64,000 nt of DNA. It comes from Sordariomycetes sp. S80-01Y. Its lineage: Eukaryota > Ascomycota > Sordariomycetes. The DNA lies in the NCBI GenBank assembly GCA_037042185.1, contig JAXQJY010000018.1:62001-126000 (forward strand), given 5' to 3'. Positions within the stretch are counted from its first letter, which is position 1, and each line of letters opens with the position of its first letter. The notes beneath the pieces are model-generated. The model worked only from the letters and a program-made list of their open reading frames with translations. It did no database searches and was not told the origin of the DNA. Shown one piece after another: positions 1 to 64,000 of this stretch. Position numbers and translations under genes: made by a program.

Positions 1-970
1 CCCGGGAGTAGGCCAATAAATCGTTTCGACGACCTTGGGCTTAATGTTGAACTTATAGTAGAATGACACATATAACGACTGATAGTAGAGAGGCTACGAC
101 AGAGGGAAGGGTTTGGTGACGGCCAGGGAAAACGTTCGGTGATGGGACGAAACCAGCAAAGGAAAAGGCGTTGGTTCCAGCAGAAATTCCAGTGGTTGAC
201 AACTCTTACGCCAAACACACTGCGACACTCCCGCTTAATTACATCAAGACACGGCTACATGCACTTGTCTTTCCGTAATTGATGCAGTATTGTGGTGAAG
301 TTGTGGGAGCACGAAACAAATTTCAGGGGTAATTGTGTATCAGCGCTATATTCTGGCACTGAGCATCAAAAAGCTGTAGGAATCGAGGACCCGCGTTTCT
401 CTTACAGTGGCGTGGTCTTATTCTGCATAGTAATGAGACTAAACTGGCTACAAGACGCTCGAGAACCTGTACTTGCTACCAAGAACGCTCAGCGTGCGTT
501 TTGGCACCTCAGCAGTTAATCGGAAATGTTCTGAAAACCTCGATTCGGTATTTTGTGCTAAGCATGAGCTGTGGCCGCGTCAAACTATGAATAGTTTGAT
601 TGGCCTGACTTAAGTGCTCTCCGCAGAGGCACAGAAGCACAGAAACTGGTAGTAATGTCGCCTACATAGCCACCGAGTGACTAACCTCATGTCTGGGTGC
701 AGCCTGCCACGAGGCAGCTTTGAGGTAGCAGTGACAAAAGCACTGCGTTGTAGCTTTAGTGGTCAAGTCTCCGGCGGCGTTAGGTAACTGATAGAGCTCG
801 AGAACCAGCTTGTCGCGGTCTCATAACGAGGAAGAGAACGGCCACATGGATTGCCCCACAGAACAAGAACGAATCAAGGTGTAGTTGGAAAGAGTTGCGT
901 CGAATATAATTTGCCGTTTACAGTCTCAAGCTATGTTTATGAATGGCATCCCGAAGTGTTTCAGTTCAGA
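1..970. other. Intergenic, no gene seen
   Basis: Only short reading frames occur here (the longest about 75 codons), with no recognisable motif and no convincing splice structure. It lies downstream of the minus-strand bHLH gene that ends at 971. Any gene to the left is outside the window. Confidence 0.5.
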
Positions 971-1939
971 CTAGGTACAGCGCATTCCTAGGGCAATCTT
1001 CAGTCGCCCCACCTCATCTCTCAGCCATTCATTCTGATGTTTCAGAGCTAGCAGCCTCTGGCTGGCTAGATCTAGTACAGCCCCCTTGCTCAGATTCCGG
1101 TATCCATTGTTGTCACTGTCACCGTCACCATATAAACTTATTACCCCCGAATCAGAGGAATCCACTGCTTCCAAGAGTCTCAAGAAACTGCTGTTCAAAC
1201 GGCAGCGATACTTCTTTTCAACTTCGTTATGGGTGGAGGCGTGGACGGTATGACCGTCACCTCCATTCCCAACGAAGCGCGGTGCCCTGCAGGGTGCTGA
1301 GCCTTTGGCCGCCCGCGAGGACGACTCGGGCTTAGGGCTTGTCTTTCGGTGATTATCGGCTCTCGACGAGCTAACGGACCCTGCAAAACGGTTTGGCGTT
1401 GGGTGCTCTACCTCGACTGGGCGTGGAGATTGTGTGCGTCGATTCCCACGCATCGTACGTCGCTTGACGGACATCTTAGGATCAGCTGCAGCCACTTTGT
1501 GAATAGAATGAGGAGTGGGCGGCACGTAATCGACCCCGTTGATCGGATCGATCTCAAACGCAGGCCACAGCGTCGTCGGTATTGGGGCCCCTGGAGCTTC
1601 TCTCATGTCCTCATTCGGCGAAGATGTAGAACTGAGGCTATCGTCATATCCTCCCAGGATCGAGATATCCTGGAGGAAGGGTGATGCAAACATCTCGGAG
1701 TAGATGCTGCTGAACTCTGCCGGAGACAAGCATGCGTCGGATGAGTAGTTCAGAGACGGCTAAGTAAGGTATGCAGTCAGCGATTGGTCTGGATGGAGCG
1801 ATTTGTGACAATATAGCGAGTGAATAATGGGTCTTACCAGACTAGAGTGCCTTGAGTCTGTCATGAAATTGTCGAGCGTTGCATCGCCGTCCATGTCGTT
1901 GGGAACAACGCACGTCTTGGGTGTAGGCAGTTGCTGCAT
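971..1939 (-). CDS. SREBP-type bHLH transcription factor 1
   Basis: Predicted 296-aa nuclear regulator in two exons, 1939-1838 and 1759-971, with a 78-nt intron (GTAAGA...CTTAG) that keeps the frame. The start is the first ATG of the upstream exon (peptide MQQLPTPK); the downstream frame alone has no ATG at its head. The C-terminal third carries the bHLH: basic region HNEVEKKYRCRLN, helix 1 SSFLRLLEAV, a long Gly/Asp-rich loop, helix 2 LSKGAVLDLASQRLLAL, then a short leucine-rich tail EWLRDEVGRLK. The Tyr in EKKYR is the hallmark of SREBP-family bHLH proteins, and long loops are common in fungal members. No transmembrane segment is present, so it would not need membrane release and resembles the soluble SrbB class rather than SrbA. 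The middle is Ser/Arg/Pro-rich and probably disordered. A paralogue lies at 12904-13790. Family assignment is firm; a role in hypoxia or sterol control is inference. Confidence 0.85.
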
Positions 1940-2643
1940 TTTGGAAAGTTGAAATAAAAACAGGTTGAAACGCAATGGGTTTGCGCTTTGAGGTAAAAGA
2001 TCGCTCTGGTTAGCTTCGTAACGAAGCTGCCCGAGGAGATGCGTGCATTTCTTTTGTACTCAAGCCATCATGCCACAATGCTGCTGTGAAACCTGGATAC
2101 TCGGTACCGCAGCAGGCGGAGCACACGTCGGGAGATGGCGGTTCCCTGGCCGACGCCTGTAGTCCGGCTACGCGATGTGGCGGCGGACTCCTTGGACTTA
2201 GAGCACTCGGAAGGCTCGGGAGGTTCGGGGTCGGAATCATTCGGCACGTAGGGTATTCCAAGCTGAGTCTGCACGGAGGGCATCGCCGCGAGGCTCCGAG
2301 GACTTGATAATCGGAGGCCACCGATCCTACAGGAGAGGGACTGTACTCTTTCTATGCATTTGTTCGACACTAAAGACGACTACCCACTAATCGAAAAAGG
2401 CTTTGTTCTGACCCTCCACGGCACCCGAACGAGTGTTCAGACAGATGTGTCCTTGGGCTCAAGGACACCTAGCATACCACACCACGAGCCTGGGCCTGTC
2501 TCCGCAGCCTGTTCGCAAATATGTAAAACAATGCACATAAAAGCCTACCGCCCAACGAAAGGCATAGTTATAGTGCGTACTTTAGGCGTTCCAAACACAT
2601 CAGCACGAGGGCCAGGCTTCACCATAAAATAAAATGAAGCCCC

Positions 2644-2683
2644 CGGTCATTGTGACACCGGTCATTGTGACACCGGTCATTGT
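2644..2683. repeat. Short tandem repeat, 15-bp unit
   Basis: Two exact copies of the unit CGGTCATTGTGACAC (2644-2658, 2659-2673) are followed by a third that matches for about 10 bases and then diverges. The unit contains the partial palindrome GTCATTGTGAC. It is non-coding and of unknown role. Confidence 0.8.
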
Positions 2684-4300
2684 TGTCACAGAACCTTGAC
2701 CCACTGGCAGACAGCCAGGATCATTTCGACTTGTAGACGATGGCTCTCTGAACAATTGAGAGGCAATCGTACTGTGTATATATCCAGTAGTACCATGACT
2801 GCCGGAGTCGGCCACACGGGACAGTGAAGGGTCATGTGGTGATACGATAGATTGAAAACCTGCACAGACGAGCCATCGTGAGCAAATGTATACTTGTACT
2901 GACAAGCCTGGCTACGTACTTCTGCGGATTTATCACCTCTTACTGATGAATTCATCGTGACTGCAGCTTCGAATCCACGCATAGGTCCGAGCCAGTCACC
3001 GTCACTGCCTGTGATTCACGCTGCTTATTATCCTAGAGCGCTGCCAATGACGAACAAAGCGACCGAGCCATGACGATGTGGCCAGGAATTTGCAGGGAAT
3101 ATGTACTGCAGTGCTACAGAGAAGAATCTCCCGTTGCTTATACTTTATTGTTCATTGAGTAAGCTTCTGGGATGTGGTATTTGTGTTTTTTTGTTTGTTT
3201 TCAGGTATCTCTCCCAACGCGCTCTAAATATTCTCGGCTGAATTACATTGCTCGCTTGTTTTGGTTCTATGAATGCTCGTGGGTTTGAAGTCAAGCCCGA
3301 AGCGGAGGTATAGTACCTATTCAATGAAAATTATCCCAAACGTTGAATGGACCCTATGGAGACCACAAGCACCAAGTCCCACCGCTCAAGGGGGAACAAC
3401 ACGAGCGAAGTGATTTTGTCGAGAAGACTGGTTCGAGAGCAACCTATGAAACGCCGCACCACTATCAAAAATCCAGGCTCCTATGTGGATGTGACAGGAG
3501 CCAAGATGCAGGGTCAGAGAGGTGGTCTCGCCAAAGAGTGGAACATAGTCCGAAAGTCATTCTATCTTACAACTCAACACCACGTGGCATGCTTCAATCA
3601 AGCAATTTTGCCGAAAGTACACGTACGAGGGTCTGCGGATACGTTTCCGCACTTTGCCTTGTTAGACTGCAGTTCACGCATAGTCAGCAATCTCTTAAGC
3701 AGTCGAAGTCAGACCAAACTGATGCAGCGCACGCTATCTGTCACAATCTGTACCCCTTTCATGCCTTTCCTATCTGCATCTCGCTCCCTTTCAGCGTCAC
3801 CTGTGCATGTGCAAAGAGAACGGCGAGCTTACAACTGCTTTTGATGCTACGGATCTGAATGATGCCAAGGCTCGCAGCGGACGAGACCTCCCTGTTGAAA
3901 TAGACCAGATCTGGTGAAGTCCTGTGTTGTGGATTCGTTTCGCCAAGGCTGCATTCCTCTAACCATGTCGAAACCCTGTCGCCGCTGTGAGCTCATTGAT
4001 GCAGGGAACGGAATATAAGGCTTTTAATTGCCCAAGCCGTCACAACACGGCAGCGGAACACATATGTGAAAGCACTTATTAGCAATATTTCGGGGGGCTG
4101 GAGGCAATTTGCAATCTGTACATATAGATGCAAGCATAGGCAGGCCTAGCCAAAAGGAATGTTTTGAACGCGAAGTCCGCTTTGCGACTTAGCATAAGGG
4201 GACTCTGGGAGGGGAATAGCACTCCAAATGAAAAGTCGGCGGCCCTGACGTTGGCATTCTTCTGCCATCATACCATAGTCATGCCATGCCCGAGGCTTGA

Positions 4301-4311
4301 TGTGGCGTGAT
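4301..4311 (-). promoter_or_regulatory. SREBP-site-like motif, one mismatch
   Basis: The minus strand reads ATCACGCCACA, one base off the fungal SREBP (SrbA) consensus RTCA(T/C/G)(C/G)CCACY as I recall it. It is not close to a confident start codon: bHLH gene 1 begins 2.4 kb away. It may be chance. Confidence 0.15.
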
Positions 4312-5725
4312 GAGTGCCCTGTGCACCAAGATCCTCATGTTACCACCAGTCATTTGATTTGGCATTGAGTTTTGGATTCAGCATTTATATACATCTATCG
4401 TGACACGCCTTAACGCCAGCTGTAAGAATCCAGAGCTGAGGAGTCTTTTCCGACACAGCTGCGAGGATCCCCCCACCCAAGTGCATAACACTGACCGCTC
4501 CCGCAAGGAAAGGATTCAAATTAAAGCTTGTTATCGACGTGTCTGCCATCTCACTCTACCCAGAACGCTGCCGCGCTACTGGCGTTAGTGACACCTTCTC
4601 CGAGACTCGACAATCCCTCGAGAACTCCCATCACTAAATTGGCCAGACAATGCACAACTTCAATTAACCCTCTCAGCAAGACGATCATAATCTATTTACG
4701 GACATCCGCGAAACTGTGAAGCGTCACTCCGTTGAGCTCAAGCTACCCGATATCGTCGTCGCTGGAGACCTCTCGCTGGTGTGAACGGATCCCCGGACAC
4801 TGCTCCTTCAGGCGTAGATCAAGTGGCCAAATATAAAAGAAGGTTTCGCATCGGTGGTATTAGGGGCTGAATTTCAACAGGGAGCCTCCGGCGCGATGGA
4901 AGAAGCACCCCAACTCACTCATGTCCTCACTCATGGACGGCGCCGCTTCTGCGCTCGATTCACAACACCTTGTCTTGTCCGCAGCTTCAAGCCTACAACT
5001 ACCGTCAAGAAGAACAGTCGTGGCGAAGACAGCTCTAACAAACCCAAGCTACCCCCTTTGTCGCCTTCTGCTCCCTCGACAGGCGGTGCATCACAACCTG
5101 CGGCAGAGGATGGGGAGCATTCGAGCTCAACTATGATCCTGCCCGGGTTCCTTGCTTGATGATTGCAACATCCCAGTTCTTCTACCCACTTAGAGAGCTG
5201 GTGAAACGACAACATTATTATCTATGGCATTACCAGCTTCCAAGTCTTGGGGTATTGAATACCCGTGCGAGAAGACTTTGTTGGTCAGCACCAAGCACTC
5301 ACTTTGTTCAAGACTGCCGTCGCGATCGCGTTCCACGACGGAGCCGCCCTGCTTGAGAGTCCGTTTACCTCTAGCACACCCAGAAGACCCCGTCCTCCGC
5401 AATCCACGCAGAGTCGAGGGCAGATTGATGTTATGATCAGGGTATGGGACTTGGCAGAGTGAGCTACTTCGCCAACCTTGCAGCTGCAAAACGGAAACAG
5501 GAGTTTTCTCGAGAGACAGGGGATAAGGGCTTACCGCCCCGGGTCTTTCTCCCCACATTAATGCTAAATTTCCTGGGTATCGAAGGCTACTGGTACCACA
5601 TGCGAGTCGCATGTCCGAGTATCAAACGAACTAGGGCAGATAGATCCGACAAAGCACACTGTTCTCTATTCAATATGGCGGAATGCAATCAGACTCAACA
5701 TAAAGTATTGACTGTTTTCATCTTG

Positions 5726-6599
5726 CTAGGAAGATTCTAGAAGGCCGTCCAGTATTTTATCGACCATCCATCTCAGTAGCGTCTCAATATCGGCATCAAC
5801 AGGTGCCTCTCTCAGCACCTCGATACCGACTCTTTCCAACACGTCTTCCCTAAATCTCCCCTCAACGTCCCCGTTTTCGAACATCCAAGCATGATAATTC
5901 ACGTAGTTATGCCAGACAACCTTCTCCAAATACGCAGGCGGGTCAGCCCAGTATCCCTCACGCACGATGTACCCATTTCTCTCAAGACGACGCGCCTTAA
6001 CCTGTGCATATGAGGCACGTAGGAAGAACTTCAGATCAAATTTCGGCTGTATAAGAGCCATGGATGGGCCGTAGAGGAGAAAGCCCTCGACGAGGCAAAG
6101 GAAGCGAGGCGTGTTGACGACGGGGCCATGTGGGAGAAGAGAAGAGACCTTAGATCGTAGGGCGGCGATGGTCGACGGGGTAACGGAGCACTTGCCACCA
6201 AGATTTAGGTGTTCCTCGACATGCGAAGAAGGCTGCATCATTTGTCAAACATCATTGCCCTGGTTACCACAAATATGATCGAGGGAACTTACAGGTACAG
6301 ATGCGTGTTGTTCAACGTGAGAGAGTGCGTCTGCTAAATCTCGAAAGTTAACAGCGTCGGCGCAGTCCCAATCGAGAAAACCATTGTTTGATGGCACTCT
6401 GTGAAAGTCATTGCATGAACCCGAGAGTACTACATATTACTCTCCATATTACTTACGCTGCTTTTTGTTTATAAAAGTCATCTTCGTGGACGACACCGGA
6501 CTTGGGAAAGATACGCTGGAGGACGTGTGCAATGGTTGACTTGCCACTGCAAGAACAACCTGAGATGCCTACTATGAAGGCTTTTTTATCTGTGGGCAT
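5726..6599 (-). CDS. NRK1: Nicotinamide riboside kinase
   Basis: Predicted 251-aa cytosolic kinase that phosphorylates nicotinamide riboside to NMN for NAD salvage. Three exons: 6599-6457, 6398-6293 and 6232-5726; introns of 58 and 60 nt both begin GTAAGT, and the frame is continuous. The start ATG (MPTDKKAFIVG) lies directly before the P-loop GISGCSCSGKST at residues 11-22. Next come the substrate-site segment HEDDFYK, then NGFLDWDCADAV and the lid-region peptide FFLRASYAQVKARR. The length and the order of motifs fit eukaryotic NRK1, of the uridine kinase-like P-loop family. The last exon alone is open upstream into its intron, so a simple ORF call would give a false N-terminus. The gene stands alone between long intergenic regions and is the first metabolic gene of the proposed pyruvate/NAD island. 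Confidence 0.85.
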
Positions 6600-7465
6600 T
6601 ATAAGAAAATGCTATCCTTTGCCGTTTAGAACGGTGCGATCTGGGCTTGGTGCAGCTTCAGTATTAATTAATTGCAATAAGTAAACGCGCAATTATCCAG
6701 GACATCGAACATTGAACGGATGGTCGAAAGCACAAGCTACTGTGATTCAGTTATCTAGGAAGCTGCATATGACCACTAGAGTGATCCTCAGTCATCCTCG
6801 AGCGTGGAGTGATTGAAAAGCTGTGGTTATAACATCTGACCACATGCGATCGCCTACAGCATTTCCTGCCCCGGCTTCTTAGCGCATGCCGAGTTGACTG
6901 CAGCGCTGAGATCAAATCAGCCCTAACAGTCAAGCATGATCAAGTCGTCAGTCACAGTGTCCCAGTAGATGACACGTCAGGCTACGGCGTCGAATGACAA
7001 TAGAGACTCGTATGATTGAGCACGGTCAGACCATCACTCCCTCGAATCTCTGAAGTATATTCAATAGACTCCTGTTGTGTAAGAAGCGTTACGACCACTG
7101 ACACGAGGTCCCGAAATACACCATTTGCCTCAGAAATCCAAAAGATTCCGGCAAATTCGTGCTGGTCCAACGAGCGCAGTTTCAATACATGCCCCAGACA
7201 TCGTTGGTTTGCCGGATAGTCTTGGGCAATCGCCATTCACCTCGCCCTAATGCATGTAATAGATATTGGCGATAGTGCTATATTCGGTAAGCCATTGACT
7301 TAGAGATCCAGGTGTAACATATATCAACTGGCCTGTGACCGCTGCTCCGAGTGTTTCAGGAATCTTCCCCGAACACCGTTTCAAGCAAACGTTGATACTC
7401 GTGACCAGGCTTAAACACATCAAGACTCTCGAGAAAGTCAAAAAGTAAACTGTACATACATCATC
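6600..7465. other. Intergenic upstream of the kinase gene
   Basis: Presumed promoter of the minus-strand NRK gene. Minus-strand frames at 6982-7236 and 7247-7441 are short and unrecognised. Confidence 0.4.
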
Positions 7466-7621
7466 ATGGAAAACGCAGATATTGTTGCTGGGCGCAGTAA
7501 CGAGAAAACCAAGCAGAATCCAAAGTTTGACCCTGCCAGCGACGGTCCACCAAAGACACTTCCCCAGGACATCAAAGAAGTGCTGGAGAGCTTAGGGTCT
7601 ATCTATTTCTCAGATGAATGA
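7466..7621 (+). CDS. Possible 51-aa small protein
   Basis: An ATG in good context (CATCATGG) opens a 51-codon frame beginning MENADIVAGRSNEK and ending with an acidic LGSIYFSDE. The composition is rich in Glu, Asp, Lys and Pro, like a small soluble fungal protein rather than random sequence. No family is recognised and no intron is evident. It could equally be a chance ORF or the first exon of a longer gene. Confidence 0.2.
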   Translation: MENADIVAGRSNEKTKQNPKFDPASDGPPKTLPQDIKEVLESLGSIYFSDE

Positions 7622-7798
7622 GAAGGTTGGGAATTTCATATTCAAACCTCAAGGTCAGCAATTTCTTTACATGCATCATCCCCAGTATAGTGGCTCGTTG
7701 CAAGGTGCAATGCGGCATAGTAGGCATTTTAATCGCGCCTCATGACTTTGATTCGCGCGCTAGTGCTCATACTGGCAATCTATGTATAGATTGACGGC

Positions 7799-8075
7799 TT
7801 ACGGGTGCGTATACTCAGCTTTCGAATTGCCTGACCGTTTGAATTCAAGGATGGGGTGATCACAAGATCTCGACCACCATTTGTGTCCCGAGGTGTTATG
7901 TTCCATTGCCCCGGGGCTGCCGCTGGCTGTGCATCAACCTTAGCGCTACTATTAGACCATGTTCCAAGTCCCATTTCTTACTTAGTTCTTGAACTTCAGA
8001 TTTTGCTGGTGCCTTGAGGGTGTGCTTATGGCGATACTGTGGCGGAGTGGCGGGGAATCGCGATTGTTGTGCCAT
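7799..8075 (-). CDS. Possible 73-aa two-exon small protein
   Basis: The minus strand has an ATG at 8075 (MAQQSRFPATPPQYRHKH), an exon to 7982, a donor GTAAGA, a 55-nt candidate intron ending GCACAG, and a second exon 7926-7799 ending in TAA. The spliced frame is continuous and yields a basic, aromatic-rich tail with the segment HKWWSRSCDHPILEFKRS. The unspliced frame runs on differently, so the model rests only on splice signals. I do not recognise the family. It lies just downstream of the 3' end of the pyruvate decarboxylase gene. Confidence 0.3.
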
Positions 8076-8476
8076 GGTGCGAGGAATAAGGCCACGAGAC
8101 AGCGATGGTTTTCCAGTCGGTAAGGCGTTGATGAGAAAATGAAACTGAAAAATATCCCCAAAAGATGCGTTCAAAAAGCCAATCATATCCATGGCACACG
8201 GAATTTCAAACAGCAAGACGTTGCAGAGTTCCCATGAAAGCACGTGGTTTCCCTCCTGTTTTTGTGACCAACTAATGCAGCAGATAATGAGAGTAGGACC
8301 CATCATATTCGAGTGTAAAAGAGGGCTATACTATTCAAGGTCGTCGTATTTGAGTTACTTTTACGTTCTATAAGCTAGCAGACATCTGCGTTTCTCGCCA
8401 GATTGAAGGCAGATATATGCTATGCGCAGTCGAACATGGGGTAGAACCCGCTTACGGCGTCAATTTTATGCCGGCA

Positions 8477-10171
8477 CTATAGTGCAACAGGGCGACGAGC
8501 ATTAGCAGCCGCAACAAAATGGCCCCACGTAATGAGCTCCCTGCTACAGTCGTCCTGGTGAATGATACACTCGATCAGTGTCGGTCCATTCTGGTGCGCT
8601 ATAGCCCTCTCGAATGCTGCGGACAGCTCATCCGCGGACTGTGCCTTGATCCCAAGAGGGCGTCCGCCTTCATCTCCCGAGCTGAATGCCTCAACCAACC
8701 GTGCATAATTCCAATTTTGTATACGGTTATACAGCCCGTCATGGATCTCAGCCTCGATCGTGTAACCCCTGTTGTTCATCAGGACAATAATGATAGGGAG
8801 GTGATGTCTGACCATTTGCGAAACCTCCTGGACGGTCATCTGAAAAGCTCCATCGCCCACCAAGACTATCGCTCTTTTCCCTGGCTTTGCAAGTACATAG
8901 CCGAATGAAGCAGGAATTGTCCATCCGATGTGGCCCCACTGCATCTCGATTTGGAACTCTGCTCCACGCGGAAGACACAGTTGAATACCATTGAACCACG
9001 AGTCCCCCGTTTCGGCGAATACCGTCGTCTCAGAGGTCAAGAGAAGTTGAGTTTGTCGAGTGATTTCCTTGCGCATCAGCTTGCTAGGACCACGTGCCGC
9101 GAAATCAGGGGGATGGTCAACGCGCAGACGGTTGTATTCGATGATGGTGTTGTCGTTCCAGCTCACATTTAGAGCAAGCCCGGATAAGAAGTCATTGAGG
9201 TTGACACGAGTAAACTGGGCGTGCCGGCCAGGTATAGACACGGCGTTCATATCGGCAGTCAGCTGTGGGATGTTGGGTAAGGCTGTCCATCCAACAGTAC
9301 TGTAGTCGGTAAAGACTGTACCAACACAAAGGAGCGTGTCAGCCCAATTGACGATGGCGTCAGCAGCTAAGGTGCTGACCTGTCCCCAAAAGATGCCCGC
9401 GAATTGGGCATGGTTCTCCGGGAACGAGCCCTTGGCCGCTGGCTGGAGAACGACAGCGCACCCGATGGCCTCAGCTAGTAGCAGCAGCTCCTCCTCCGCA
9501 CCAGCCCTCTGTAACTTTGGCCCTACAAGCATGACGGGCTTTTTTGTGGTATTGAGATACTCCGACGCCTTTTTAATTGCCATGTCTAGCGCATTTGTGT
9601 CACTTGGTGCAGATTCGACGATGGAGCTGGCGGGTCCTGGTTGTGCGCATCGTTCGTTGGATAGATTGGTCGGAACTTCAATGTACGCCGGCTTTGACTC
9701 GAGAAGGGCTGTTCGAATGGCTCGGTCGATCAGCTCCGGGGCTTGGTCGGCGTTCTTGATAGCCACGGCGCAGCATGTGATCTTCTTGGCCATTTCGAGC
9801 TGGTAACTGAAATCATCTTCTCCGAGTGTATGGTGCAACAAGTGCCTGTTCACATCGTTTGTGTTTGGCGCGCCACTGATCAAGATGACAGGCAGATTCT
9901 CCGCATAGGCGCTACCGATTCCATTGAATGCTGAAAAGGCGCCAACACTGAAAGTTACGACACAAGCACTTGCGCCATTGGCGCGTGCATAGCCTTCGGC
10001 GGCTAGGGAGCAGTTGAGTTCGTTGGTGCATCCCACCTCGGTCAAGTCTGGATGTGCTTCAAGTTTGTCGAGGAGAATAAGATTGTAGTCCCCAGGCACA
10101 ATAAAATGATGACGGATTCCGATATGAGCAAGCCTCTCCGCAAGGTACTTGCCCACTGTAAAGAAAGGCAT
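8477..10171 (-). CDS. Pyruvate decarboxylase, bacterial/plant-like
   Basis: Single-exon 564-aa thiamine-diphosphate enzyme that converts pyruvate to acetaldehyde and CO2, the committing step of ethanol fermentation. Visible signatures: TNELNCSLAAEGYAR with the catalytic Glu at about residue 51; the His pair in HLLHHTLGEDDF at 113-114; AETGDSWFN near 387; EMQWGHIGWTIP near 409; and the ThDP/Mg motif from GDGAF (439) to NNRGYTIE (466-473). The length equals the usual 560-570 aa. As I recall them, these segments run closer to Zymomonas and plant PDC than to yeast Pdc1. The absence of introns also sets it apart from several spliced neighbours. The start MPFFTVGKYLAERL matches the family N-terminus exactly. 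It is cytosolic. With the PPS and LDH genes further right it forms a pyruvate-using set. Confidence 0.95.
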   Translation of the reverse strand: MPFFTVGKYLAERLAHIGIRHHFIVPGDYNLILLDKLEAHPDLTEVGCTNELNCSLAAEGYARANGASACVVTFSVGAFSAFNGIGSAYAENLPVILISGAPNTNDVNRHLLHHTLGEDDFSYQLEMAKKITCCAVAIKNADQAPELIDRAIRTALLESKPAYIEVPTNLSNERCAQPGPASSIVESAPSDTNALDMAIKKASEYLNTTKKPVMLVGPKLQRAGAEEELLLLAEAIGCAVVLQPAAKGSFPENHAQFAGIFWGQVSTLAADAIVNWADTLLCVGTVFTDYSTVGWTALPNIPQLTADMNAVSIPGRHAQFTRVNLNDFLSGLALNVSWNDNTIIEYNRLRVDHPPDFAARGPSKLMRKEITRQTQLLLTSETTVFAETGDSWFNGIQLCLPRGAEFQIEMQWGHIGWTIPASFGYVLAKPGKRAIVLVGDGAFQMTVQEVSQMVRHHLPIIIVLMNNRGYTIEAEIHDGLYNRIQNWNYARLVEAFSSGDEGGRPLGIKAQSADELSAAFERAIAHQNGPTLIECIIHQDDCSRELITWGHFVAAANARRPVAL

Positions 10172-12903
10172 GGCGGACAGGCGAGAAGCAACACAACGAA
10201 GTTGATATGACTCAGGTTTCTCGCTGTTGAGAAGACGTTGGGGTATTCTTTAGCTGTTATTGCCATGAGTGGTATTTCATCAATACTACAGGGGTGGGGC
10301 ACCAGTTATACGAAAGGTTGTCATGGTGTATGTAGAGGGATTGCTATTCGGGATGAGATCGTATCACCCGCGGTGCCCCACGCTTCTGAAAACAGTGGCG
10401 TGGCTCAAGAACTTACCACCTGCTACAATCTCATGACATGTCGAGATTGTGACGACTTTTCCTGTGCTGATGATCCCGGCGAACTTCTCGACGGCATGAA
10501 GCGGACTAATCGAGCTGACTGACGATCAAACAGACCATTGGCATCATACCGCAATTGATCGTTGAGTTGTGTCATGTTTTAAGGCTGCACTATTTCGGAT
10601 CAAGTGCAAATTTCGAAGCTCACTAGCACAACTGTCTGTCGATTAGTGGTATTGCCAATCGCGGTAGGATTAACTCCAGCGAGAGGAGACACCAGGGAAG
10701 TGCTAGACAGACTGCACGCGATAGACGGAGGTAATCGTCGATTGTAGTACAGGGTTGAAGTTTAGCATTCAGAATCAGACCACAATGGTTCGAGTTTTAA
10801 CAAGCTTTGACGGAATGTGAGTGCTCTTGAAAGTGGACCAGAGCTATTTTTCTTTTCTCTTCTTATAGCTGAATCCGTCATGTGGCATATCTTGGCTGAA
10901 AAGATTAGCCTTCAAGCCTTGTCACAATCCTTGGCACTGCCTCAGACAACACCAAATGAAGTAGAATCTTATCAAGGAGATATTCATACATTATACGGAA
11001 ACCCGTCGATTCAATCCTGTTACATAGAACGACGGTCCAGTTGAGCTTTGCGCCAGAGTCAGGCGTTCTAGAAGCTACAAAGACAATCTATATCACGATT
11101 GCCTTCTACAAAGCTTACACACTCTTGTCGAAAGCAGTCTTCGGCATTTTGCCCCACTTTCAGGTCACCAAAACCTACTTGCGAAGCATTCATACATCTC
11201 ACGACATAACAGTGCTTAAGACTTTCGCTATCCTGTCCACTTTGAATATACCATAAGGGCATGAAACCAAGTGATTCAAGGGGTCAGGGGAAATACGTGC
11301 CGCTAAATCCACGTCCAAATGCTGAAATCTGACTTGGTTGCGAACAGCGGCGATCTATAAGAGGATCACAGTCTGGACACCATGGCTCGATGAAGTGTTT
11401 ATGAACTTGAGAAAATTGGGAAACCAGCCGTTCGTTGTTTAACCTTCAGAAATATAGCTTCGAGGATGCTTAGGGGCTTGGAATGGGGTTGATATAGATC
11501 ACGACGAAACAAATCATCACATGCTCAGAATACCCAGCGATAGCCAGAGGACAAAAGATACGATATGCGTCTGCGCGAATCAAAATGGTGAAGTCTCGCT
11601 CCTGTGTCGAAGCTATGGTTCGGTCTCCAGATGACCGCTATGGTCTGACGGGGGTGCAATGGTCAGGCCACTAGAAGATGCTGTGTAGCATGAGAACAGG
11701 GCTTTGGCCGATTGGAATATCGATCGAATTTAGTAATGATCCATATTCTATATTTTGGGGACTAGACCCGGTTTTTACATTCCCACCGGTTGGTGTGTCA
11801 TGCCAAAACCCTTTTCTCAAGCATCCATAACACATCTCAGCGGTGAACGCCGCAGAGCTAAGGACTGCAATTGTCGCAGAACGGTCGCAAACCTTGGCTC
11901 GTTACTGGATCAAAGAGATCAACCCCAAACCGCCAAAACAGTGGCAAGATCCATCGACGAATACTCACCAGAGGAGGTTCGAGAGACCCCGGGCCGCTCA
12001 AGCTACCAAAACACTTTACGTCCCACACAACCCCCCCTCCCCGGGCCAAACATTGCCCTCGAGAACCCTCAGGCTCTTGAAGACTGAGGTCCGCGCCCAC
12101 GAACAAGGCTCTACGTTCCAGGGTCTTGGGTCCAGATAAAGCGAAGAAACTATCTCTAGCTACCAGACGTGGCAACCCGACATTCGAGGCACACTTCTGG
12201 TATGTGTCATTTGCCGAGGAGTGGAAGCCGCCAGTCCTTTGAGTCATGGCTTCAACAAGCGACGCTGCAAACCCGAAATGTGGATGAGCTCGAGGCGAGA
12301 TGCCGCAAGGCAGTCTGCCACAGGGAGATGCTGTCCGACCACAATCCGATTACACGCAAGGAGTAATTGAGCGTTTGGTCGAATGATATTCGCAGCAGTT
12401 GGACGCGTAACGCTCGCGAAGTCCATCACTAAACTTCCTGCCCCGCTCCCACTCTTAGCCACTGACTGGTTGAAACGTCACTCGCGAGAGTCCAAATCTA
12501 GACCGCCGAGTTCCTAAGCCTCGACCAATACGCAAACCCTAATCATCCAGGTATGGTGGTAGTAGGTAAGCCGCCATTGCGGTAGATCACCCCAGAGGGC
12601 ACGAATGCGGTCACACGTAGTCGCGTCCTCCGCCGGCGCTGGACACTGTTCACCAGTAGTTAATCTGGTAGCGAGTCACTACATCTCGAACCGGGCAGTG
12701 GGCTTCATCAAGAGATTTCACGAGACTTTTGGACTTCTATACAAAAGGCACCGCGTGTGACGACCTCTTGGACGGCACTGGCGTGACGCATGCTAGAGCT
12801 GCCGTATCCTTGCCCACAGGCACAGACCCGTAACTTCACACTTACTCATCTTTCAACACAAATACGTCAAAATTCCCATAGAGGTGCTTCCATCAGCGTG
12901 GGC
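10172..12903. other. Long intergenic stretch
   Basis: The first few hundred bases are the presumed promoter of the pyruvate decarboxylase gene. The motif ATCACCCGCG at about 10364 partly resembles an SREBP site. Frames at 10817-11262 are short and AT-rich. A GC-rich block at about 11755-12470 is open in several frames on both strands but shows no recognisable domain and could be a decayed repeat. No gene is called. Confidence 0.4.
12586..12596 (+). promoter_or_regulatory. SREBP-site-like motif upstream of bHLH 2
   Basis: The sequence ATCACCCCAGA agrees with the recalled fungal SREBP consensus in all but the last two positions, and its first nine bases equal those of the classical sterol element ATCACCCCAC. 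It lies about 310 bp upstream of the second bHLH start codon, so autoregulation is conceivable. Evidence is pattern only. Confidence 0.2.
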
Positions 12904-13790
12904 ATGGACTGCAAAGAAGCCATCGACAGCCACGCGGCAGGTCTCTTGTACTCTAGCGAGGTAAGCGACGTCAGATTTGGCAAGCAGCACATTGCTACGC
13001 CGCGCCTGGCGAGTCCACCGTTGAATGCACTATATACTGACTCGATACATTGAATTAGTATGGCTCAAATGTTCCAATTGACGCGACCTTGCCTGCATTA
13101 GCCCGCAATGATATGGAGCTGGATGTTTTGATGTCATCATTCTTCTTGAATGGCTGCGATAAGAAAACATGCAACAACAAGCATGGCCTAACACCCGACT
13201 CAAGTAGAGACATGACGATTTTGACGGGAGCGTCTTTTCTAAACCCTGTCACGAGCACCGGCTATTCGTCGTTGAACAACATGTTGCTTGACAACACATG
13301 CGTACCTGAACGGGTACAGACGCGGGCCCGACGGGCTACAATGCAAGTAAGACCAGGCCGCCGGTCTCACCCTATGAGATCCAATGACACAAAGTCTACA
13401 CGCACGCCAAAACTGGCCACCTCAGCAAGTACCAGCAATCATGCCAAGACAAGCAATAAGCTTCGGTCGTCACAGCGAAGGACAAAGGCAACTTCTTCCT
13501 CTGGTCTAGTCTCGTTGCTCGAGGACTCAGACGACGGCTTTCACATGCGCTCTAGCCATAATCAGGTCGAAAAGAACTATCGAAACCGACTGGCCTGCGC
13601 CTTTTCAAAACTACTTGAAGCCGTGGAGGACTACACCCTTGATGAGGATGGCTTGTACGGTCAGCGCAGTTTGACTAAGAGCGATGTTCTCAATCTAGCT
13701 CGGAAGGGGCTGGCAGCTCTTGGGGAGGAGAACAAATGGCTCAAAACCGAGTTGCAACGGGTAAAAGGCTGGCCTTGTGATATATTATAA
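12904..13790 (+). CDS. SREBP-type bHLH transcription factor 2
   Basis: Predicted 262-aa nuclear protein in two exons, 12904-12960 and 13059-13790, separated by a 98-nt intron (GTAAGC...AATTAG). Exon 1 encodes 19 residues beginning MDCKEAIDSH. The C-terminus holds the bHLH: basic region HNQVEKNYRNRLA with the SREBP-type Tyr, helix 1 AFSKLLEAVEDY, a loop of about 18 residues, helix 2 LTKSDVLNLARKGLAAL and a leucine-rich continuation EENKWLKTELQRVK. It shares gene structure with the bHLH at 971-1939 (tiny first exon, disordered basic middle, C-terminal bHLH, no membrane segment), so the two are paralogues, although outside the domain similarity is low. The protein ends soon after helix 2. Family assignment is firm; its target genes are unknown. 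Confidence 0.85.
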
Positions 13791-14481
13791 TGAGTATGGC
13801 TGAAGCATTCGTGGTGGTTTTTTGAATTTTGAATTTCAGATGTCGATAAACTGACATATTCTTCCTTATCTTTCCACAATCCCGGAGATCACTGCCACAA
13901 GTAGAAGTCAAGAGCACTCCCCTGTGACTATAATAGCATCCAGGTAGCCAGTCGCGTTGTCGAGCTTCGTACCACAACAACCATATCCACTCTGAATTGG
14001 AAAGCCGGAACCGCGATTCTACTATAATTTCAGTATATATTACACCCTCTATTCAAGTTACTTCAATATGAATGCTGATTAGATTTGGGATATATCTCGC
14101 GGAAAGGAAATGAAAGGTCGACCATCCGTGGTATTCGAGCTCCTCCTAGACGGTATGAGCCATCACATGAGAAGCAACTCTACAAGGGGTTAACCAGCTA
14201 TTAGGATTGTTTGCTTGTTCTCGGTTGTCTTGGTGTAAATCATCCAACACTTTATTGCACCAAAAGCCTCAGCAATGCATCTAGAAGCTATCGTGGAGCA
14301 CGGTTAACCAACAATTATGTTCCTGCTGCATCCTACGAGCCCCCCCATTGAAAGGCTTTTTTGGTAAAGAATTGCTTCGTGGCCAAACATACCAGAGACG
14401 ATTGGCAGCACAGTTCTATACTGAATCCCGTTGGCGAACAGCCGAAGAATCCGACGGGGTAAGGGAAGTGCAAAGTTTCTC

Positions 14482-14497
14482 GGGGGGGGGGGGGGGG
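14482..14497 (+). repeat. Homopolymer run of 16 G
   Basis: Sixteen consecutive G residues in non-coding sequence. Such runs are error-prone in sequencing, so the exact length is uncertain. Confidence 0.9.
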
Positions 14498-15779
14498 AAA
14501 TAACTGAGGAGAGCAGGAAGTCTAGTATATCGATAGCGACATGGGCAACATCCTCTGTTATAGAGCTCTAATCATTTGTATGTTTGTCATGAAGTCGCAG
14601 TCTGATACTTCATTCCTTCGGTATCCTATCTTGTTGGAAACAGTAAAAGGGATTGAATCGCCGTGACGAACCCTAAAGGTGATGAATAAATAACCCAGCG
14701 CTATGGAACTAACTTGCCTGCCATGAAAGAGAAAAACTAAGAAAAAGTTGGGTCAGTTAGCAGGACCTTAAGATGGGGCCAGTAGATCTGAGCAATGTGG
14801 GGATGTAAAGAAGTGGCATTCATTGATAGACTGAGTGCCGGTTGTCTCCTTGAGTACTCCACCGGCACCTAAAACCTCCGCTGCTGATCAAGCACATTGT
14901 GAACGAGCATTTGTCTCCCGATCGCATAGGCCCCGGCAACCTCCGGGCCTAAATTCATTGCGCGTCCATGATCGGAGTTTTCGCAACTGAAGGGTTTAAG
15001 ATCAGAGTGTATATGGATAGCAGCGGCTACGGAGGCTTTCAAATAGTGGTATCTGGTGCTGGGTTTGTGTTTACGGCTGTCTTCTATGGCCTTGATGATT
15101 TCATCACTTCATGCCAACCACTCCAGCCGCGCCGATGACCGTATCTCCTCACGGCATTTCGGGTATTTCTGAGTTCTGATTTGATGCAAAAAAAGCTTCT
15201 TCAGTTGTCTATGGAGCAAAGTTCAGCATGGAAGTTGTAAGCGATCGAGTTTGCGACGCATTTCAATGGATGGGCTGTGCAGACATGTACTAGCCTCTGA
15301 TGCTGGCAAGGGAAGGAAACTTGGCAGGTGCTCCGTAGTAGTATCCATAGGAAAACCTTGTGGTCAGATGTTCCAATGCAAAATGTTCTGATACGTCAAA
15401 GCTCTCGCCTGCGAAGTCGCAGTTGACAGATCTGCGGTACTAATATAGTCTCGGGAGGAGGGCCAAGTGTCGTCCACGACACTCGACGAGCGTCTGTTAG
15501 GCGCATTTCGAAATGGCGTGGTTTTTGCTATCGAAGATGAAAGCGATAGTTTGAGACCAATGCCACTGGGAAGAACACGCATTTACAATTTGCCGAGAAA
15601 GATAAATGATATCTCGCGCTTGAACTCGTCCATGTAGTGCTGAGAATTCAGCTCTGACCACGTTCCGCATCAGGAAAAGGTTGTGTGCTCCGCATTGCTG
15701 ACACCCCGCAATAGCAAGGTTCAAGATCGTAAGCGCTATTGCCTTTGGATATTCCTCGGTCAACTGCTAACAATGGGAT

Positions 15780-15790
15780 GGTGGAGTGAT
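15780..15790 (-). promoter_or_regulatory. SREBP-site-like motif upstream of Hsp20
   Basis: The minus strand reads ATCACTCCACC, one base off the recalled consensus RTCA(T/C/G)(C/G)CCACY. It lies about 395 bp upstream of the first Hsp20 start codon. Weak, pattern-only evidence. Confidence 0.2.
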
Positions 15791-16185
15791 GAGTCGACGA
15801 CACAGCCGTGGCACCATGCATTGTGCCAATCAATGGCGCGTGCATCCATCACTAGCCGATAATTAGGCAATCGCATTAAAATCGTAAGATAGTCATCGTG
15901 ACTTCACATGTTTCGGTTGGCACGCCTGTCATAGCCTCGAAGGTGATTGGTAGCATGTGAGTGAGAGGACACGAAAGGTGTGGTTGCAGCCATTTTGCCC
16001 AATATTCGAACTCCATGATCTTGGCTACAGATGGAGAAAATTGTCTGAGATGCCCAGTGCTCCGCAACTGGACAAACAAGGGTTTTCCTAGTGGCTGCCG
16101 TGGTGTAAATATAAAGCTATGTTGTTCCTTCGAAGCCATCCTCCAGGAATTCCACCAACATCAGTGCGTGCAGATATACCTCAAG

Positions 16186-16867
16186 ATGTCTAACTTCAAC
16201 TATCTATCGCGTCAGAACCACGTTTCTCTCGTTTCCCAGCCTCACACCATTCAGAACTTCGTTAGGTCGTTCGCTGACAGAGTCAGTTCGTATCACGAGC
16301 ATGATCGGTCGGCAGCACAAGGCAATCAATTCGCACCGCATTTCGACGTCACAGAAACTAAATCAAGCTATTTTCTGGACGGTGAGATGCCGGGAGCTAG
16401 TGATCCGGGCTCAATCCACGTAGTCTGGCTCCAGAACCATGTTCTTGTTATCAGCGGTGTCATTTCATGTCTTCAACCTGGGGAAGCTTCCGACATCGTA
16501 CAAGAGGGCAAAGAGAACGAGTGGACGTCTTCCAAAGGTAAGATATTGTCCAGAGCCCTTGAACCATCTTGAACTGGCTATGGCTACTTTATTGCATAAA
16601 TAGAATCGGTATTAACTGTGCGCAGACGACAATGACACGGCCCAAGTCCCCACAGGTCCCGATAAACCAGCAGATACTTTCCCGCGTCAACTCCTACACG
16701 AAAGACACTTCGGTCCATTCCAACGTTCGTTCACATTTCCTGACAACGTTGCCGAGAGAGACATCAAGGCCTCGCTCAAAGATGGGGTATTGAGGATTGT
16801 GGTTCCCAAAGAAGCCCCTGGAGCGGCCAGCGAAAGGCAAATTGATATAGAAATAATGTCGGAATAG
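16186..16867 (+). CDS. Small heat-shock protein Hsp20, copy 1
   Basis: Predicted 197-aa alpha-crystallin chaperone in two exons, 16186-16537 and 16626-16867, with an 88-nt intron (GTAAGA...GCGCAG). The N-terminal exon gives QFAPHFDVTETKSSYFLDGEMPG, the usual opening strands of a fungal Hsp30-type alpha-crystallin domain. Exon 2 gives the conserved FQRSFTFPDNV, then IKASLKDGVLRIVVPK with the GVLxIxVPK signature, and a short C-terminal tail. A linker of about 60 residues interrupts the domain, as in Neurospora Hsp30. The intron lies in that linker. The protein would bind unfolding proteins in the cytosol under heat or other stress. A second copy lies at 29099-29572; the two differ enough to be old paralogues, and copy 2 has no intron. 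Confidence 0.88.
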
Positions 16868-18060
16868 CTCTATGGGACTGCTAGCTTGGCGACGAGGACT
16901 AAAATGAACCGTGAGGTGCAGGCAGATTGTTGTAAGCAACCTGGACAATTATCTACTCTTTGGTGTAATTACAAATGCATCGCGAGAGTCTGAACATGAA
17001 AGTGGTTATATGTAGGGATCTTGGAGCCTTCTTTCATCGCCGAGTGGATAAATGTGTGTCACAGGCAGAGTTCTGCGCAGTAAGAGTATGAGCCAGACGT
17101 CGTGACTGCATGCGTCAACCGGGTTCGGTAGGCTTTTAGCTCCCGAATGATGGAGCTCTTGGGACGCAAAGGATTTGGTTGTCTGTGGAATGTGGGTTGG
17201 GATGTAAAGGTTTGTAGTTGTGCATCACCACGCCCATTACACATGCTCCCAACCTAGCATACATTCTGGCTAACGTGGAAGCGAAGTGACATAAGCGACA
17301 GATCCAACAATTAGTTGTGAGACTGAGCAGCACATAAGGCTCTTGGTTCAGCAGGTTGAATGGACACCGCTTAGGCAGGATGGCTGACATAAGAGCTTGC
17401 TCTTACAGACACGTATCTGAGTCCTACACTCATAAGACATCCACACGAGGGTGTAGACTGTAGATCGTCGAGATACGGACAACATCTTAAGTCACGTCGA
17501 GCCAGCCTGGGTGTTGATTCAAGTCGGAACAATGGGAGCGAACGGACCGAGCGGGCCGAGGGGGCCGAACAGAGCGAGCAGAGCGACTGCATTATCTTAT
17601 TGGAGGTTGAGGTTTTATTTTGAGCGACACGCCACACCGTCTGTTCAATAACAGGAATCATATCAAAGACTGGCGTGATGGCGCATTTAAGACAAACTAA
17701 ATTACTGATGTTGTCTTGATAAAACTCCCCTGTGCATCAGTATTTGCCGATAAACACAGCCTTGACCGCCAGACGAAGTTGACGCCGGTGGAGACAACAT
17801 TGGTCGAAGCGCTCGTCGCCAACGGACGACACCGCTTTGCCTATTCGTAAATGCCAATTGTCGACCAGTAACAGCGTTAAGATTCTCAACCTATATCAAC
17901 TGTTTATGAGCGAAGTCGTTTGTTGAAATTTCCATTCCGTAGCTCGTAACGGCCTCAGGTCTGTAATATACGCAATATCGTGACTTTACTGCACCTTCAA
18001 GTCAGGAGCTGCTAATTTGAACTTCCCGGGTTTTCTTATTCTTGAATGGCCTAGCAAAAG
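16868..18060. other. Intergenic, no gene seen
   Basis: Short frames only. A purine-rich tract with repeated GAGCG/CCGAG words occupies about 17535-17590. The right end is the presumed promoter of the acidic protein gene. Confidence 0.45.
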
Positions 18061-18615
18061 ATGGAAGTCACTACGCTCGGCTACCTTGCCCGTATTGTCC
18101 AGAATAAGCTCTCGCAGGAGGCCGCCAGCCCTGATACCAACCTGAAGCGAACACTAGCCCATGTCAACCTTCTCGACTTACTGAACTCTGAGCTCAGCTA
18201 TACAAGACGGCACCATAACACAGACTTTGACAAGACGGTCGTGAAAGTTAGCGCCACCCATGAGTGGAAAGAGGACGTCTACAACTGTGACGCGTCGTTC
18301 GATTCAGATTACGAGTCCGACCACGAAGATTATGATAACCAAGATTCTAATGAACCTATGGTCAACGAGACGGTGTTGCCAATGCTTGATATACACGATG
18401 AAAAGAGCTGCGGAGGGAAATTGGACAAAGCTGAGCACAGAAATGGAGAGGTGGCGGGGAGAATTGAAGACGGCTGCGAGGATGCAGTGAGGAAGTTCGA
18501 CAAAAACGTCCCACAACAAATCTTTGGGTGTCATGTACCTTTTGAATCTCAGAAGGACCCGGTAGGACCCGTTGATTATGGACTGACATCGCCGCAAGAA
18601 GCAATAAGGGCATGA
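18061..18615 (+). CDS. Acidic fungal protein of unknown function
   Basis: An intact 184-codon frame with its own ATG. The N-terminus MEVTTLGYLARIVQNKL continues with ASPDTNLKRTLAHVNLLDLL, an amphipathic helical stretch of a kind I associate with a family of short, uncharacterised Pezizomycotina proteins (the pattern N-L-K/R-R...H-x-N-L-L-D). Residues about 79-103 are strongly acidic (FDSDYESDHEDYDNQDSNE). The C-terminus ends near PVGPVDYGLTSPQEA. There is no signal peptide, membrane segment or metal motif. A further acidic frame just downstream (about 18844-18930) could be part of an alternative gene model. The function is unknown; it sits among stress genes. Confidence 0.6.
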   Translation: MEVTTLGYLARIVQNKLSQEAASPDTNLKRTLAHVNLLDLLNSELSYTRRHHNTDFDKTVVKVSATHEWKEDVYNCDASFDSDYESDHEDYDNQDSNEPMVNETVLPMLDIHDEKSCGGKLDKAEHRNGEVAGRIEDGCEDAVRKFDKNVPQQIFGCHVPFESQKDPVGPVDYGLTSPQEAIRA

Positions 18616-19421
18616 GTTCAACGATATAATTTACCATGTCGGGGAGAAGAGAAGCCTGGGCCTGTCATCGTCGGAAGCCAACGAGAAGTAACTGTACATA
18701 GGCGTGCAGTATACTTTACCCTATAGTATGAGGCGGGCTTATTTCGCTACTTGGGATTCACAACAAGCAATAGCTGAGCTCTGGACTCTCCATGACTGGA
18801 AAGACCTCTTAACCCTCATCGTAAGACTTTTTACTCTTCGTAATCGCTCGAGGAATCGGAGATGCTGGAGAGCTCTGACAGCCCGGAGGTCTCGGAAGCC
18901 GTTGATTACGGAGCCGTCTATTCATAGTGTTGAATTCACATGCCTTCTGATTGGGTGTTTATATCGTTCTGTTGGCTAATGAAGGACTAAAAGACCTCTG
19001 ATATTCTCTTATTTCATTGCATTGGTCGAGTCGTTCACTGCATCACCCCAATTCAATCTCGGAGCGCTGGGTCTTTGAAGCATTGACCACAAGGTCCACG
19101 GAGATCTGGACAGCTCTGTACTGTAGGTTCTATTTGAAGGGAGGCCTGGGGGCCTTAAATATTGTGAAGAACGATTTGAAGGGCCAATTGGGCGAGAACA
19201 TGGAATTTGACGGACCATTGACCAAACCATACTTGGACGCCGTTCGTATCCTACGACCAATTGCTTGAAATTTAGAATTTCCAGTCTGTTAGGAAATAGT
19301 CACATGAATATTGCAGGCTACTGCCGGATCTATTGGTTCTTCGCATAACCTCACGCAACGCAAACCGCGACGGTGTCAAAGGTTGCGATACTGCCGAGAC
19401 GCCCGGGTGAGGTCCCATGTT
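18616..19421. other. Gap between two convergent genes
   Basis: Contains a short plus-strand frame at 19017-19268 with a protein-like composition (FDGPLTKPYLDAVRILRP) but no start context or family, and an acidic frame near 18844-18930. They may be remnants or missed exons; nothing is called. Confidence 0.35.
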
Positions 19422-21604
19422 TTAAGGGCCGCCTCTACTCAAGAAACCACTCGACTCGCTGTTATGGCAGGGCCCCCACAATATATTTCGCACTCGCTCA
19501 TGGGGAGACAACTCAAATGGTTCCGACACTCCAGACTCGCTCGACGAGATCCCGCCGCCTATGTCCTCCTGTAGATGAGAAAGCGCTGCTACAGCCCTGC
19601 TAATCGGCGCAGGCACCTCTGAGGAATTCGTCGATGATATGCTTGAAATAACAGCAACAAAGTTCTCAAGCGTCGCCCCCACTCCCTCGGTATGGTGCAG
19701 TTTGCTGAGGATACCTAGCAACAGGGCTGAGCTCAACGACCGATATACCGCAGCCCACGACATAAGTGCGTAGGTGGTGATGTTATGGAGGCTAACGAAA
19801 GCAGACACTGTTTCGGCGAGCGCGTCGATGCATACATTTCGCAACCTCCTCACTGTATTCTCGGGGCTGTTTCGTTTTGTTAACATCGGCCGGCATACTT
19901 CCGAGAGAACGTATGACCGGTGCATGCGCCAGTTCCAATGCTCCAGATACTCTGCCATCGACGTGCAGTCTGTTAGACTATTTAGGTGAGCAGCTCCGTG
20001 CTGGTCGATGGACAGAACCTGCTGGATACGGTCTTCGATTGCATGAACCACATCACGATGGCTATACGCAGTGGTAGCTCGTTCCGAGACGATCTCCAGC
20101 GCAATAACGCTGAGTTTCAACATACACACTGTGTAAGGAAAATCCCCATTAAGGGACGAGTGGCTGCCGTCCCACTGCGTGATGGCTGTGGTAGATGTCG
20201 CTCGGTCAAACGTGATGGAAAGCAAGCTGTCTTGCCAAATGATGCGCGACCTAAGTATCGTCAGCACATTATAGTTCCGGCAGCGTCACTTTCAGTCGTT
20301 CGGGAAGACTCGCCATATCTGACATCGTACGTTCTCTTGCTCTGGGGGCAACTGCGATGAGAATGCTCGATGAAGGCCGAGACCCTGCGCCAGACGAATC
20401 GTTAGACCTGCGCAAGGTAAGCATGTGCTCGAACATACGACAACTTCAGATCTTCAGATCAGGAGCGATTACCCAGCAGTGACCAAGCTACACCAGCATT
20501 CATGCTATTCGATATCACATTTCCAAGTACCAACAGGTTCTGAATATCTTCCAACTTGGCGCATGACAGGTAGTTGATTATTCGAAGGCATTCGTATGCA
20601 CAGCATACTACAGCAAGTTAACGACCGGATGAGCGGTACTGCAAGTCGATTGTGTCCATGGACTTACCATATACCTGGGTTATGAGCTGGCGTTCTCTCC
20701 TATCGGCGTTTGAACACTGGCATCCGGATGCCAGTGCCGCGAAGAACAGCCCAACCCAATGGACACTCTGGCCATATACGTTCTGTACATTGGGGTTCAC
20801 GTTCTTTGGATCGGCGGACTGTAAGCTGCGCGTAGCTAAAAATTGCATGGCTTCAGTCTCAAACTGCTGCATGTGGACAATTCCAGGAAAAAGGATGTGA
20901 GCGGTGTCGCGGTACTGTCGGAGATATTGCAAGCATTCTGCGTTCGTGGGTAGTAACCCGCAAAGTCTACTGATCCTCTCCTTGGAGCCGTGGGGCAAGC
21001 CCCAGAGGTCGACGAAGGGATACGTTGCGCTCTCGTTTTCAAGTGCGAAAGCCGGTAGCATGCTCCTATCCAAAAGGGTCTGGATGGCTTCGGAGTTGTC
21101 TGTGTGACCGAGCGCCTGGACTGTGGCCGGCACCGAGTTGGCACCCAGAAAGAAGGGCTCCCCTGTCAAAGAATTCTTGGAATATATGTCTTGAGATGAC
21201 CCCCCAACCATGCTTGACTCTCTGGTCCTAGACATGCTATCATGGCGAGACTGTGTAGCTCCCGGAGCACTTTGTAATTCCTGAACTGTCCGTTCCAGCC
21301 TGGTGATTCTATCACGCAAAGTGGCCCATTCTTCCTTCGATGGCGGCCAGACCGTGGTATGGGGCGACGTATCTGCGGTCTCTGGGGTTGAAATTCGCTC
21401 CAGGCGAGTCCGCTTCTGCGGGGGCCCGTACACACATAGCTCGGGATGATCTCGCTGTACGCAGATCTGGCAGGGCAGCTGGTAACTACACCTGACCTTG
21501 CGCATGCGGCACGGATCGCAGGCCCTCTGGCCACGTGTTATGGCGACGCGCTTTCTCTTCGCTTCTTCTTCGCCTGGGTCAGTGAACTTTTGTCGATCAT
21601 TCAT
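19422..21604 (-). CDS. Zn2Cys6 fungal transcription factor
   Basis: Predicted 664-aa nuclear regulator in four exons: 21604-20668, 20607-20473, 20407-20314 and 20250-19422. The N-terminal zinc cluster has spacing C-x2-C-x6-C-x5-C-x2-C-x8-C, starting CDPCRMRKVRC. A coiled-coil segment follows (LRDRITRLERTVQELQ), then the fungal_trans middle homology region with LTIRLAQGLGLHR, IIWQDSLLSITFDRA and CMLKLSVIALEIV. Introns 1 and 2 (60 and 65 nt) are GT-AG. Intron 3 (63 nt) only keeps the frame if it is GC-AG, which restores the family's W-x-R-I-(V/I)-W-Q-D-S sequence. An upstream in-frame non-ATG region exists; I chose the ATG giving MNDRQKF. Targets are unknown. An SREBP-like site lies upstream at 21832. 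Confidence 0.85.
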
Positions 21605-23665
21605 GGCAGCTTCGTTTGCTATTAAGCACACCCCACGTTGTAACGGAGAAGATCCATACGGACCAGCACGAGGCATCGTACTCTAGTGTGACCCCGCACT
21701 CCGGCACATGCCGAAGATCGATTCTGTGGACCCTTTCGTTCCTTTTGGCAGTCAGACCACAGTTAATTAAAGATCTGGCAAGGTTTTCAATTGCAGCGTT
21801 GTGGTTCGCTGGTCTTTCCATGAGCCCAGCAGTCAGCCCACCACGGCACATAGTGGGTAGGGGAAGGTCACTACTGATACCAGACACCGCGACAGGCTAG
21901 GGTTGAATACTACTTTAGAACGAAGATGCCTCTTTTCAGCTCTGCCTCTATACGCGTGCCTACAGTCCTTGAAACAACGATCAACCCGAAACAGCAGAAC
22001 ACAATCCCGACCACAGTCGTCCTCGGCCATACCAACACGATGAACGAAGTGCCAGAGAACGAGACAGCCAAAATCTCATCCACTGAGACAATGGAATCTT
22101 TCCAAGTCGCCCAGCTTAGGAACGACGATTCACATAGAAGCCAGCATGGCGCCGTAGCAGATGCTACGGGGCCAGCCCCTGGCTCTGTCCAGAGAGCAAA
22201 CACGTTCCCACAGTGGGTCCCAGCAGTAGGGTGTCATTACTGTTTTAGCAGGGAAGAATTCAAGCACGAAATTCATAAGTCTTTCTGCGCCAAAGTGAGC
22301 ATTGGACCTGGGTTCAGTGAGGAGTCATTTGTACATAGCAAAGACGAATAAGTTGTACCCGATCAAGCTATCTTCCATCTTCGTGTCTTTCAATACCACC
22401 TTGCCGTGCCAAGACTGTAGTATGCAATGAAAGCAACGAGAGGGCGAGAGATGTTTGCAAAAAGCTATCACACGGAATGAAGTTTACAGAGCTTGGAACA
22501 CACTGCGGATGACACCAGCGGAAACCCACCGCATTCAAAAGGCGGCCTGGAAGCGGAGCAACTAATGCCTAGTCTTCTTCCTCCTTGTTCAGCTTGGACA
22601 TGCGTTGATTCCATCGTTCAAATTCTAATTCTGAGAGCGAGCGAGAGTCAAATGGGGACTAACAATATTTCTGACCATTGCTGACGAGGTCAACGGCGGA
22701 GACCTGCACCTCTTACATGTGGCTGCGAAAGGATCTCATCTAGACCGCGCCCCTGAAAGTCTGAACCCATGCTCAGGTCTGTTTTGTTGTACCGCTAGAT
22801 ACAAGTCGGGCATCGGTACTCTGGCCCGTTTCTCTTCTAGCATAGACATCAGGAATCATTCAGGGCTTTTTCATGTCATTCCTACAGATCGAAGGAAACC
22901 CCTCGCATTATATCCAGGCTATGTTGAGCTGGATACATTGGCTCAAATCGCAAGTTCCAGGCCTTCGATCTTTCGCCAAAAGTCACAGTGGGTTGATCGA
23001 CAAACATTTGACTGTCTGTATCGCTTGACCTGTACGATCCTTTGTGGAGTACGGAGGTGGGTAACGGCGGCTCGTGGCATGATTGTGAAATGATGATGAC
23101 ATGGTGGCACGACGAGTTGTGCTTTCTCGGAGGGAGACCGCACCGATAGGTCTCTGCATGCGACAGCTTGAGATTCAGACGTGGCGGGCAGAAGAGGACA
23201 ATCTCTAACTCATGTTCATCCTGCGGCACATCTTTGCCGTCATCAGCAGGCACCAGTTCCAGCTTTTACTCGCAATTGTGCGCCATGTGCAGGCCAGAGT
23301 AGCGAATCATATCGAATTAGGCGTCTTATTTCTGTGCTTCATGGATATTCTGGAAACCTTTCTCTATTGAATGACACGATGAACAGTCCCCCATGGCTCA
23401 GCATGGCGTGATGAACCGCTCTATAGAGCCGAGAAAAGTGTATTGCCTAGACTACTGTGGGAAATCTCGCACATTATCAGCACCATGATGATAGACTTCC
23501 ATGGATGTATGTATATAGAACAGATCTGAGGGTTGTAACATAGCTGAGAGCAAGTTTCCGGCGCACATTGGTTTGTTATCTGAGCTTCACTTATCGCGCA
23601 ACTATCGTCATCACTATTGAGAGAGTCCGTCCATATTGTCGACTGTCACCGAGAACTCCGAAACC
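21605..23665. other. Intergenic between divergent genes
   Basis: About 2.1 kb separates the Zn2Cys6 factor (-) and the PEP synthase (+). A plus-strand frame at 21926-22351 (141 codons) contains GCHYCFSREEFKHEIHKSFC, vaguely zinc-finger-like; the opposite strand is also open with two hydrophobic stretches. Neither is convincing. The rest probably holds both promoters. Confidence 0.35.
21832..21842 (+). promoter_or_regulatory. Full match to SREBP-site consensus
   Basis: GTCAGCCCACC fits the recalled A. fumigatus SrbA motif RTCA(T/C/G)(C/G)CCACY at every position. It lies about 230 bp upstream of the Zn2Cys6 factor start codon. Binding is inference. Confidence 0.3.
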
Positions 23666-26044
23666 ATGGCCTCTGGACGGTGGACTCACAATCTTGAGGA
23701 TCTCAGACTCGCTGATGGCGCGCTAGTCGGTGGGAAGAATGCTTCTCTAGGGGAGATGATTTACGCACTAGGATCGAAAGGGGTCCCCGTGCCGCCTGGA
23801 TTCGCAACGACTTCGTATGCATACTGGCACTTCATCGACGCCAACCATATCAGGGAGAAGATAGCCACGCTGGTCACTGACTGGCAATTGGGCAAGCTCA
23901 GTCTTGCCGAAACTGGCACCTTGGTGCGTTCTCAGTTTCTCCGTGGGACATGGCCGGCAGAGGTAGCAGCAGCGATAAAAGCAGCGTATCGCGACCTCAC
24001 TGCCAAGACGGACGTTCCGAGCCTCAGCGTCGCTGTCCGATCCAGTGCCACGGCTGAAGACCTGCCCGACGCCAGTTTTGCTGGTCAGCAAGAGACGTAT
24101 CTCAACGTTATTGGTGAAGACGCTGTTATGGACGCCTGCAGGCGTTGCTATGCCTCCCTCTTCACAGATCGCGCGATGAGCTACCGGCAAGCGAAGGGAT
24201 TTGACCACATGAGCGTCGCGCTGTCGGTCGGCGTGCAGCGTATGGTCCGCTCTGATGTCAGCGGCTCTGGTGTCATGTTCTCCATTGACACAGAAAGCGG
24301 GTTTGACAAGATCGTACTTATCAACGCCGCGTGGGGATTGGGCGAGAATATTGTACAAGGAACTGTCAACCCCGACGAGTATCAAGTGTTCAAGCCGCTT
24401 CTGGGCGATGCTACTCTGACCCCGATACTAGAAAAGAAGCGCGGCAACAAGACGATTAAGATGGTGTATGGTGACAAGCTCACACCAACGCGCAACGTGC
24501 CCACGTCGAAGGCTGAGCAGGATGCGTTTGTACTGAGCGACGAGGAAATCATCCGGCTGGGACGTTGGGCGTGCACTGTTGAGCGTCATTATGGGTGTGC
24601 CATGGATATGGAGTGGGCAAAGGATGGAATCACGGGCGAATTGTTCGTCGTCCAGGCTCGGCCGGAGACTGTGCACTCACGCCACGATCCAGCAGTCCTG
24701 AAGACCTTTAACATCAGTAACACTGGCCGCCTCTTGTCTACGGGTCACTCCGTTGGCGATGCGGCTGTCTCGGGTCGCGTTTGCCTGATTGGATCGGCTA
24801 AAGATATGGACAAGTTCGTCGATGGCTCAATATTGGTTACGGGATCAACCGATCCAGATTGGGTGCCTGTAATGCGGCGGGCCACGGCTATAGTGACTGA
24901 CTATGGCGGACGCACCTCACATGCTGCCATAGTCAGCCGTGAGCTTGGCCTTCCAGCCATAGTTGGAACCGGAAATGCCACGTACTCGCTACACAGTGGC
25001 CAGGATGTCACCGTTTCCTGTGCGGAGGGCGACCGTGGCTTCGTTTACGAAGGCTGCTCCGACATCACGACCCAGACGGTAGACTTATCTGCGTTGCCTG
25101 AGGTCCGGACCGACATCATGTTGAATCTCGCCAATCCAGCAGCCGCCTACCGCTGGTGGAGACTTCCCGCCGATGGTATCGGGCTAGCTCGCATGGAGTT
25201 CGTCGTTAGCAATGTTATCCGGGTCCATCCTATGGCGCTTGTCCACATCGACCGATTGAGGGATACGGAAGCCAAGCAGGAGATTTTACGACTGACTGCC
25301 GGATACAGCGACAAGCCTGACTATTTCGTTGATAAGTTAGCACACGGGTTCGCAGCATTGTGTGCCGCCGTGTATCCCAAGCCAGCCATCATCCGCATGA
25401 GCGACTTCAAAACGAACGAATACGCTGGCCTCATCGGCGGCGCTGAGTTCGAGCCCAAGGAAGAGAATCCCATGCTGGGCTTCCGCGGCGCCTCCCGCTA
25501 CTACTCGGCCCGTTACAGAGAGGGTTTCGCTCTCGAATGCCGCGCCATCAAACGGTTGCGGGAGCAAATAGGGCTTACGAATGCTATTATAATGATACCT
25601 TTCTGCCGGTCAACTGACGAGGCAGACAAGGTTCTGGACGTAATGGCTGAAAATGGACTCAGACGCGGCGAAAATGGGCTGCAAGTCTATGTTATGTGCG
25701 AAATCCCGGCTAATGTCATCCTCGCTGCCGACTTTGCGGAGCGATTCGATGGATTCTCTATCGGTTCCAACGACTTGACGCAACTGACACTCGGCGTCGA
25801 CCGCGACTCGAGCGAGCTATCCGGCCTTTTCAACGAACAAGACGAGGCCGTCAAGTGGATGATATCGCGGGCCATCACCGTAGCTCGCGAGAACCGTCGC
25901 AAGATTGGCATTTGTGGACAGGCGCCGAGCGACCATCCGGAATTCGCCAAGTTTCTGGTAGACCGAGGGATTGACTCGATATCTGTCAGTCCAGATAGCT
26001 TTGTCTCGGTGAAGAGGCATGTGGTAGCCAGCGAGGGGGTTTAA
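23666..26044 (+). CDS. Phosphoenolpyruvate synthase (PpsA-type)
   Basis: Single-exon 792-aa enzyme catalysing pyruvate + ATP + H2O to PEP + AMP + phosphate. The start is the ATG in ACCATGG giving MASGRW; the frame is open 10 codons further upstream without an ATG. The length equals that of E. coli PpsA as I recall it. Domains in order: ATP-binding PPDK_N with GGKNASLGEM near residue 20 and VRSSATAEDLPDASFAGQQET; the swivelling phosphohistidine domain GGRTSHAAIVSRELG with the phosphorylated His at about 419; and a C-terminal PEP/pyruvate TIM barrel with NPMLGFRGASRY, GSNDLTQLTLGVDRDS and the catalytic Cys in GICGQAPSDHP at about 750. All catalytic signatures are intact. PEP synthase is typical of prokaryotes and rare in fungi, and the lack of introns fits an acquired gene. 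It would run opposite to pyruvate kinase, feeding gluconeogenesis from lactate or pyruvate. Confidence 0.95.
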   Translation: MASGRWTHNLEDLRLADGALVGGKNASLGEMIYALGSKGVPVPPGFATTSYAYWHFIDANHIREKIATLVTDWQLGKLSLAETGTLVRSQFLRGTWPAEVAAAIKAAYRDLTAKTDVPSLSVAVRSSATAEDLPDASFAGQQETYLNVIGEDAVMDACRRCYASLFTDRAMSYRQAKGFDHMSVALSVGVQRMVRSDVSGSGVMFSIDTESGFDKIVLINAAWGLGENIVQGTVNPDEYQVFKPLLGDATLTPILEKKRGNKTIKMVYGDKLTPTRNVPTSKAEQDAFVLSDEEIIRLGRWACTVERHYGCAMDMEWAKDGITGELFVVQARPETVHSRHDPAVLKTFNISNTGRLLSTGHSVGDAAVSGRVCLIGSAKDMDKFVDGSILVTGSTDPDWVPVMRRATAIVTDYGGRTSHAAIVSRELGLPAIVGTGNATYSLHSGQDVTVSCAEGDRGFVYEGCSDITTQTVDLSALPEVRTDIMLNLANPAAAYRWWRLPADGIGLARMEFVVSNVIRVHPMALVHIDRLRDTEAKQEILRLTAGYSDKPDYFVDKLAHGFAALCAAVYPKPAIIRMSDFKTNEYAGLIGGAEFEPKEENPMLGFRGASRYYSARYREGFALECRAIKRLREQIGLTNAIIMIPFCRSTDEADKVLDVMAENGLRRGENGLQVYVMCEIPANVILAADFAERFDGFSIGSNDLTQLTLGVDRDSSELSGLFNEQDEAVKWMISRAITVARENRRKIGICGQAPSDHPEFAKFLVDRGIDSISVSPDSFVSVKRHVVASEGV

Positions 26045-27001
26045 ATTGTGTGTCTCCGGGACACGGTGGTAGGTAATCACTATACGTCCAGGGCAGCAGA
26101 CTTCGGGAAGCGATCTGATCCTGCAGCAATGCGAATGCTTGATAATGGGGGTTTAAAATGATGACATTTCGAGGATTTCATCATTTCAGCACTTCGAAGT
26201 AACCTCTTCTCGATGTAACATACTCAATTATTCAAGGCCGCCGTTGCTGTCTCGATGCGTCGTCATTCGCTACAGTAGGTAACGAAACCTCTTTACCCAG
26301 AAGAGCCTCTTGATGCGGCGCTGTCGCATTGCAAGTTGATCCACAGGATTTAGTTTTAGGGATGGGCTGATTCCTTGCCAAGCGAGTTGGCTCTTGTTCT
26401 CTGAAGCTAGACTGGTCCGCCTTCTGTAAAAGGCTGTCTAGCCTCTAGAGAGCTCTTGCCGTTGTTGTTCTTCGTAGCGTTATATTAAATTATAGAAGGA
26501 GAGGATCAAAGTGACGAGATATGGTCAGAGTTATATAACCCATGTTGAGATAGGACCCTAGAGATCCGGGAAGTTGGACTTGGCGGAAGGCATAGCGCAA
26601 TCGAAGCCTGCTCATACGTGAAACCGTGCATGCAAAAAGCCTTGGACCTGCCGAATAAACACATGCTCCAACTACCCAAACGGTTGAATTCAAATGGCTA
26701 AGCAGGTACCAAGCTTACGAACACAGCAGCCAGCTCTTGTCAACAATTGAGGCGTCGCACAACAGTTGTACATTTTTGCCGTATCTTCAACACAACGCCA
26801 TGCGGAAGGTTACGCGGAATGATAGCCCAAAATTGCATTCAGCAGTCGATGTTTTCCTGCTTTGGTGAGATTAGCTGTTATAGATTCGGCATGTAGAAAA
26901 TAGAGGAATCGCCCGTTAACGAGCTTAGAAAATATATCCTGCATTGCCTGAACGTCTGCCACGTGATCCCATTCAACGAAATGCGTTTGGTGTGTTTTGT
27001 C
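26045..27001. other. Intergenic between convergent genes
   Basis: AT-richer sequence with only one weak minus-strand frame (26490-26693). No gene or repeat recognised. Confidence 0.5.
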
Positions 27002-28077
27002 TTAGCAATGGACATCCCAATCTTCGTAGATCCGATCAAGGGTATTTCTGAGTACCTTGGCCGACTCGGCTATTTCTGAGTCCTCTTTGCTGTTCAATGG
27101 AGTAGGGATCATGCCAAGGAACCCTTTTCTGCCTACAACCACTGGCATGCTGAAGTAACAACCAAAGTCTGGTTGGAAACAACTGAGCGGCCGAATATTG
27201 AGCTTGTCGGATGATATAGACACGCAGATACTGGAGACGATGGAGCCAATCCCAAACGGAGTTGAGCCTTTGGCTCTGGATATGCTTTCCGACCGACTCT
27301 TACATTCATCTTCAAGCTCTTTGCGGTCGATTCGAGTGTTTGGCGGGAGCGATGTGCCGATCGCGACGCCACCGATTGTTGCCATCGACCAGGCGGCAAC
27401 CTGAGTGTCTCCATGCACACCCAAAACATATATATCGATCGAGTTGGCCGCCACCTCGGATCTGATGAGTCTTATTTGGGCATAAATTCTATAGATTGAG
27501 TGGCACTCACTCCTGCCTTGTCTGCAACCAGGCCACGAAGTCGAACCGAGTCGAGAAATGTCCCAGACCCCAGGACTTGGGACGTTGGGAGGCCGGAGAG
27601 CTTTTGTGCGAGAGAAGTCAGCAGATCGACCGGATTTGACACGATCACCAGGATAGTATCCGATTTGAACGGTGTCATAGAGTCGATAGCGCGTCGAACA
27701 ATCGAAACGTTCCGATACACCGAGTGGAGCTTGGTTTCGCCTGGAACGGATAGCGTAAGCATCATGGCATCTAAGAACACGATTCTCCCGTCGAAATACT
27801 TACCTGTCTTAAACCTTGACCCTGCAGTCACGACCACAATGTCACACTGGCCCGCCTCAGGGTATGTGGCTGCCCGGACCCGGGTGCTACTATTGTTGCT
27901 ATAAGCCACGTCTGCAAGGTCACACACTTGGGCATCTCTCAAGTTTACGTCGACATCAACTAACAGCAGCTCATTCGCCACTGAAGCTAAAATAAGGGCA
28001 TAGGCAGCAGCTCCACCGACTTGTCCAACGCCGACAATGGCAATCCGTGATACGGACTTGGTGCGTGCGGGTGTCAT
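27002..28077 (-). CDS. L-lactate dehydrogenase-like enzyme
   Basis: Predicted 318-aa NAD-dependent 2-hydroxyacid dehydrogenase of the LDH/MDH family, exons 28077-27804, 27740-27511 and 27454-27002, introns 63 and 56 nt. The Rossmann motif VGVGQVGGAAAYAL is at about residue 15. Catalytic elements are present: SNPVD, LDSVRLR (Asp168 and Arg171 of LDH numbering) and the catalytic His in GVHGDTQ (His195). The specificity loop is unusual: TAGSRFKTGETKL aligns with the LDH pattern AGANQKPGETRL, giving Phe for Gln102 and Lys for Arg109, and Val replaces Glu in GEHGD. Interconversion of pyruvate and lactate is therefore likely but not certain; another 2-keto acid is possible. The second intron uses a GAG acceptor. 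Intron 1 lies inside the specificity loop and is in frame without a stop. Confidence 0.85.
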
Positions 28078-29098
28078 TGTTTCGCAACGGACCTGATCTT
28101 CTTGGTTTAGGTTGGGGAGCTATTACAGCTTGTTGAAGAAATGTTGGTGATAACAGTACGTTTCCTGCAAATAGATGCGGAAGGTAGACGTTTTATGTTT
28201 CATTTGCGTAGACGTGAGCTGTCCGGAAAGAAGCAGTGAGTAGTAATCTATGGTTTGCTTCGGGCGTTAGAGGAGTTCTAAATTCGTTGTTATTCGTGTG
28301 ATATACTTGGCACGCATCCTTCGACCTAGAGTGGTGCCATGATTACTCAAAAAGCCATCGGTTCCAAGTGAGCCAGGCAACCGCCGTACTTCGACTACAT
28401 GATTTCCAACACCAAATATAAGTCAATGACATGATATGCATTAGAATGAACTCAATCTCTCTACTCAACTAGAAAATTTAAACTCTGACATCTGAAGAGA
28501 CCTTCAAGAGATAGCGCTCTCGACCAGTCGATGATTGTACCATGGTACATGATATGAGGCCACTATCGCCATATCTTGGCTATTTTGACCAAGCGGAGGC
28601 CATCGGAGGCCGAAATGTGTCGCAGACTATTGCTGAAGTGGGAAGAACGTTGCAGAGTATGTTATCGTTGGATTTACATTCAGTCCAGCGACATGTCTTA
28701 CGCACATCGAACCATTGTGGCGTTATCGTCACATCATGGCAACACCACCCATATTCAGTACCGAAGTAGCTGTCTACTCCTATTAGCTGCTGTTCCTATA
28801 CTTTCAATGAGAGTTTCGGGAGCAGAGCTTCCGTATCTTCCGTGCTGACATCGGAATCCACAATTAGCAGCTCCGGAGCATGGCAGCGCTTGTGGTTGTC
28901 AAAGGTAATGAGGACCACGTATATTAAGTCCAAGCTCGGATTCAACTGCAACACTCCAGTGCAAATATAATTCCCCATTACAGCCCAGCTTTGCAAATTG
29001 ACGACTTAAGTGCAAGTTCCCAAAGCTCCTGCTTCACGACGACTACCTACGTTTTCAGCACCTTGCATTCAGAAGAAGAGTCTATTCAAGGGCACAGA
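28078..29098. other. Divergent promoter region, LDH / Hsp20
   Basis: About 1 kb between the LDH start (-) and Hsp20 copy 2 (+). Frames at 28542-28848 are short and unrecognised. I saw no clear heat-shock element. Confidence 0.45.
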
Positions 29099-29572
29099 AT
29101 GGCGCTTTTCTCTCACAGTCATAGAATCGACCGCCCATTCCCACCTCTTTTCCATCTCCTCGAAGAGTTCGACACATATGTGCGTCAGGCTGGTGGGTAC
29201 AATGCCGAATGGCAACCGAAGTTCGACATCCACGAGACCAAAGATGCTTACGAACTCAACGGGGAGCTTGCGGGGATGAAGAGGGACAATGTCAGCATCG
29301 AGTTTACCGACCCGCAGACGATGCATATCTTCGGCCAGGTTGAGCGGAAGACAACTTCGGGGCCTAAAGCGAGCGACGCAGCGCAAAAGGAGGACGCCAA
29401 GCAGCCGAAAGCTTGGCTGACCGAGCGCAGCGTTGGCAAGTTTTCGCGCGTCTTCACCTTTCCAAGCCGTGTCGACAGCAGCAGGGTCAACGCGAAGATG
29501 AACGATGGTATCCTCACGGTCATGGTTCCGAAGGTAGATGCCCAGGAGGCCCAGAAGATTACGATTAAGTAG
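29099..29572 (+). CDS. Small heat-shock protein Hsp20, copy 2
   Basis: Predicted 157-aa intronless alpha-crystallin chaperone of the fungal Hsp30 group. The frame is open upstream, but the first ATG is at 29099 (MALFSHSHRIDRPF). The domain begins at WQPKFDIHETKDAYELNGEL (about residues 41-60), continues with VSIEFTDPQTMHIFGQVER, is split by a Lys/Ala-rich linker, and resumes with FSRVFTFPSRVDSSRVNAKM and DGILTVMVPK. It ends KITIK, the usual C-terminal strand. It is a cytosolic ATP-independent holdase. Compared with copy 1 at 16186 it lacks the intron and has a shorter linker. Its location between LDH and an unknown duplicated-module protein supports a stress-related neighbourhood. Confidence 0.92.
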   Translation: MALFSHSHRIDRPFPPLFHLLEEFDTYVRQAGGYNAEWQPKFDIHETKDAYELNGELAGMKRDNVSIEFTDPQTMHIFGQVERKTTSGPKASDAAQKEDAKQPKAWLTERSVGKFSRVFTFPSRVDSSRVNAKMNDGILTVMVPKVDAQEAQKITIK

Positions 29573-30581
29573 TAGTTCCTTCACATACCCACCAAGGAAA
29601 GATTGAATGCGGAGTATGGTGAGCGTTGAGCTAGCTTGTTCCAAGAATGAATATTGTTTGGTCTCACCAAGCTTGGCGTTACAACACAGCACGGCAGAAC
29701 AAATTGGGGTCATGCGAATCGCTGAAGAAGACCTAAACAGCTCCAAGCTCAATTTAACAAATTGCTCTGACATCTATGGAAATTCGATTTGCAGCAGGAT
29801 ATAGTGATACCATATTTCGTGGTGCCGGTGATGCCCTTCATTTTACAGCCGCGTATTATATCATTCCAGTCTTCTAGCGAACCTGGTGAAAGTTTCGTGT
29901 GCTTGGTGTCAGAGTATCACACATTGGATAGACTGAGAGGGGATATGCTAGTGAGATTTTGTCGGTAACAACTTGATGTTAGCGATATCTTGTCCCGCTG
30001 GTGCAATATGGCACGGTCGAGATCGCGGTGTCATGATTGCTTGGTAGCCTGATTGGCTGGATAGTAGGTTTAGAGGATGGCCTGATCATTGCTTTGAGTT
30101 TGACCGCTCGTTCTTCGTGGTGTGAGGCTCGTCATGCCACAGCCAGTGTGGCTTCTCATTGCAGCACCATGAGGTTGGGCCTGCCACGCGTGTCCTCGAT
30201 CGATATCACGGAGGAATGGATTCTAATTGATCAGAGCAATATGCACGTACTGAAGAGGTTGAATTCCTGACCACACGATTCATTTAACCTTGGCATGATT
30301 ATCCGAAGGCCAAAGGGGAGGGTATCACGCCACCTAGTCGGGTTCAGCTTACGAAAACCACAGGATCAAATGCGTACAAGTATCAAGCGACACCGCGCCC
30401 ATCAGGTGCGGATAGATATTTGAATTCTAAAATCGGATGATCTTGTTTCTCTCATGCTGACATAGCTTAAAACGCCATTTCTTTGCTCACATACGAGAAC
30501 TATCCCAGTCCACTACTGACGCCGTGGACATTTCAACCTCCACAATAGGCTGGTCGACGTCGATAACACGCTGCGGCTAAG
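29573..30581. other. Intergenic upstream of duplicated-module gene
   Basis: No gene seen. A short plus-strand frame at 30037-30270 has no recognisable content. It contains the SREBP-like site at 30324. Confidence 0.5.
30324..30334 (+). promoter_or_regulatory. Full match to SREBP-site consensus
   Basis: ATCACGCCACC fits RTCA(T/C/G)(C/G)CCACY at all 11 positions and lies about 250 bp upstream of the start codon at 30582. It is the clearest of the SREBP-like motifs in the island. The regulation is inferred. Confidence 0.35.
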
Positions 30582-31313
30582 ATGGAAACAGGCGCTGGGC
30601 AATCGGAAAGCGTTCCAGAGCTTCTCTTCCACACTATCCTGACTGTAATTCACCACAATAACGAATCCGGCAACGGCCATCTGGATACCTATGTTCTCGG
30701 CACGCGAACCACCCTAGAAGCTGCAAAGAGCTTCGCGAAGCACTCCTTGACCTACTTCGGTTATGCCAAGGAAGAGTTTGAAATCTATGAAGAGAGAACA
30801 CCGGGTGTCGAGTGGAAACATGGCGATGGAGTCATGGTCTACGGCAAAACCGCAGCCCAGCAGGAAGTTCTAGTCACCATCGATACGAAACCCAACACAG
30901 GACGGGTACTTGCTGCTCCCGATGGCACACTGTTGCTGCCCGGCGGAACGGACCATTTACACTACGTCCTTCAGAGCGTTGCAAACTACAATACCAGTCG
31001 CGTGGAGTTGATTGAGATTGAAGGCGCCTACGCTAAACGAGTCGACGCACTAGCGGCGGCAAAACGGTGTCTCATTGACGGCAACATCAGAAGGGAAGAT
31101 TACGCCCAATACGACGAGCGCGACGATCTGAGTATGCCACAAGACTGGCCTTTCGGAGAGGACGTTATCGTCCACGCCGTCAGTGCGAACGGAGAAAACT
31201 ACTTGGTTTCGTTGAAGATTCCCCCGTTCGCCTACGAAAGACATCACAAGCGCAAGCTCGAAAGCCATCGGCATCGGCATCGGGACGCAGGGAAGCAGAC
31301 GGTTTCCATTTAG
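30582..31313 (+). CDS. Unknown protein with duplicated module
   Basis: An intact, intronless 243-codon frame starting METGAGQSESVPELL. I do not recognise a named family. It contains two related segments of about 65 residues: one with TLEAAKSFAKHSL, then EEFEIYEERTPG, DGVMVYGKT and EVLVTIDTKP; the other with VDALAAAKRCL, then EDYAQYDERDDL, EDVIVHAVS and NYLVSLKIPP. Each combines an Ala-rich helix, an E/D-x-Y-x-x-Y-(D/E)-E-R motif and two beta strands. The tail is His/Arg/Lys-rich (HRHRHRD). There is no signal peptide or membrane helix, so it is probably a small soluble protein. It lies at the right edge of the island and has a consensus SREBP-like site in its promoter. Confidence 0.75.
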   Translation: METGAGQSESVPELLFHTILTVIHHNNESGNGHLDTYVLGTRTTLEAAKSFAKHSLTYFGYAKEEFEIYEERTPGVEWKHGDGVMVYGKTAAQQEVLVTIDTKPNTGRVLAAPDGTLLLPGGTDHLHYVLQSVANYNTSRVELIEIEGAYAKRVDALAAAKRCLIDGNIRREDYAQYDERDDLSMPQDWPFGEDVIVHAVSANGENYLVSLKIPPFAYERHHKRKLESHRHRHRDAGKQTVSI

Positions 31314-31742
31314 TTACTTGAGTAAATGGTGATTGGAAATGCGGAGTAGGATGACTTTCTTTACATGACGAGGGGTGGATTTAACGAACGTACAGCAAGT
31401 CAGGGTGAGCTCATTGGGCTTGTTTAGGACAAAATCGGATGGAGCGTGAAGTTGATGCAGACTTTCGGTTGCTGCTACTGTATCAATCCTTGATTCTGTA
31501 AGCCGAGTAGATAAGCCGGCCAGCCGAAGAGCGAGATGGAGTCAGGTTGAACAATGGACGGGGCCACAGCAACTCGCCCAGTTCCATCGTTAAGAGAACA
31601 ATAGTCGCCCCCATGGGATCTAATGATAGGTATCCTTGGTCACCCTGGACAGAAATAATTAAAAGAAAGCTGTGACAAAGGCTGGTTCTGTTATTGTTGC
31701 CAATGCTTTGTAGTCTAACCAGCCATCCGACCGGCAAGGCGT
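31314..31742. other. Intergenic gap
   Basis: A 429-bp gap between convergent genes marking the change from sparse to dense gene content. No gene or repeat recognised. Confidence 0.5.
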
Positions 31743-32663
31743 CTACATCTCCGCCTTGACCTCGTCAACACACTTCTTGACAACATCATCCAAGCTCTCA
31801 TCCTCCAAGCCCAGAAGCCCATTGCTGAACTCCTTTCTCTGCGTCCAGTCCGCGTCCATGGTGCCCAGCGCAAACACGATCTCGTGGACGGCGTGCTCAT
31901 CTCCCGCATCCACCAGCTTCTGCTGCTCATCCATGAACTCCTGGCTCTTGACCTCTTTCCTCGTCCACTTGGACCCGGTCGCCTTCTCGCACGCCGCCAG
32001 GAGCTCGAGCTGGGTCGGGTTGAAAGACTGCACGAAGACGCAGCGGTTGGCCGTGTCGTCTGGCTGGGCGAGGATGCGGTTCAGGGCCTGACCGACGCGG
32101 AAGAGAGTCGAGGCAGAGCACTTTGCGTTGCCGCCGTCGAGGATGATGGCCTCCTCCTTTTTGATGTCGAAGTGCAGCAGCTCATCCTTCAGACCCCAGT
32201 CGAAGAAGTGGCCGCACACGAGCGCCGTCCAGCTGAAGGTGCCGAACTCCCTGGCCAGCTCCTCGCACCGCTCGCGGACCTTGACCTTGTCCCTGTAGAT
32301 CTGCAGCCTTTTCAGAGCCTCTGGATGGGCAGCGTCGCAGCTACCCCAGTCGGCGGGGATGAAGCGCTTGACGCCGGCGCTGGCAGCAGCGTACGCGAGG
32401 CGCAGATGGTGCTGGAGCCGATGCGGCAGCGGAAATGCGGCGACGACGGCGTCGTGGCCTCTGAGGGCTTCGGTGAGCTCGGGGATGGGGAAGTCACCGT
32501 CAACGCGCTTGACCGTGACGAGCGGATTGTCCGCGTGAGGCGGCTTGGAGGAGGAGTTGGCGCGGTGGAGGATGGTGATATTGTGCTCGGCTGAGAGCAG
32601 GGCCGGGAGGAGTTGGCTGCCCAGGTTGCCGTTGGCGCCGACGAGAACGACCTTGAGAGGCAT
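31743..32663 (-). CDS. NmrA-like / isoflavone reductase-like protein
   Basis: Single-exon 306-aa protein of the atypical short-chain dehydrogenase family (NmrA, isoflavone-reductase-like). The NAD(P)-binding motif VVLVGANGNLGSQLL is at residues 5-19, followed by ITILHRANS (strand 2) and GHDAVVAAFP. The segment RFIPADWGSCD resembles the family's (R/K)F-x-P-(S/A)-(D/E)-(F/W)-G. The catalytic Tyr-x-x-x-Lys of true dehydrogenases is not obvious, although YRDKVKVRE lies at the corresponding place. It could be a reductase or a redox-sensing regulator. The start is the family-typical MPLKVVLVGANG. It is transcribed in the same direction as the next two genes, with separate promoters likely. Confidence 0.85.
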   Translation of the reverse strand: MPLKVVLVGANGNLGSQLLPALLSAEHNITILHRANSSSKPPHADNPLVTVKRVDGDFPIPELTEALRGHDAVVAAFPLPHRLQHHLRLAYAAASAGVKRFIPADWGSCDAAHPEALKRLQIYRDKVKVRERCEELAREFGTFSWTALVCGHFFDWGLKDELLHFDIKKEEAIILDGGNAKCSASTLFRVGQALNRILAQPDDTANRCVFVQSFNPTQLELLAACEKATGSKWTRKEVKSQEFMDEQQKLVDAGDEHAVHEIVFALGTMDADWTQRKEFSNGLLGLEDESLDDVVKKCVDEVKAEM

Positions 32664-33137
32664 GACGGGTGGACGAGGCTGTGGATGAAGCCTCTGGAGA
32701 CGGAGGGATGTAGGGAAGAGAAGAGCTGGAAGACGAGGCTGTCGCTGACCGTGAATAAGGAGCGTGAGCGTGAGCGCGACGATGCGGGGGAGGCGGGGCA
32801 GAAGGATCGGCCACTACACTACGTATTACTACAGCGCCTGTGTCACTACAGTTGAGCTTCTTCAGGCCGTGGCCAAGAGAACCTCTGCCTTTCTTTGCCT
32901 CAAGGACATAAGCTGCATATCTGTCATGACTCACAGGTGGACTGAACATTGACTCCTCACCGCTCATCTCTTGTTCCCAATGTGACCCCCCCTTGTGGTT
33001 CAGCGACCGTCTTTGCCGCTCCGAGCCGAGATGCGGCCCCGGATCGACCTCCGAAAAGGGGCCCACATCTCCGGGTCTTGGCCCGAAGCAGAAGTCCTGA
33101 TCAATCTCCAATCCCGGCGCCGTCCACCGTCTCCCAT
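32664..33137. other. Intergenic gap
   Basis: About 470 bp between two minus-strand genes; the promoter of the NmrA-like gene. Reading frames here overlap on both strands with no recognisable domain. Confidence 0.5.
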
Positions 33138-34016
33138 TTAGGCGTCCTCGCCGCGGAACTGCCTCGCCATCCACGGGCTCTCCAAGCGCAGCAGAAGCGT
33201 TATCAGCTCATCCGACGGCCTCAGCAGTCCATCAACGAGCCCCTCCACCGGCTTGAGCACGTTTCCCTCCACCACGATGCCCAGCCTGCTCTCCGGATGG
33301 CGGTGGCAGCGCGGCACCGCCGTGTTCCCCTGCCCGTAGTTGCTCAGGCTGTTGAACTTCTCGACGCCGAGTGCGAAACCCAGTCGCTCTTCGGCGCTTT
33401 CCGATGCGTCGCGAAGTTTGCTGAGGGCTTCGACGTCCCGGCTGATCTTGATGAAGGAGATGTAGCGTCTCTCTGATCGAGGGTGCGGATCAGATGCATC
33501 GTATGTTGGTGGGGGGACCGAGACCGCATCAGCATCCTGCGTGCCTATGGCTAGGCTGTATTCTGGCGGCTCAGGACGGGACGCAGACGCAGGCTTTTTG
33601 CCGTTTTGGGCGCCCTCTCTGGAAGCTGTGGTCTGCCTTGCCGAGCGTCGAGTTGCAGCAGCGTAACCAGGAGGGAGAGCGGTTCCATTCCTGTGAGGGC
33701 AGTTCAACGACGAACCGAGCTTCCCAGCCACGAACCTCTGCTTCTCCTCCAGCGTGACAACTACCGCCCCCTCGAGGTTCTCCAACAGCTCACCTCCCGC
33801 GTCTGGCTCCGGCTCCGGCTCTGCCACCGCGAGAGAACCCTCTGAAGTGTTTCCTAGCTCCACGTCTCGCTCGCGCGGCGGTTTGGCTTTCGGACGCTGG
33901 CGCAGTCGAAAACGTGGGATGACAGACCTGCAAGAATTCACGAGGAGCGCCAGCCCGAAGAGGCCGATTGAAGCCCCCGCGATGTATTTCCATACGATGT
34001 CCTCAGTTGAGCCCAT
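33138..34016 (-). CDS. Single-TM protein with two PPxY motifs
   Basis: Single-exon 292-aa protein. A short N-terminus (MGSTEDIVWKY) leads into one hydrophobic helix, IAGASIGLFGLALLVNS (about residues 12-28), then a very basic stretch, RFRLRQRPKAKPPRERD, typical of a type III or signal-anchor topology with a cytosolic C-terminus. The central part is disordered and contains PPEYS and PPTYD, two PPxY motifs of the kind bound by the WW domains of Rsp5/NEDD4 ubiquitin ligases. The C-terminal third seems folded (SFIKISRDVEALSKLRD, SNYGQGNTAVPRC). The family is unknown to me. A role as a ligase adaptor is inference from the motifs, as in the Bsd2-like protein further right. Confidence 0.7.
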   Translation of the reverse strand: MGSTEDIVWKYIAGASIGLFGLALLVNSCRSVIPRFRLRQRPKAKPPRERDVELGNTSEGSLAVAEPEPEPDAGGELLENLEGAVVVTLEEKQRFVAGKLGSSLNCPHRNGTALPPGYAAATRRSARQTTASREGAQNGKKPASASRPEPPEYSLAIGTQDADAVSVPPPTYDASDPHPRSERRYISFIKISRDVEALSKLRDASESAEERLGFALGVEKFNSLSNYGQGNTAVPRCHRHPESRLGIVVEGNVLKPVEGLVDGLLRPSDELITLLLRLESPWMARQFRGEDA

Positions 34017-34634
34017 CTTGAAGCGTTGAACTTTCTGGTTCTAGGAATATGGTGATCAGTGGTTTGATCAAAGAGCTGGTGTCAGTTTGCTGGTATCACT
34101 GATACAGCGACTTCTGAGGGAAGGCCGCAATGCGAAGAACAGAGTCGAACCCGAATGTTTAGAATTGTGAGATTTAGAAAGGGCCGGAGAGTTCTTCTGA
34201 GTTTGGTGAGGTGCGTGGAATTAAGGGTGTTTTACGTGGCCACATGAGCGCCGGCCACGAGAAAGTTTACTCTGCCTTCCCCAACAAAACTCAGCGACAT
34301 GAATACCTCAGTATCTTTAATCCTTGATTATCGAAAGACAAAAAATCATGAAAAGCTTCCTAGATGAGATTATGCGATGAAGAGAACACACTGGGGTATG
34401 TAATGTTGCCCTATTCGCTTGTGTATGCTACCCAGCCTCCATGTCAATTTGAGTTGAGGGCCAAGTGTCCTTTGACAGAAGTTCTAGGAGCAAACGCGTC
34501 GAAAACGAGCAAGACTGTATCATTGCAAGAAAATGTACTATAGATTGATACTGGTGTCGACGAACACAGTATCCTACAGTTCTCGGAAATCCCAACTCCG
34601 CCGCTGCGTTAATCATCATCATCAACACCTGTAC
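34017..34634. other. Intergenic gap
   Basis: About 620 bp holding the promoter of the PPxY protein gene and the 3' flank of the OPT transporter gene. No other feature recognised. Confidence 0.5.
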
Positions 34635-37568
34635 TCAACCACTCGATTCCCTATGGTGAGGCGACAGGACTTGGTCCGGGTTCCACCAAGCGTAGAATCT
34701 CTCCCCGTCCGCCAGCGTCTTGATCGTGCAAGCAACGCCCTCGCACCCCTTAAATGGCTGGATGTTGCCCCACCAGTTGACCTCGATCTGAGCCCACTGC
34801 ACGCTGAACAGCATGATGACCCCTGCAATCGCGACGGCAGCCGAGAAGGAGGCGGACAGGACGAAGTTGTACTTGGACCAGAACCCGAGCCATCTGTTCT
34901 TGACAAAGATCCAGCTGAGCCAGGCAATGGGCACCGCGGGCCAAGCATACGAGAAGCTGTAGGGCGCCCACCACACGCCGCCGTACCAGATGGCTACGGG
35001 GTGGAACTGCCTGATCCACCTGCTCCGAGGGAAGTACTTGACCAGCGCCCAGAAGATGATTGGAGTGATGATCCCAAGGGGGAACCCCAGAAGCAGAGGC
35101 GCGTACTGCCCTTGGTGGCCGAAGACCTTTGCAGGCCCAATGGTACCCCATAGGACAGAGGAAGTGAAGAAGGTATTGGGCCCTGGGCAGGTGAAGCGCA
35201 TAGGGGCGTCGACCTCACAGACTTTGGGGATGTCAATCTGGAAGGCAAGGACGCCAACCGAGATAAAGGTAGAAATGAAGGTGGCAACCATTTGGCAAGC
35301 AAAGGTGAAGCGGGGGTTGATCTGGGACAGTCAGTCGGGCTCGTCAACGTATTGAGGATTATTCAACCTTCAGATAGTGGGCCACTTTGAGATCATTGGA
35401 GAATTGCACGGCGTGGGCGCAGGTGACGTAGCTAGGAAGTCAGGACAGCCTCATATAACTCATTAAGATGAGAACATACCCAAAAGATTTAAAGAAATTC
35501 ATGGCCAGGGCGTTGCCTGCAACCCAAAAGCCACTGAGGCCTGTTAGTCTTCTGAACGTTGGGGAGAGCGGACGCAACGTACCCAATGAACTCTGCGAGG
35601 ACATTCATTGTGACTTCTATACCTGTCATGGCTTTGACAATACCGACGGGGATCACGAAGACGATCGCAAGCAGAACACCGTAAGGTACCACACCCAGAG
35701 TGGTGTAAGTGGGATAGGCTGTTGGAGTGTCAGCGGCGTATGATCAATAGGGGCGAAGAATGCAAACCTCCAACACCGGCAAAACCCAGCGCGGCAGCCA
35801 CCACAAGAGTTCCGAGGTACCACCACTCCGAAACCTCGGGGTAGTTCTTCATCAGCCGATTGTGCACATCCATGTACTCGCCATCGTTGGACTCGCTTCC
35901 ACGCTTCTTCCTTCTGATGGTGGCCCACATATTCTTGAAGCCGGTCGTTATCTCGTACCTGTGAAAGAGCGCAACGTGGACCAGCGTGGCAGTGTAGAGG
36001 CCGAAAAAGGTGCCGTAGACAATGGCATTCGCAGCTCCGATGTACGGGGCCGAGTACGACATGTACTTCTCCTTGTCGAACAAACCCTTGTCGTCGATCG
36101 CCATGGACACGTTGTAAAGCTGTCCAAAGTGATCGAAGACACGGTTTGAATTGATGGGGAGGTAGCCGGTGTTCCACGTGTTGGTGTAGTAAATGCCCAT
36201 GATGACGAAGCCGAACAGCCACATGCCAAGGGTGCGGTTGACGGTCGAGAACCACGGGACCATGAGCGGGTCGAGCAGATCATACAGCATGACGTTCCAG
36301 TCAAAGGTCGGCCAGGGGTTGAACATGCCCAGGCCGTTCTGCATGCCGTTGATGATGCTGTTGTTGACGTTGTTCGGCGCAATCCACGTCATCCAGGAGA
36401 AGTAGGTCAGCGCCGTGAACAGATAGTTCGGGAACCAGAAGTAGATGAACATGGCGCCAAATGACCACAGGAAGAACTTGTAGCGCGACATTGTGTAGAT
36501 CTTTCGGAACGGGCCGGCCACGGAATGGTTGTGCTCGTCGTGCAGGGCGGCGTTGAGGGCGATCGTAACGAGGGATGCCGGCCAGACACAGTAGGCAGGG
36601 TAGACAATGAAGCGACGAGTCAAGCCTGCCAGACCATAGCCAATGAAGTTGGTCGACAGCGCGATCAGGATCTGGTAGCCAAAGGACCGAGCGAACGGCT
36701 GGTTAAAGAACTGCGGCAGGACCTGCGACCAGATGATGTATTGCGTGTAGGGGATCGACTTTGCCGTGTTGGCCATGATGGCAATCAGCATGTGCTCTTT
36801 CTTGTTGAAGCGGCCGGGGTTCAGGTAGTGAGTTGTGCCAAAGAGAGTGAAGCTCCAGTTGGGTACCACTTTCTCCCATGCTTTGCCTAGACGGTGTCAG
36901 AAAGGAAGTGCTTGTTGGGAGGGAGAAATTACCAACGGGATATGCCAGAAGCTGCGCGACGTTGGACTCGATGTTGATCGGTGGCTGACGGACACTGAAA
37001 AGCTGGTTGACGAAAGCCAGGACGACCGAGAAAAGGATACCAATTGTCCAGGCTCGGATGGTCGAGCAAGGCATGCTTGGATCGTCTTTGTTGGTCACGA
37101 CGGATCGCACCTCCGAATAGGGGCTGTTGTTGGTAATCAAAGCAGCCTCAAGCTTCATCTCGTAGATGAGAGCCGCGTGCTTCTCGGGATTCTCAAGAAC
37201 ATCATTGTTGGCTGCCGAGCATGTGGTCAACGCTGCATCCAAAGTTTATTATGCAAGTACCCACCTAGAAACTCGTCGATGCGTAGCAGGACGGCGTGGG
37301 GGAAATTGGGGTCGCGCTCATGAATCTTCAAGACGTTCTTCATGAGGGCGATGACCTGCTCCGTTGACATGTTCCCCGCCACGGCCTTGGCCTCGAGCAG
37401 GTCATCTTCGGTGACGTTAAGGTCATGCTCGATCTGGTTCTCAAGGGAGCTGGTTTCGGTGTCGTGGATGTGAAGACCGGGCTTCTCATCGTTGAAGACT
37501 CCACGGTCCTCACTGATGTTGTCGCCAAGCGGCGAGATGCCCGCTTCGTCTTTCTTTCCAGCAGACAT
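34635..37568 (-). CDS. OPT family oligopeptide transporter
   Basis: Predicted 880-aa plasma-membrane proton-coupled oligopeptide transporter, assembled from seven exons: 37568-37265, 37211-36933, 36886-35768, 35718-35583, 35533-35480, 35431-35368 and 35321-34635. Six introns of 46-53 nt keep one continuous frame. The N-terminal cytosolic region (MSAGKKDEAG...) is acidic and is followed by family sequences EKHAALIYEMKLEAALITNN, SPYSEVRSVV and IRAWTIGILFSVVLAF. Then come many hydrophobic helices and the fungal OPT marker NPGRFNKKEHMLIAIMAN. The C-terminal part carries CPGPNTFFTSSVLWGTIGP and YAPLLLGFPLGIITP. It ends in a short hydrophilic tail, HHRESSG. Length is normal for fungal OPT proteins (about 750-900 aa). 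Substrates may be tetra/pentapeptides or glutathione-like compounds; the exact one cannot be told. Confidence 0.95.
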
Positions 37569-39970
37569 ATCAGGGATACAGACGAGAACCCATATGAAAG
37601 TCACAAGAGAGATGGAGAGAGTATGAATTTGCTAAAGAGGGGGAGATGTGGTATATCAATATCTTTGCGTGGCGACCACGAGCGTCGTTGCTACATATCT
37701 CGGGCAGACCCTTGTGACGCTCACAAAAAGGGCTTTGACAGCACGTTTGCTACGCACAGAGAATGCGTACCGCCTACATTCAGACACCCAGGTGGTACCC
37801 TGCGCCCGTCACATGTTGCGTCCTCCATCTGGCCAAGAGATAGGGTCGGCATGTCAATCCGAGGTTGCAATTGGATGGAGCGTCGACTGGTGTAAGTGCA
37901 GCGGCGATAGGTTCGTCTCGGCAGAGAAAAGATCCTCCATCGTGCGGGCTCATCACTTTCCTAATGAGGAAGATGCCAGGCGGCAGTCTAGTCTTGGCCG
38001 TCTGTTGGTTGTAAGGGGGCAGCGATAGGAGATGTCTTCGAGCAGATTTGAGTGGCTTGGTTATCTGCAACGCATGGGCAAGCCGTGTCGCAGGAGTGTA
38101 GCCTGAACAGCGCAGGTGGATGATCGTTTACTCTTTGTGCTACGGTCAAACATGAGCCTGGGCAACGAGTGCTGTCCGCCCATGGCTGCGGTACGGCAAT
38201 TGGACTTCTCGGGGATGCTGTTCTCTTATCAAGTAGCCGCGCTTCCGTCTTGTCTCGGATCTGCCGACGAGGTATACCGAGTCGAGGTCCACCCTAGTCC
38301 ACCTCCAACTAACATGCATCGCCTCGGCTTCATTTCAGTATCGGTTGGTTTGTTATCGTCAGTTGCATCGACCCCTCATCGTCACAGTGCTACGCTGTAC
38401 GGTAGCATCAAGCGCCGGCCCCGTAGGCGGGATGGACCACAGCCGAGTGGGCAACTTTGAAAGAGGCCGCCACAATATGTCTGGCGCGTTCCCACGAGAT
38501 TGTAATGCTTGAGTCGGCCTATCAATTGACAACGCGATGCAAAAGGACCGCCATCTTGGTATTTGAATCGAGGTACGTCTTATCTATCGGTTATACGGCA
38601 TGCAACCCAATCTCGAGAGACGTCGTCTTTCGACATCCAAGAGGCCGGGTACCCATGCCCATGCAAATGGAACAGATTGGCGCAAAGACCGCAGTAGGCA
38701 CTTTGTGCATCACGAGCTGGATGAAAACAAGATAGAGCACGAGCCAACACGACGCGGGGAACTACCCTCATGTGATCTTCCCAGCACATGTCCTGAGGGG
38801 AGTCCTTCCATGCCGGCAAGTGGTCATTGCTACAAGTGCTACTGGAGGAAGAAGTGCCATAAATGCACATGAGCACGTTTTGAGGTGATATCCTCCACTT
38901 TCCATCTTGGTTCTAGAACGATTACCTGGACAAGATTCCTGCGCGCGGGAGGCCCATGAGCTTATTTGCTCCCCGCAGCCACATTTTTTGCCTCCTGCAT
39001 GATGTCAATCCTGTGCCTCTTTCTGGGTTTCGTAACATGGGGTTTCGCCGCTGCCAAGAGTGGCGTAAATACGTTGATGGCGTAGATGAGCGGGATGAAG
39101 CGCCACATGCTCCAGCCAACGCTGGCGATTGACGAAAGAAGTCAGGGTTACGACCTCAAGACGACAGATCATATCCTCAATCATTGAGAAGCTGGCGTCA
39201 GTGTCTGCTTCGCAGGTGGCGATAGCAACATGCTGGCTGCATGCCTCGGGGAAGTAGTGAATCGTGCGTCCCAAAACATCCCATAACCGACAGAAAGGTT
39301 GCCTAATTGCTATCTTTCCGGGAAGGCCCTGCGGACTTTACCGGCTTGAGAGATTTAGATTATAATGGGATGACTACATGCAGGAAAGCACATGCTGTTT
39401 GGGCGCCACTCGCAGGAAAGAAGATCATACAATGCTCAAGTCGGCAGAACCTAGAAAAATGTCAAGTCGTCATGAAGAAGAGCTCTTAGCGGAATAAATG
39501 ATAAATGGAAAAAACGTAACTGTTCTTGCACCCTTATGCTAGGCCCTCTGGTTCCGCCTGCTGCCCTCCGCGAGGGACAGGGAACGCCGAACTGTCATCG
39601 CCTGTGTGACTCGAAAGAGGATTCCCAGTAATGAGTTCATAACAATATTCTCTCAGTCGTATTCAAGGTCCGTGGTGAAGCTTTGAGGGTTCGCTATGGT
39701 AGGGAACTAATCTGGCAATACGGTACTGTGCACGTAACAAGTCGCTTATGGCGTAACAGTTTTGGTATCCTTGGTCTCACGTATAAGAAGCAGATCATAG
39801 AATCCAACAGGTGTGCTATTCTGATCGGTACTTATCATCCAACAATCTAGTACATGTTTAGACATCTCAGCGAACATGCCATACAATACAGTGATTGAGA
39901 GAGTGAATTCTCCACTTCAGAACTAGTTGAGTACTCCCGTAGATTTGTTGAAGGTGTATAGAAATTTGCA
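37569..39970. other. Long intergenic stretch
   Basis: About 2.4 kb with scattered short frames on both strands (e.g. 38116-38460, 38580-38876, 39005-39274), none with recognisable motifs. The first part is the promoter of the OPT gene. No repeat or RNA gene seen. Confidence 0.45.
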
Positions 39971-40281
39971 ATGCCTCTGGATTCAGTGGCAGCATTCAAG
40001 AGCCTCTTCATCAACTACCCAGAAGCTATACAAGCAGGTCAGTAAACACACTAGGATCTGATACGACTCGCACGGCATAGGTCTCAGGAGGAAGCTGCGG
40101 CAAGATTGTCGAGCAGGACGCTGTGTCCACTCGGATTCAAATCTACCATCTGACTCAATCTGGCTACTTTGCTACTACCGCAATGGCGCTGAGTGAGGAC
40201 ATGACGAGGCAAGCGTTCCAGGCGGACCAGTCGCGGATGACCCTTCACGCTCAACTCGCGCAAGACTCAGATCAATTTTAA
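39971..40281 (+). CDS. Short unknown ORF, probably a decayed gene
   Basis: ATG at 39971 (MPLDSVAAFKSLFINYPEA), exon to 40037, a 50-nt intron (GTCAGT...CTCAG), then an exon from 40088 to a TAA at 40279-40281; 86 aa in total. The peptide QIYHLTQSGYFATTAMALSE looks genuinely protein-like. Coding-like sequence continues in the same frame after the stop up to about 40410 (ending DKYRRIETGMLNH), suggesting a longer ancestral protein cut short by a nonsense change or a missed intron. I have no family name. The following kilobase also looks decayed. Confidence 0.35.
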
Positions 40282-41475
40282 GCTTCTTTCGCTGATCAGA
40301 AGCAGATCTCTGCAGGTCTTGGACTTGGGGATCTGGCACGAAACCTTGCTAGCCGTACCTCAAGCCTTGACAAGTACCGTCGCATAGAGACTGGAATGCT
40401 GAACCATGTGAGCTGAGCCCCATCTCCGATGCCTCCGCAGCAGGAAGACCAAGGTTTCGGCCGGTACGCTTCGGTGAAGGACGACGCTGTCTGCTGCCAC
40501 GCGGAAACTTTCGGGGCTTTTGACATGTTGGTGCAAAGTAGTGAGACTGATCTACCAAGACTTCCCAAAAGCGACCACCTTCTCCGCTTCCCCAGCCTTG
40601 TCCTTGTCGATCCCCGGTAAGCCGGATTACTCCAACGTGGAGAAGAACATAACTCCGAATGACTCTCCAGCTCTTGTTGGTGGTTCGCACACAAATCCCG
40701 GCCCTTCCTCGTTGTAGAAGCACTTTTGAAGCTTTGGGGGCAACAGGATGGTCATGATCTCAAGAGCGATAAGTCATTTCGGGCCGCTTGCGCTGTCTAA
40801 GACTCGGTGGGTGGATCTGAGTGTCGGCCGCTTAGCGTGCGGTGTCTCAGACAAGCATGGAGTCTGACCCCAGGCACTGCAAAATGCTGAGAACCACATC
40901 TCATCAACTTGGGCAGCTTTCTTGTCCGACTGGGAGCCTCCATCATTCTGTCGAAAGACCCCTACTGCCCTTGTCACGAGGCTCATGAGGCGGACTGTCC
41001 GACGCTAACAGAGTTAGCCGTGCTGTCAAATTCCAGTCGACGTTTTCCACGTGCGGACTCGGATTGAAAAGCCGGGAGATCGCGTGGTCTCATTGGGCGG
41101 AATATCGACGATTGTCGCGAGCCGCGAGCTGTCGTCTTCGTGCTATATCCGAATCCGGGGATGAGCACGCGGCACATGGTCGGCGGCATTGTCGGACAAA
41201 TTCAAGAGGGATCAATGAGCTCGAGCAGTGTACGGGACTCGTACGGGACTCGTATGCATGTTCGAGAAGGATATCCACTTCTCCATGCAAGATGAGATGA
41301 CCACTGGTGTTATTCGGCACATAGCTGCCGGACGATCTCCGAGGCCTTCCCCCACGATGAGACGCTGCTCTCCGCAAAGCGCATGGCGGGGATATTGGAG
41401 TCTCGGAAATATCATAAGAGACCAGATGTCCCCCTTGATTCTGTGTTGCTCTCGCAACTCTCGTAGTAAGCAATC
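40282..41475. other. Apparently decayed coding region
   Basis: Plus-strand frames alternate protein-like patches (e.g. near 40530-40710 and 41040-41150) with stops and shifts. No complete gene can be drawn. The right end is the promoter of the carboxylesterase gene. Confidence 0.35.
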
Positions 41476-43071
41476 ATGGCGTCTTCATTACGTTTATTCG
41501 CAGCAGCGCTGCTAGCTTCGACCGCAACAGCAGTCCACGAAACCGTGGACCTAGGATACACATCATACGTCGGCCAGTCACTCCCGAACGGCCTCACACA
41601 ATGGTTGGGCATGAGATACGCCGCAGCTCCTTTGGACGACCTGCGCTTCATGCCTCCGAGGGACCCTCCCTCCTCCGACAAGCCTCAGCCAGCACATGAA
41701 GTTGGTCTTCCATGCCTCGGAACGAACAAAGACCCCAGCGACAACTCGACGTCTGAGGACTGCCTCTTTGTGAATGTCATGGCCCCGAGCGACGCCAAGC
41801 CTGATTCAAAGCTCCCCGTCTACTTCTACATCCAGGGCGGTGGCTTCAACAGCAATTCCGACGCCAATATCAACGTCACAGGCATCATCGACGCTGCTGA
41901 TCGCGATCTGGTTGTGGTTACCATCAACTACCGCGTTGGACCCTACGGGTTCCTCACAAATGGTGACTCGGTAACTCCGAACAACGGCCTTCGGGACCAA
42001 CGGAAAGCCCTCGAGTGGACTCAAAAACACATCTCCAAATTCGGTGGCAACCCTGATCATGTGGTGGTAGGCGGTACCAGTGCTGGCGCTGCAAGCATCA
42101 TCTTCCATTTGACCAGCGAGAATGGCACCGACAGGGGGCTCTTCCACGGAGCCATGTCGCAGTCCGCCTCGTTCGCCGCCACGCTCTCCGTCAAGCAGTC
42201 GCAGTACCAGTACAACAACTTTGCGACGCGTCTGGGATGCACCGGGAAGAAAAGCCTGGAGTGCCTGCGCAGCAAGACGGCCAAGGAAATCCAGGAGCAG
42301 AACTTCAACATCCCGCTACCGGGAGCCGCCAGCCCGCCGCTGTACCAGTGGCTCCCCGTCCTAGACTTTGACTTCATCACCGACTACACCTACCGTGCCC
42401 TCGCGGACGGGAAGTTCATCAAGGTCCCCACCGTCTTTGGCGACGACACGAACGGAGGCACCGTATTCACTCCTGAGAACACTTCGACACTCGCGCAGAG
42501 CAACCAGTTCATGCTCGACCAATACCCCACCATAACCCCTGAGATGTTCGGAGATATCAACGACCTCTACCCCAACCCCAACGACACCTGTCCTGGTCTC
42601 GGCTGCTACTGGCGTCAAGTGTCCAACACGTACCAGGAGGTGCGCTACATGTGCCCCGCCCTGTACGCCAACTCCATCTTTACCAACAAGAACGAGAAGT
42701 CCTGGGCGTACAGGTGGAACGTCGAGGACCCGGAGCAGATCAAGGAAGGCCTGGGCGTGCCGCACACCTCGGAGCTTGAGGCCATCATCGGCTCCGAGTA
42801 CACCGACAAGGAGCCGGAGAGCTACAAGCCGGGAGGTGTCAATGAGAAGGCCTCGCCGGTAATCCAGGGGTACTGGACGAGCTTTATGCGGACGCTGGAC
42901 CCTAACAAGCACCGCGCGAAGGGCACTGCGGAGTGGAAGTCGTGGGCCAAGGACTGCCAGGCTAGGATTGTAATTGGAACAGGAGGGAAGACTGAGATGG
43001 AGGATATTAACGATGGATTGAAGGAGAGGTGTGACTACTGGGTTAGCCATGGTGTAGACATGCTGCTGTAG
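41476..43071 (+). CDS. Secreted type-B carboxylesterase
   Basis: Single-exon 531-aa alpha/beta-hydrolase (carboxylesterase/cholinesterase family). An N-terminal signal peptide, MASSLRLFAAALLASTATA, predicts secretion. Family marks: SEDCLFVNVMAP near residue 93, oxyanion-hole segment YIQGGGFNSNS near 118, and the nucleophile elbow GGTSAGAAS with Ser at about 202. This elbow has Thr where most family members have Glu (GESAG). The acid lies in the GDDTNGGTVF region and the His in GVPHTSELEA. Several N-x-S/T sites and paired Cys (CLGTN, CPGLGCYW) fit an extracellular glycoprotein. Its natural ester is unknown; plant polymer, lipid and xenobiotic esters are all possible. The ORF starts within 60 bp of the decayed region. 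Confidence 0.92.
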   Translation: MASSLRLFAAALLASTATAVHETVDLGYTSYVGQSLPNGLTQWLGMRYAAAPLDDLRFMPPRDPPSSDKPQPAHEVGLPCLGTNKDPSDNSTSEDCLFVNVMAPSDAKPDSKLPVYFYIQGGGFNSNSDANINVTGIIDAADRDLVVVTINYRVGPYGFLTNGDSVTPNNGLRDQRKALEWTQKHISKFGGNPDHVVVGGTSAGAASIIFHLTSENGTDRGLFHGAMSQSASFAATLSVKQSQYQYNNFATRLGCTGKKSLECLRSKTAKEIQEQNFNIPLPGAASPPLYQWLPVLDFDFITDYTYRALADGKFIKVPTVFGDDTNGGTVFTPENTSTLAQSNQFMLDQYPTITPEMFGDINDLYPNPNDTCPGLGCYWRQVSNTYQEVRYMCPALYANSIFTNKNEKSWAYRWNVEDPEQIKEGLGVPHTSELEAIIGSEYTDKEPESYKPGGVNEKASPVIQGYWTSFMRTLDPNKHRAKGTAEWKSWAKDCQARIVIGTGGKTEMEDINDGLKERCDYWVSHGVDMLL

Positions 43072-44116
43072 AGTGCTCTGCTTATAGCAACGGGTATATA
43101 AGGGTTTTCGCCACGCAAGGTTCTGTCGTTCCCTGCAGTGCAAAGCTTAGACTCCGTCACAATAATGATCAGTGTGTAATTTTCAAATATTGTGGATGAC
43201 CATCGTGAGCGGCAGAGATTATACCACGTCTTGACTTGAAGCAACAAAGCCCCAGTTGTTTAGAAACGTCAATGCACCGCAATTTATAGCTCTGGCATGA
43301 CGTTGCTACGGTCATCTTGTGATATATCTGATTTGAAATGTATTGATTGGTGTCTCTCGAGAATCCACAACGGCACCGTTCTTCGGACTTCGACGACCGC
43401 GGCGCTTTGCCGTCTCTGTGGACTTTGTGGACTACGAGTATTGTAATGGACTCTTTGCCCACTTCAAGAACTACAAAAATATCAGCAAGAGAAACATCCC
43501 ATGGGTTTCGTCCATTACACTTGGCTGTTTCGAGAAGCTCGGCAGAGTTTGGAAGGTCAAGTAGTGCGCACTCGCATTCATCTGTACCGGCTATAGCAGC
43601 GAGGTGATTTTAGAGCTGATGGATGGAAACTTTTGATGCTTTTACTCCTTGCTTGCACCGTAGGGAATTCTTTCTTGTACATATTGGGTGGCGAGATATC
43701 TAAGTAGACGACGCGTTGATGATAGTTGGGCACTGTACTAAGCTGCAAGTGAGTGAGCGAGACCTGAAGTGCGCGTCAGCGTAGGGTCGTATTTCAATAC
43801 AAAATCTAAACATTGAAATGTATAGCTCCAGGCCACGCACTATAAGCGTTAGTTCAATTGACCAAGATCGACGATCAGCGGTGGTGGTAATCCGAGACTC
43901 AACCTCAACTTCGAGTAACCTCGGGTGTTCATCAGTTGGTCGGAGCTCCGTCATCTGGGCCGACATCGCCCAAATTTAATCACGACCACCTTCATCTCAA
44001 CTTCGCTCCTCCCAACTACGCCCGTAACCACCACCACAACCAACACCCCGCCTCTTCAATCCCTCTCCCCGCCAGCCTCCGTTCATACGACCCTCCCTCC
44101 CTCACCAGCGCAGACA
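43072..44116. other. Intergenic gap / promoter of citrate carrier
   Basis: About 1 kb between two plus-strand genes. CT-rich sequence and repeated ACCACC words before 44117 look like a fungal core promoter and 5' leader. No gene recognised. Confidence 0.5.
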
Positions 44117-45049
44117 ATGGCGCCCTCAGCCGCCAGCGTGCCAGCGCCGTCGCTGCCCACCGATCCAGCCGACCCCTCCAAGAAGAAAGCCCCCAGCGCC
44201 CTCCGCTCCGTCATCGCAGGGTCGACGGCCGGCGCCATTGAGATCGCGATCACGTACCCGGCCGAGTTCGCCAAAACCCGCTCGCAGCTGAACCGTCGCC
44301 TCGCCGCCGGCCAGAAGCTGCCCTGGCCCAAGTTCGGCCCCGAGTGGTACGCCGGCTGCACCACCCTCATCATCGGCAACAGCGCCAAGGCCGGCATCCG
44401 CTTCGTCGCCTTCGACCAGTACAAGCGCATGCTGGCCGACGAGAACGGGAAGCTCACGGGGCCGAGGACGGTGCTGGCGGGCTTCGGTGCCGGCGTGACG
44501 GAGTCGCTGCTGGCTGTGACGCCAACCGAGAGCATCAAGACTACCCTGATCGATGACAAGAAGAGCGGGAAGCCGAGGATGAGGGGGTTCCTGCACGCCG
44601 TGCCCATCATCGCCAGGGAACGAGGCATCAAGGGATTCTTCCAGGGCTTCGTGCCCACAACGGCGAGGCAGAGCGCCAACTCGGCCGTGCGCTTCGGATC
44701 GTACACCTTCCTCAGGCAGCTCGCAGAGTCCTGGACCGCGCCGGGAGAGAAGCTGGGCACCGTGTCGACGTTCACAATCGGCGGCATGGCAGGACTGGTC
44801 ACGGTGGCGGTCACGCAGCCCCTCGACACCATCAAGACGCGAATGCAGAGCATCGAGGCCCGCACCGTCTACGGCAACACGGTCAACTGCGCCGTCCAGA
44901 TCTTCAAGAACGAAGGCGTCCTGACCTTCTGGAGCGGCGCGCTGCCTCGCTTGGCGAGACTGGTGCTCTCGGGAGGAATCGTCTTCACCATGTACGAGAA
45001 GAGCATGGACATGTTCAGCAGGCTGGACCCGGAGATGAAGTACATTTAG
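44117..45049 (+). CDS. CTP1: Mitochondrial tricarboxylate (citrate) carrier
   Basis: Intronless 310-aa mitochondrial carrier family protein that exchanges citrate for malate or other tricarboxylates across the inner membrane. Three repeats of about 100 residues are visible, with PxD/ExxK-type signatures YPAEFAKTRSQL, TPTESIKTTLID and QPLDTIKTRMQS, each followed by a G-x-x-x-G-type helix and a conserved (F/Y)-(F/W)-x-G element (GIKGFFQGF, TFWSGALPR). The open frame extends 64 codons upstream without a good ATG context; CAATGGCGCCC at 44117 is the likely start. The length matches yeast Ctp1 (about 300 aa). It supplies cytosolic citrate for acetyl-CoA. Confidence 0.95.
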   Translation: MAPSAASVPAPSLPTDPADPSKKKAPSALRSVIAGSTAGAIEIAITYPAEFAKTRSQLNRRLAAGQKLPWPKFGPEWYAGCTTLIIGNSAKAGIRFVAFDQYKRMLADENGKLTGPRTVLAGFGAGVTESLLAVTPTESIKTTLIDDKKSGKPRMRGFLHAVPIIARERGIKGFFQGFVPTTARQSANSAVRFGSYTFLRQLAESWTAPGEKLGTVSTFTIGGMAGLVTVAVTQPLDTIKTRMQSIEARTVYGNTVNCAVQIFKNEGVLTFWSGALPRLARLVLSGGIVFTMYEKSMDMFSRLDPEMKYI

Positions 45050-45195
45050 AGATACCCCGAGAAAAACATGGGTAACGGCGTTGGGTAGACTGGCCAAAAG
45101 TCGACTGTTGTACTGGTACAGATATTACAGACATTTGCTATACATTGGGTATCTTTCCTTGCTCCCACCTTGGATCTCTCCATCCCGTATTTTCT

Positions 45196-45647
45196 TCATT
45201 TTAAGCGGATCATGCCGGATAGTCGCTTGCCTATCCGCTCGAACCAGCTGCGGTTCGGCGCTTCCTCGATCTCGCGGACCAGGTCCTTGAAGTACGTCGG
45301 CTGGCTGTTCGGTTCGAGCATCGGTCCGCTGAGCTTATACTGCAGTTGGTCAGCCTCCCATCCCTTGCCCGTAGACGGTCCAACGCACCCGATCCTGGAA
45401 TCTGTTTTGCTGCAGCAGCTGCAGCGACTTGGCCTTGAAAAGCTCCTCGGCCTCCATCTTGGGTGTGTACTTCTGGAACCGCTTCTCAACCGATGCCTTC
45501 AGCACATCTTGTAGTTGATAGTCGGGCCGAAGCGCTTGTTTCGGCCACTTGGCAAAAGTGTCCATGTAAATCTTGAGCTTCGCGGCTGTTAGTCGAGCTG
45601 GCGCAACAATGAGAAGCGTGGTTACTGACAGACATGGGGCGCGCCAT
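45196..45647 (-). CDS. UQCC2/Cbp6-like complex III assembly factor
   Basis: Predicted 116-aa mitochondrial protein in three exons: 45647-45630, 45577-45389 and 45339-45196, with introns of 52 and 49 nt. Exon 1 encodes only MARPMS. The next exon gives KIYMDTFAKWPKQALRPDYQ, resembling the Y-x-x-x-(F/L)-x-x-WP motif of UQCC2/Cbp6, then VEKRFQKYTPK. The last exon gives PTYFKDLVREIEEAP and the basic C-terminus ERIGKRLSGMIRLK. In yeast and humans these proteins bind new cytochrome b during assembly of the bc1 complex. The exon 1 donor/acceptor pair is ambiguous by a few residues (GTCAGT...AAG chosen). The assignment rests on remembered motifs, so it is moderate. It is divergent from the Bsd2-like gene. 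Confidence 0.6.
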
Positions 45648-46365
45648 GATTGCTGAGTGTGATGTTTCGGGGGCTGCGTCGATGATGGGATGAGTAAAGA
45701 ACGTCAAGTCGGTAGGAGGAGAAGCAAATCGCAGCTCATGGCGGTCGGTGATCGAACTCAAGGTCAACGACGTCAATGACGCTCCAGCCTAGCATCGCGC
45801 CGCCGCGTTCTGCAAAGTTTCCATGATGCGCCCGGAAGAACCCGCCTCCGATTCAGGGTCCTCCGAATCGGGCTCCAGCTGCCCGTCGAGCCGGCAAAGT
45901 GGATGCCTGATATTGGCTCGGAGGAAATCAGGCAGAACTCCGAGACCATCCGGCTCCCGCTGGCTGGCAGTCTTGGCGGCTTAGGCGACCTTCCAGTGGC
46001 TTCGCTCAGGCGGTCACAGTGGCGCAATGCCTGCAAGTCCGTGCCGGACCACTGGCGGATGCTGCGACCGCTGCGCTGCAATGACACGCGATCCCTCCCT
46101 GTGATTGATTCCCGACTCTTCCTGTCTTCTCCTAACTCGCCTTCATCGTCGCTCTCTTCTATCTCACCTCGTCATCTTCCCTCGAATCGCACACTTTCTC
46201 TCTTTTCCTCGTAGCGACCGACGAACAACGACTTCCCCTATTTCTTTGGGTACTCCACGACTCCGAGCGACGGCGGGTGGCGATCAGCCGACGCAGCCGC
46301 CGATTGACGACAGACGGTGATTGCCATTGGGAACTCAACCAGAGCATCGCGCTCGATTGCCCACC
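45648..46365. promoter_or_regulatory. Shared divergent promoter
   Basis: A 718-bp region between the start codons of the UQCC2/Cbp6-like gene (-) and the Bsd2-like gene (+). The CT-rich tract at about 46110-46210 is typical of fungal 5' leaders. No specific site is identified. Confidence 0.4.
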
Positions 46366-47437
46366 ATGCCTGGCGGTTACGAACGGGTATGTTACTTCCT
46401 TTTAGAAATTGCCAACTACTTGCTAACAGCTCAGGTCAACGCCCGCGACGAGGACGACCACATCAGCGGCCCCCTCAGGCCCGAACCCATCCCCAGCTCA
46501 CCACCCCCATCATTCCACTCTCGCTCATCGTCCCCTCGACGGAATCAAGACGGCGACCAGACCCTGTTCGACGCTTTCGACGACGACAACGATGCCAGCG
46601 ACGACGAAACCGACGATCGACAGCGCCTGGTGCGACAGGCTCCGGGCCACGATGCTTCGCGTACGCAAGAACCAGCCCAGCCTGCCTGGACGCCTCCCCA
46701 GCCAGCTGGTGCAGCCGCGGGACGACCTGTCGGCGGTGGCGTAGCCAGTGACGGTGTGTTTGCGAACATGTCTGCCCGGCCAGAACGTCAAGACTCGGAG
46801 AAGGATGAGCAGCCACCGGTATGTGCCCCTCATAACGCCAGGCGAGATCATGGCTAACATATAACAGACCTACGAACAGGCCGCAGCCGACGCCGTCCCA
46901 CCGTACTGGGAGACAACCATCCTCGCCCCCGGGCTCGGCGGCCCAGACGAGGTTTACGTCGACGGCCTACCCGTCGGCTCCGTCTTCAGCTTCATCTGGA
47001 ACGGCATGATATCCACCTCCTTCCAACTCGTCGGCTTCCTCCTCACCTACCTCCTCCACTCAACACACGCCGCAAAGAACGGATCGCGAGCCGGTCTGGG
47101 AATCACCCTCATCCAGTACGGGTTCTACATGAAGACCGTGCCAGGGACGGATGCGCCGGCCAACATGGGCGGGCCGGACGGCTACGCAGCGCCCCCGGAC
47201 CCAAACAGCCACGAGTTCGAGGACACGGACGTCACTGAGGGCGGTGGTTTCGGCGACGTGAGCGGGGGAGAGTGGTTGGCGTACGTGCTCATGGTGGTAG
47301 GATGGTTCATCCTGATCCGGAGCACCGTCGAATTCCTGAGGGCGCGGAGGCACGAGCAGCTGGTGCTGCAGGCGCCGGACAGGGGTCTCGGGGTCCCCAT
47401 TGTGGCGGAGGGTGAGAGCAGCGAGAGGGTTGTATAA
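46366..47437 (+). CDS. Bsd2 / NDFIP-family Rsp5 adaptor
   Basis: Predicted 324-aa endomembrane protein, exons 46366-46386, 46435-46818 and 46868-47437 with introns of 48 and 49 nt. Exon 1 encodes MPGGYER. The N-terminal half is acidic and Pro/Ser-rich; at the exon 2/3 junction lies the PPxY motif QPPTYEQAAAD, the site bound by WW domains of Rsp5. Three hydrophobic segments follow: VFSFIWNGMISTSFQLVGFL, GLGITLIQYGFYM and WLAYVLMVVGWFILIRS. The arrangement of a PPxY followed by three membrane helices is that of yeast Bsd2 and animal NDFIP1. These proteins bring Rsp5 to metal transporters and misfolded membrane proteins for vacuolar sorting. A 3' extension of about 15 residues (EGESSERVV) is ordinary. 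Confidence 0.88.
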
Positions 47438-48176
47438 GACTTGGAGGGAAGCATATCTTACAGCTGGGCGTTTATGGTGCACTCTAGGGGAATACCGTAT
47501 ATGATCATCATCACCAATTCATTACAGTCTGGACAAGCATACAGCTTCCAAAAGTTACACTCGTGAAGTACTGTGGAGAGGGTGTAGCGGTTTATTGCGG
47601 TTGAATCTGTTCGCGGAACTCATGCGAGTGGATCAAAGGTCTACGAAGAGCTAACTAAGAGTCGAGGAGGAAATGCCTGTTTGTGCTACTGTTGTCGGGT
47701 TGATTGCGTTACTCGCTTTCAATGTAAGTTAAGCGGTGTTGAGGTTACCAGTTGCCCTTTTCCGTGTGTCAATTCTGCCAAGTCAAACCTAGTCAAACCT
47801 AAGATCTTGAAGAATGCATCAGAAAAAGGTGTCAAAGCTATAATTACAATTTCATAAGTTCTAATTTTTCATATGTGTGTTTTGGTCGGTATTTTGATTG
47901 CCCTCCTTACTTAGTCCCGGGTAGACTGCTACCCCAGATTTGTTACAAGGGCCCCCCGCATGGACCCCGGTGAGCTCATCCAACATCGACATCACATCTA
48001 CGCCAGCATATCGTAAACGATCAATCAAAGTCACATGTATTCTGGCTCTGATTTGCCCTCATTATCTTCTGACTCCTCGCTTCGATAAGCACTTCCTTGT
48101 TTCAGTTGGCCTTCACATCGATCACCCGAGTTCACTCGTCTGAGCAACCACAGCCACGAGTCCACCTCATACTTTG
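47438..48176. other. Intergenic gap
   Basis: About 740 bp between two plus-strand genes. It includes a perfect 10-bp direct repeat, AGTCAAACCT twice, near 47783. The right end is the promoter of the methyltransferase gene. Confidence 0.5.
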
Positions 48177-49029
48177 ATGAAACCGACCACGGCCTCTCGA
48201 GCGTCCCTTATCACGACCCTGAAGAACCGCTTCACCCCAAATTTGCCCTCCCTACCTTGCCACCGCCGTTCCCTCACCATGGCCTGGAGATGCTCCGGCA
48301 CGTCCAACGACTCCCTCATCAACAACCTCTTCTCGGCCTCGCTCATCACCACGCCCCTCGTCAAAGATGCCTTCATGAGGGTCGACCGTGCCGACTACGC
48401 CCCCGGGCTGCCTTATGAGGACAGTCCGCAGACCATCGGCCACGGCGCCACCATCTCGGCGCCGCACATGCACGCCAGCGCCTGCGAGCACCTGATTGAC
48501 TTCCTCGACCCCGAGGGCGGCGAGGAGCGGAGGGTGCTAGACGTCGGGTCCGGCAGCGGCTACCTGACGCATGTGCTCGCTGAGATTGCCGGGGAGCGGG
48601 GCATGGTTGTTGGCCTGGAGCACATTCAGGAGCTGAGAGACCTGGGTGAGGCGAATGCGAGCAAGTCCGCCGAGGGAAGGAAGCTGCTCGAGACGGGCAG
48701 GATGAGGTTCCGCGTGGGTGATGGCCGCAAAGGCTGGATCGAGGATGGGAAGGGGGAGTGGGATGTCATTCACGTCGGTGCGGCGGCAAAGGAGGTTCAC
48801 GCGGAGCTGCTGGCCCAGTTAAAGGCGCCAGGCTGGTAGGATGCGCCCTTCCACTGTTGCCTTTTCGAGATACTGACGCCTAGCAAGCATGTTCATACCC
48901 GTCAACGACGGCAAAATGAGCATGGACCAGTCCGTGTGGCGCATCGAGAAGGATGAAAAGGGGGAAGTCAGCAAGAAAAGGCTGTTTGGCGTGCGATACG
49001 TCCCTCTCACCGATGCGCCGAGCAAGTAA
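48177..49029 (+). CDS. Protein-L-isoaspartate O-methyltransferase
   Basis: PCMT enzyme that methylates isoaspartyl residues with S-adenosylmethionine so that damaged proteins can be repaired. Exons run to 48835 and from 48888 to 49029, with a 52-nt intron (GTAGGA...CAAG). Two starts are possible: the family-conserved [14 protein letters not shown] at 48279 gives 232 aa, and an in-frame ATG at 48177 adds 34 residues ([20 protein letters not shown]...), which are basic and lack acids, like a mitochondrial presequence. Family motifs: [25 protein letters not shown]-binding [16 protein letters not shown], and near the C-terminus MFIPVNDGK and the VRYVPLTD strand. The acceptor choice is slightly uncertain; CAAG keeps the frame. 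Confidence 0.92.
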
Positions 49030-49275
49030 AGGACGAGGGGAAGATGAACTTGAGATGGCTTGGAAGATGCGGATCTATTGATCTATGGTAATATGAGGAG
49101 CCCCCGACAGAAAATACCCAGTGTGAACAAAAACGGAACCATTACGATGCAGGAAACAGAAACCCATTATGACTTGAAACCCAACCCGACTCCGAACCGC
49201 GCGCCAGAACTCCTCGACCGTTTTCTCGTCGTACGTTAAATCTTCATGCTCTCCACCCGACCCGCCAGAACCCGT

Positions 49276-50025
49276 TTAGAACCAGTTCATGGCAACAAAG
49301 ACAGCGGCAACACCGACGTAGACACCAGGGGCGACAGTCATCCTCTCAGCGCCGGCAACAGGGGGGCTGACGGGTGCGGTGGTCTCCTCGGGCACGCCAG
49401 GCAGGGTCACGGTCGGGCTAGCCGGGGCGACAGGCGTGGTAGGGCTGGGGCTGGGAGTGGGCGTGGGGAGAGGCGCGAGCTGGTCAGAGGTGACCTCCTC
49501 GCCGGGGGGAGGGCAGTAGTCGGGGCAGGGCGGCGGGCAGTCCTCGCAGACCTCACAAGCGAGGTCGTCGAGCGGGCAGGGGGTGCAGACGTCGGGAGAG
49601 CACTCGGGGCACTCCTCGGGAGGGCAGATGGCGAGACGGGTGGCCACGGGAGGCAGCGGGGCCTCGGTGGTGCAGCCCTCAGGCGGACAGATGGTGACGG
49701 TGGAGGGGACCTCCTCGCAGCCGCCCGGGCAGGCGGTGACGGTCACGAGAGTGGTGGGCAGCACAGCAGGGCGGATCTGGACGGGGAGGTTGGCAGACTC
49801 GACGAGGGGCGTGGGCTGCGCGTCCTCGCAGTCGGGGTCGACGACGGTGACGACCTCAGGCTCGGGCTCCTGACGGGGCAGGATGGGGCAGAGGATGCCT
49901 TCGGGGCAGGGGGCGAAGCCGGGAGTGGCAGGCTCGGAGCCGGAGGGGAGGGGGGTGAGCTGGCCGAGGGCGGGAGGGGCGGCGAGGAAGATGGAGATGA
50001 GGACTTTGATGCTGAGGCCGGACAT
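49276..50025 (-). CDS. Secreted Cys/Pro-rich protein, probable GPI anchor
   Basis: Intronless 249-aa protein. The signal peptide is MSGLSIKVLISIFLAAPPALG. The mature part is dominated by Pro, Glu, Thr and regularly spaced Cys: CPEGILCP, CPGGCEE, CPPEGC, CPPEECPECSPDVCTPC, CEVCEDCPPPCPDYCPP. After a Pro/Thr-rich stalk (TPTPSPSPTTP) it ends in the hydrophobic stretch VYVGVAAVFVAMNWF, preceded by small residues, which fits a GPI-anchor signal. The longer open frame upstream has no better ATG. Such proteins are typically cell-wall or surface proteins; there is no enzyme motif. CFEM-type 8-Cys spacing is not evident. It lies alone between long intergenic regions. Confidence 0.75.
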   Translation of the reverse strand: MSGLSIKVLISIFLAAPPALGQLTPLPSGSEPATPGFAPCPEGILCPILPRQEPEPEVVTVVDPDCEDAQPTPLVESANLPVQIRPAVLPTTLVTVTACPGGCEEVPSTVTICPPEGCTTEAPLPPVATRLAICPPEECPECSPDVCTPCPLDDLACEVCEDCPPPCPDYCPPPGEEVTSDQLAPLPTPTPSPSPTTPVAPASPTVTLPGVPEETTAPVSPPVAGAERMTVAPGVYVGVAAVFVAMNWF

Positions 50026-51718
50026 GGTGGCGGTTGCTGGAGTGTAAGAGCGAGAGCGAGAAGAAGATTGAAGATGCGTATCAAGCTCGATGTCTGAAGA
50101 AGCGAGTGGTTGTAGTAAGGACACTTGATGAAGAAGCCCCTGAGATGGATGATGTAGGCAGTGAGTGAAGCTGAGAGTGAGTTGTGAGTTGATGATCCAA
50201 ACTCCAAAACCCAAGCCAAGACGTCCAATATATAGAACTCATCCAGCCTCCCCCCTTCACAGATCCATCGTCGATGTCTTCCATCTATTCCATGCCGTGG
50301 CTGCGCAGCCCAGCCGGTCGGGCCATGGCGAGGAATGCACCGACGGGCCAAGGGGGTCGATATCGGATACCGGGCGTTTCAACAATGGGCGATTCACAAA
50401 GGCGAGATCGAGAATTGGATAAAACAGGAGGGCTGACGAGTCTGAAACAGCCTGTCAGAGATTCTCCTGCCTTCCAGAGCTGGGGCGTGTTGACGAGGTT
50501 GGCTGGGCGGACGCTGGAATGTTGGCCGCATTCCTGAGCGTGGAGGCCACCGGCGTGCGCGACGGTCCGCGACGGGGGGCAACTGCGCGGACGGCAGGAA
50601 TTTGAGGTTGGTTATAAAGTGCAGATCCCCTCCCCGCCCTCCCGGCCATCGGTTTTTGAATTTGTCGAGGCTGGACGCGGCGTCTGTGCTGGTTATGTTC
50701 CGGGCGCTATGTGGTGGTCCTCAGGCGCGCGATGTCGATGGTGTGGGGGGTTTGAGCGCGACGTGAGGCTGGCGATGGCTCGCTGTGGCTGGAACATTGG
50801 GAAGTGGTGAGCTGTAAGCATTCTTTGCTGGCCTTTGAGGCTGCGATGACTTCATCTTGGGAGTCTTGTGGTGGCAGAGCGTTGAAGTCTGAGTTGTTGC
50901 TTCGGCTGACTTGCAGTGCTGGTTTTGGCGCTCGCGTCCGGATGTTGCTGGCGGATTGACGCGGGCCGCCTCGTCGAGGAAATATCACGACGACATTTTA
51001 GAAGCAGGGCAAGGTCAAGACCTTATGAGTACTGGTGTTGATACGCTTGACACTAATGAAGCACGTATGTCGGTAACGGTAGGCATTGCAGAGTTGGGAC
51101 CTCGAGGCTATGCGACGATCAATAGCACAGCCCCTGACCAGTGAAGTAAGTAGACTCTTACCACCTTTGCTTGGTGGAGATGGACAATCTATTGGAAATT
51201 GTTCTTCACATTGATAAGTAGGTAGAACTATATGCGCACTTAATCTAAGATTGCTTAAGTATAAGTCATTACACGCAGCAACCGTCAATGAGAGTGTAGG
51301 TTAAGTAAGAGTGCCTGAAAGCCGAAGGATATTTACACGTGTGGGGAGGTCAACTGAGGCCACCGAGTGCTGACGTGGATCTAAGCAAGGCGCAACAGCT
51401 GGCCCTCCTAATCCATCAATCATCGAGAGCCCGCGGCGGTGTGATGCCCATTGGGGACTCCAATTACCGTACTAACAGCCTTCCTTGATCGTGAAAGAGC
51501 CTTATGCGCGCTGTGGTTGGCAGTATGAGTTCTGCAGCACCTGTCAGCCTCGTCGGCTGTGGCTTAGACGGCAGCCCAGATCATCGTCACATCAGCTTTC
51601 TGGGTCGCTGCCTGGGTAACTCGACATGACAAGTAACGTCTCTGCCTCAATTATCATCATAGTTCTCTATAACTCACCATCCCATAACCTTGACACGTCA
51701 TCTGCGGCTGGAGTTAAC
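50026..51718. other. Divergent intergenic region
   Basis: About 1.7 kb between the secreted-protein gene (-) and the metallophosphoesterase gene (+). Short GC-rich frames at 50165-51144 lack recognisable content. An alternative upstream ATG for the phosphoesterase lies at 51626. Confidence 0.45.
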
Positions 51719-52606
51719 ATGTTCGGGCGGCAGTCTGGCGGACTTGAGCAGCTGCTCCAAAGACCAAAACCGAGTATGTGGCGGCAGTTTTTGAAAGCTC
51801 CATGCGTCTTTGTCGCAAAATCTGTGTATCGCTGGCGTCTTGTCCGGCCGCAATCTGTCATCGACCCGGTGCGGGTGGTCTGCGTCTCAGACACTCACAA
51901 CAGCCAGCCGAAGCTACCCAGCGGCGACATTCTGATCCATGCCGGCGACCTCACCCAGTCGGGCTCCTACAGGGAGATGTGTGATGCTCTTTCATGGCTA
52001 CGTGAGCAGCCATTTCAACACAAGATCGTCATCGCCGGCAACCACGACACCCTCCTTGAGGCTTCCCGAGCCGATGGTGAACGCGACAGCTTGGACTGGG
52101 GCGACATCACCTATCTTGAAAACTCCTACAGCACGTTGAAGCTTCCCAGCGGCCGAACCGTCAAGGTCTTCGGAAGCCCACACTCGCCCAAGCACGGGAA
52201 CTCGACGTTTCAGTACCCGCGTGGTCTCGACGTTTGGACTGACATCGTCCCCAGCGATCTGGACATACTGGTCACGCACGCGCCTCCAAAGGCTCATCTA
52301 GACTTAGGCTACGGATGTGAGCATCTTCTGCAGGCGCTGTGGCGGACGAGACCGACGTTGCACGTGTTTGGGCACATCCACGAGGGATACGGGGAGGAAT
52401 GGCTGTCCTTCGACGGCCTTCAACGTGCCCACGAGGACACCATCAATGCAGAGGGCGGACTCTGGAACCTTGTTCGCGTTGTATACTACTTTGTCTGCTC
52501 CCGGATCTGGCCTAGAACTGGGTCTTCGTGCCGTCTTGTCAATGCCTCCATGGTGGGAGGGTTGCGTGATGAGAAGCGCCGGCAACCAATTCAAGTTTCG
52601 ATTTGA
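51719..52606 (+). CDS. Calcineurin-like metallophosphoesterase
   Basis: Intronless 295-aa protein of the MPPED1/239FB-like branch of metallophosphoesterases. The metal-ligand motifs appear in order: VVCVSDTHN (D-x-H), HAGDLT (GD), IAGNHDT (GNHD/E), VTHAPP and FGHIHEGYG (GH-x-H). The start is taken at MFGRQSGGLEQLL; an in-frame ATG at 51626 would add 31 residues, including a hydrophobic IIIIVLY stretch, and cannot be excluded. All catalytic motifs are intact, so it should be an active phosphodiesterase or phosphatase, but the substrate of this fungal branch is not known. The C-terminus (VYYFVCSRIW) contains a hydrophobic patch. Confidence 0.9.
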   Translation: MFGRQSGGLEQLLQRPKPSMWRQFLKAPCVFVAKSVYRWRLVRPQSVIDPVRVVCVSDTHNSQPKLPSGDILIHAGDLTQSGSYREMCDALSWLREQPFQHKIVIAGNHDTLLEASRADGERDSLDWGDITYLENSYSTLKLPSGRTVKVFGSPHSPKHGNSTFQYPRGLDVWTDIVPSDLDILVTHAPPKAHLDLGYGCEHLLQALWRTRPTLHVFGHIHEGYGEEWLSFDGLQRAHEDTINAEGGLWNLVRVVYYFVCSRIWPRTGSSCRLVNASMVGGLRDEKRRQPIQVSI

Positions 52607-53367
52607 AATACGGACAATCTGCGCCCATCATACGAACAGTACATGTGGCTCCTCTGCACAGATGTTCCTCCTCATGAAGTAAGGACTCCTGGTGTCCTCC
52701 GGCGGCATCACTCCCGCTTCATCCGGTATTACCAACCTCTCCTTCAACGGCCCGACCCTTTTTATCCACCCAGGGACCTCTTCCAACATAATGAGTCGCA
52801 CCTTGAGCTCTTCTTCCATGTCGGGGCTCTCAATCATGGCCGGGAGTTTGGCTTCAGAAATCCGAGGGCGGCGTTGGGCGCGAAACGCATGTCTGAGTCT
52901 ACTGCCGGTGCTTATGTGCTAGTGACTACCCAATCTGCAATCATGCTACATGTAAACACGATACTGTTTTCGAAATCTACATCTACGTGATTTGTTGTCC
53001 CAGTCGGACAAAAAGGGGCTAGAAGACCGACTCCCACCGACGCGTCCCCGTACCCCTCAATATCGGACTTCGCGCGTGCATCTGACCTCCACTCCAGCGC
53101 AGCAGGTCATGCAGTTGGCGCTTCCACCTGCATGAGACGAGACGACGAGGCTTTTTTCAGTGTCCTGTTGACTTTTTGACGCCCAGTTGTGTCAGGGCGA
53201 GCCATGGTCGGATCTGGTGGCTTGAAGAAGCCGGCGCTAGCATCGAGTTGCTGCCCCTCCCTTCTGACACATTGTTGATGTGAGCCTCATCCACTCACTG
53301 CCATTACTCTTCAAATCGATGGTCGTGAATTGTCTTCTTTGTAAGGAGTCGTTAATCAGTCGGTAAG
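52607..53367. other. Intergenic gap
   Basis: Both strands are open for 70-115 codons at 52628-52990, but neither frame carries a known motif or gene structure. The right end is the promoter of the glycosyltransferase gene. Confidence 0.45.
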
Positions 53368-54642
53368 ATGGCGGACCGCACCCCATCCATAACGTCTGCG
53401 GACCAGCCGACGTCCCTCCCCCCCGGGTGCGCCCTCATTCCCGCCGAGCAGCTCGATCTGCGCTCAGACGAGGACATCACCGCCCACATCCTCACGCGTC
53501 GGCCCATCACCTCCGAGAAAAATGTATGGGCTTTCTGGCACTCGGGCTTCTCGCAGATGCCCGCCTGGGTCCGGCGCAACGTCATCAACTGGGTCCGTCG
53601 CCTCGGCCCGTCGTGGAGCGTCCACGTCCTGGACTGCGTGCCCGGCTCCGAGACCAACGTGCTGCGCTATATCGAAGCCGACCAGCTCCCCCAGGCGGTG
53701 GTCGACGGCACCATGGACGGGCCCTTTGCCAGGACTCACCAGGGTGATGCGGTCCGGCTGCCGCTTCTCTACAGGTACGGCGGCGTCTGGATGGACGTCG
53801 GAACCCTGCTCTTGCGCAGCCTCGAGTCTCTCTGCTGGGACAAGATCTGTGACGAGAGCAACCCGTACGGCCTATGTGGCTTCGTCCTCGACCTCAATGA
53901 GCACGACACGACCATGCTGAATGGCTTCATCGCCACGCGCGCGGGTAACCCCTTCGTCAAGCGCTGGCACGACATCTACCTAGAGCTGTGGAGGTGGAAC
54001 GGCGGCCAGACCAACGCGTTGGGCTTCCACGCTCACCCGCTGCTGACGCACATGCCCGCCATGTTCCCGGCCATGGAGCGGTTGAAGTGTCCCGACCTCA
54101 AAGTCCCGGTCGAGATCGCGGGTGACTACCTCGCCCATTTCTCTTGCTTTGAGAGGCTGCGGTGCCTGGTCGACCCGAGCGACGGCTTCGACGGGGCGGA
54201 CTACTACGCCAACAAGATGCTCTTCTTCCACGCCGCCGAGGAGATGTTCCCCCTGCAGGTGCAGACCGCGTGGGACGGACAGCGGCAGCACGACCTCTTC
54301 ACCGCGCAGCGCGAGGGCCCCGCCTCGGACCCGTCCTCGCAGCTGTGGAGGGACGCCGAGGACACGGTCAACGGGGCGCTGGCCGGCTCGAGCACCATGA
54401 AGCTGCCGCACGGGCCGGCGGGTAAGGTCATCATGTTCCTGGCGGACTTCTGGGACGAGGAGGAGTTTGCCGACGCGGACGTGCCAGAAGGGACGTTTGC
54501 GCACAGGCTGCGGTACGGGAGCGTTCATTTCGAGCAGACGAGGGAGCTGGTGCCTCTGAGGGTGAGGAGGAACGAGATCGTGCATAGACTGGGGGTGCTG
54601 GAGGTGAAGGAGGTCGCGCAGCCGGCCGAGGGGCGCAAGTGA
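53368..54642 (+). CDS. Capsule-synthesis-type glycosyltransferase
   Basis: Intronless 424-aa protein resembling the capsular polysaccharide synthesis (Caps_synth) / GT32-like DXD glycosyltransferases found in many moulds. Markers: NVWAFWHSGFSQMPAWVRR near residue 52, LGPSWSVHVLD, then DAVRLPLLYRYGGVWMDVG (about 126-144) with the sugar-nucleotide and metal-binding D-x-x-R...GG-x-(Y/W)-x-D pattern. Next come FIATRAGNPFVKRWHD and HPLLTHMP. No signal peptide or membrane helix is visible, so it is probably cytosolic or peripheral. The donor and acceptor sugars are unknown. The coding strand is notably GC-rich in third positions, like its neighbours. Confidence 0.85.
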   Translation: MADRTPSITSADQPTSLPPGCALIPAEQLDLRSDEDITAHILTRRPITSEKNVWAFWHSGFSQMPAWVRRNVINWVRRLGPSWSVHVLDCVPGSETNVLRYIEADQLPQAVVDGTMDGPFARTHQGDAVRLPLLYRYGGVWMDVGTLLLRSLESLCWDKICDESNPYGLCGFVLDLNEHDTTMLNGFIATRAGNPFVKRWHDIYLELWRWNGGQTNALGFHAHPLLTHMPAMFPAMERLKCPDLKVPVEIAGDYLAHFSCFERLRCLVDPSDGFDGADYYANKMLFFHAAEEMFPLQVQTAWDGQRQHDLFTAQREGPASDPSSQLWRDAEDTVNGALAGSSTMKLPHGPAGKVIMFLADFWDEEEFADADVPEGTFAHRLRYGSVHFEQTRELVPLRVRRNEIVHRLGVLEVKEVAQPAEGRK

Positions 54643-54772
54643 AAAAGTAGGGGCGGTGGAGAAGAGGGCATATTAGAATAGACATGAATTGATGATCTAT
54701 GATTACAGGCCGTATCTGCCAGCAGATGTGAAGAAGTCCAAGCGCAGAGAGACTGGGGTTATGCCGAGGGGC

Positions 54773-55449
54773 TTAGACTCTGGAGGCGACGAGGCTCATG
54801 TAGATGCCCCAGAGCAGGCCGATGAAGCTCAAGAAGACGATTCGGCGGTGGACCGGGATGAAGGAGAAGCTGATGATGGAGGCGATGGGCCAGATCTTGT
54901 ACCCGGCTACGATGATGGGAATGGTTTCCTGTCCTGGTCAGCGGCTTCGCTCGGAGGAGACGCCTCGTGGGAACTCACCGTTCGGATGTTGGCCATGATC
55001 TGGCTGGACCCCTGTCCCTTCATGAGACCCATGATGATCAAGAAAGCGATGGTGTTCATGATGGCGCCCATGGTGATGCAATCGACGAACCACTTGGTCA
55101 GGGTGTTCCTCAGGCTGAACCTGCCCCTCGCGCCATCCTGCTGGTGGCCCATGTCGCCCTCGATGACGCCCTCGCCCGCACCCTTCAGCTCAACATCATC
55201 ATCCTCCTTCTTGCGCTCCTCGACCTGGCTGTGGCTGAGGTAGGCCGGGAACGTGCGCTCCAGCAGGCCCTGCCAGAGGTAGTTGGGAGGGGCGGTGATG
55301 AAGGTGAGGGTCACGAAGCGCAGCAGCTGGAGCAGGTCGAGGGCGAAGGGACGGCCCTGCTGACGGGCCTCGATAACCTGGGCGAGGACGTTGCTAAAGA
55401 GGGAGAGGGTGGCGGCCTGGAGGGTGGCGGTCACGATGGGAGAGGGCAT
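54773..55449 (-). CDS. Mpv17/PMP22 family membrane protein
   Basis: Predicted 208-aa four-helix membrane protein of the Mpv17/PMP22/Sym1 family (peroxisomal or inner mitochondrial membrane). Two exons, 55449-54979 and 54928-54773, with a 50-nt intron (GTGAGT...GGACAG). Hydrophobic segments: LQAATLSLFSNVLAQVI, FVTLTFITAPPNYLWQGLLE (the P-x-x-x-x-W-Y/W core), MGAIMNTIAFLIIMGLM, and in exon 2 WPIASIISFSFIPVHRRIVF, which is the family signature W-P-x-x-x...N/S-F-x-x-(V/I)-P. It ends WGIYMSLVASRV. The central insert from about residue 77 is acidic and basic mixed (ERKKEDDDVE). Its function may be channel-like metabolite passage. Confidence 0.88.
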
Positions 55450-55895
55450 CTTGGTGAGCGAGCGGGGAAGATAGCGACGGAAACGATAGCTGGAGTTGAA
55501 TTAGGACCGGTACGGAGCGAGGCGTTGAACGATATCGTGTTTGAAGGGCGACGAGGGTCAAAGATGTGGTGGATTCGCGGCTGCGTTGGACGGTGCGCGC
55601 TCACTTACAAGAGATACAGAACGATGGATGAGATAATCATGCGTCCAGTGTACAGCGAACAGTCGCGACAGCGAAGCAACAGTTTCTTTCTTTTCACGAA
55701 GGGAGAGGCGGCAGTTGGATGAGAGTGCGAGCTGACATGATAGACGGATTGAGACGGAGGTGAGCACAGGCTGTCATGAGCGGGAAGGTCACGTGTCGCT
55801 CGGATTGCCGCATTCAGAGCACCTGCAAACAAGACGCGACAATGAAACCCACAGGATCCACGTCGTAATCTCCCTCCTCAACATCACTGCCGCCC
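55450..55895. other. Intergenic gap
   Basis: 446 bp between two minus-strand genes; the promoter of the Mpv17-family gene. Nothing else recognised. Confidence 0.5.
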
Positions 55896-57174
55896 TCACT
55901 CGCCGTACCCGTTGAAGGCGAGCAAATTGACCGTCCCGGGGGGTACTCCATTCAAGACCCCCTCTGTCGCCAGTTCCTGGATCCGCCCACACACGCTCCC
56001 ACCCGTGACGCCCTCCAACGCGCCGAGATACGCAGCCAGACCAGAGATGTGCGCCGCCGCCATCGACGTGCCTGAGATGGTTCGCTAGTTACCGTTAGCT
56101 GCTGGACTGTGACCCCGAACGAAGTTACAGAAGCGCGAACGAAGCGAGAACTGATGATACTTACGACGCCCCCATCGATCCACGTCGACGGAATGTCCCT
56201 CCCCGGCGCGAACACGTCCAGCGCCGCACCGTAGTTCGAGATGCCACCCACGTTGTCGGACCGATCGCTCGCACCGACAGTGCAGACGCTGGGCTCCGAG
56301 GCGGGCGAGTAGTTGCCGGCGTCGTCGTTGGAGTTGCCCGCCGAGACCGAGACGAAGCTGCCGGCGTCGACCAGGGCGGCCGCAGCGGCGTTGAGGGCCG
56401 TCGAGTAGGCGCCTCCGATGCTCAAGTTGACGACCACCCCGTTGGGGCAGCTGCGCGTTGCCGAGTCGTCACTGACAAAGCTCATGCCTGCAATGATACC
56501 GGACGTCGAACCCGACCCCGAGTCCGAGAGGACCTTGACGCCCAGAAGGGTGGTCTGCTTTGCCACGCCGTGGACCTCGCCGCCGATGATGCCCGCGATG
56601 TGCGTGCCGTGGCCGTTGCCGTCGGTCGTGGTCGAATCGACAAAGTTGGCGACCTGCGACGCCCTGCCGCCGAAGTCGGGGTGCGTGGCATCGATGCCCG
56701 TGTCGAGGATGTAGGCGCAGGTCCCAGAGCCGGTCGAGTCGTAGAAATAGGTTGTTGCGCCCGGGCTGCGGGAGGAGATGCGCGCGAGACCCCAGGGGGC
56801 GTCGGGCTGCTGGGCCAGTGCTGCGGCGGCAGATGCGGTGAAGATGGCGTCTTGCTCGATATAATCGACCTGCTGCTGTCAATGTATGGACAGATCGATT
56901 TTAGACCCGGGAAGCTTACGCTGGGGTGATCGAGAAGGGCACCGAGAGCGTCATCTGCGAGTGTGGCGGAGAACCCATTGAAGGCACCTCTGAAAACGTG
57001 ATCCGCGTTCGAAAGGAGCGACTTGTCCAAGGACGCCGTGGACATATCGTTCTTGAGCTTGACAATGTACTTGTCAGCAATGACTTCTGCATCCCCACGG
57101 GGACGGACCAGAGCGGCCCTCTGCGAAGCGGCGAAGCCAAGTGGCAGTGCCGACAGGATCACGGAGAAACGCAT
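55896..57174 (-). CDS. Subtilisin-like (proteinase K) serine protease
   Basis: Predicted 382-aa secreted protease, exons 57174-56920, 56869-56165 and 56084-55896, introns 50 and 80 nt, all phase 0. Signal peptide MRFSVILSALPLGFAAS; I9 propeptide with YIVKLKNDMSTASLD and FRGAFNGFSATL; then the mature S8 domain. Catalytic triad: Asp in AYILDTGID (about residue 141), His in GNGHGTHIAGI (about 172) and Ser in ISGTSMAAAHISG (about 327); oxyanion Asn in SVSAGNSNDDA. Intron 2 lies just before the Ser motif; the first acceptor (CTAG) gives RTISGTSM, which matches the family. The protease is probably secreted for protein degradation. The protein is close to the typical length of about 380-400 aa. Confidence 0.95.
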
Positions 57175-58505
57175 CTTGTACGAATTGCGGTCCCTGCGTC
57201 TGCCTCGTTACCCCTGGCAGGAGAAAACTTGACACCTCTTATAGCTATTGATCTCGCACAGGTAGCGGTTCTTGAGCACCGGCCGCGATGAAGCCATCGC
57301 GACGCCATCACCACCTTCCCGAAGCGGCAACAGCTAAGGCACGGTGTACATTGTGGCGTCTTGGCTGGAGACCTTATCGACCAGACCCTGAACGGCATGA
57401 AAGCCACCGAGGACTCGGCGTTCCCTTTGCGGTCGCACGGGAGCTCAGCTGCTGCGAGGAGTGGGATTGCATGGACCGTGGCTGACGATCAGGGTCCTTT
57501 CCGCAGGGCTCCGGGACTGTTCCGCTGCGTGTCTGAGGATTGCTCTAACATGAAATTCCGCGCTGATGTGTAGCTGCGACTGAACGAGTATCTTGGTCCA
57601 TGGACGGGAGTCAGAATCGCGACTTGATACGTGGTTTTGGCCGAGCAGCGTCGCCCTTGACCAGCTACTGGATCCATCTCTGGCTTATTGTGCTGCCGCT
57701 AGCTAGTCCAAACTGCTAGGCGGCTCACTGTGTCTCTCAATAAGTGCCAAGACTTGTAAATGTTGATATGTTGCCTACAACAGAACCTCTCGAGCTGCCA
57801 ACTGCCACTCCACTCTCGCTCGGGCCAAGCAAGGAGCTTCCTGGCACCCCACAGCTTACCCGTCTGCCGAATGGGCCTCTTATCGAGATCGACGTCACTG
57901 CCGAGGCTCCTTCATGGCCCGTTGGTGTCACCGCTCCACGTCAGAGTTCGCTACTATCAGAAACCAACAGCTTGGGCAGAATACCCATACTCAGGCGCAA
58001 GATATATAAATATACAAGTCAGAAGCCACAGCTCACCTATCAATCTGTCCAAGACCCCAAGTCCCTACCCCGAGATCGAGCCTCGGACCAACTCCCCCAA
58101 CCCGCGATGTGCTACCCAAAAGCAGAATAGTCGTGCCTCAACCCCCGGCCCTCACCCAATCAGACCCTCCCTCCCCGCGAAGCATCTCGCGTACCCTCAC
58201 AGACCGCAGATCTCCGCTCGAGCTGGCCCCCGCTCCCCGTCTTGGGGAAGAGGCCGAGGCTCGGTGCCGTGTGCAACGTTGGGGGCGGGCGGCGGACACA
58301 GATGTGATACATACATAAGGCGGTTGGCTGGTGGAGAGGGCGACGATGAGGGGTGCGGAAGGGTTTCTTGACTTTCTGCTTCTTCTGCTGGTTCACATTG
58401 TGCTCTATCCGGGTCTCGTAGAGGAATCAATCACAGTCCGTTGTCGTGGTCCGTCTCACACACACACCGTCTTTTGTAACTCGGCAGACGGCAGGTCACG
58501 TCAAG
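57175..58505. other. Divergent intergenic region
   Basis: About 1.3 kb between the protease gene (-) and the AMP-ligase gene (+). A plus-strand frame at 57744-58130 (128 codons, Pro/Leu/Ser-rich) has no recognised domain. Both promoters presumably lie here. Confidence 0.45.
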
Positions 58506-60326
58506 ATGATTTACAACGAGGGCAACGACGTGCCCATCCCCAATATCGATCTGCTGACTCTGCTCTTCGGTGCGTCACCCACAGGCTTTTCTTCTATCCG
58601 AGCCGAGACACGGCCAACGTAGCCTCACAAGTGAGAATCAGCACGCTGACTGAATTCTTCACTAGACTCTGAGCACTGTCGCGCAAAGGAGGACTCTCAG
58701 CTGCACGCCGAAGCAGCCCACCCGGAGTACTGCTTCACCAAGAAGACGACGCGCGCCCTTACGCGGCAGATCGCGCACTTCTTCCGCACAACATATGGCA
58801 TTGGCAAGGACGGGCCCGGCAAGGATGTCGTCGTCACCGTCTCGACGGGACAGTCCGCCCTGCCGGCTGTCTTCTACGGCGTGATTGCTGCAGACGGCGT
58901 CTACTCGGCCGCGGCGGGATCGGGCACGGTCAAGGACCTAGCCAGGCAGATCAAGGATGGGCCTGGAAAGGTTCTCGTGTGCAGTCGGGATCTGCTGAAG
59001 CTGGCGCTGGGCGCGGCGGAGGAGGCCGGCCTGCCCAAGAGCCACGTCGTCGTCTTGGAGAGCTATCCCGAGGTGAAGCTCGTGAGCGCCGATGGGAGGC
59101 ATTCCTGCAACTTCAAGGACGAGCTGCAATGGACACCCGTCACGGACAGGAAGACGCTGGATGAGAGGCCCATATGCATTCTCTACTCGTCCGGCACTAC
59201 TGGTCTCCCCAAAGGTGTGCCTTGACCCCTTGTTCTGAACCCCCTTTACCCCCGCAGACTGACAATATTTTCCTCAGGCGTCATAATCTCGCACATGAAC
59301 ATGGTATCCTCAGTCATCATCCCAGCCTCCTTTAACCGGCCCTACCACGACGCCGAAGCAGCCCGCGGCATCACCTACGAGCGCCGCACCCTCGGCCACC
59401 TGCCCACCGCCCACATCGCCGGCGTCATGGGCTACTTCGTGCACCCGTTCTTCGAGGACGGCGTCGTCTTCTGGATGCCGGGCTTCAACTTCGACGACTT
59501 CCTGCGCCACGCCGGCGCCCTGCGCATCACCACCTTCTTCACCGTGCCGCCCATCTTCATGGCCATCGCGAAGCACCCGGCCGTGCGCGACCAGTTCCGC
59601 CACATGCGCGGCGCCATGTCGGGCGCGGCGCCCCTGACGGCGGACCTGCAGGAGGCGGCGGGAAAGAGGATGGGACTCGAGGAGCCCATCACGCAGACGT
59701 GGGGGATGAGCGAGACGTGCGGCAGCGCTACGTACATGCCGCCTGGACGCAAGGTGGCCATGGGCAGCCTGGGCCCTTTGCTGCCAAACGTGACCATGAG
59801 GATAGTCGACGACGAGGATAGGGACGTCAAGCCCGGTGAGCCCGGCGAGGCGCTCATCAAGGGGCCCATCGTCACGCCGGGCTACCACAACAACCCAACC
59901 GCCAACGCCGGGGCCTTCACCAAGGACGGCTGGCTGCGGACGGGCGACGTGCTGAGGATGCAGGACAACGAGTTCTACGTCGTCGACAGGAAGAAGGAGC
60001 TCATCAAGTACAAGGGCTTGCAGGTGGCGCCCGCGGAGCTCGAGGGCCTCCTCGCCTCGCACAACGCCGTCCTGGACGCGGCCGTCATCGGCGTCGAGAT
60101 GAACGACACGGAGGTGCCGAGGGCGTATGTCGTGCTGGCACCGCCCGCAAAGGGTAAAATTAGGGAGGCTGACCTCGTCAAGTTCGTGGAGGGCAAGGTG
60201 GCGAACCACAAGAGGCTCAGGGGCGGCATCAAGTTCGTCGACGCCGTGCCGCGCAGCCCGAGCGGGAAGATCTTGAGGAAGGAGGTCAGGGAGATGCGGA
60301 AGAGGGAGGAGGGCTCCAAGCTGTAA
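58506..60326 (+). CDS. 4-coumarate-CoA-ligase-like AMP-binding enzyme
   Basis: Predicted 553-aa adenylate-forming enzyme, exons 58506-58569, 58666-59214 and 59278-60326, introns 96 and 63 nt. It activates a carboxylate with ATP and passes it to CoA. Signatures: P-loop-like ILYSSGTTGLPKG spanning the second intron junction, the A5 motif TQTWGMSETCGSATY, A7/A8 motifs GWLRTGDVLRM and VVDRKKELIKYKGLQV, and the catalytic Lys in PRSPSGKILRKEV near the C-terminus. The N-terminal exon (MIYNEGNDVPIPNID) fits the fungal 4CL-like group. No clear C-terminal SKL-type peroxisomal signal is seen; it ends EEGSKL, in which SKL is in fact terminal and would be a PTS1. Peroxisomal fatty- or aryl-acyl activation is therefore plausible. 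Confidence 0.92.
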
Positions 60327-60657
60327 ATTTAGGGGGAAGGGTAGTGTCTTATATACTAGTATGGATGGCCTGTATTCTTGATGGTAGTGCAAAGTGCAGA
60401 CGGGAATCAACTCATGAAAAGAAAAAGAGCCAAAATTAGCAATCAATAAACCTGCTGCAAAATTGTAAACATCAAATGAGTGATCCATTGGTATCAACGC
60501 AATGCCATGCAAGCAGCAAGCAAAAGACCGTGGGGGCAACTAGCCAGCCAATCCCGAAACAAGCACAACTCCCTATCAGTCCTGACAATAGATACACATT
60601 CCCAACGCCATAACCGATGCCGTTCCATGAAAACGCCTGAAAACAATAAACACGAAC
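60327..60657. terminator. Shared 3' region of convergent genes
   Basis: 331 bp between the stop codons of the AMP-ligase (+) and TmpL-like (-) genes. It is AT-rich, with AATCAATAAA at about 60440 as a likely polyadenylation signal on the plus strand. Confidence 0.4.
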
Positions 60658-63600
60658 CTAACTATCCCAAATGGCGCCGTAAGCAGGCACGCCCCTCGTC
60701 TCCAGTCCGTACACCACCTTCTTGGTGATCTTCTCGTTGGCAATGATGATGACGGCCTCGGCGTCGAAGCCCTTGACCATGTTGTAGCCCATCTTGACCA
60801 GGTCGGGCCGGCCCTGCTTGCGCGTGTCGTGGATGACGGCGCCGGGGATCTTGTCCGTGATGGTCTTGACGAGTTCGGCGCCGAAGGTCTTCTCAGGATC
60901 CTTGGTCGACCAGATGAGCTGCGTAGGGCACGACGGGTTTTGGATGTGGCCCAGCAGAGGACCGATGCCGGAGCCGGTGCCGATGACGACGATGCGCCTG
61001 AAGCACGTGGCGATGCGCATGACGCCGCACGTGGGCACGCCGCGGACCCAGAGGTGCTTAGGGGCGTCCTGGATCGTCTTCTTGGTCCAGTCGCCGGCGT
61101 TGGAGACGACGAGCGAGTAGCCGGGCGCGCGGCCGTTCTCAGACGTGGGCGCGGGGATGGTGGCGAAGGAGTGCCACTCGACCAGGGGCTTGCGGGAGAG
61201 ACGCGTGAAGGAGCCGTTGACGGGGACCGTGTAGTCGAAGTGCAGGCGAACAGCGTGGTCGGACAGCACCTCGGCCTCGACGGGCACCTTGCGCAGCCAG
61301 AACCAGGAGGAGGCGATGCTGAGGGTGGCGACGACGAGGAGCCACATGGGCGGCGACTTGAGCAGAGCCTGGCCAAGGGTGACGCCGTCCGGTCGAGTGT
61401 CGTTGGCGGTGAGGACGACCTGCACCCAGAACAGCGCAAGCATCGTCCAGCCGGTGAAGCGGTGCGTCCTCTCGAAGTGGTCGTGGTACTTCTTCCTGAT
61501 GGTCGGGTAGGCCATCGTGAGCATGACGACGAACAGGCACGTCAGCAGCCAGGACACGACTTGGGCCGCAATGGACTGGTTCCCCCAAGCACCATCGCAG
61601 CTCCCGGTGGCCATGCATCCGGCGTCGCCCAGGTTGTTCGCCAGCAGCCACAGCGCCGCACTCACGCCCGCGGCAGAGTGGACGCCACCGAGGTGGAAGA
61701 TGCGCGCGCAGCGTGCGCGGATCCACAGGGGGAACGACTTGGGGACGCTGCAAGTGATGGTGTAGCACGCGTTGATGACGAATTCCTGGCGGATGAGCAC
61801 GGCGAGGAGGAGGTTCATGGCCGTGAGGGTTCCGAGCCACTCGCGGTGCAGACCCGTGAAGATGATGACCATGGCCGCGAGGATGTTGAGCAGGCCCACG
61901 ATGGAGAAAAGCTGGCGGTAGACGATGAGCACGCGGTGGCGCAGACCGCGACGCTTCTTGCCGTGCGTCTTGTCGGGCAGGCCTGCTTCGAGGTCGATGT
62001 TCTCCTTCTCGTCGAAGACCGTGAAGCTCGAGGCGGAAGAAAGGTCGGAGCTTGTCTTGGCGTGGGTGAAGGACGAAGAAGACGACGACAGCGACGGGCG
62101 GACGGTGGCGATGATGGCCGTCTTGGGCTTCTCGGGAAGAACCTCCTCGATCTCCTCGACGGGTACCGTGCTCTCCCTCAGAGCTTTCTTGTCGATCTTG
62201 CCATTCGCCGTGAGCGGGAGCGCAGAGAGGCAGTGGAATTTGCTCGGCACGGCGTAGTAGGGCTGGCAGAACTGCATGTGCTTCTTTGCTTTCTCGGTGT
62301 CGCAGTCCACGGGCGTTACAAAGGCGTGAAGCTCGTCATCGACCAGCAGGACGACAGCCTGCTCGACCTCTGGGCAGGACCTCAGAGACGCCGTCACGCC
62401 GTCCAGCTCGACGCGGAATCCTTTGAACTTGACCTGGTCGTCTGAGCGGCCGAGGATGTGGATGGAGCCGTCCGCGTTCCAGCAGCCAAGGTCTCCGGTG
62501 TTGTACATCATCGTTCTGGGCAGTCAGTACAGAAGCGAAGAACGCGAGGGAGAGGTGACCTACCCATCATTGGCAAAAGGGTCTGCGATGTAGCGCTCGG
62601 CAGTCTTCTCAGGGAGGCCGATGTAGCCTTTGGAAACTCCCCATCCGCCGGCCCACATAACGCCGGACTGGCCTGCAGAAACCGGGCGGAGCGACTCATC
62701 GAGGATGTAGACGTTGTTGTTTGGCGTGGGCTTGCCGATGGTGAGCGCCTGGCCGGGTTGATGGCGGTGCATCGTGTTGACAATGGTGGTTTCCGTTGGC
62801 CCGCAACAGTTGTAGTATGTTCCTGAGCTCCCCCATGCGTCGGCCAGCCTGTTGCGTGCATGTTAGCAAAGACGACCTAGACTAGATGGCAAAGTCTTAC
62901 CTCTGAGAGCTCGGCTCGCCAGCCGTGGCCACCGTCTTGATGTTGGGGAAGTCCTCCGGGTCGTACTTTGCCAGGATGCTCGGCGTCGCGACAAGCACAT
63001 CAACCTACAGCGAGTGTTACACGATGTTCTCCAGCCGCAGATATGGGGTTCCGGGGGCTTACCTCTTTCAACGCGCCTCTCCAGTCGGATCCTCGCAGCA
63101 TCAGCGTGCCGCCGTTGCACAAACATCCCAGCATCTCCCACGCGGCTGTTGAAGTCAGATCGCCGCACTCCGCACAGAAGATTGGCGGGAACTTACCCAT
63201 GTCGAAGCTCACGTTGAGCACCTGGCCAACGCGAGTGCCGGCGGTAATTCCCAAGTCACCGGGACCGAGGCAGAGCAGGTTGCAGACGTTTCGGTGGGTG
63301 ACGTCTACGCCTTTTGGAGTGCCGGTTGTGCCTGGGTTGGGGATTAGTATTGTCGCGGAAACGATCTGAAGCCAGTGAGTCGCCTGGCGCGAAGAGAACT
63401 GACCTGATGTGTAGATCACGTAGCAGCCTGAATCTGGCGTTGCCAAGTTTGCCGGCGGCCCAGTGCGACTAGGCGTATTTGGCTGGTCGTCCTCATCGAT
63501 GCAGACAACGTTCGCAACCGTCTTTTCGTCCACGCGATGACGAGTCGACCCCAGAGTCAGGACAGTACACGAATCGCCTCCGGCCTGGGCGATCACAAAT

Positions 63601-63962
63601 CGCAAAGTTGAGTCCGGCACAACGCCCCCGTCGAGAGGAACGTACTGGGCGCCGCACGTGAGGATGGACATGATGCCGACCAACATGTCGATCCCTCGTT
63701 TTACAACGAGGGGCACCCTTGAACCGGGAACGACGCCCATGTTCTGGAGCCTTTGCGCGAGAGCTGCGCTGCGCTGGGCGAGGGCGCTGTAGGTGATGGT
63801 CTTGGAGGTGGTGAGGTCTTTTGCGGCAAGACCGTTGGCGTGTTTTGAGGCGTGGTGGTAGAAGGCATCTGTGACTGTCAGGAAACGAGGCGTCTCCCGG
63901 GGCCCAAACATATAGCTTGGGGACAAGCCGCCCAGGGCAGCTGTGCTCATAGTGGTGGCCAT
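60658..63962 (-). CDS. tmpL: TmpL-like NRPS-type transmembrane flavoprotein
   Basis: Predicted 1007-aa protein, six exons: 63962-63404, 63331-63197, 63145-63063, 63004-62901, 62848-62564 and 62515-60658; introns 48-72 nt. An NRPS-like adenylation domain comes first: YTSGTTGTPKG at the first junction, VLNVSFDM, TYYNCCGPTETT, MYNTGDLG, ILGRSDDQVKFKGFR and LTANGKIDKKAL. There is no peptidyl-carrier or condensation domain. A linker rich in Ser follows, then about six hydrophobic helices (VLIVYRQLFSIVGLLNILAA onwards), then a C-terminal FAD/NAD(P)-binding part with VVIGTGSGIGPLLGHI. This layout and length match TmpL, described in Alternaria brassicicola and Aspergillus fumigatus as needed for redox homeostasis and virulence. 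An in-frame stop just upstream of the first ATG supports a complete gene unless another 5' exon lies outside the window. Confidence 0.9.
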
Positions 63963-64000
63963 GATCAGCACCGAGGGGGCCAACCTAGGTGATGCTTAGG

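Follow-up and report, generated by a model that had tools for sequence, protein, structure and literature searches.

A fungal accessory-like segment with a probable PEP synthase/2-hydroxyacid dehydrogenase gene pair and a bacterial-type pyruvate decarboxylase

The analysis of a 64,000-nucleotide stretch of Sordariomycetes sp. S80-01Y DNA (hereafter the window) points, with reasonable but not high confidence, to an accessory segment at positions 974–31310 that carries a probable gene pair for phosphoenolpyruvate (PEP) synthase (PPS) and a 2-hydroxyacid dehydrogenase, together with a separately acquired bacterial pyruvate decarboxylase (PDC). The segment was described at first as gene-sparse; this did not hold, since its 12 gene models, which with introns counted fill 12,585 of 31,313 bases, amount to roughly one every 2.6 kb. 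GC3 values ranged between 0.52 and 0.69 in the 12 segment genes (that of the Zn2Cys6 gene being taken from its first exon) and between 0.65 and 0.91 in nine chosen genes beyond ~31.4–31.7 kb, a contrast (U=1, P=1.9e-4) with a step near 31.4 kb. Given this low GC3 in 12 of 12 genes relative to the nine downstream genes, the stretch looks like an accessory-like part of a filamentous fungal chromosome with ordinary gene density. Domain, profile or homology matches were found for each of PDC, PPS, the nicotinamide riboside kinase (NRK), two Hsp20 proteins, two bHLH proteins and one Zn2Cys6 factor, in agreement with the preliminary description. PDC and PPS are intact and each encoded by one open frame, whereas the NRK, lactate dehydrogenase (LDH)-like and Hsp20 B genes are split by introns with GT-AG borders, and their frames run unbroken once spliced. 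Three further models on the forward strand are an uncharacterised acidic ORF of 184 aa (18061..18612) and an unsupported ORF of 141 aa (21926..22348), both without a Pfam match, and an uncharacterised protein of 243 aa (30582..31310) with no accepted Pfam match and an unusable fold model (pLDDT 34.7).

The PPS gene (23666..26041, forward strand, 792 aa) is predicted from its sequence to be that of a full PEP synthase (pyruvate, water dikinase). The protein matched TIGR01418 with 1079.7 bits, against an equivalog cut-off of 739.75 bits, from profile position 4 to 782 of 784 and thus at full length, and contains the motifs GGRTSHAAI and GICGQ, which we take to carry the catalytic His and Cys. 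The best 15 plasmid relatives, all alpha- or betaproteobacterial, shared 67–69% aa identity over 97–99% of the protein, with a value of 69.4% for Methylocystis rosea. In a tree of 21 rows, PPS shared a nine-row set (SH-aLRT 96) with six plasmid PPS proteins, the plasmid ppsA of Methylocystis, Rhizobium, Agrobacterium, Paraburkholderia and Phenylobacterium belonging to the same plasmid-type clade. Most simply, PPS would be a horizontal acquisition from bacteria, a direction of transfer that we infer from trees built without other fungi. To our knowledge, neither PEP synthase nor NAD-linked lactate fermentation is generally credited to filamentous fungi.

The LDH-like gene (27002..28077, reverse strand) adjoins PPS tail to tail, with 0.96 kb between them, and its splice model, with introns at 27741–27803 and 27455–27510, gives a 2-hydroxyacid dehydrogenase of 318 aa. 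The protein matched the Pfam domains Ldh_1_N (E 4.6e-28) and Ldh_1_C (E 4.1e-22) and keeps Asp168, Arg171 and His195, which in our numbering we take to be the LDH catalytic residues. In the substrate loop, Gln102, which we assume to be the specificity residue, is replaced by Phe, and Arg109, presumably also of this loop, by Lys, whereas both are retained in all five annotated bacterial LDHs aligned with it. The score of 260.2 bits against TIGR01771 was under the L-LDH cut-off of 303.55 bits, which is set for bacterial and archaeal annotation. The LDH fold first assigned to this gene was therefore retained, while the production of lactate was not, in view of the two replacements; as judged from the residues, the product is LDH-like only and its lactate role putative. 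An Aspergillus niger gene annotated as LDH had no activity on lactate in a published test and was almost silent in one expression table (on this gene, see also PMC10512294 and PMC6320622). A PPS paired with an LDH-like gene lacking the lactate residue could help explain this assay failure, and such an altered pair would direct attention to a pathway for some 2-hydroxyacid as yet unknown.

In Aspergillus nidulans, AN5843 (pdkA) has been called “PEP synthase” (PMC3641053) and AN5842 LDH (PMC4684279), so that LDH- and PEP-synthase-annotated genes occur there, as in the window, under consecutive locus tags, with no PDC named at this locus in the available parts of either source. The consecutive tags suggest that the PPS-LDH pair is conserved, a comparison by annotation and locus numbers and not by sequence or orientation, and with this match in A. 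nidulans the pair is probably old. Co-location in a relative, to which the preliminary description had attached weight, is thus probable for PPS and the LDH-like gene. No fungal PPS-LDH cluster was described in the titles and abstract openings among the matches listed in our literature search; the available part of PMC11708051 does not treat these enzymes and the terms looked for are absent from PMC11898892. In the mechanism that we propose for the pair, the LDH-like dehydrogenase would use NAD(H) to interconvert a 2-hydroxyacid and a 2-oxoacid, and PPS would convert pyruvate and ATP to PEP, AMP and phosphate. As PPS would make PEP out of pyruvate, three-carbon acids could return to gluconeogenesis by a route that needs neither pyruvate carboxylase nor PEP carboxykinase.

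The PDC gene (8480..10171, reverse strand, 564 aa), located 13.5 kb from the pair, would be a separate gene whose product converts pyruvate to acetaldehyde. It is of the bacterial type, with all three TPP-enzyme domains present (Pfam) and bacterial PDCs as nearest relatives. Comparison with plasmid records gave 49–60% aa identity over 99–100%, the value of 60% being that of a Granulicella plasmid protein. Among PDB chains, PDC scored 695.6 bits with the ancestor ANC27 and 595–624 bits with the following nine chains, which we take from their organism assignment to be bacterial PDCs, presumably with Zymomonas among them by PDB entry, against 256 bits for the best yeast-type chain. In the tree, PDC grouped with Granulicella and a Methylophilaceae metagenome-assembled genome (MAG) (SH-aLRT 99). 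It retains the stretches GDYN, NELNC, LHHT and TIE..IHDG, which we assume to belong to the active site and which are alike in the bacterial PDCs of Granulicella and Gluconobacter (49–60% identity). Next after PDC, both Granulicella and the Methylophilaceae MAG have a gene for an MFS transporter and, beyond it, one for an outer-membrane protein, an arrangement that the window does not share. Bacterial PDC xenologues have been reported in the yeast Candida (Wickerhamiella) versatilis (PMC5897096, PMC11140947, in the parts available), which is like the source fungus in having bacterial-type PDC genes and unlike it in being a yeast from which the native PDC has been lost; the comparison is by description, not by sequence.

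Our best reading of PDC is that of a second, separately acquired bacterial-type gene. The nearest bacterial relatives of PDC and PPS differ, so nothing shows the two arriving as one piece, and transfer of one bacterial block was not supported by the neighbourhoods either, a PDC-type gene lying beside PPS in none of six plasmid regions. A search of viral contigs gave no relatives of LDH, PPS or PDC. The segment would exemplify two bacterial-type central-carbon enzymes settled in one accessory segment.

For the chaperones, the kinase and the transcription factors, no link beyond their being neighbours was seen. The NRK-like gene (5726..6599, reverse strand, two introns, 251 aa) matched human NRK1 with an E-value of 3.8e-16 over residues 2–75. 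Pfam HSP20 was matched by Hsp20 B (16186..16867, forward strand, one intron, 197 aa; E 2.5e-12) and by Hsp20 A (29099..29569, forward strand; E 2.5e-17), the latter divergent from the LDH-like gene with 1.0 kb between. The six plasmid PPS regions were drawn from 457 matching records, and the genes neighbouring PPS in them have stress or redox functions, comprising Hsp20 with GroEL in two, a universal stress protein in two, BON proteins in three and, in one region each, an alcohol dehydrogenase, a hydroxyacid dehydrogenase, a hydrogenase, and FixJ together with acetate kinase. Hsp20 is the only theme common to these regions and the window, and the window proteins share only 29–42% identity over 53–167 aa with those of the two bacterial islands concerned; a recent bacterial origin of the Hsp20s was therefore not supported, and they are not recent companions of PPS. 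The Zn2Cys6 gene (19425..21676, reverse strand), read in three frames as several exons with provisional borders, has Zn_clus in its first exon (Pfam, E 1.2e-6).

bHLH protein 1 (974..1759, reverse strand; last or only exon, start provisional; Pfam HLH, E 5.3e-6) and its paralogue bHLH 2 (13113..13787, forward strand; Pfam HLH) share 36.7% identity over 166 aa. Both have the SREBP-type Tyr in the basic region, as EKKYR in bHLH 1, aligned to EKRYR of SREBP-1a, and EKNYR in bHLH 2. HLH was the sole Pfam domain above cut-off in either protein, DUF2014 not being found, and hydropathy showed no membrane segment (best 19-residue values of 0.73 and 0.64, a transporter used as control reaching 1.78). 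Lacking both features, the two proteins are not SrbA/Sre1, so that what remains of the SREBP-type pair first described is two bHLH genes with the SREBP tyrosine. In build they resemble Tye7, a regulator of glycolytic genes in yeasts; the Tye7 family, short bHLH proteins with this tyrosine and without DUF2014, is said to be restricted to Saccharomycotina (PMC3894159, in the part available). The best PDB match of bHLH 1 was SREBP-1a (E 0.32), and TYE7 ranked second but was not significant (E 0.97).

An unlikely alternative to the pair with a separate PDC is that the genes gathered by chance in a zone of gene turnover, where even the adjacency of PPS and the LDH-like gene would be accidental. Simulation of genomes with 12,000 genes and 15–30 pyruvate enzymes gave a 12-gene stretch with at least two such enzymes in 17–55% of cases, low GC3 in all 12 genes is what a turnover zone would predict, and PPS and the LDH-like gene, being convergent, share no promoter. 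However, the consecutive A. nidulans tags would on this view have to be put down to coincidence or to plain inheritance of gene order.

The preliminary description had proposed a dedicated pyruvate/low-oxygen cluster, in which PDC and LDH ferment, PPS re-assimilates, the Hsp20s are protective and regulation falls to the bHLH and Zn2Cys6 factors; we regard this as quite improbable. Three possible pyruvate enzymes within 20 kb, the probably conserved PPS-LDH adjacency, the Tye7-like build of the bHLH proteins and the stress and redox neighbours in the six plasmid regions speak for it, as against the different bacterial relatives of PDC and PPS, bHLH proteins that are neither SrbA-like nor membrane-bound SREBPs, the missing LDH specificity residue, and the inactivity on lactate and near silence of the A. 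niger gene. In addition, a scan of 12 upstream regions of 1 kb with nine patterns, all of known motifs, showed that each HSE, SRE and E-box pattern was missing from at least one of PDC, PPS and LDH. CreA-type sites were present upstream of all three, but their number in the 12 regions (46 vs 37.1, P 0.08) showed no clear enrichment. There is thus no sign of a joint switch, and nothing shows the whole group acting as one; a hypoxia switch is an unproven proposal (for hypoxia and carbon context, see the available parts of PMC3641053, PMC11502334, PMC3293747 and PMC3141044). We give still less credence to a conditional fermentation/re-assimilation cluster with its own Tye7-like bHLH proteins, in which a plasmid-type low-oxygen PPS, a PDC of acidobacterial type and a re-specialised LDH-like enzyme, a pyruvate node from separate bacterial sources, would have been kept together.

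Movement of the group as a block by a Starship-like cargo-carrying element is very improbable and was rejected as the main reading, as the low GC3 in every gene, its step near 31.4 kb and the bacterial-type genes inside would fit it, but a search of 128 of 201 ORFs at E 0.01 gave no domain of a transposase or a tyrosine recombinase, including the Starship captain (which we take to be DUF3435), and neither repeats of at least 40 bases nor a RIP signature were found. The ORFs were of at least 62 codons with a start before 31.6 kb, and 72 of the 73 outside this search touch a gene model, the other being 28799–29005; an element could extend past the window start.

In the simulation described above, at least three pyruvate enzymes fell in a 12-gene stretch in only 0.05–0.95% of genomes, so the pyruvate triple, a theme picked post hoc after looking at the segment, is unusual provided that pyruvate is a substrate of the LDH-like enzyme; in that case it would count against the pair with a separate PDC and favour a functional group.

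The 64-kb fungal window carries 12 gene models between positions 974 and 31310. The genes named in the preliminary description are real, with open frames, as judged from gene models and domain searches, but "gene-sparse" did not fit the measured spacing of one gene per 2.6 kb. PDC (8480–10171, minus strand) and PPS (23666–26041, plus strand) are open frames, and these two genes are bacterial-type. The LDH-like gene (28077–27002, minus strand), the nicotinamide riboside kinase-like gene NRK (6599–5726, minus strand) and Hsp20 B (16186–16867, plus strand) have GT-AG introns, one in the case of Hsp20 B, and splicing yields uninterrupted proteins of 318, 251 and 197 aa, respectively; Hsp20 A lies at 29099–29569 (plus strand). 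ORFs at 18061, 21926 and 30582 had no accepted Pfam match, and the AlphaFold model of the last was uninformative (pLDDT 34.7).

The top PDB match of PDC was the reconstructed ancestor ANC27 (695.6 bits), followed by nine chains at 595–624 bits, all bacterial PDCs; the best yeast-type chain scored 256 bits. Among plasmid records, PDC was nearest to Granulicella tundricola pACIX903 (59.9% identity over 99%), with Gluconobacter next at 49%, and a scan of genome contigs gave a single locus, in a Methylophilaceae MAG (56%). Matches at E 1e-120 or better occurred in 3 of 299 genomes sampled from the phylum of this MAG, the MAG itself included. In a quick-method tree of seven rows, from which three duplicates had been removed, the window protein grouped with the Granulicella and Methylophilaceae proteins (SH-aLRT 99). 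In both bacterial records (1972–6983 in L001 and 11995–16422 in L002), PDC is followed by an MFS transporter and then an outer-membrane protein, OprD-type by Pfam in the MAG and "beta-barrel" by annotation in Granulicella. The yeast C. versatilis, in the portion of the literature available, provides a precedent for a fungus with bacterial PDC genes. A. fumigatus, according to the available text of PMC3141044, carries three genes for PDC; the most distant one shares 33% identity with A. nidulans PdcA, and hypoxia raises the mRNA of all three.

The profile score of PPS exceeds the PEP-synthase cut-off. Plasmid relatives within 60–80% identity made up 54 of 457 matching records (best 69.4%), and matches at 1e-100 or better were present in 110/299 genomes, with 60–64% identity in five and at most 54% in the remaining rows. 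A tree of 21 rows, drawn from 27 PPS rows, placed the window protein in a group of nine rows, alongside six plasmid proteins and two further rows (SH-aLRT 96). In six plasmid regions from the 457 matching records, genes neighbouring PPS encode Hsp20 and GroEL (2/6), universal stress protein (2/6) and BON proteins (3/6), as well as, in one region each, alcohol dehydrogenase, hydroxyacid dehydrogenase, FixJ with acetate kinase, and hydrogenase. Such neighbours suggest that the bacterial PPS gene tends toward stress/redox surroundings, and the six regions around the ppsA clade appear to share a bacterial low-oxygen theme. Recent joint transfer of the window Hsp20s with PPS was considered, but their identity to two plasmid-island Hsp20s is 29–42% over 53–167 aa, which argues against their being recent co-travellers of PPS.

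PPS and the LDH-like gene adjoin, tail to tail and 0.96 kb apart. Consecutive AN numbers usually denote adjoining genes in the A. nidulans annotation. By annotation and locus numbers a matching pair probably exists in that species, AN5842 being an LDH (PMC4684279, available text) and AN5843 being pdkA, a gene called PEP synthase (PMC3641053, available text). This numbering is the sole evidence found, in the sources as available, for conserved linkage; among the papers listed in literature searches for the two locus tags, none carries both, and the available portions of these two papers do not remark on their adjacency. One gene pair, PPS plus the LDH-like gene, is thus probably conserved.

Whether the three enzymes form a set hinges on the substrate of the LDH-like protein. 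It scored 260.2 bits against the L-LDH model, below the cut-off of 303.55, and at best 182.1 bits against malate dehydrogenase models, the L-LDH model being nearer. Gln102 is the residue of LDH that selects pyruvate. In an alignment with five annotated bacterial LDHs, drawn from the 15 listed of 100 matching plasmid records and all having Gln102 and Arg109, the window protein retains Asp168, Arg171 and His195, but Gln102 is replaced by Phe and Arg109 by Lys; comparison with the top two PDB chains shown gives the same replacements. Since the catalytic His is kept, the enzyme may, judging from its sequence, be active on some substrate. In the LDH-annotated A. niger gene An04g08220, a possible counterpart, this His is lost. 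According to the available text of PMC4684279, that gene was retrieved in a search whose queries were AN5842 and two further LDHs, and the expressed protein had no LDH activity, even with the Arg restored to the catalytic His; one table in the accessible part of PMC6862759 gives its expression as 0.09–0.63, near silence. Assuming 12,000 genes, of which 15–30 use pyruvate, 17–55% of simulated genomes had a 12-gene stretch holding two such genes, and 0.05–0.95% one holding three, a figure qualified by the pyruvate theme having been picked after the genes were seen.

The regulators were bHLH 1 (974–1759, minus strand, start not fixed), bHLH 2 (13113–13787, plus strand) and Zn2Cys6 (21676–19425, minus strand, exon structure provisional). 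The bHLH proteins, paralogues with 36.7% identity, had been described as SREBP-type. Neither of the PDB matches of bHLH 1, SREBP-1a at E 0.32 and yeast TYE7 at E 0.97, was significant. DUF2014 (domain search) and a strongly hydrophobic segment (hydropathy) were absent from both proteins, whereas DUF2014 and a membrane-type segment are given for SrbA and Sre1 in the available text of PMC3894159.

Nine promoter patterns were counted in 12 upstream 1-kb regions and compared with 300 first-order Markov resamplings; for bHLH 1, whose start is not fixed, the region was measured from the end of the open frame. Eight of the nine were not enriched over the 12 regions, CreA-type sites coming nearest (46 against 37.1 expected, P 0.08), with 4, 2 and 4 in the regions of PDC, PPS and the LDH-like gene. 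The remaining pattern, TCACNCCAC, occurred four times against 0.4 expected (0/300 resamplings, uncorrected for nine tests), once upstream of NRK, once upstream of Hsp20 B and twice upstream of the 30582 ORF; none was found within 1 kb upstream of PDC, PPS or the LDH-like gene. Across the stretch this SRE-core-like sequence lies at 4302, 6804, 15781, 24677, 30117 and 30325. One HSE dimer was present upstream of each of PDC and PPS, and one Sre1-type site upstream of PDC; the 1-kb region of the LDH-like gene had neither, and no HSE dimer was found upstream of Hsp20 A or Hsp20 B. The dedicated low-oxygen switch proposed for this stretch is beyond the evidence.

Searches of the stretch gave no repeats of at least 40 bases, no tRNA and no Rfam match, and the RIP index was negative in 32/32 bins; a perfect tandem repeat (15-base unit, 2.7 copies) lies at 2643–2683. 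A domain search (E 0.01) of 128 of the 201 ORFs of at least 62 codons yielded only matches of the HSP20 type and a single weak one to AbiJ_NTD5 (E 0.0066); of the other 73, all but 28799–29005 overlap a gene model. GC3 was 0.52–0.69 in the 12 genes of 1–31 kb (Zn2Cys6 by its first exon) and 0.65–0.91 in nine genes chosen beyond 31.7 kb and taken as open frames (Mann-Whitney P 1.9e-4), with a sharp step at 31300–32700. Intergenic GC was alike on both sides (0.48 in the first part, 0.45–0.55 in four stretches of the second), so that the 1–31 kb stretch has the look of accessory or turnover DNA and not of foreign DNA that keeps a base composition of its own. The remainder of the window (31746–64000) is ordinary-looking, with NmrA-like, OPT transporter, carboxylesterase, mitochondrial carrier, Bsd2-like, PCMT, metallophosphoesterase, glycosyltransferase and subtilase genes and two for AMP-binding enzymes.
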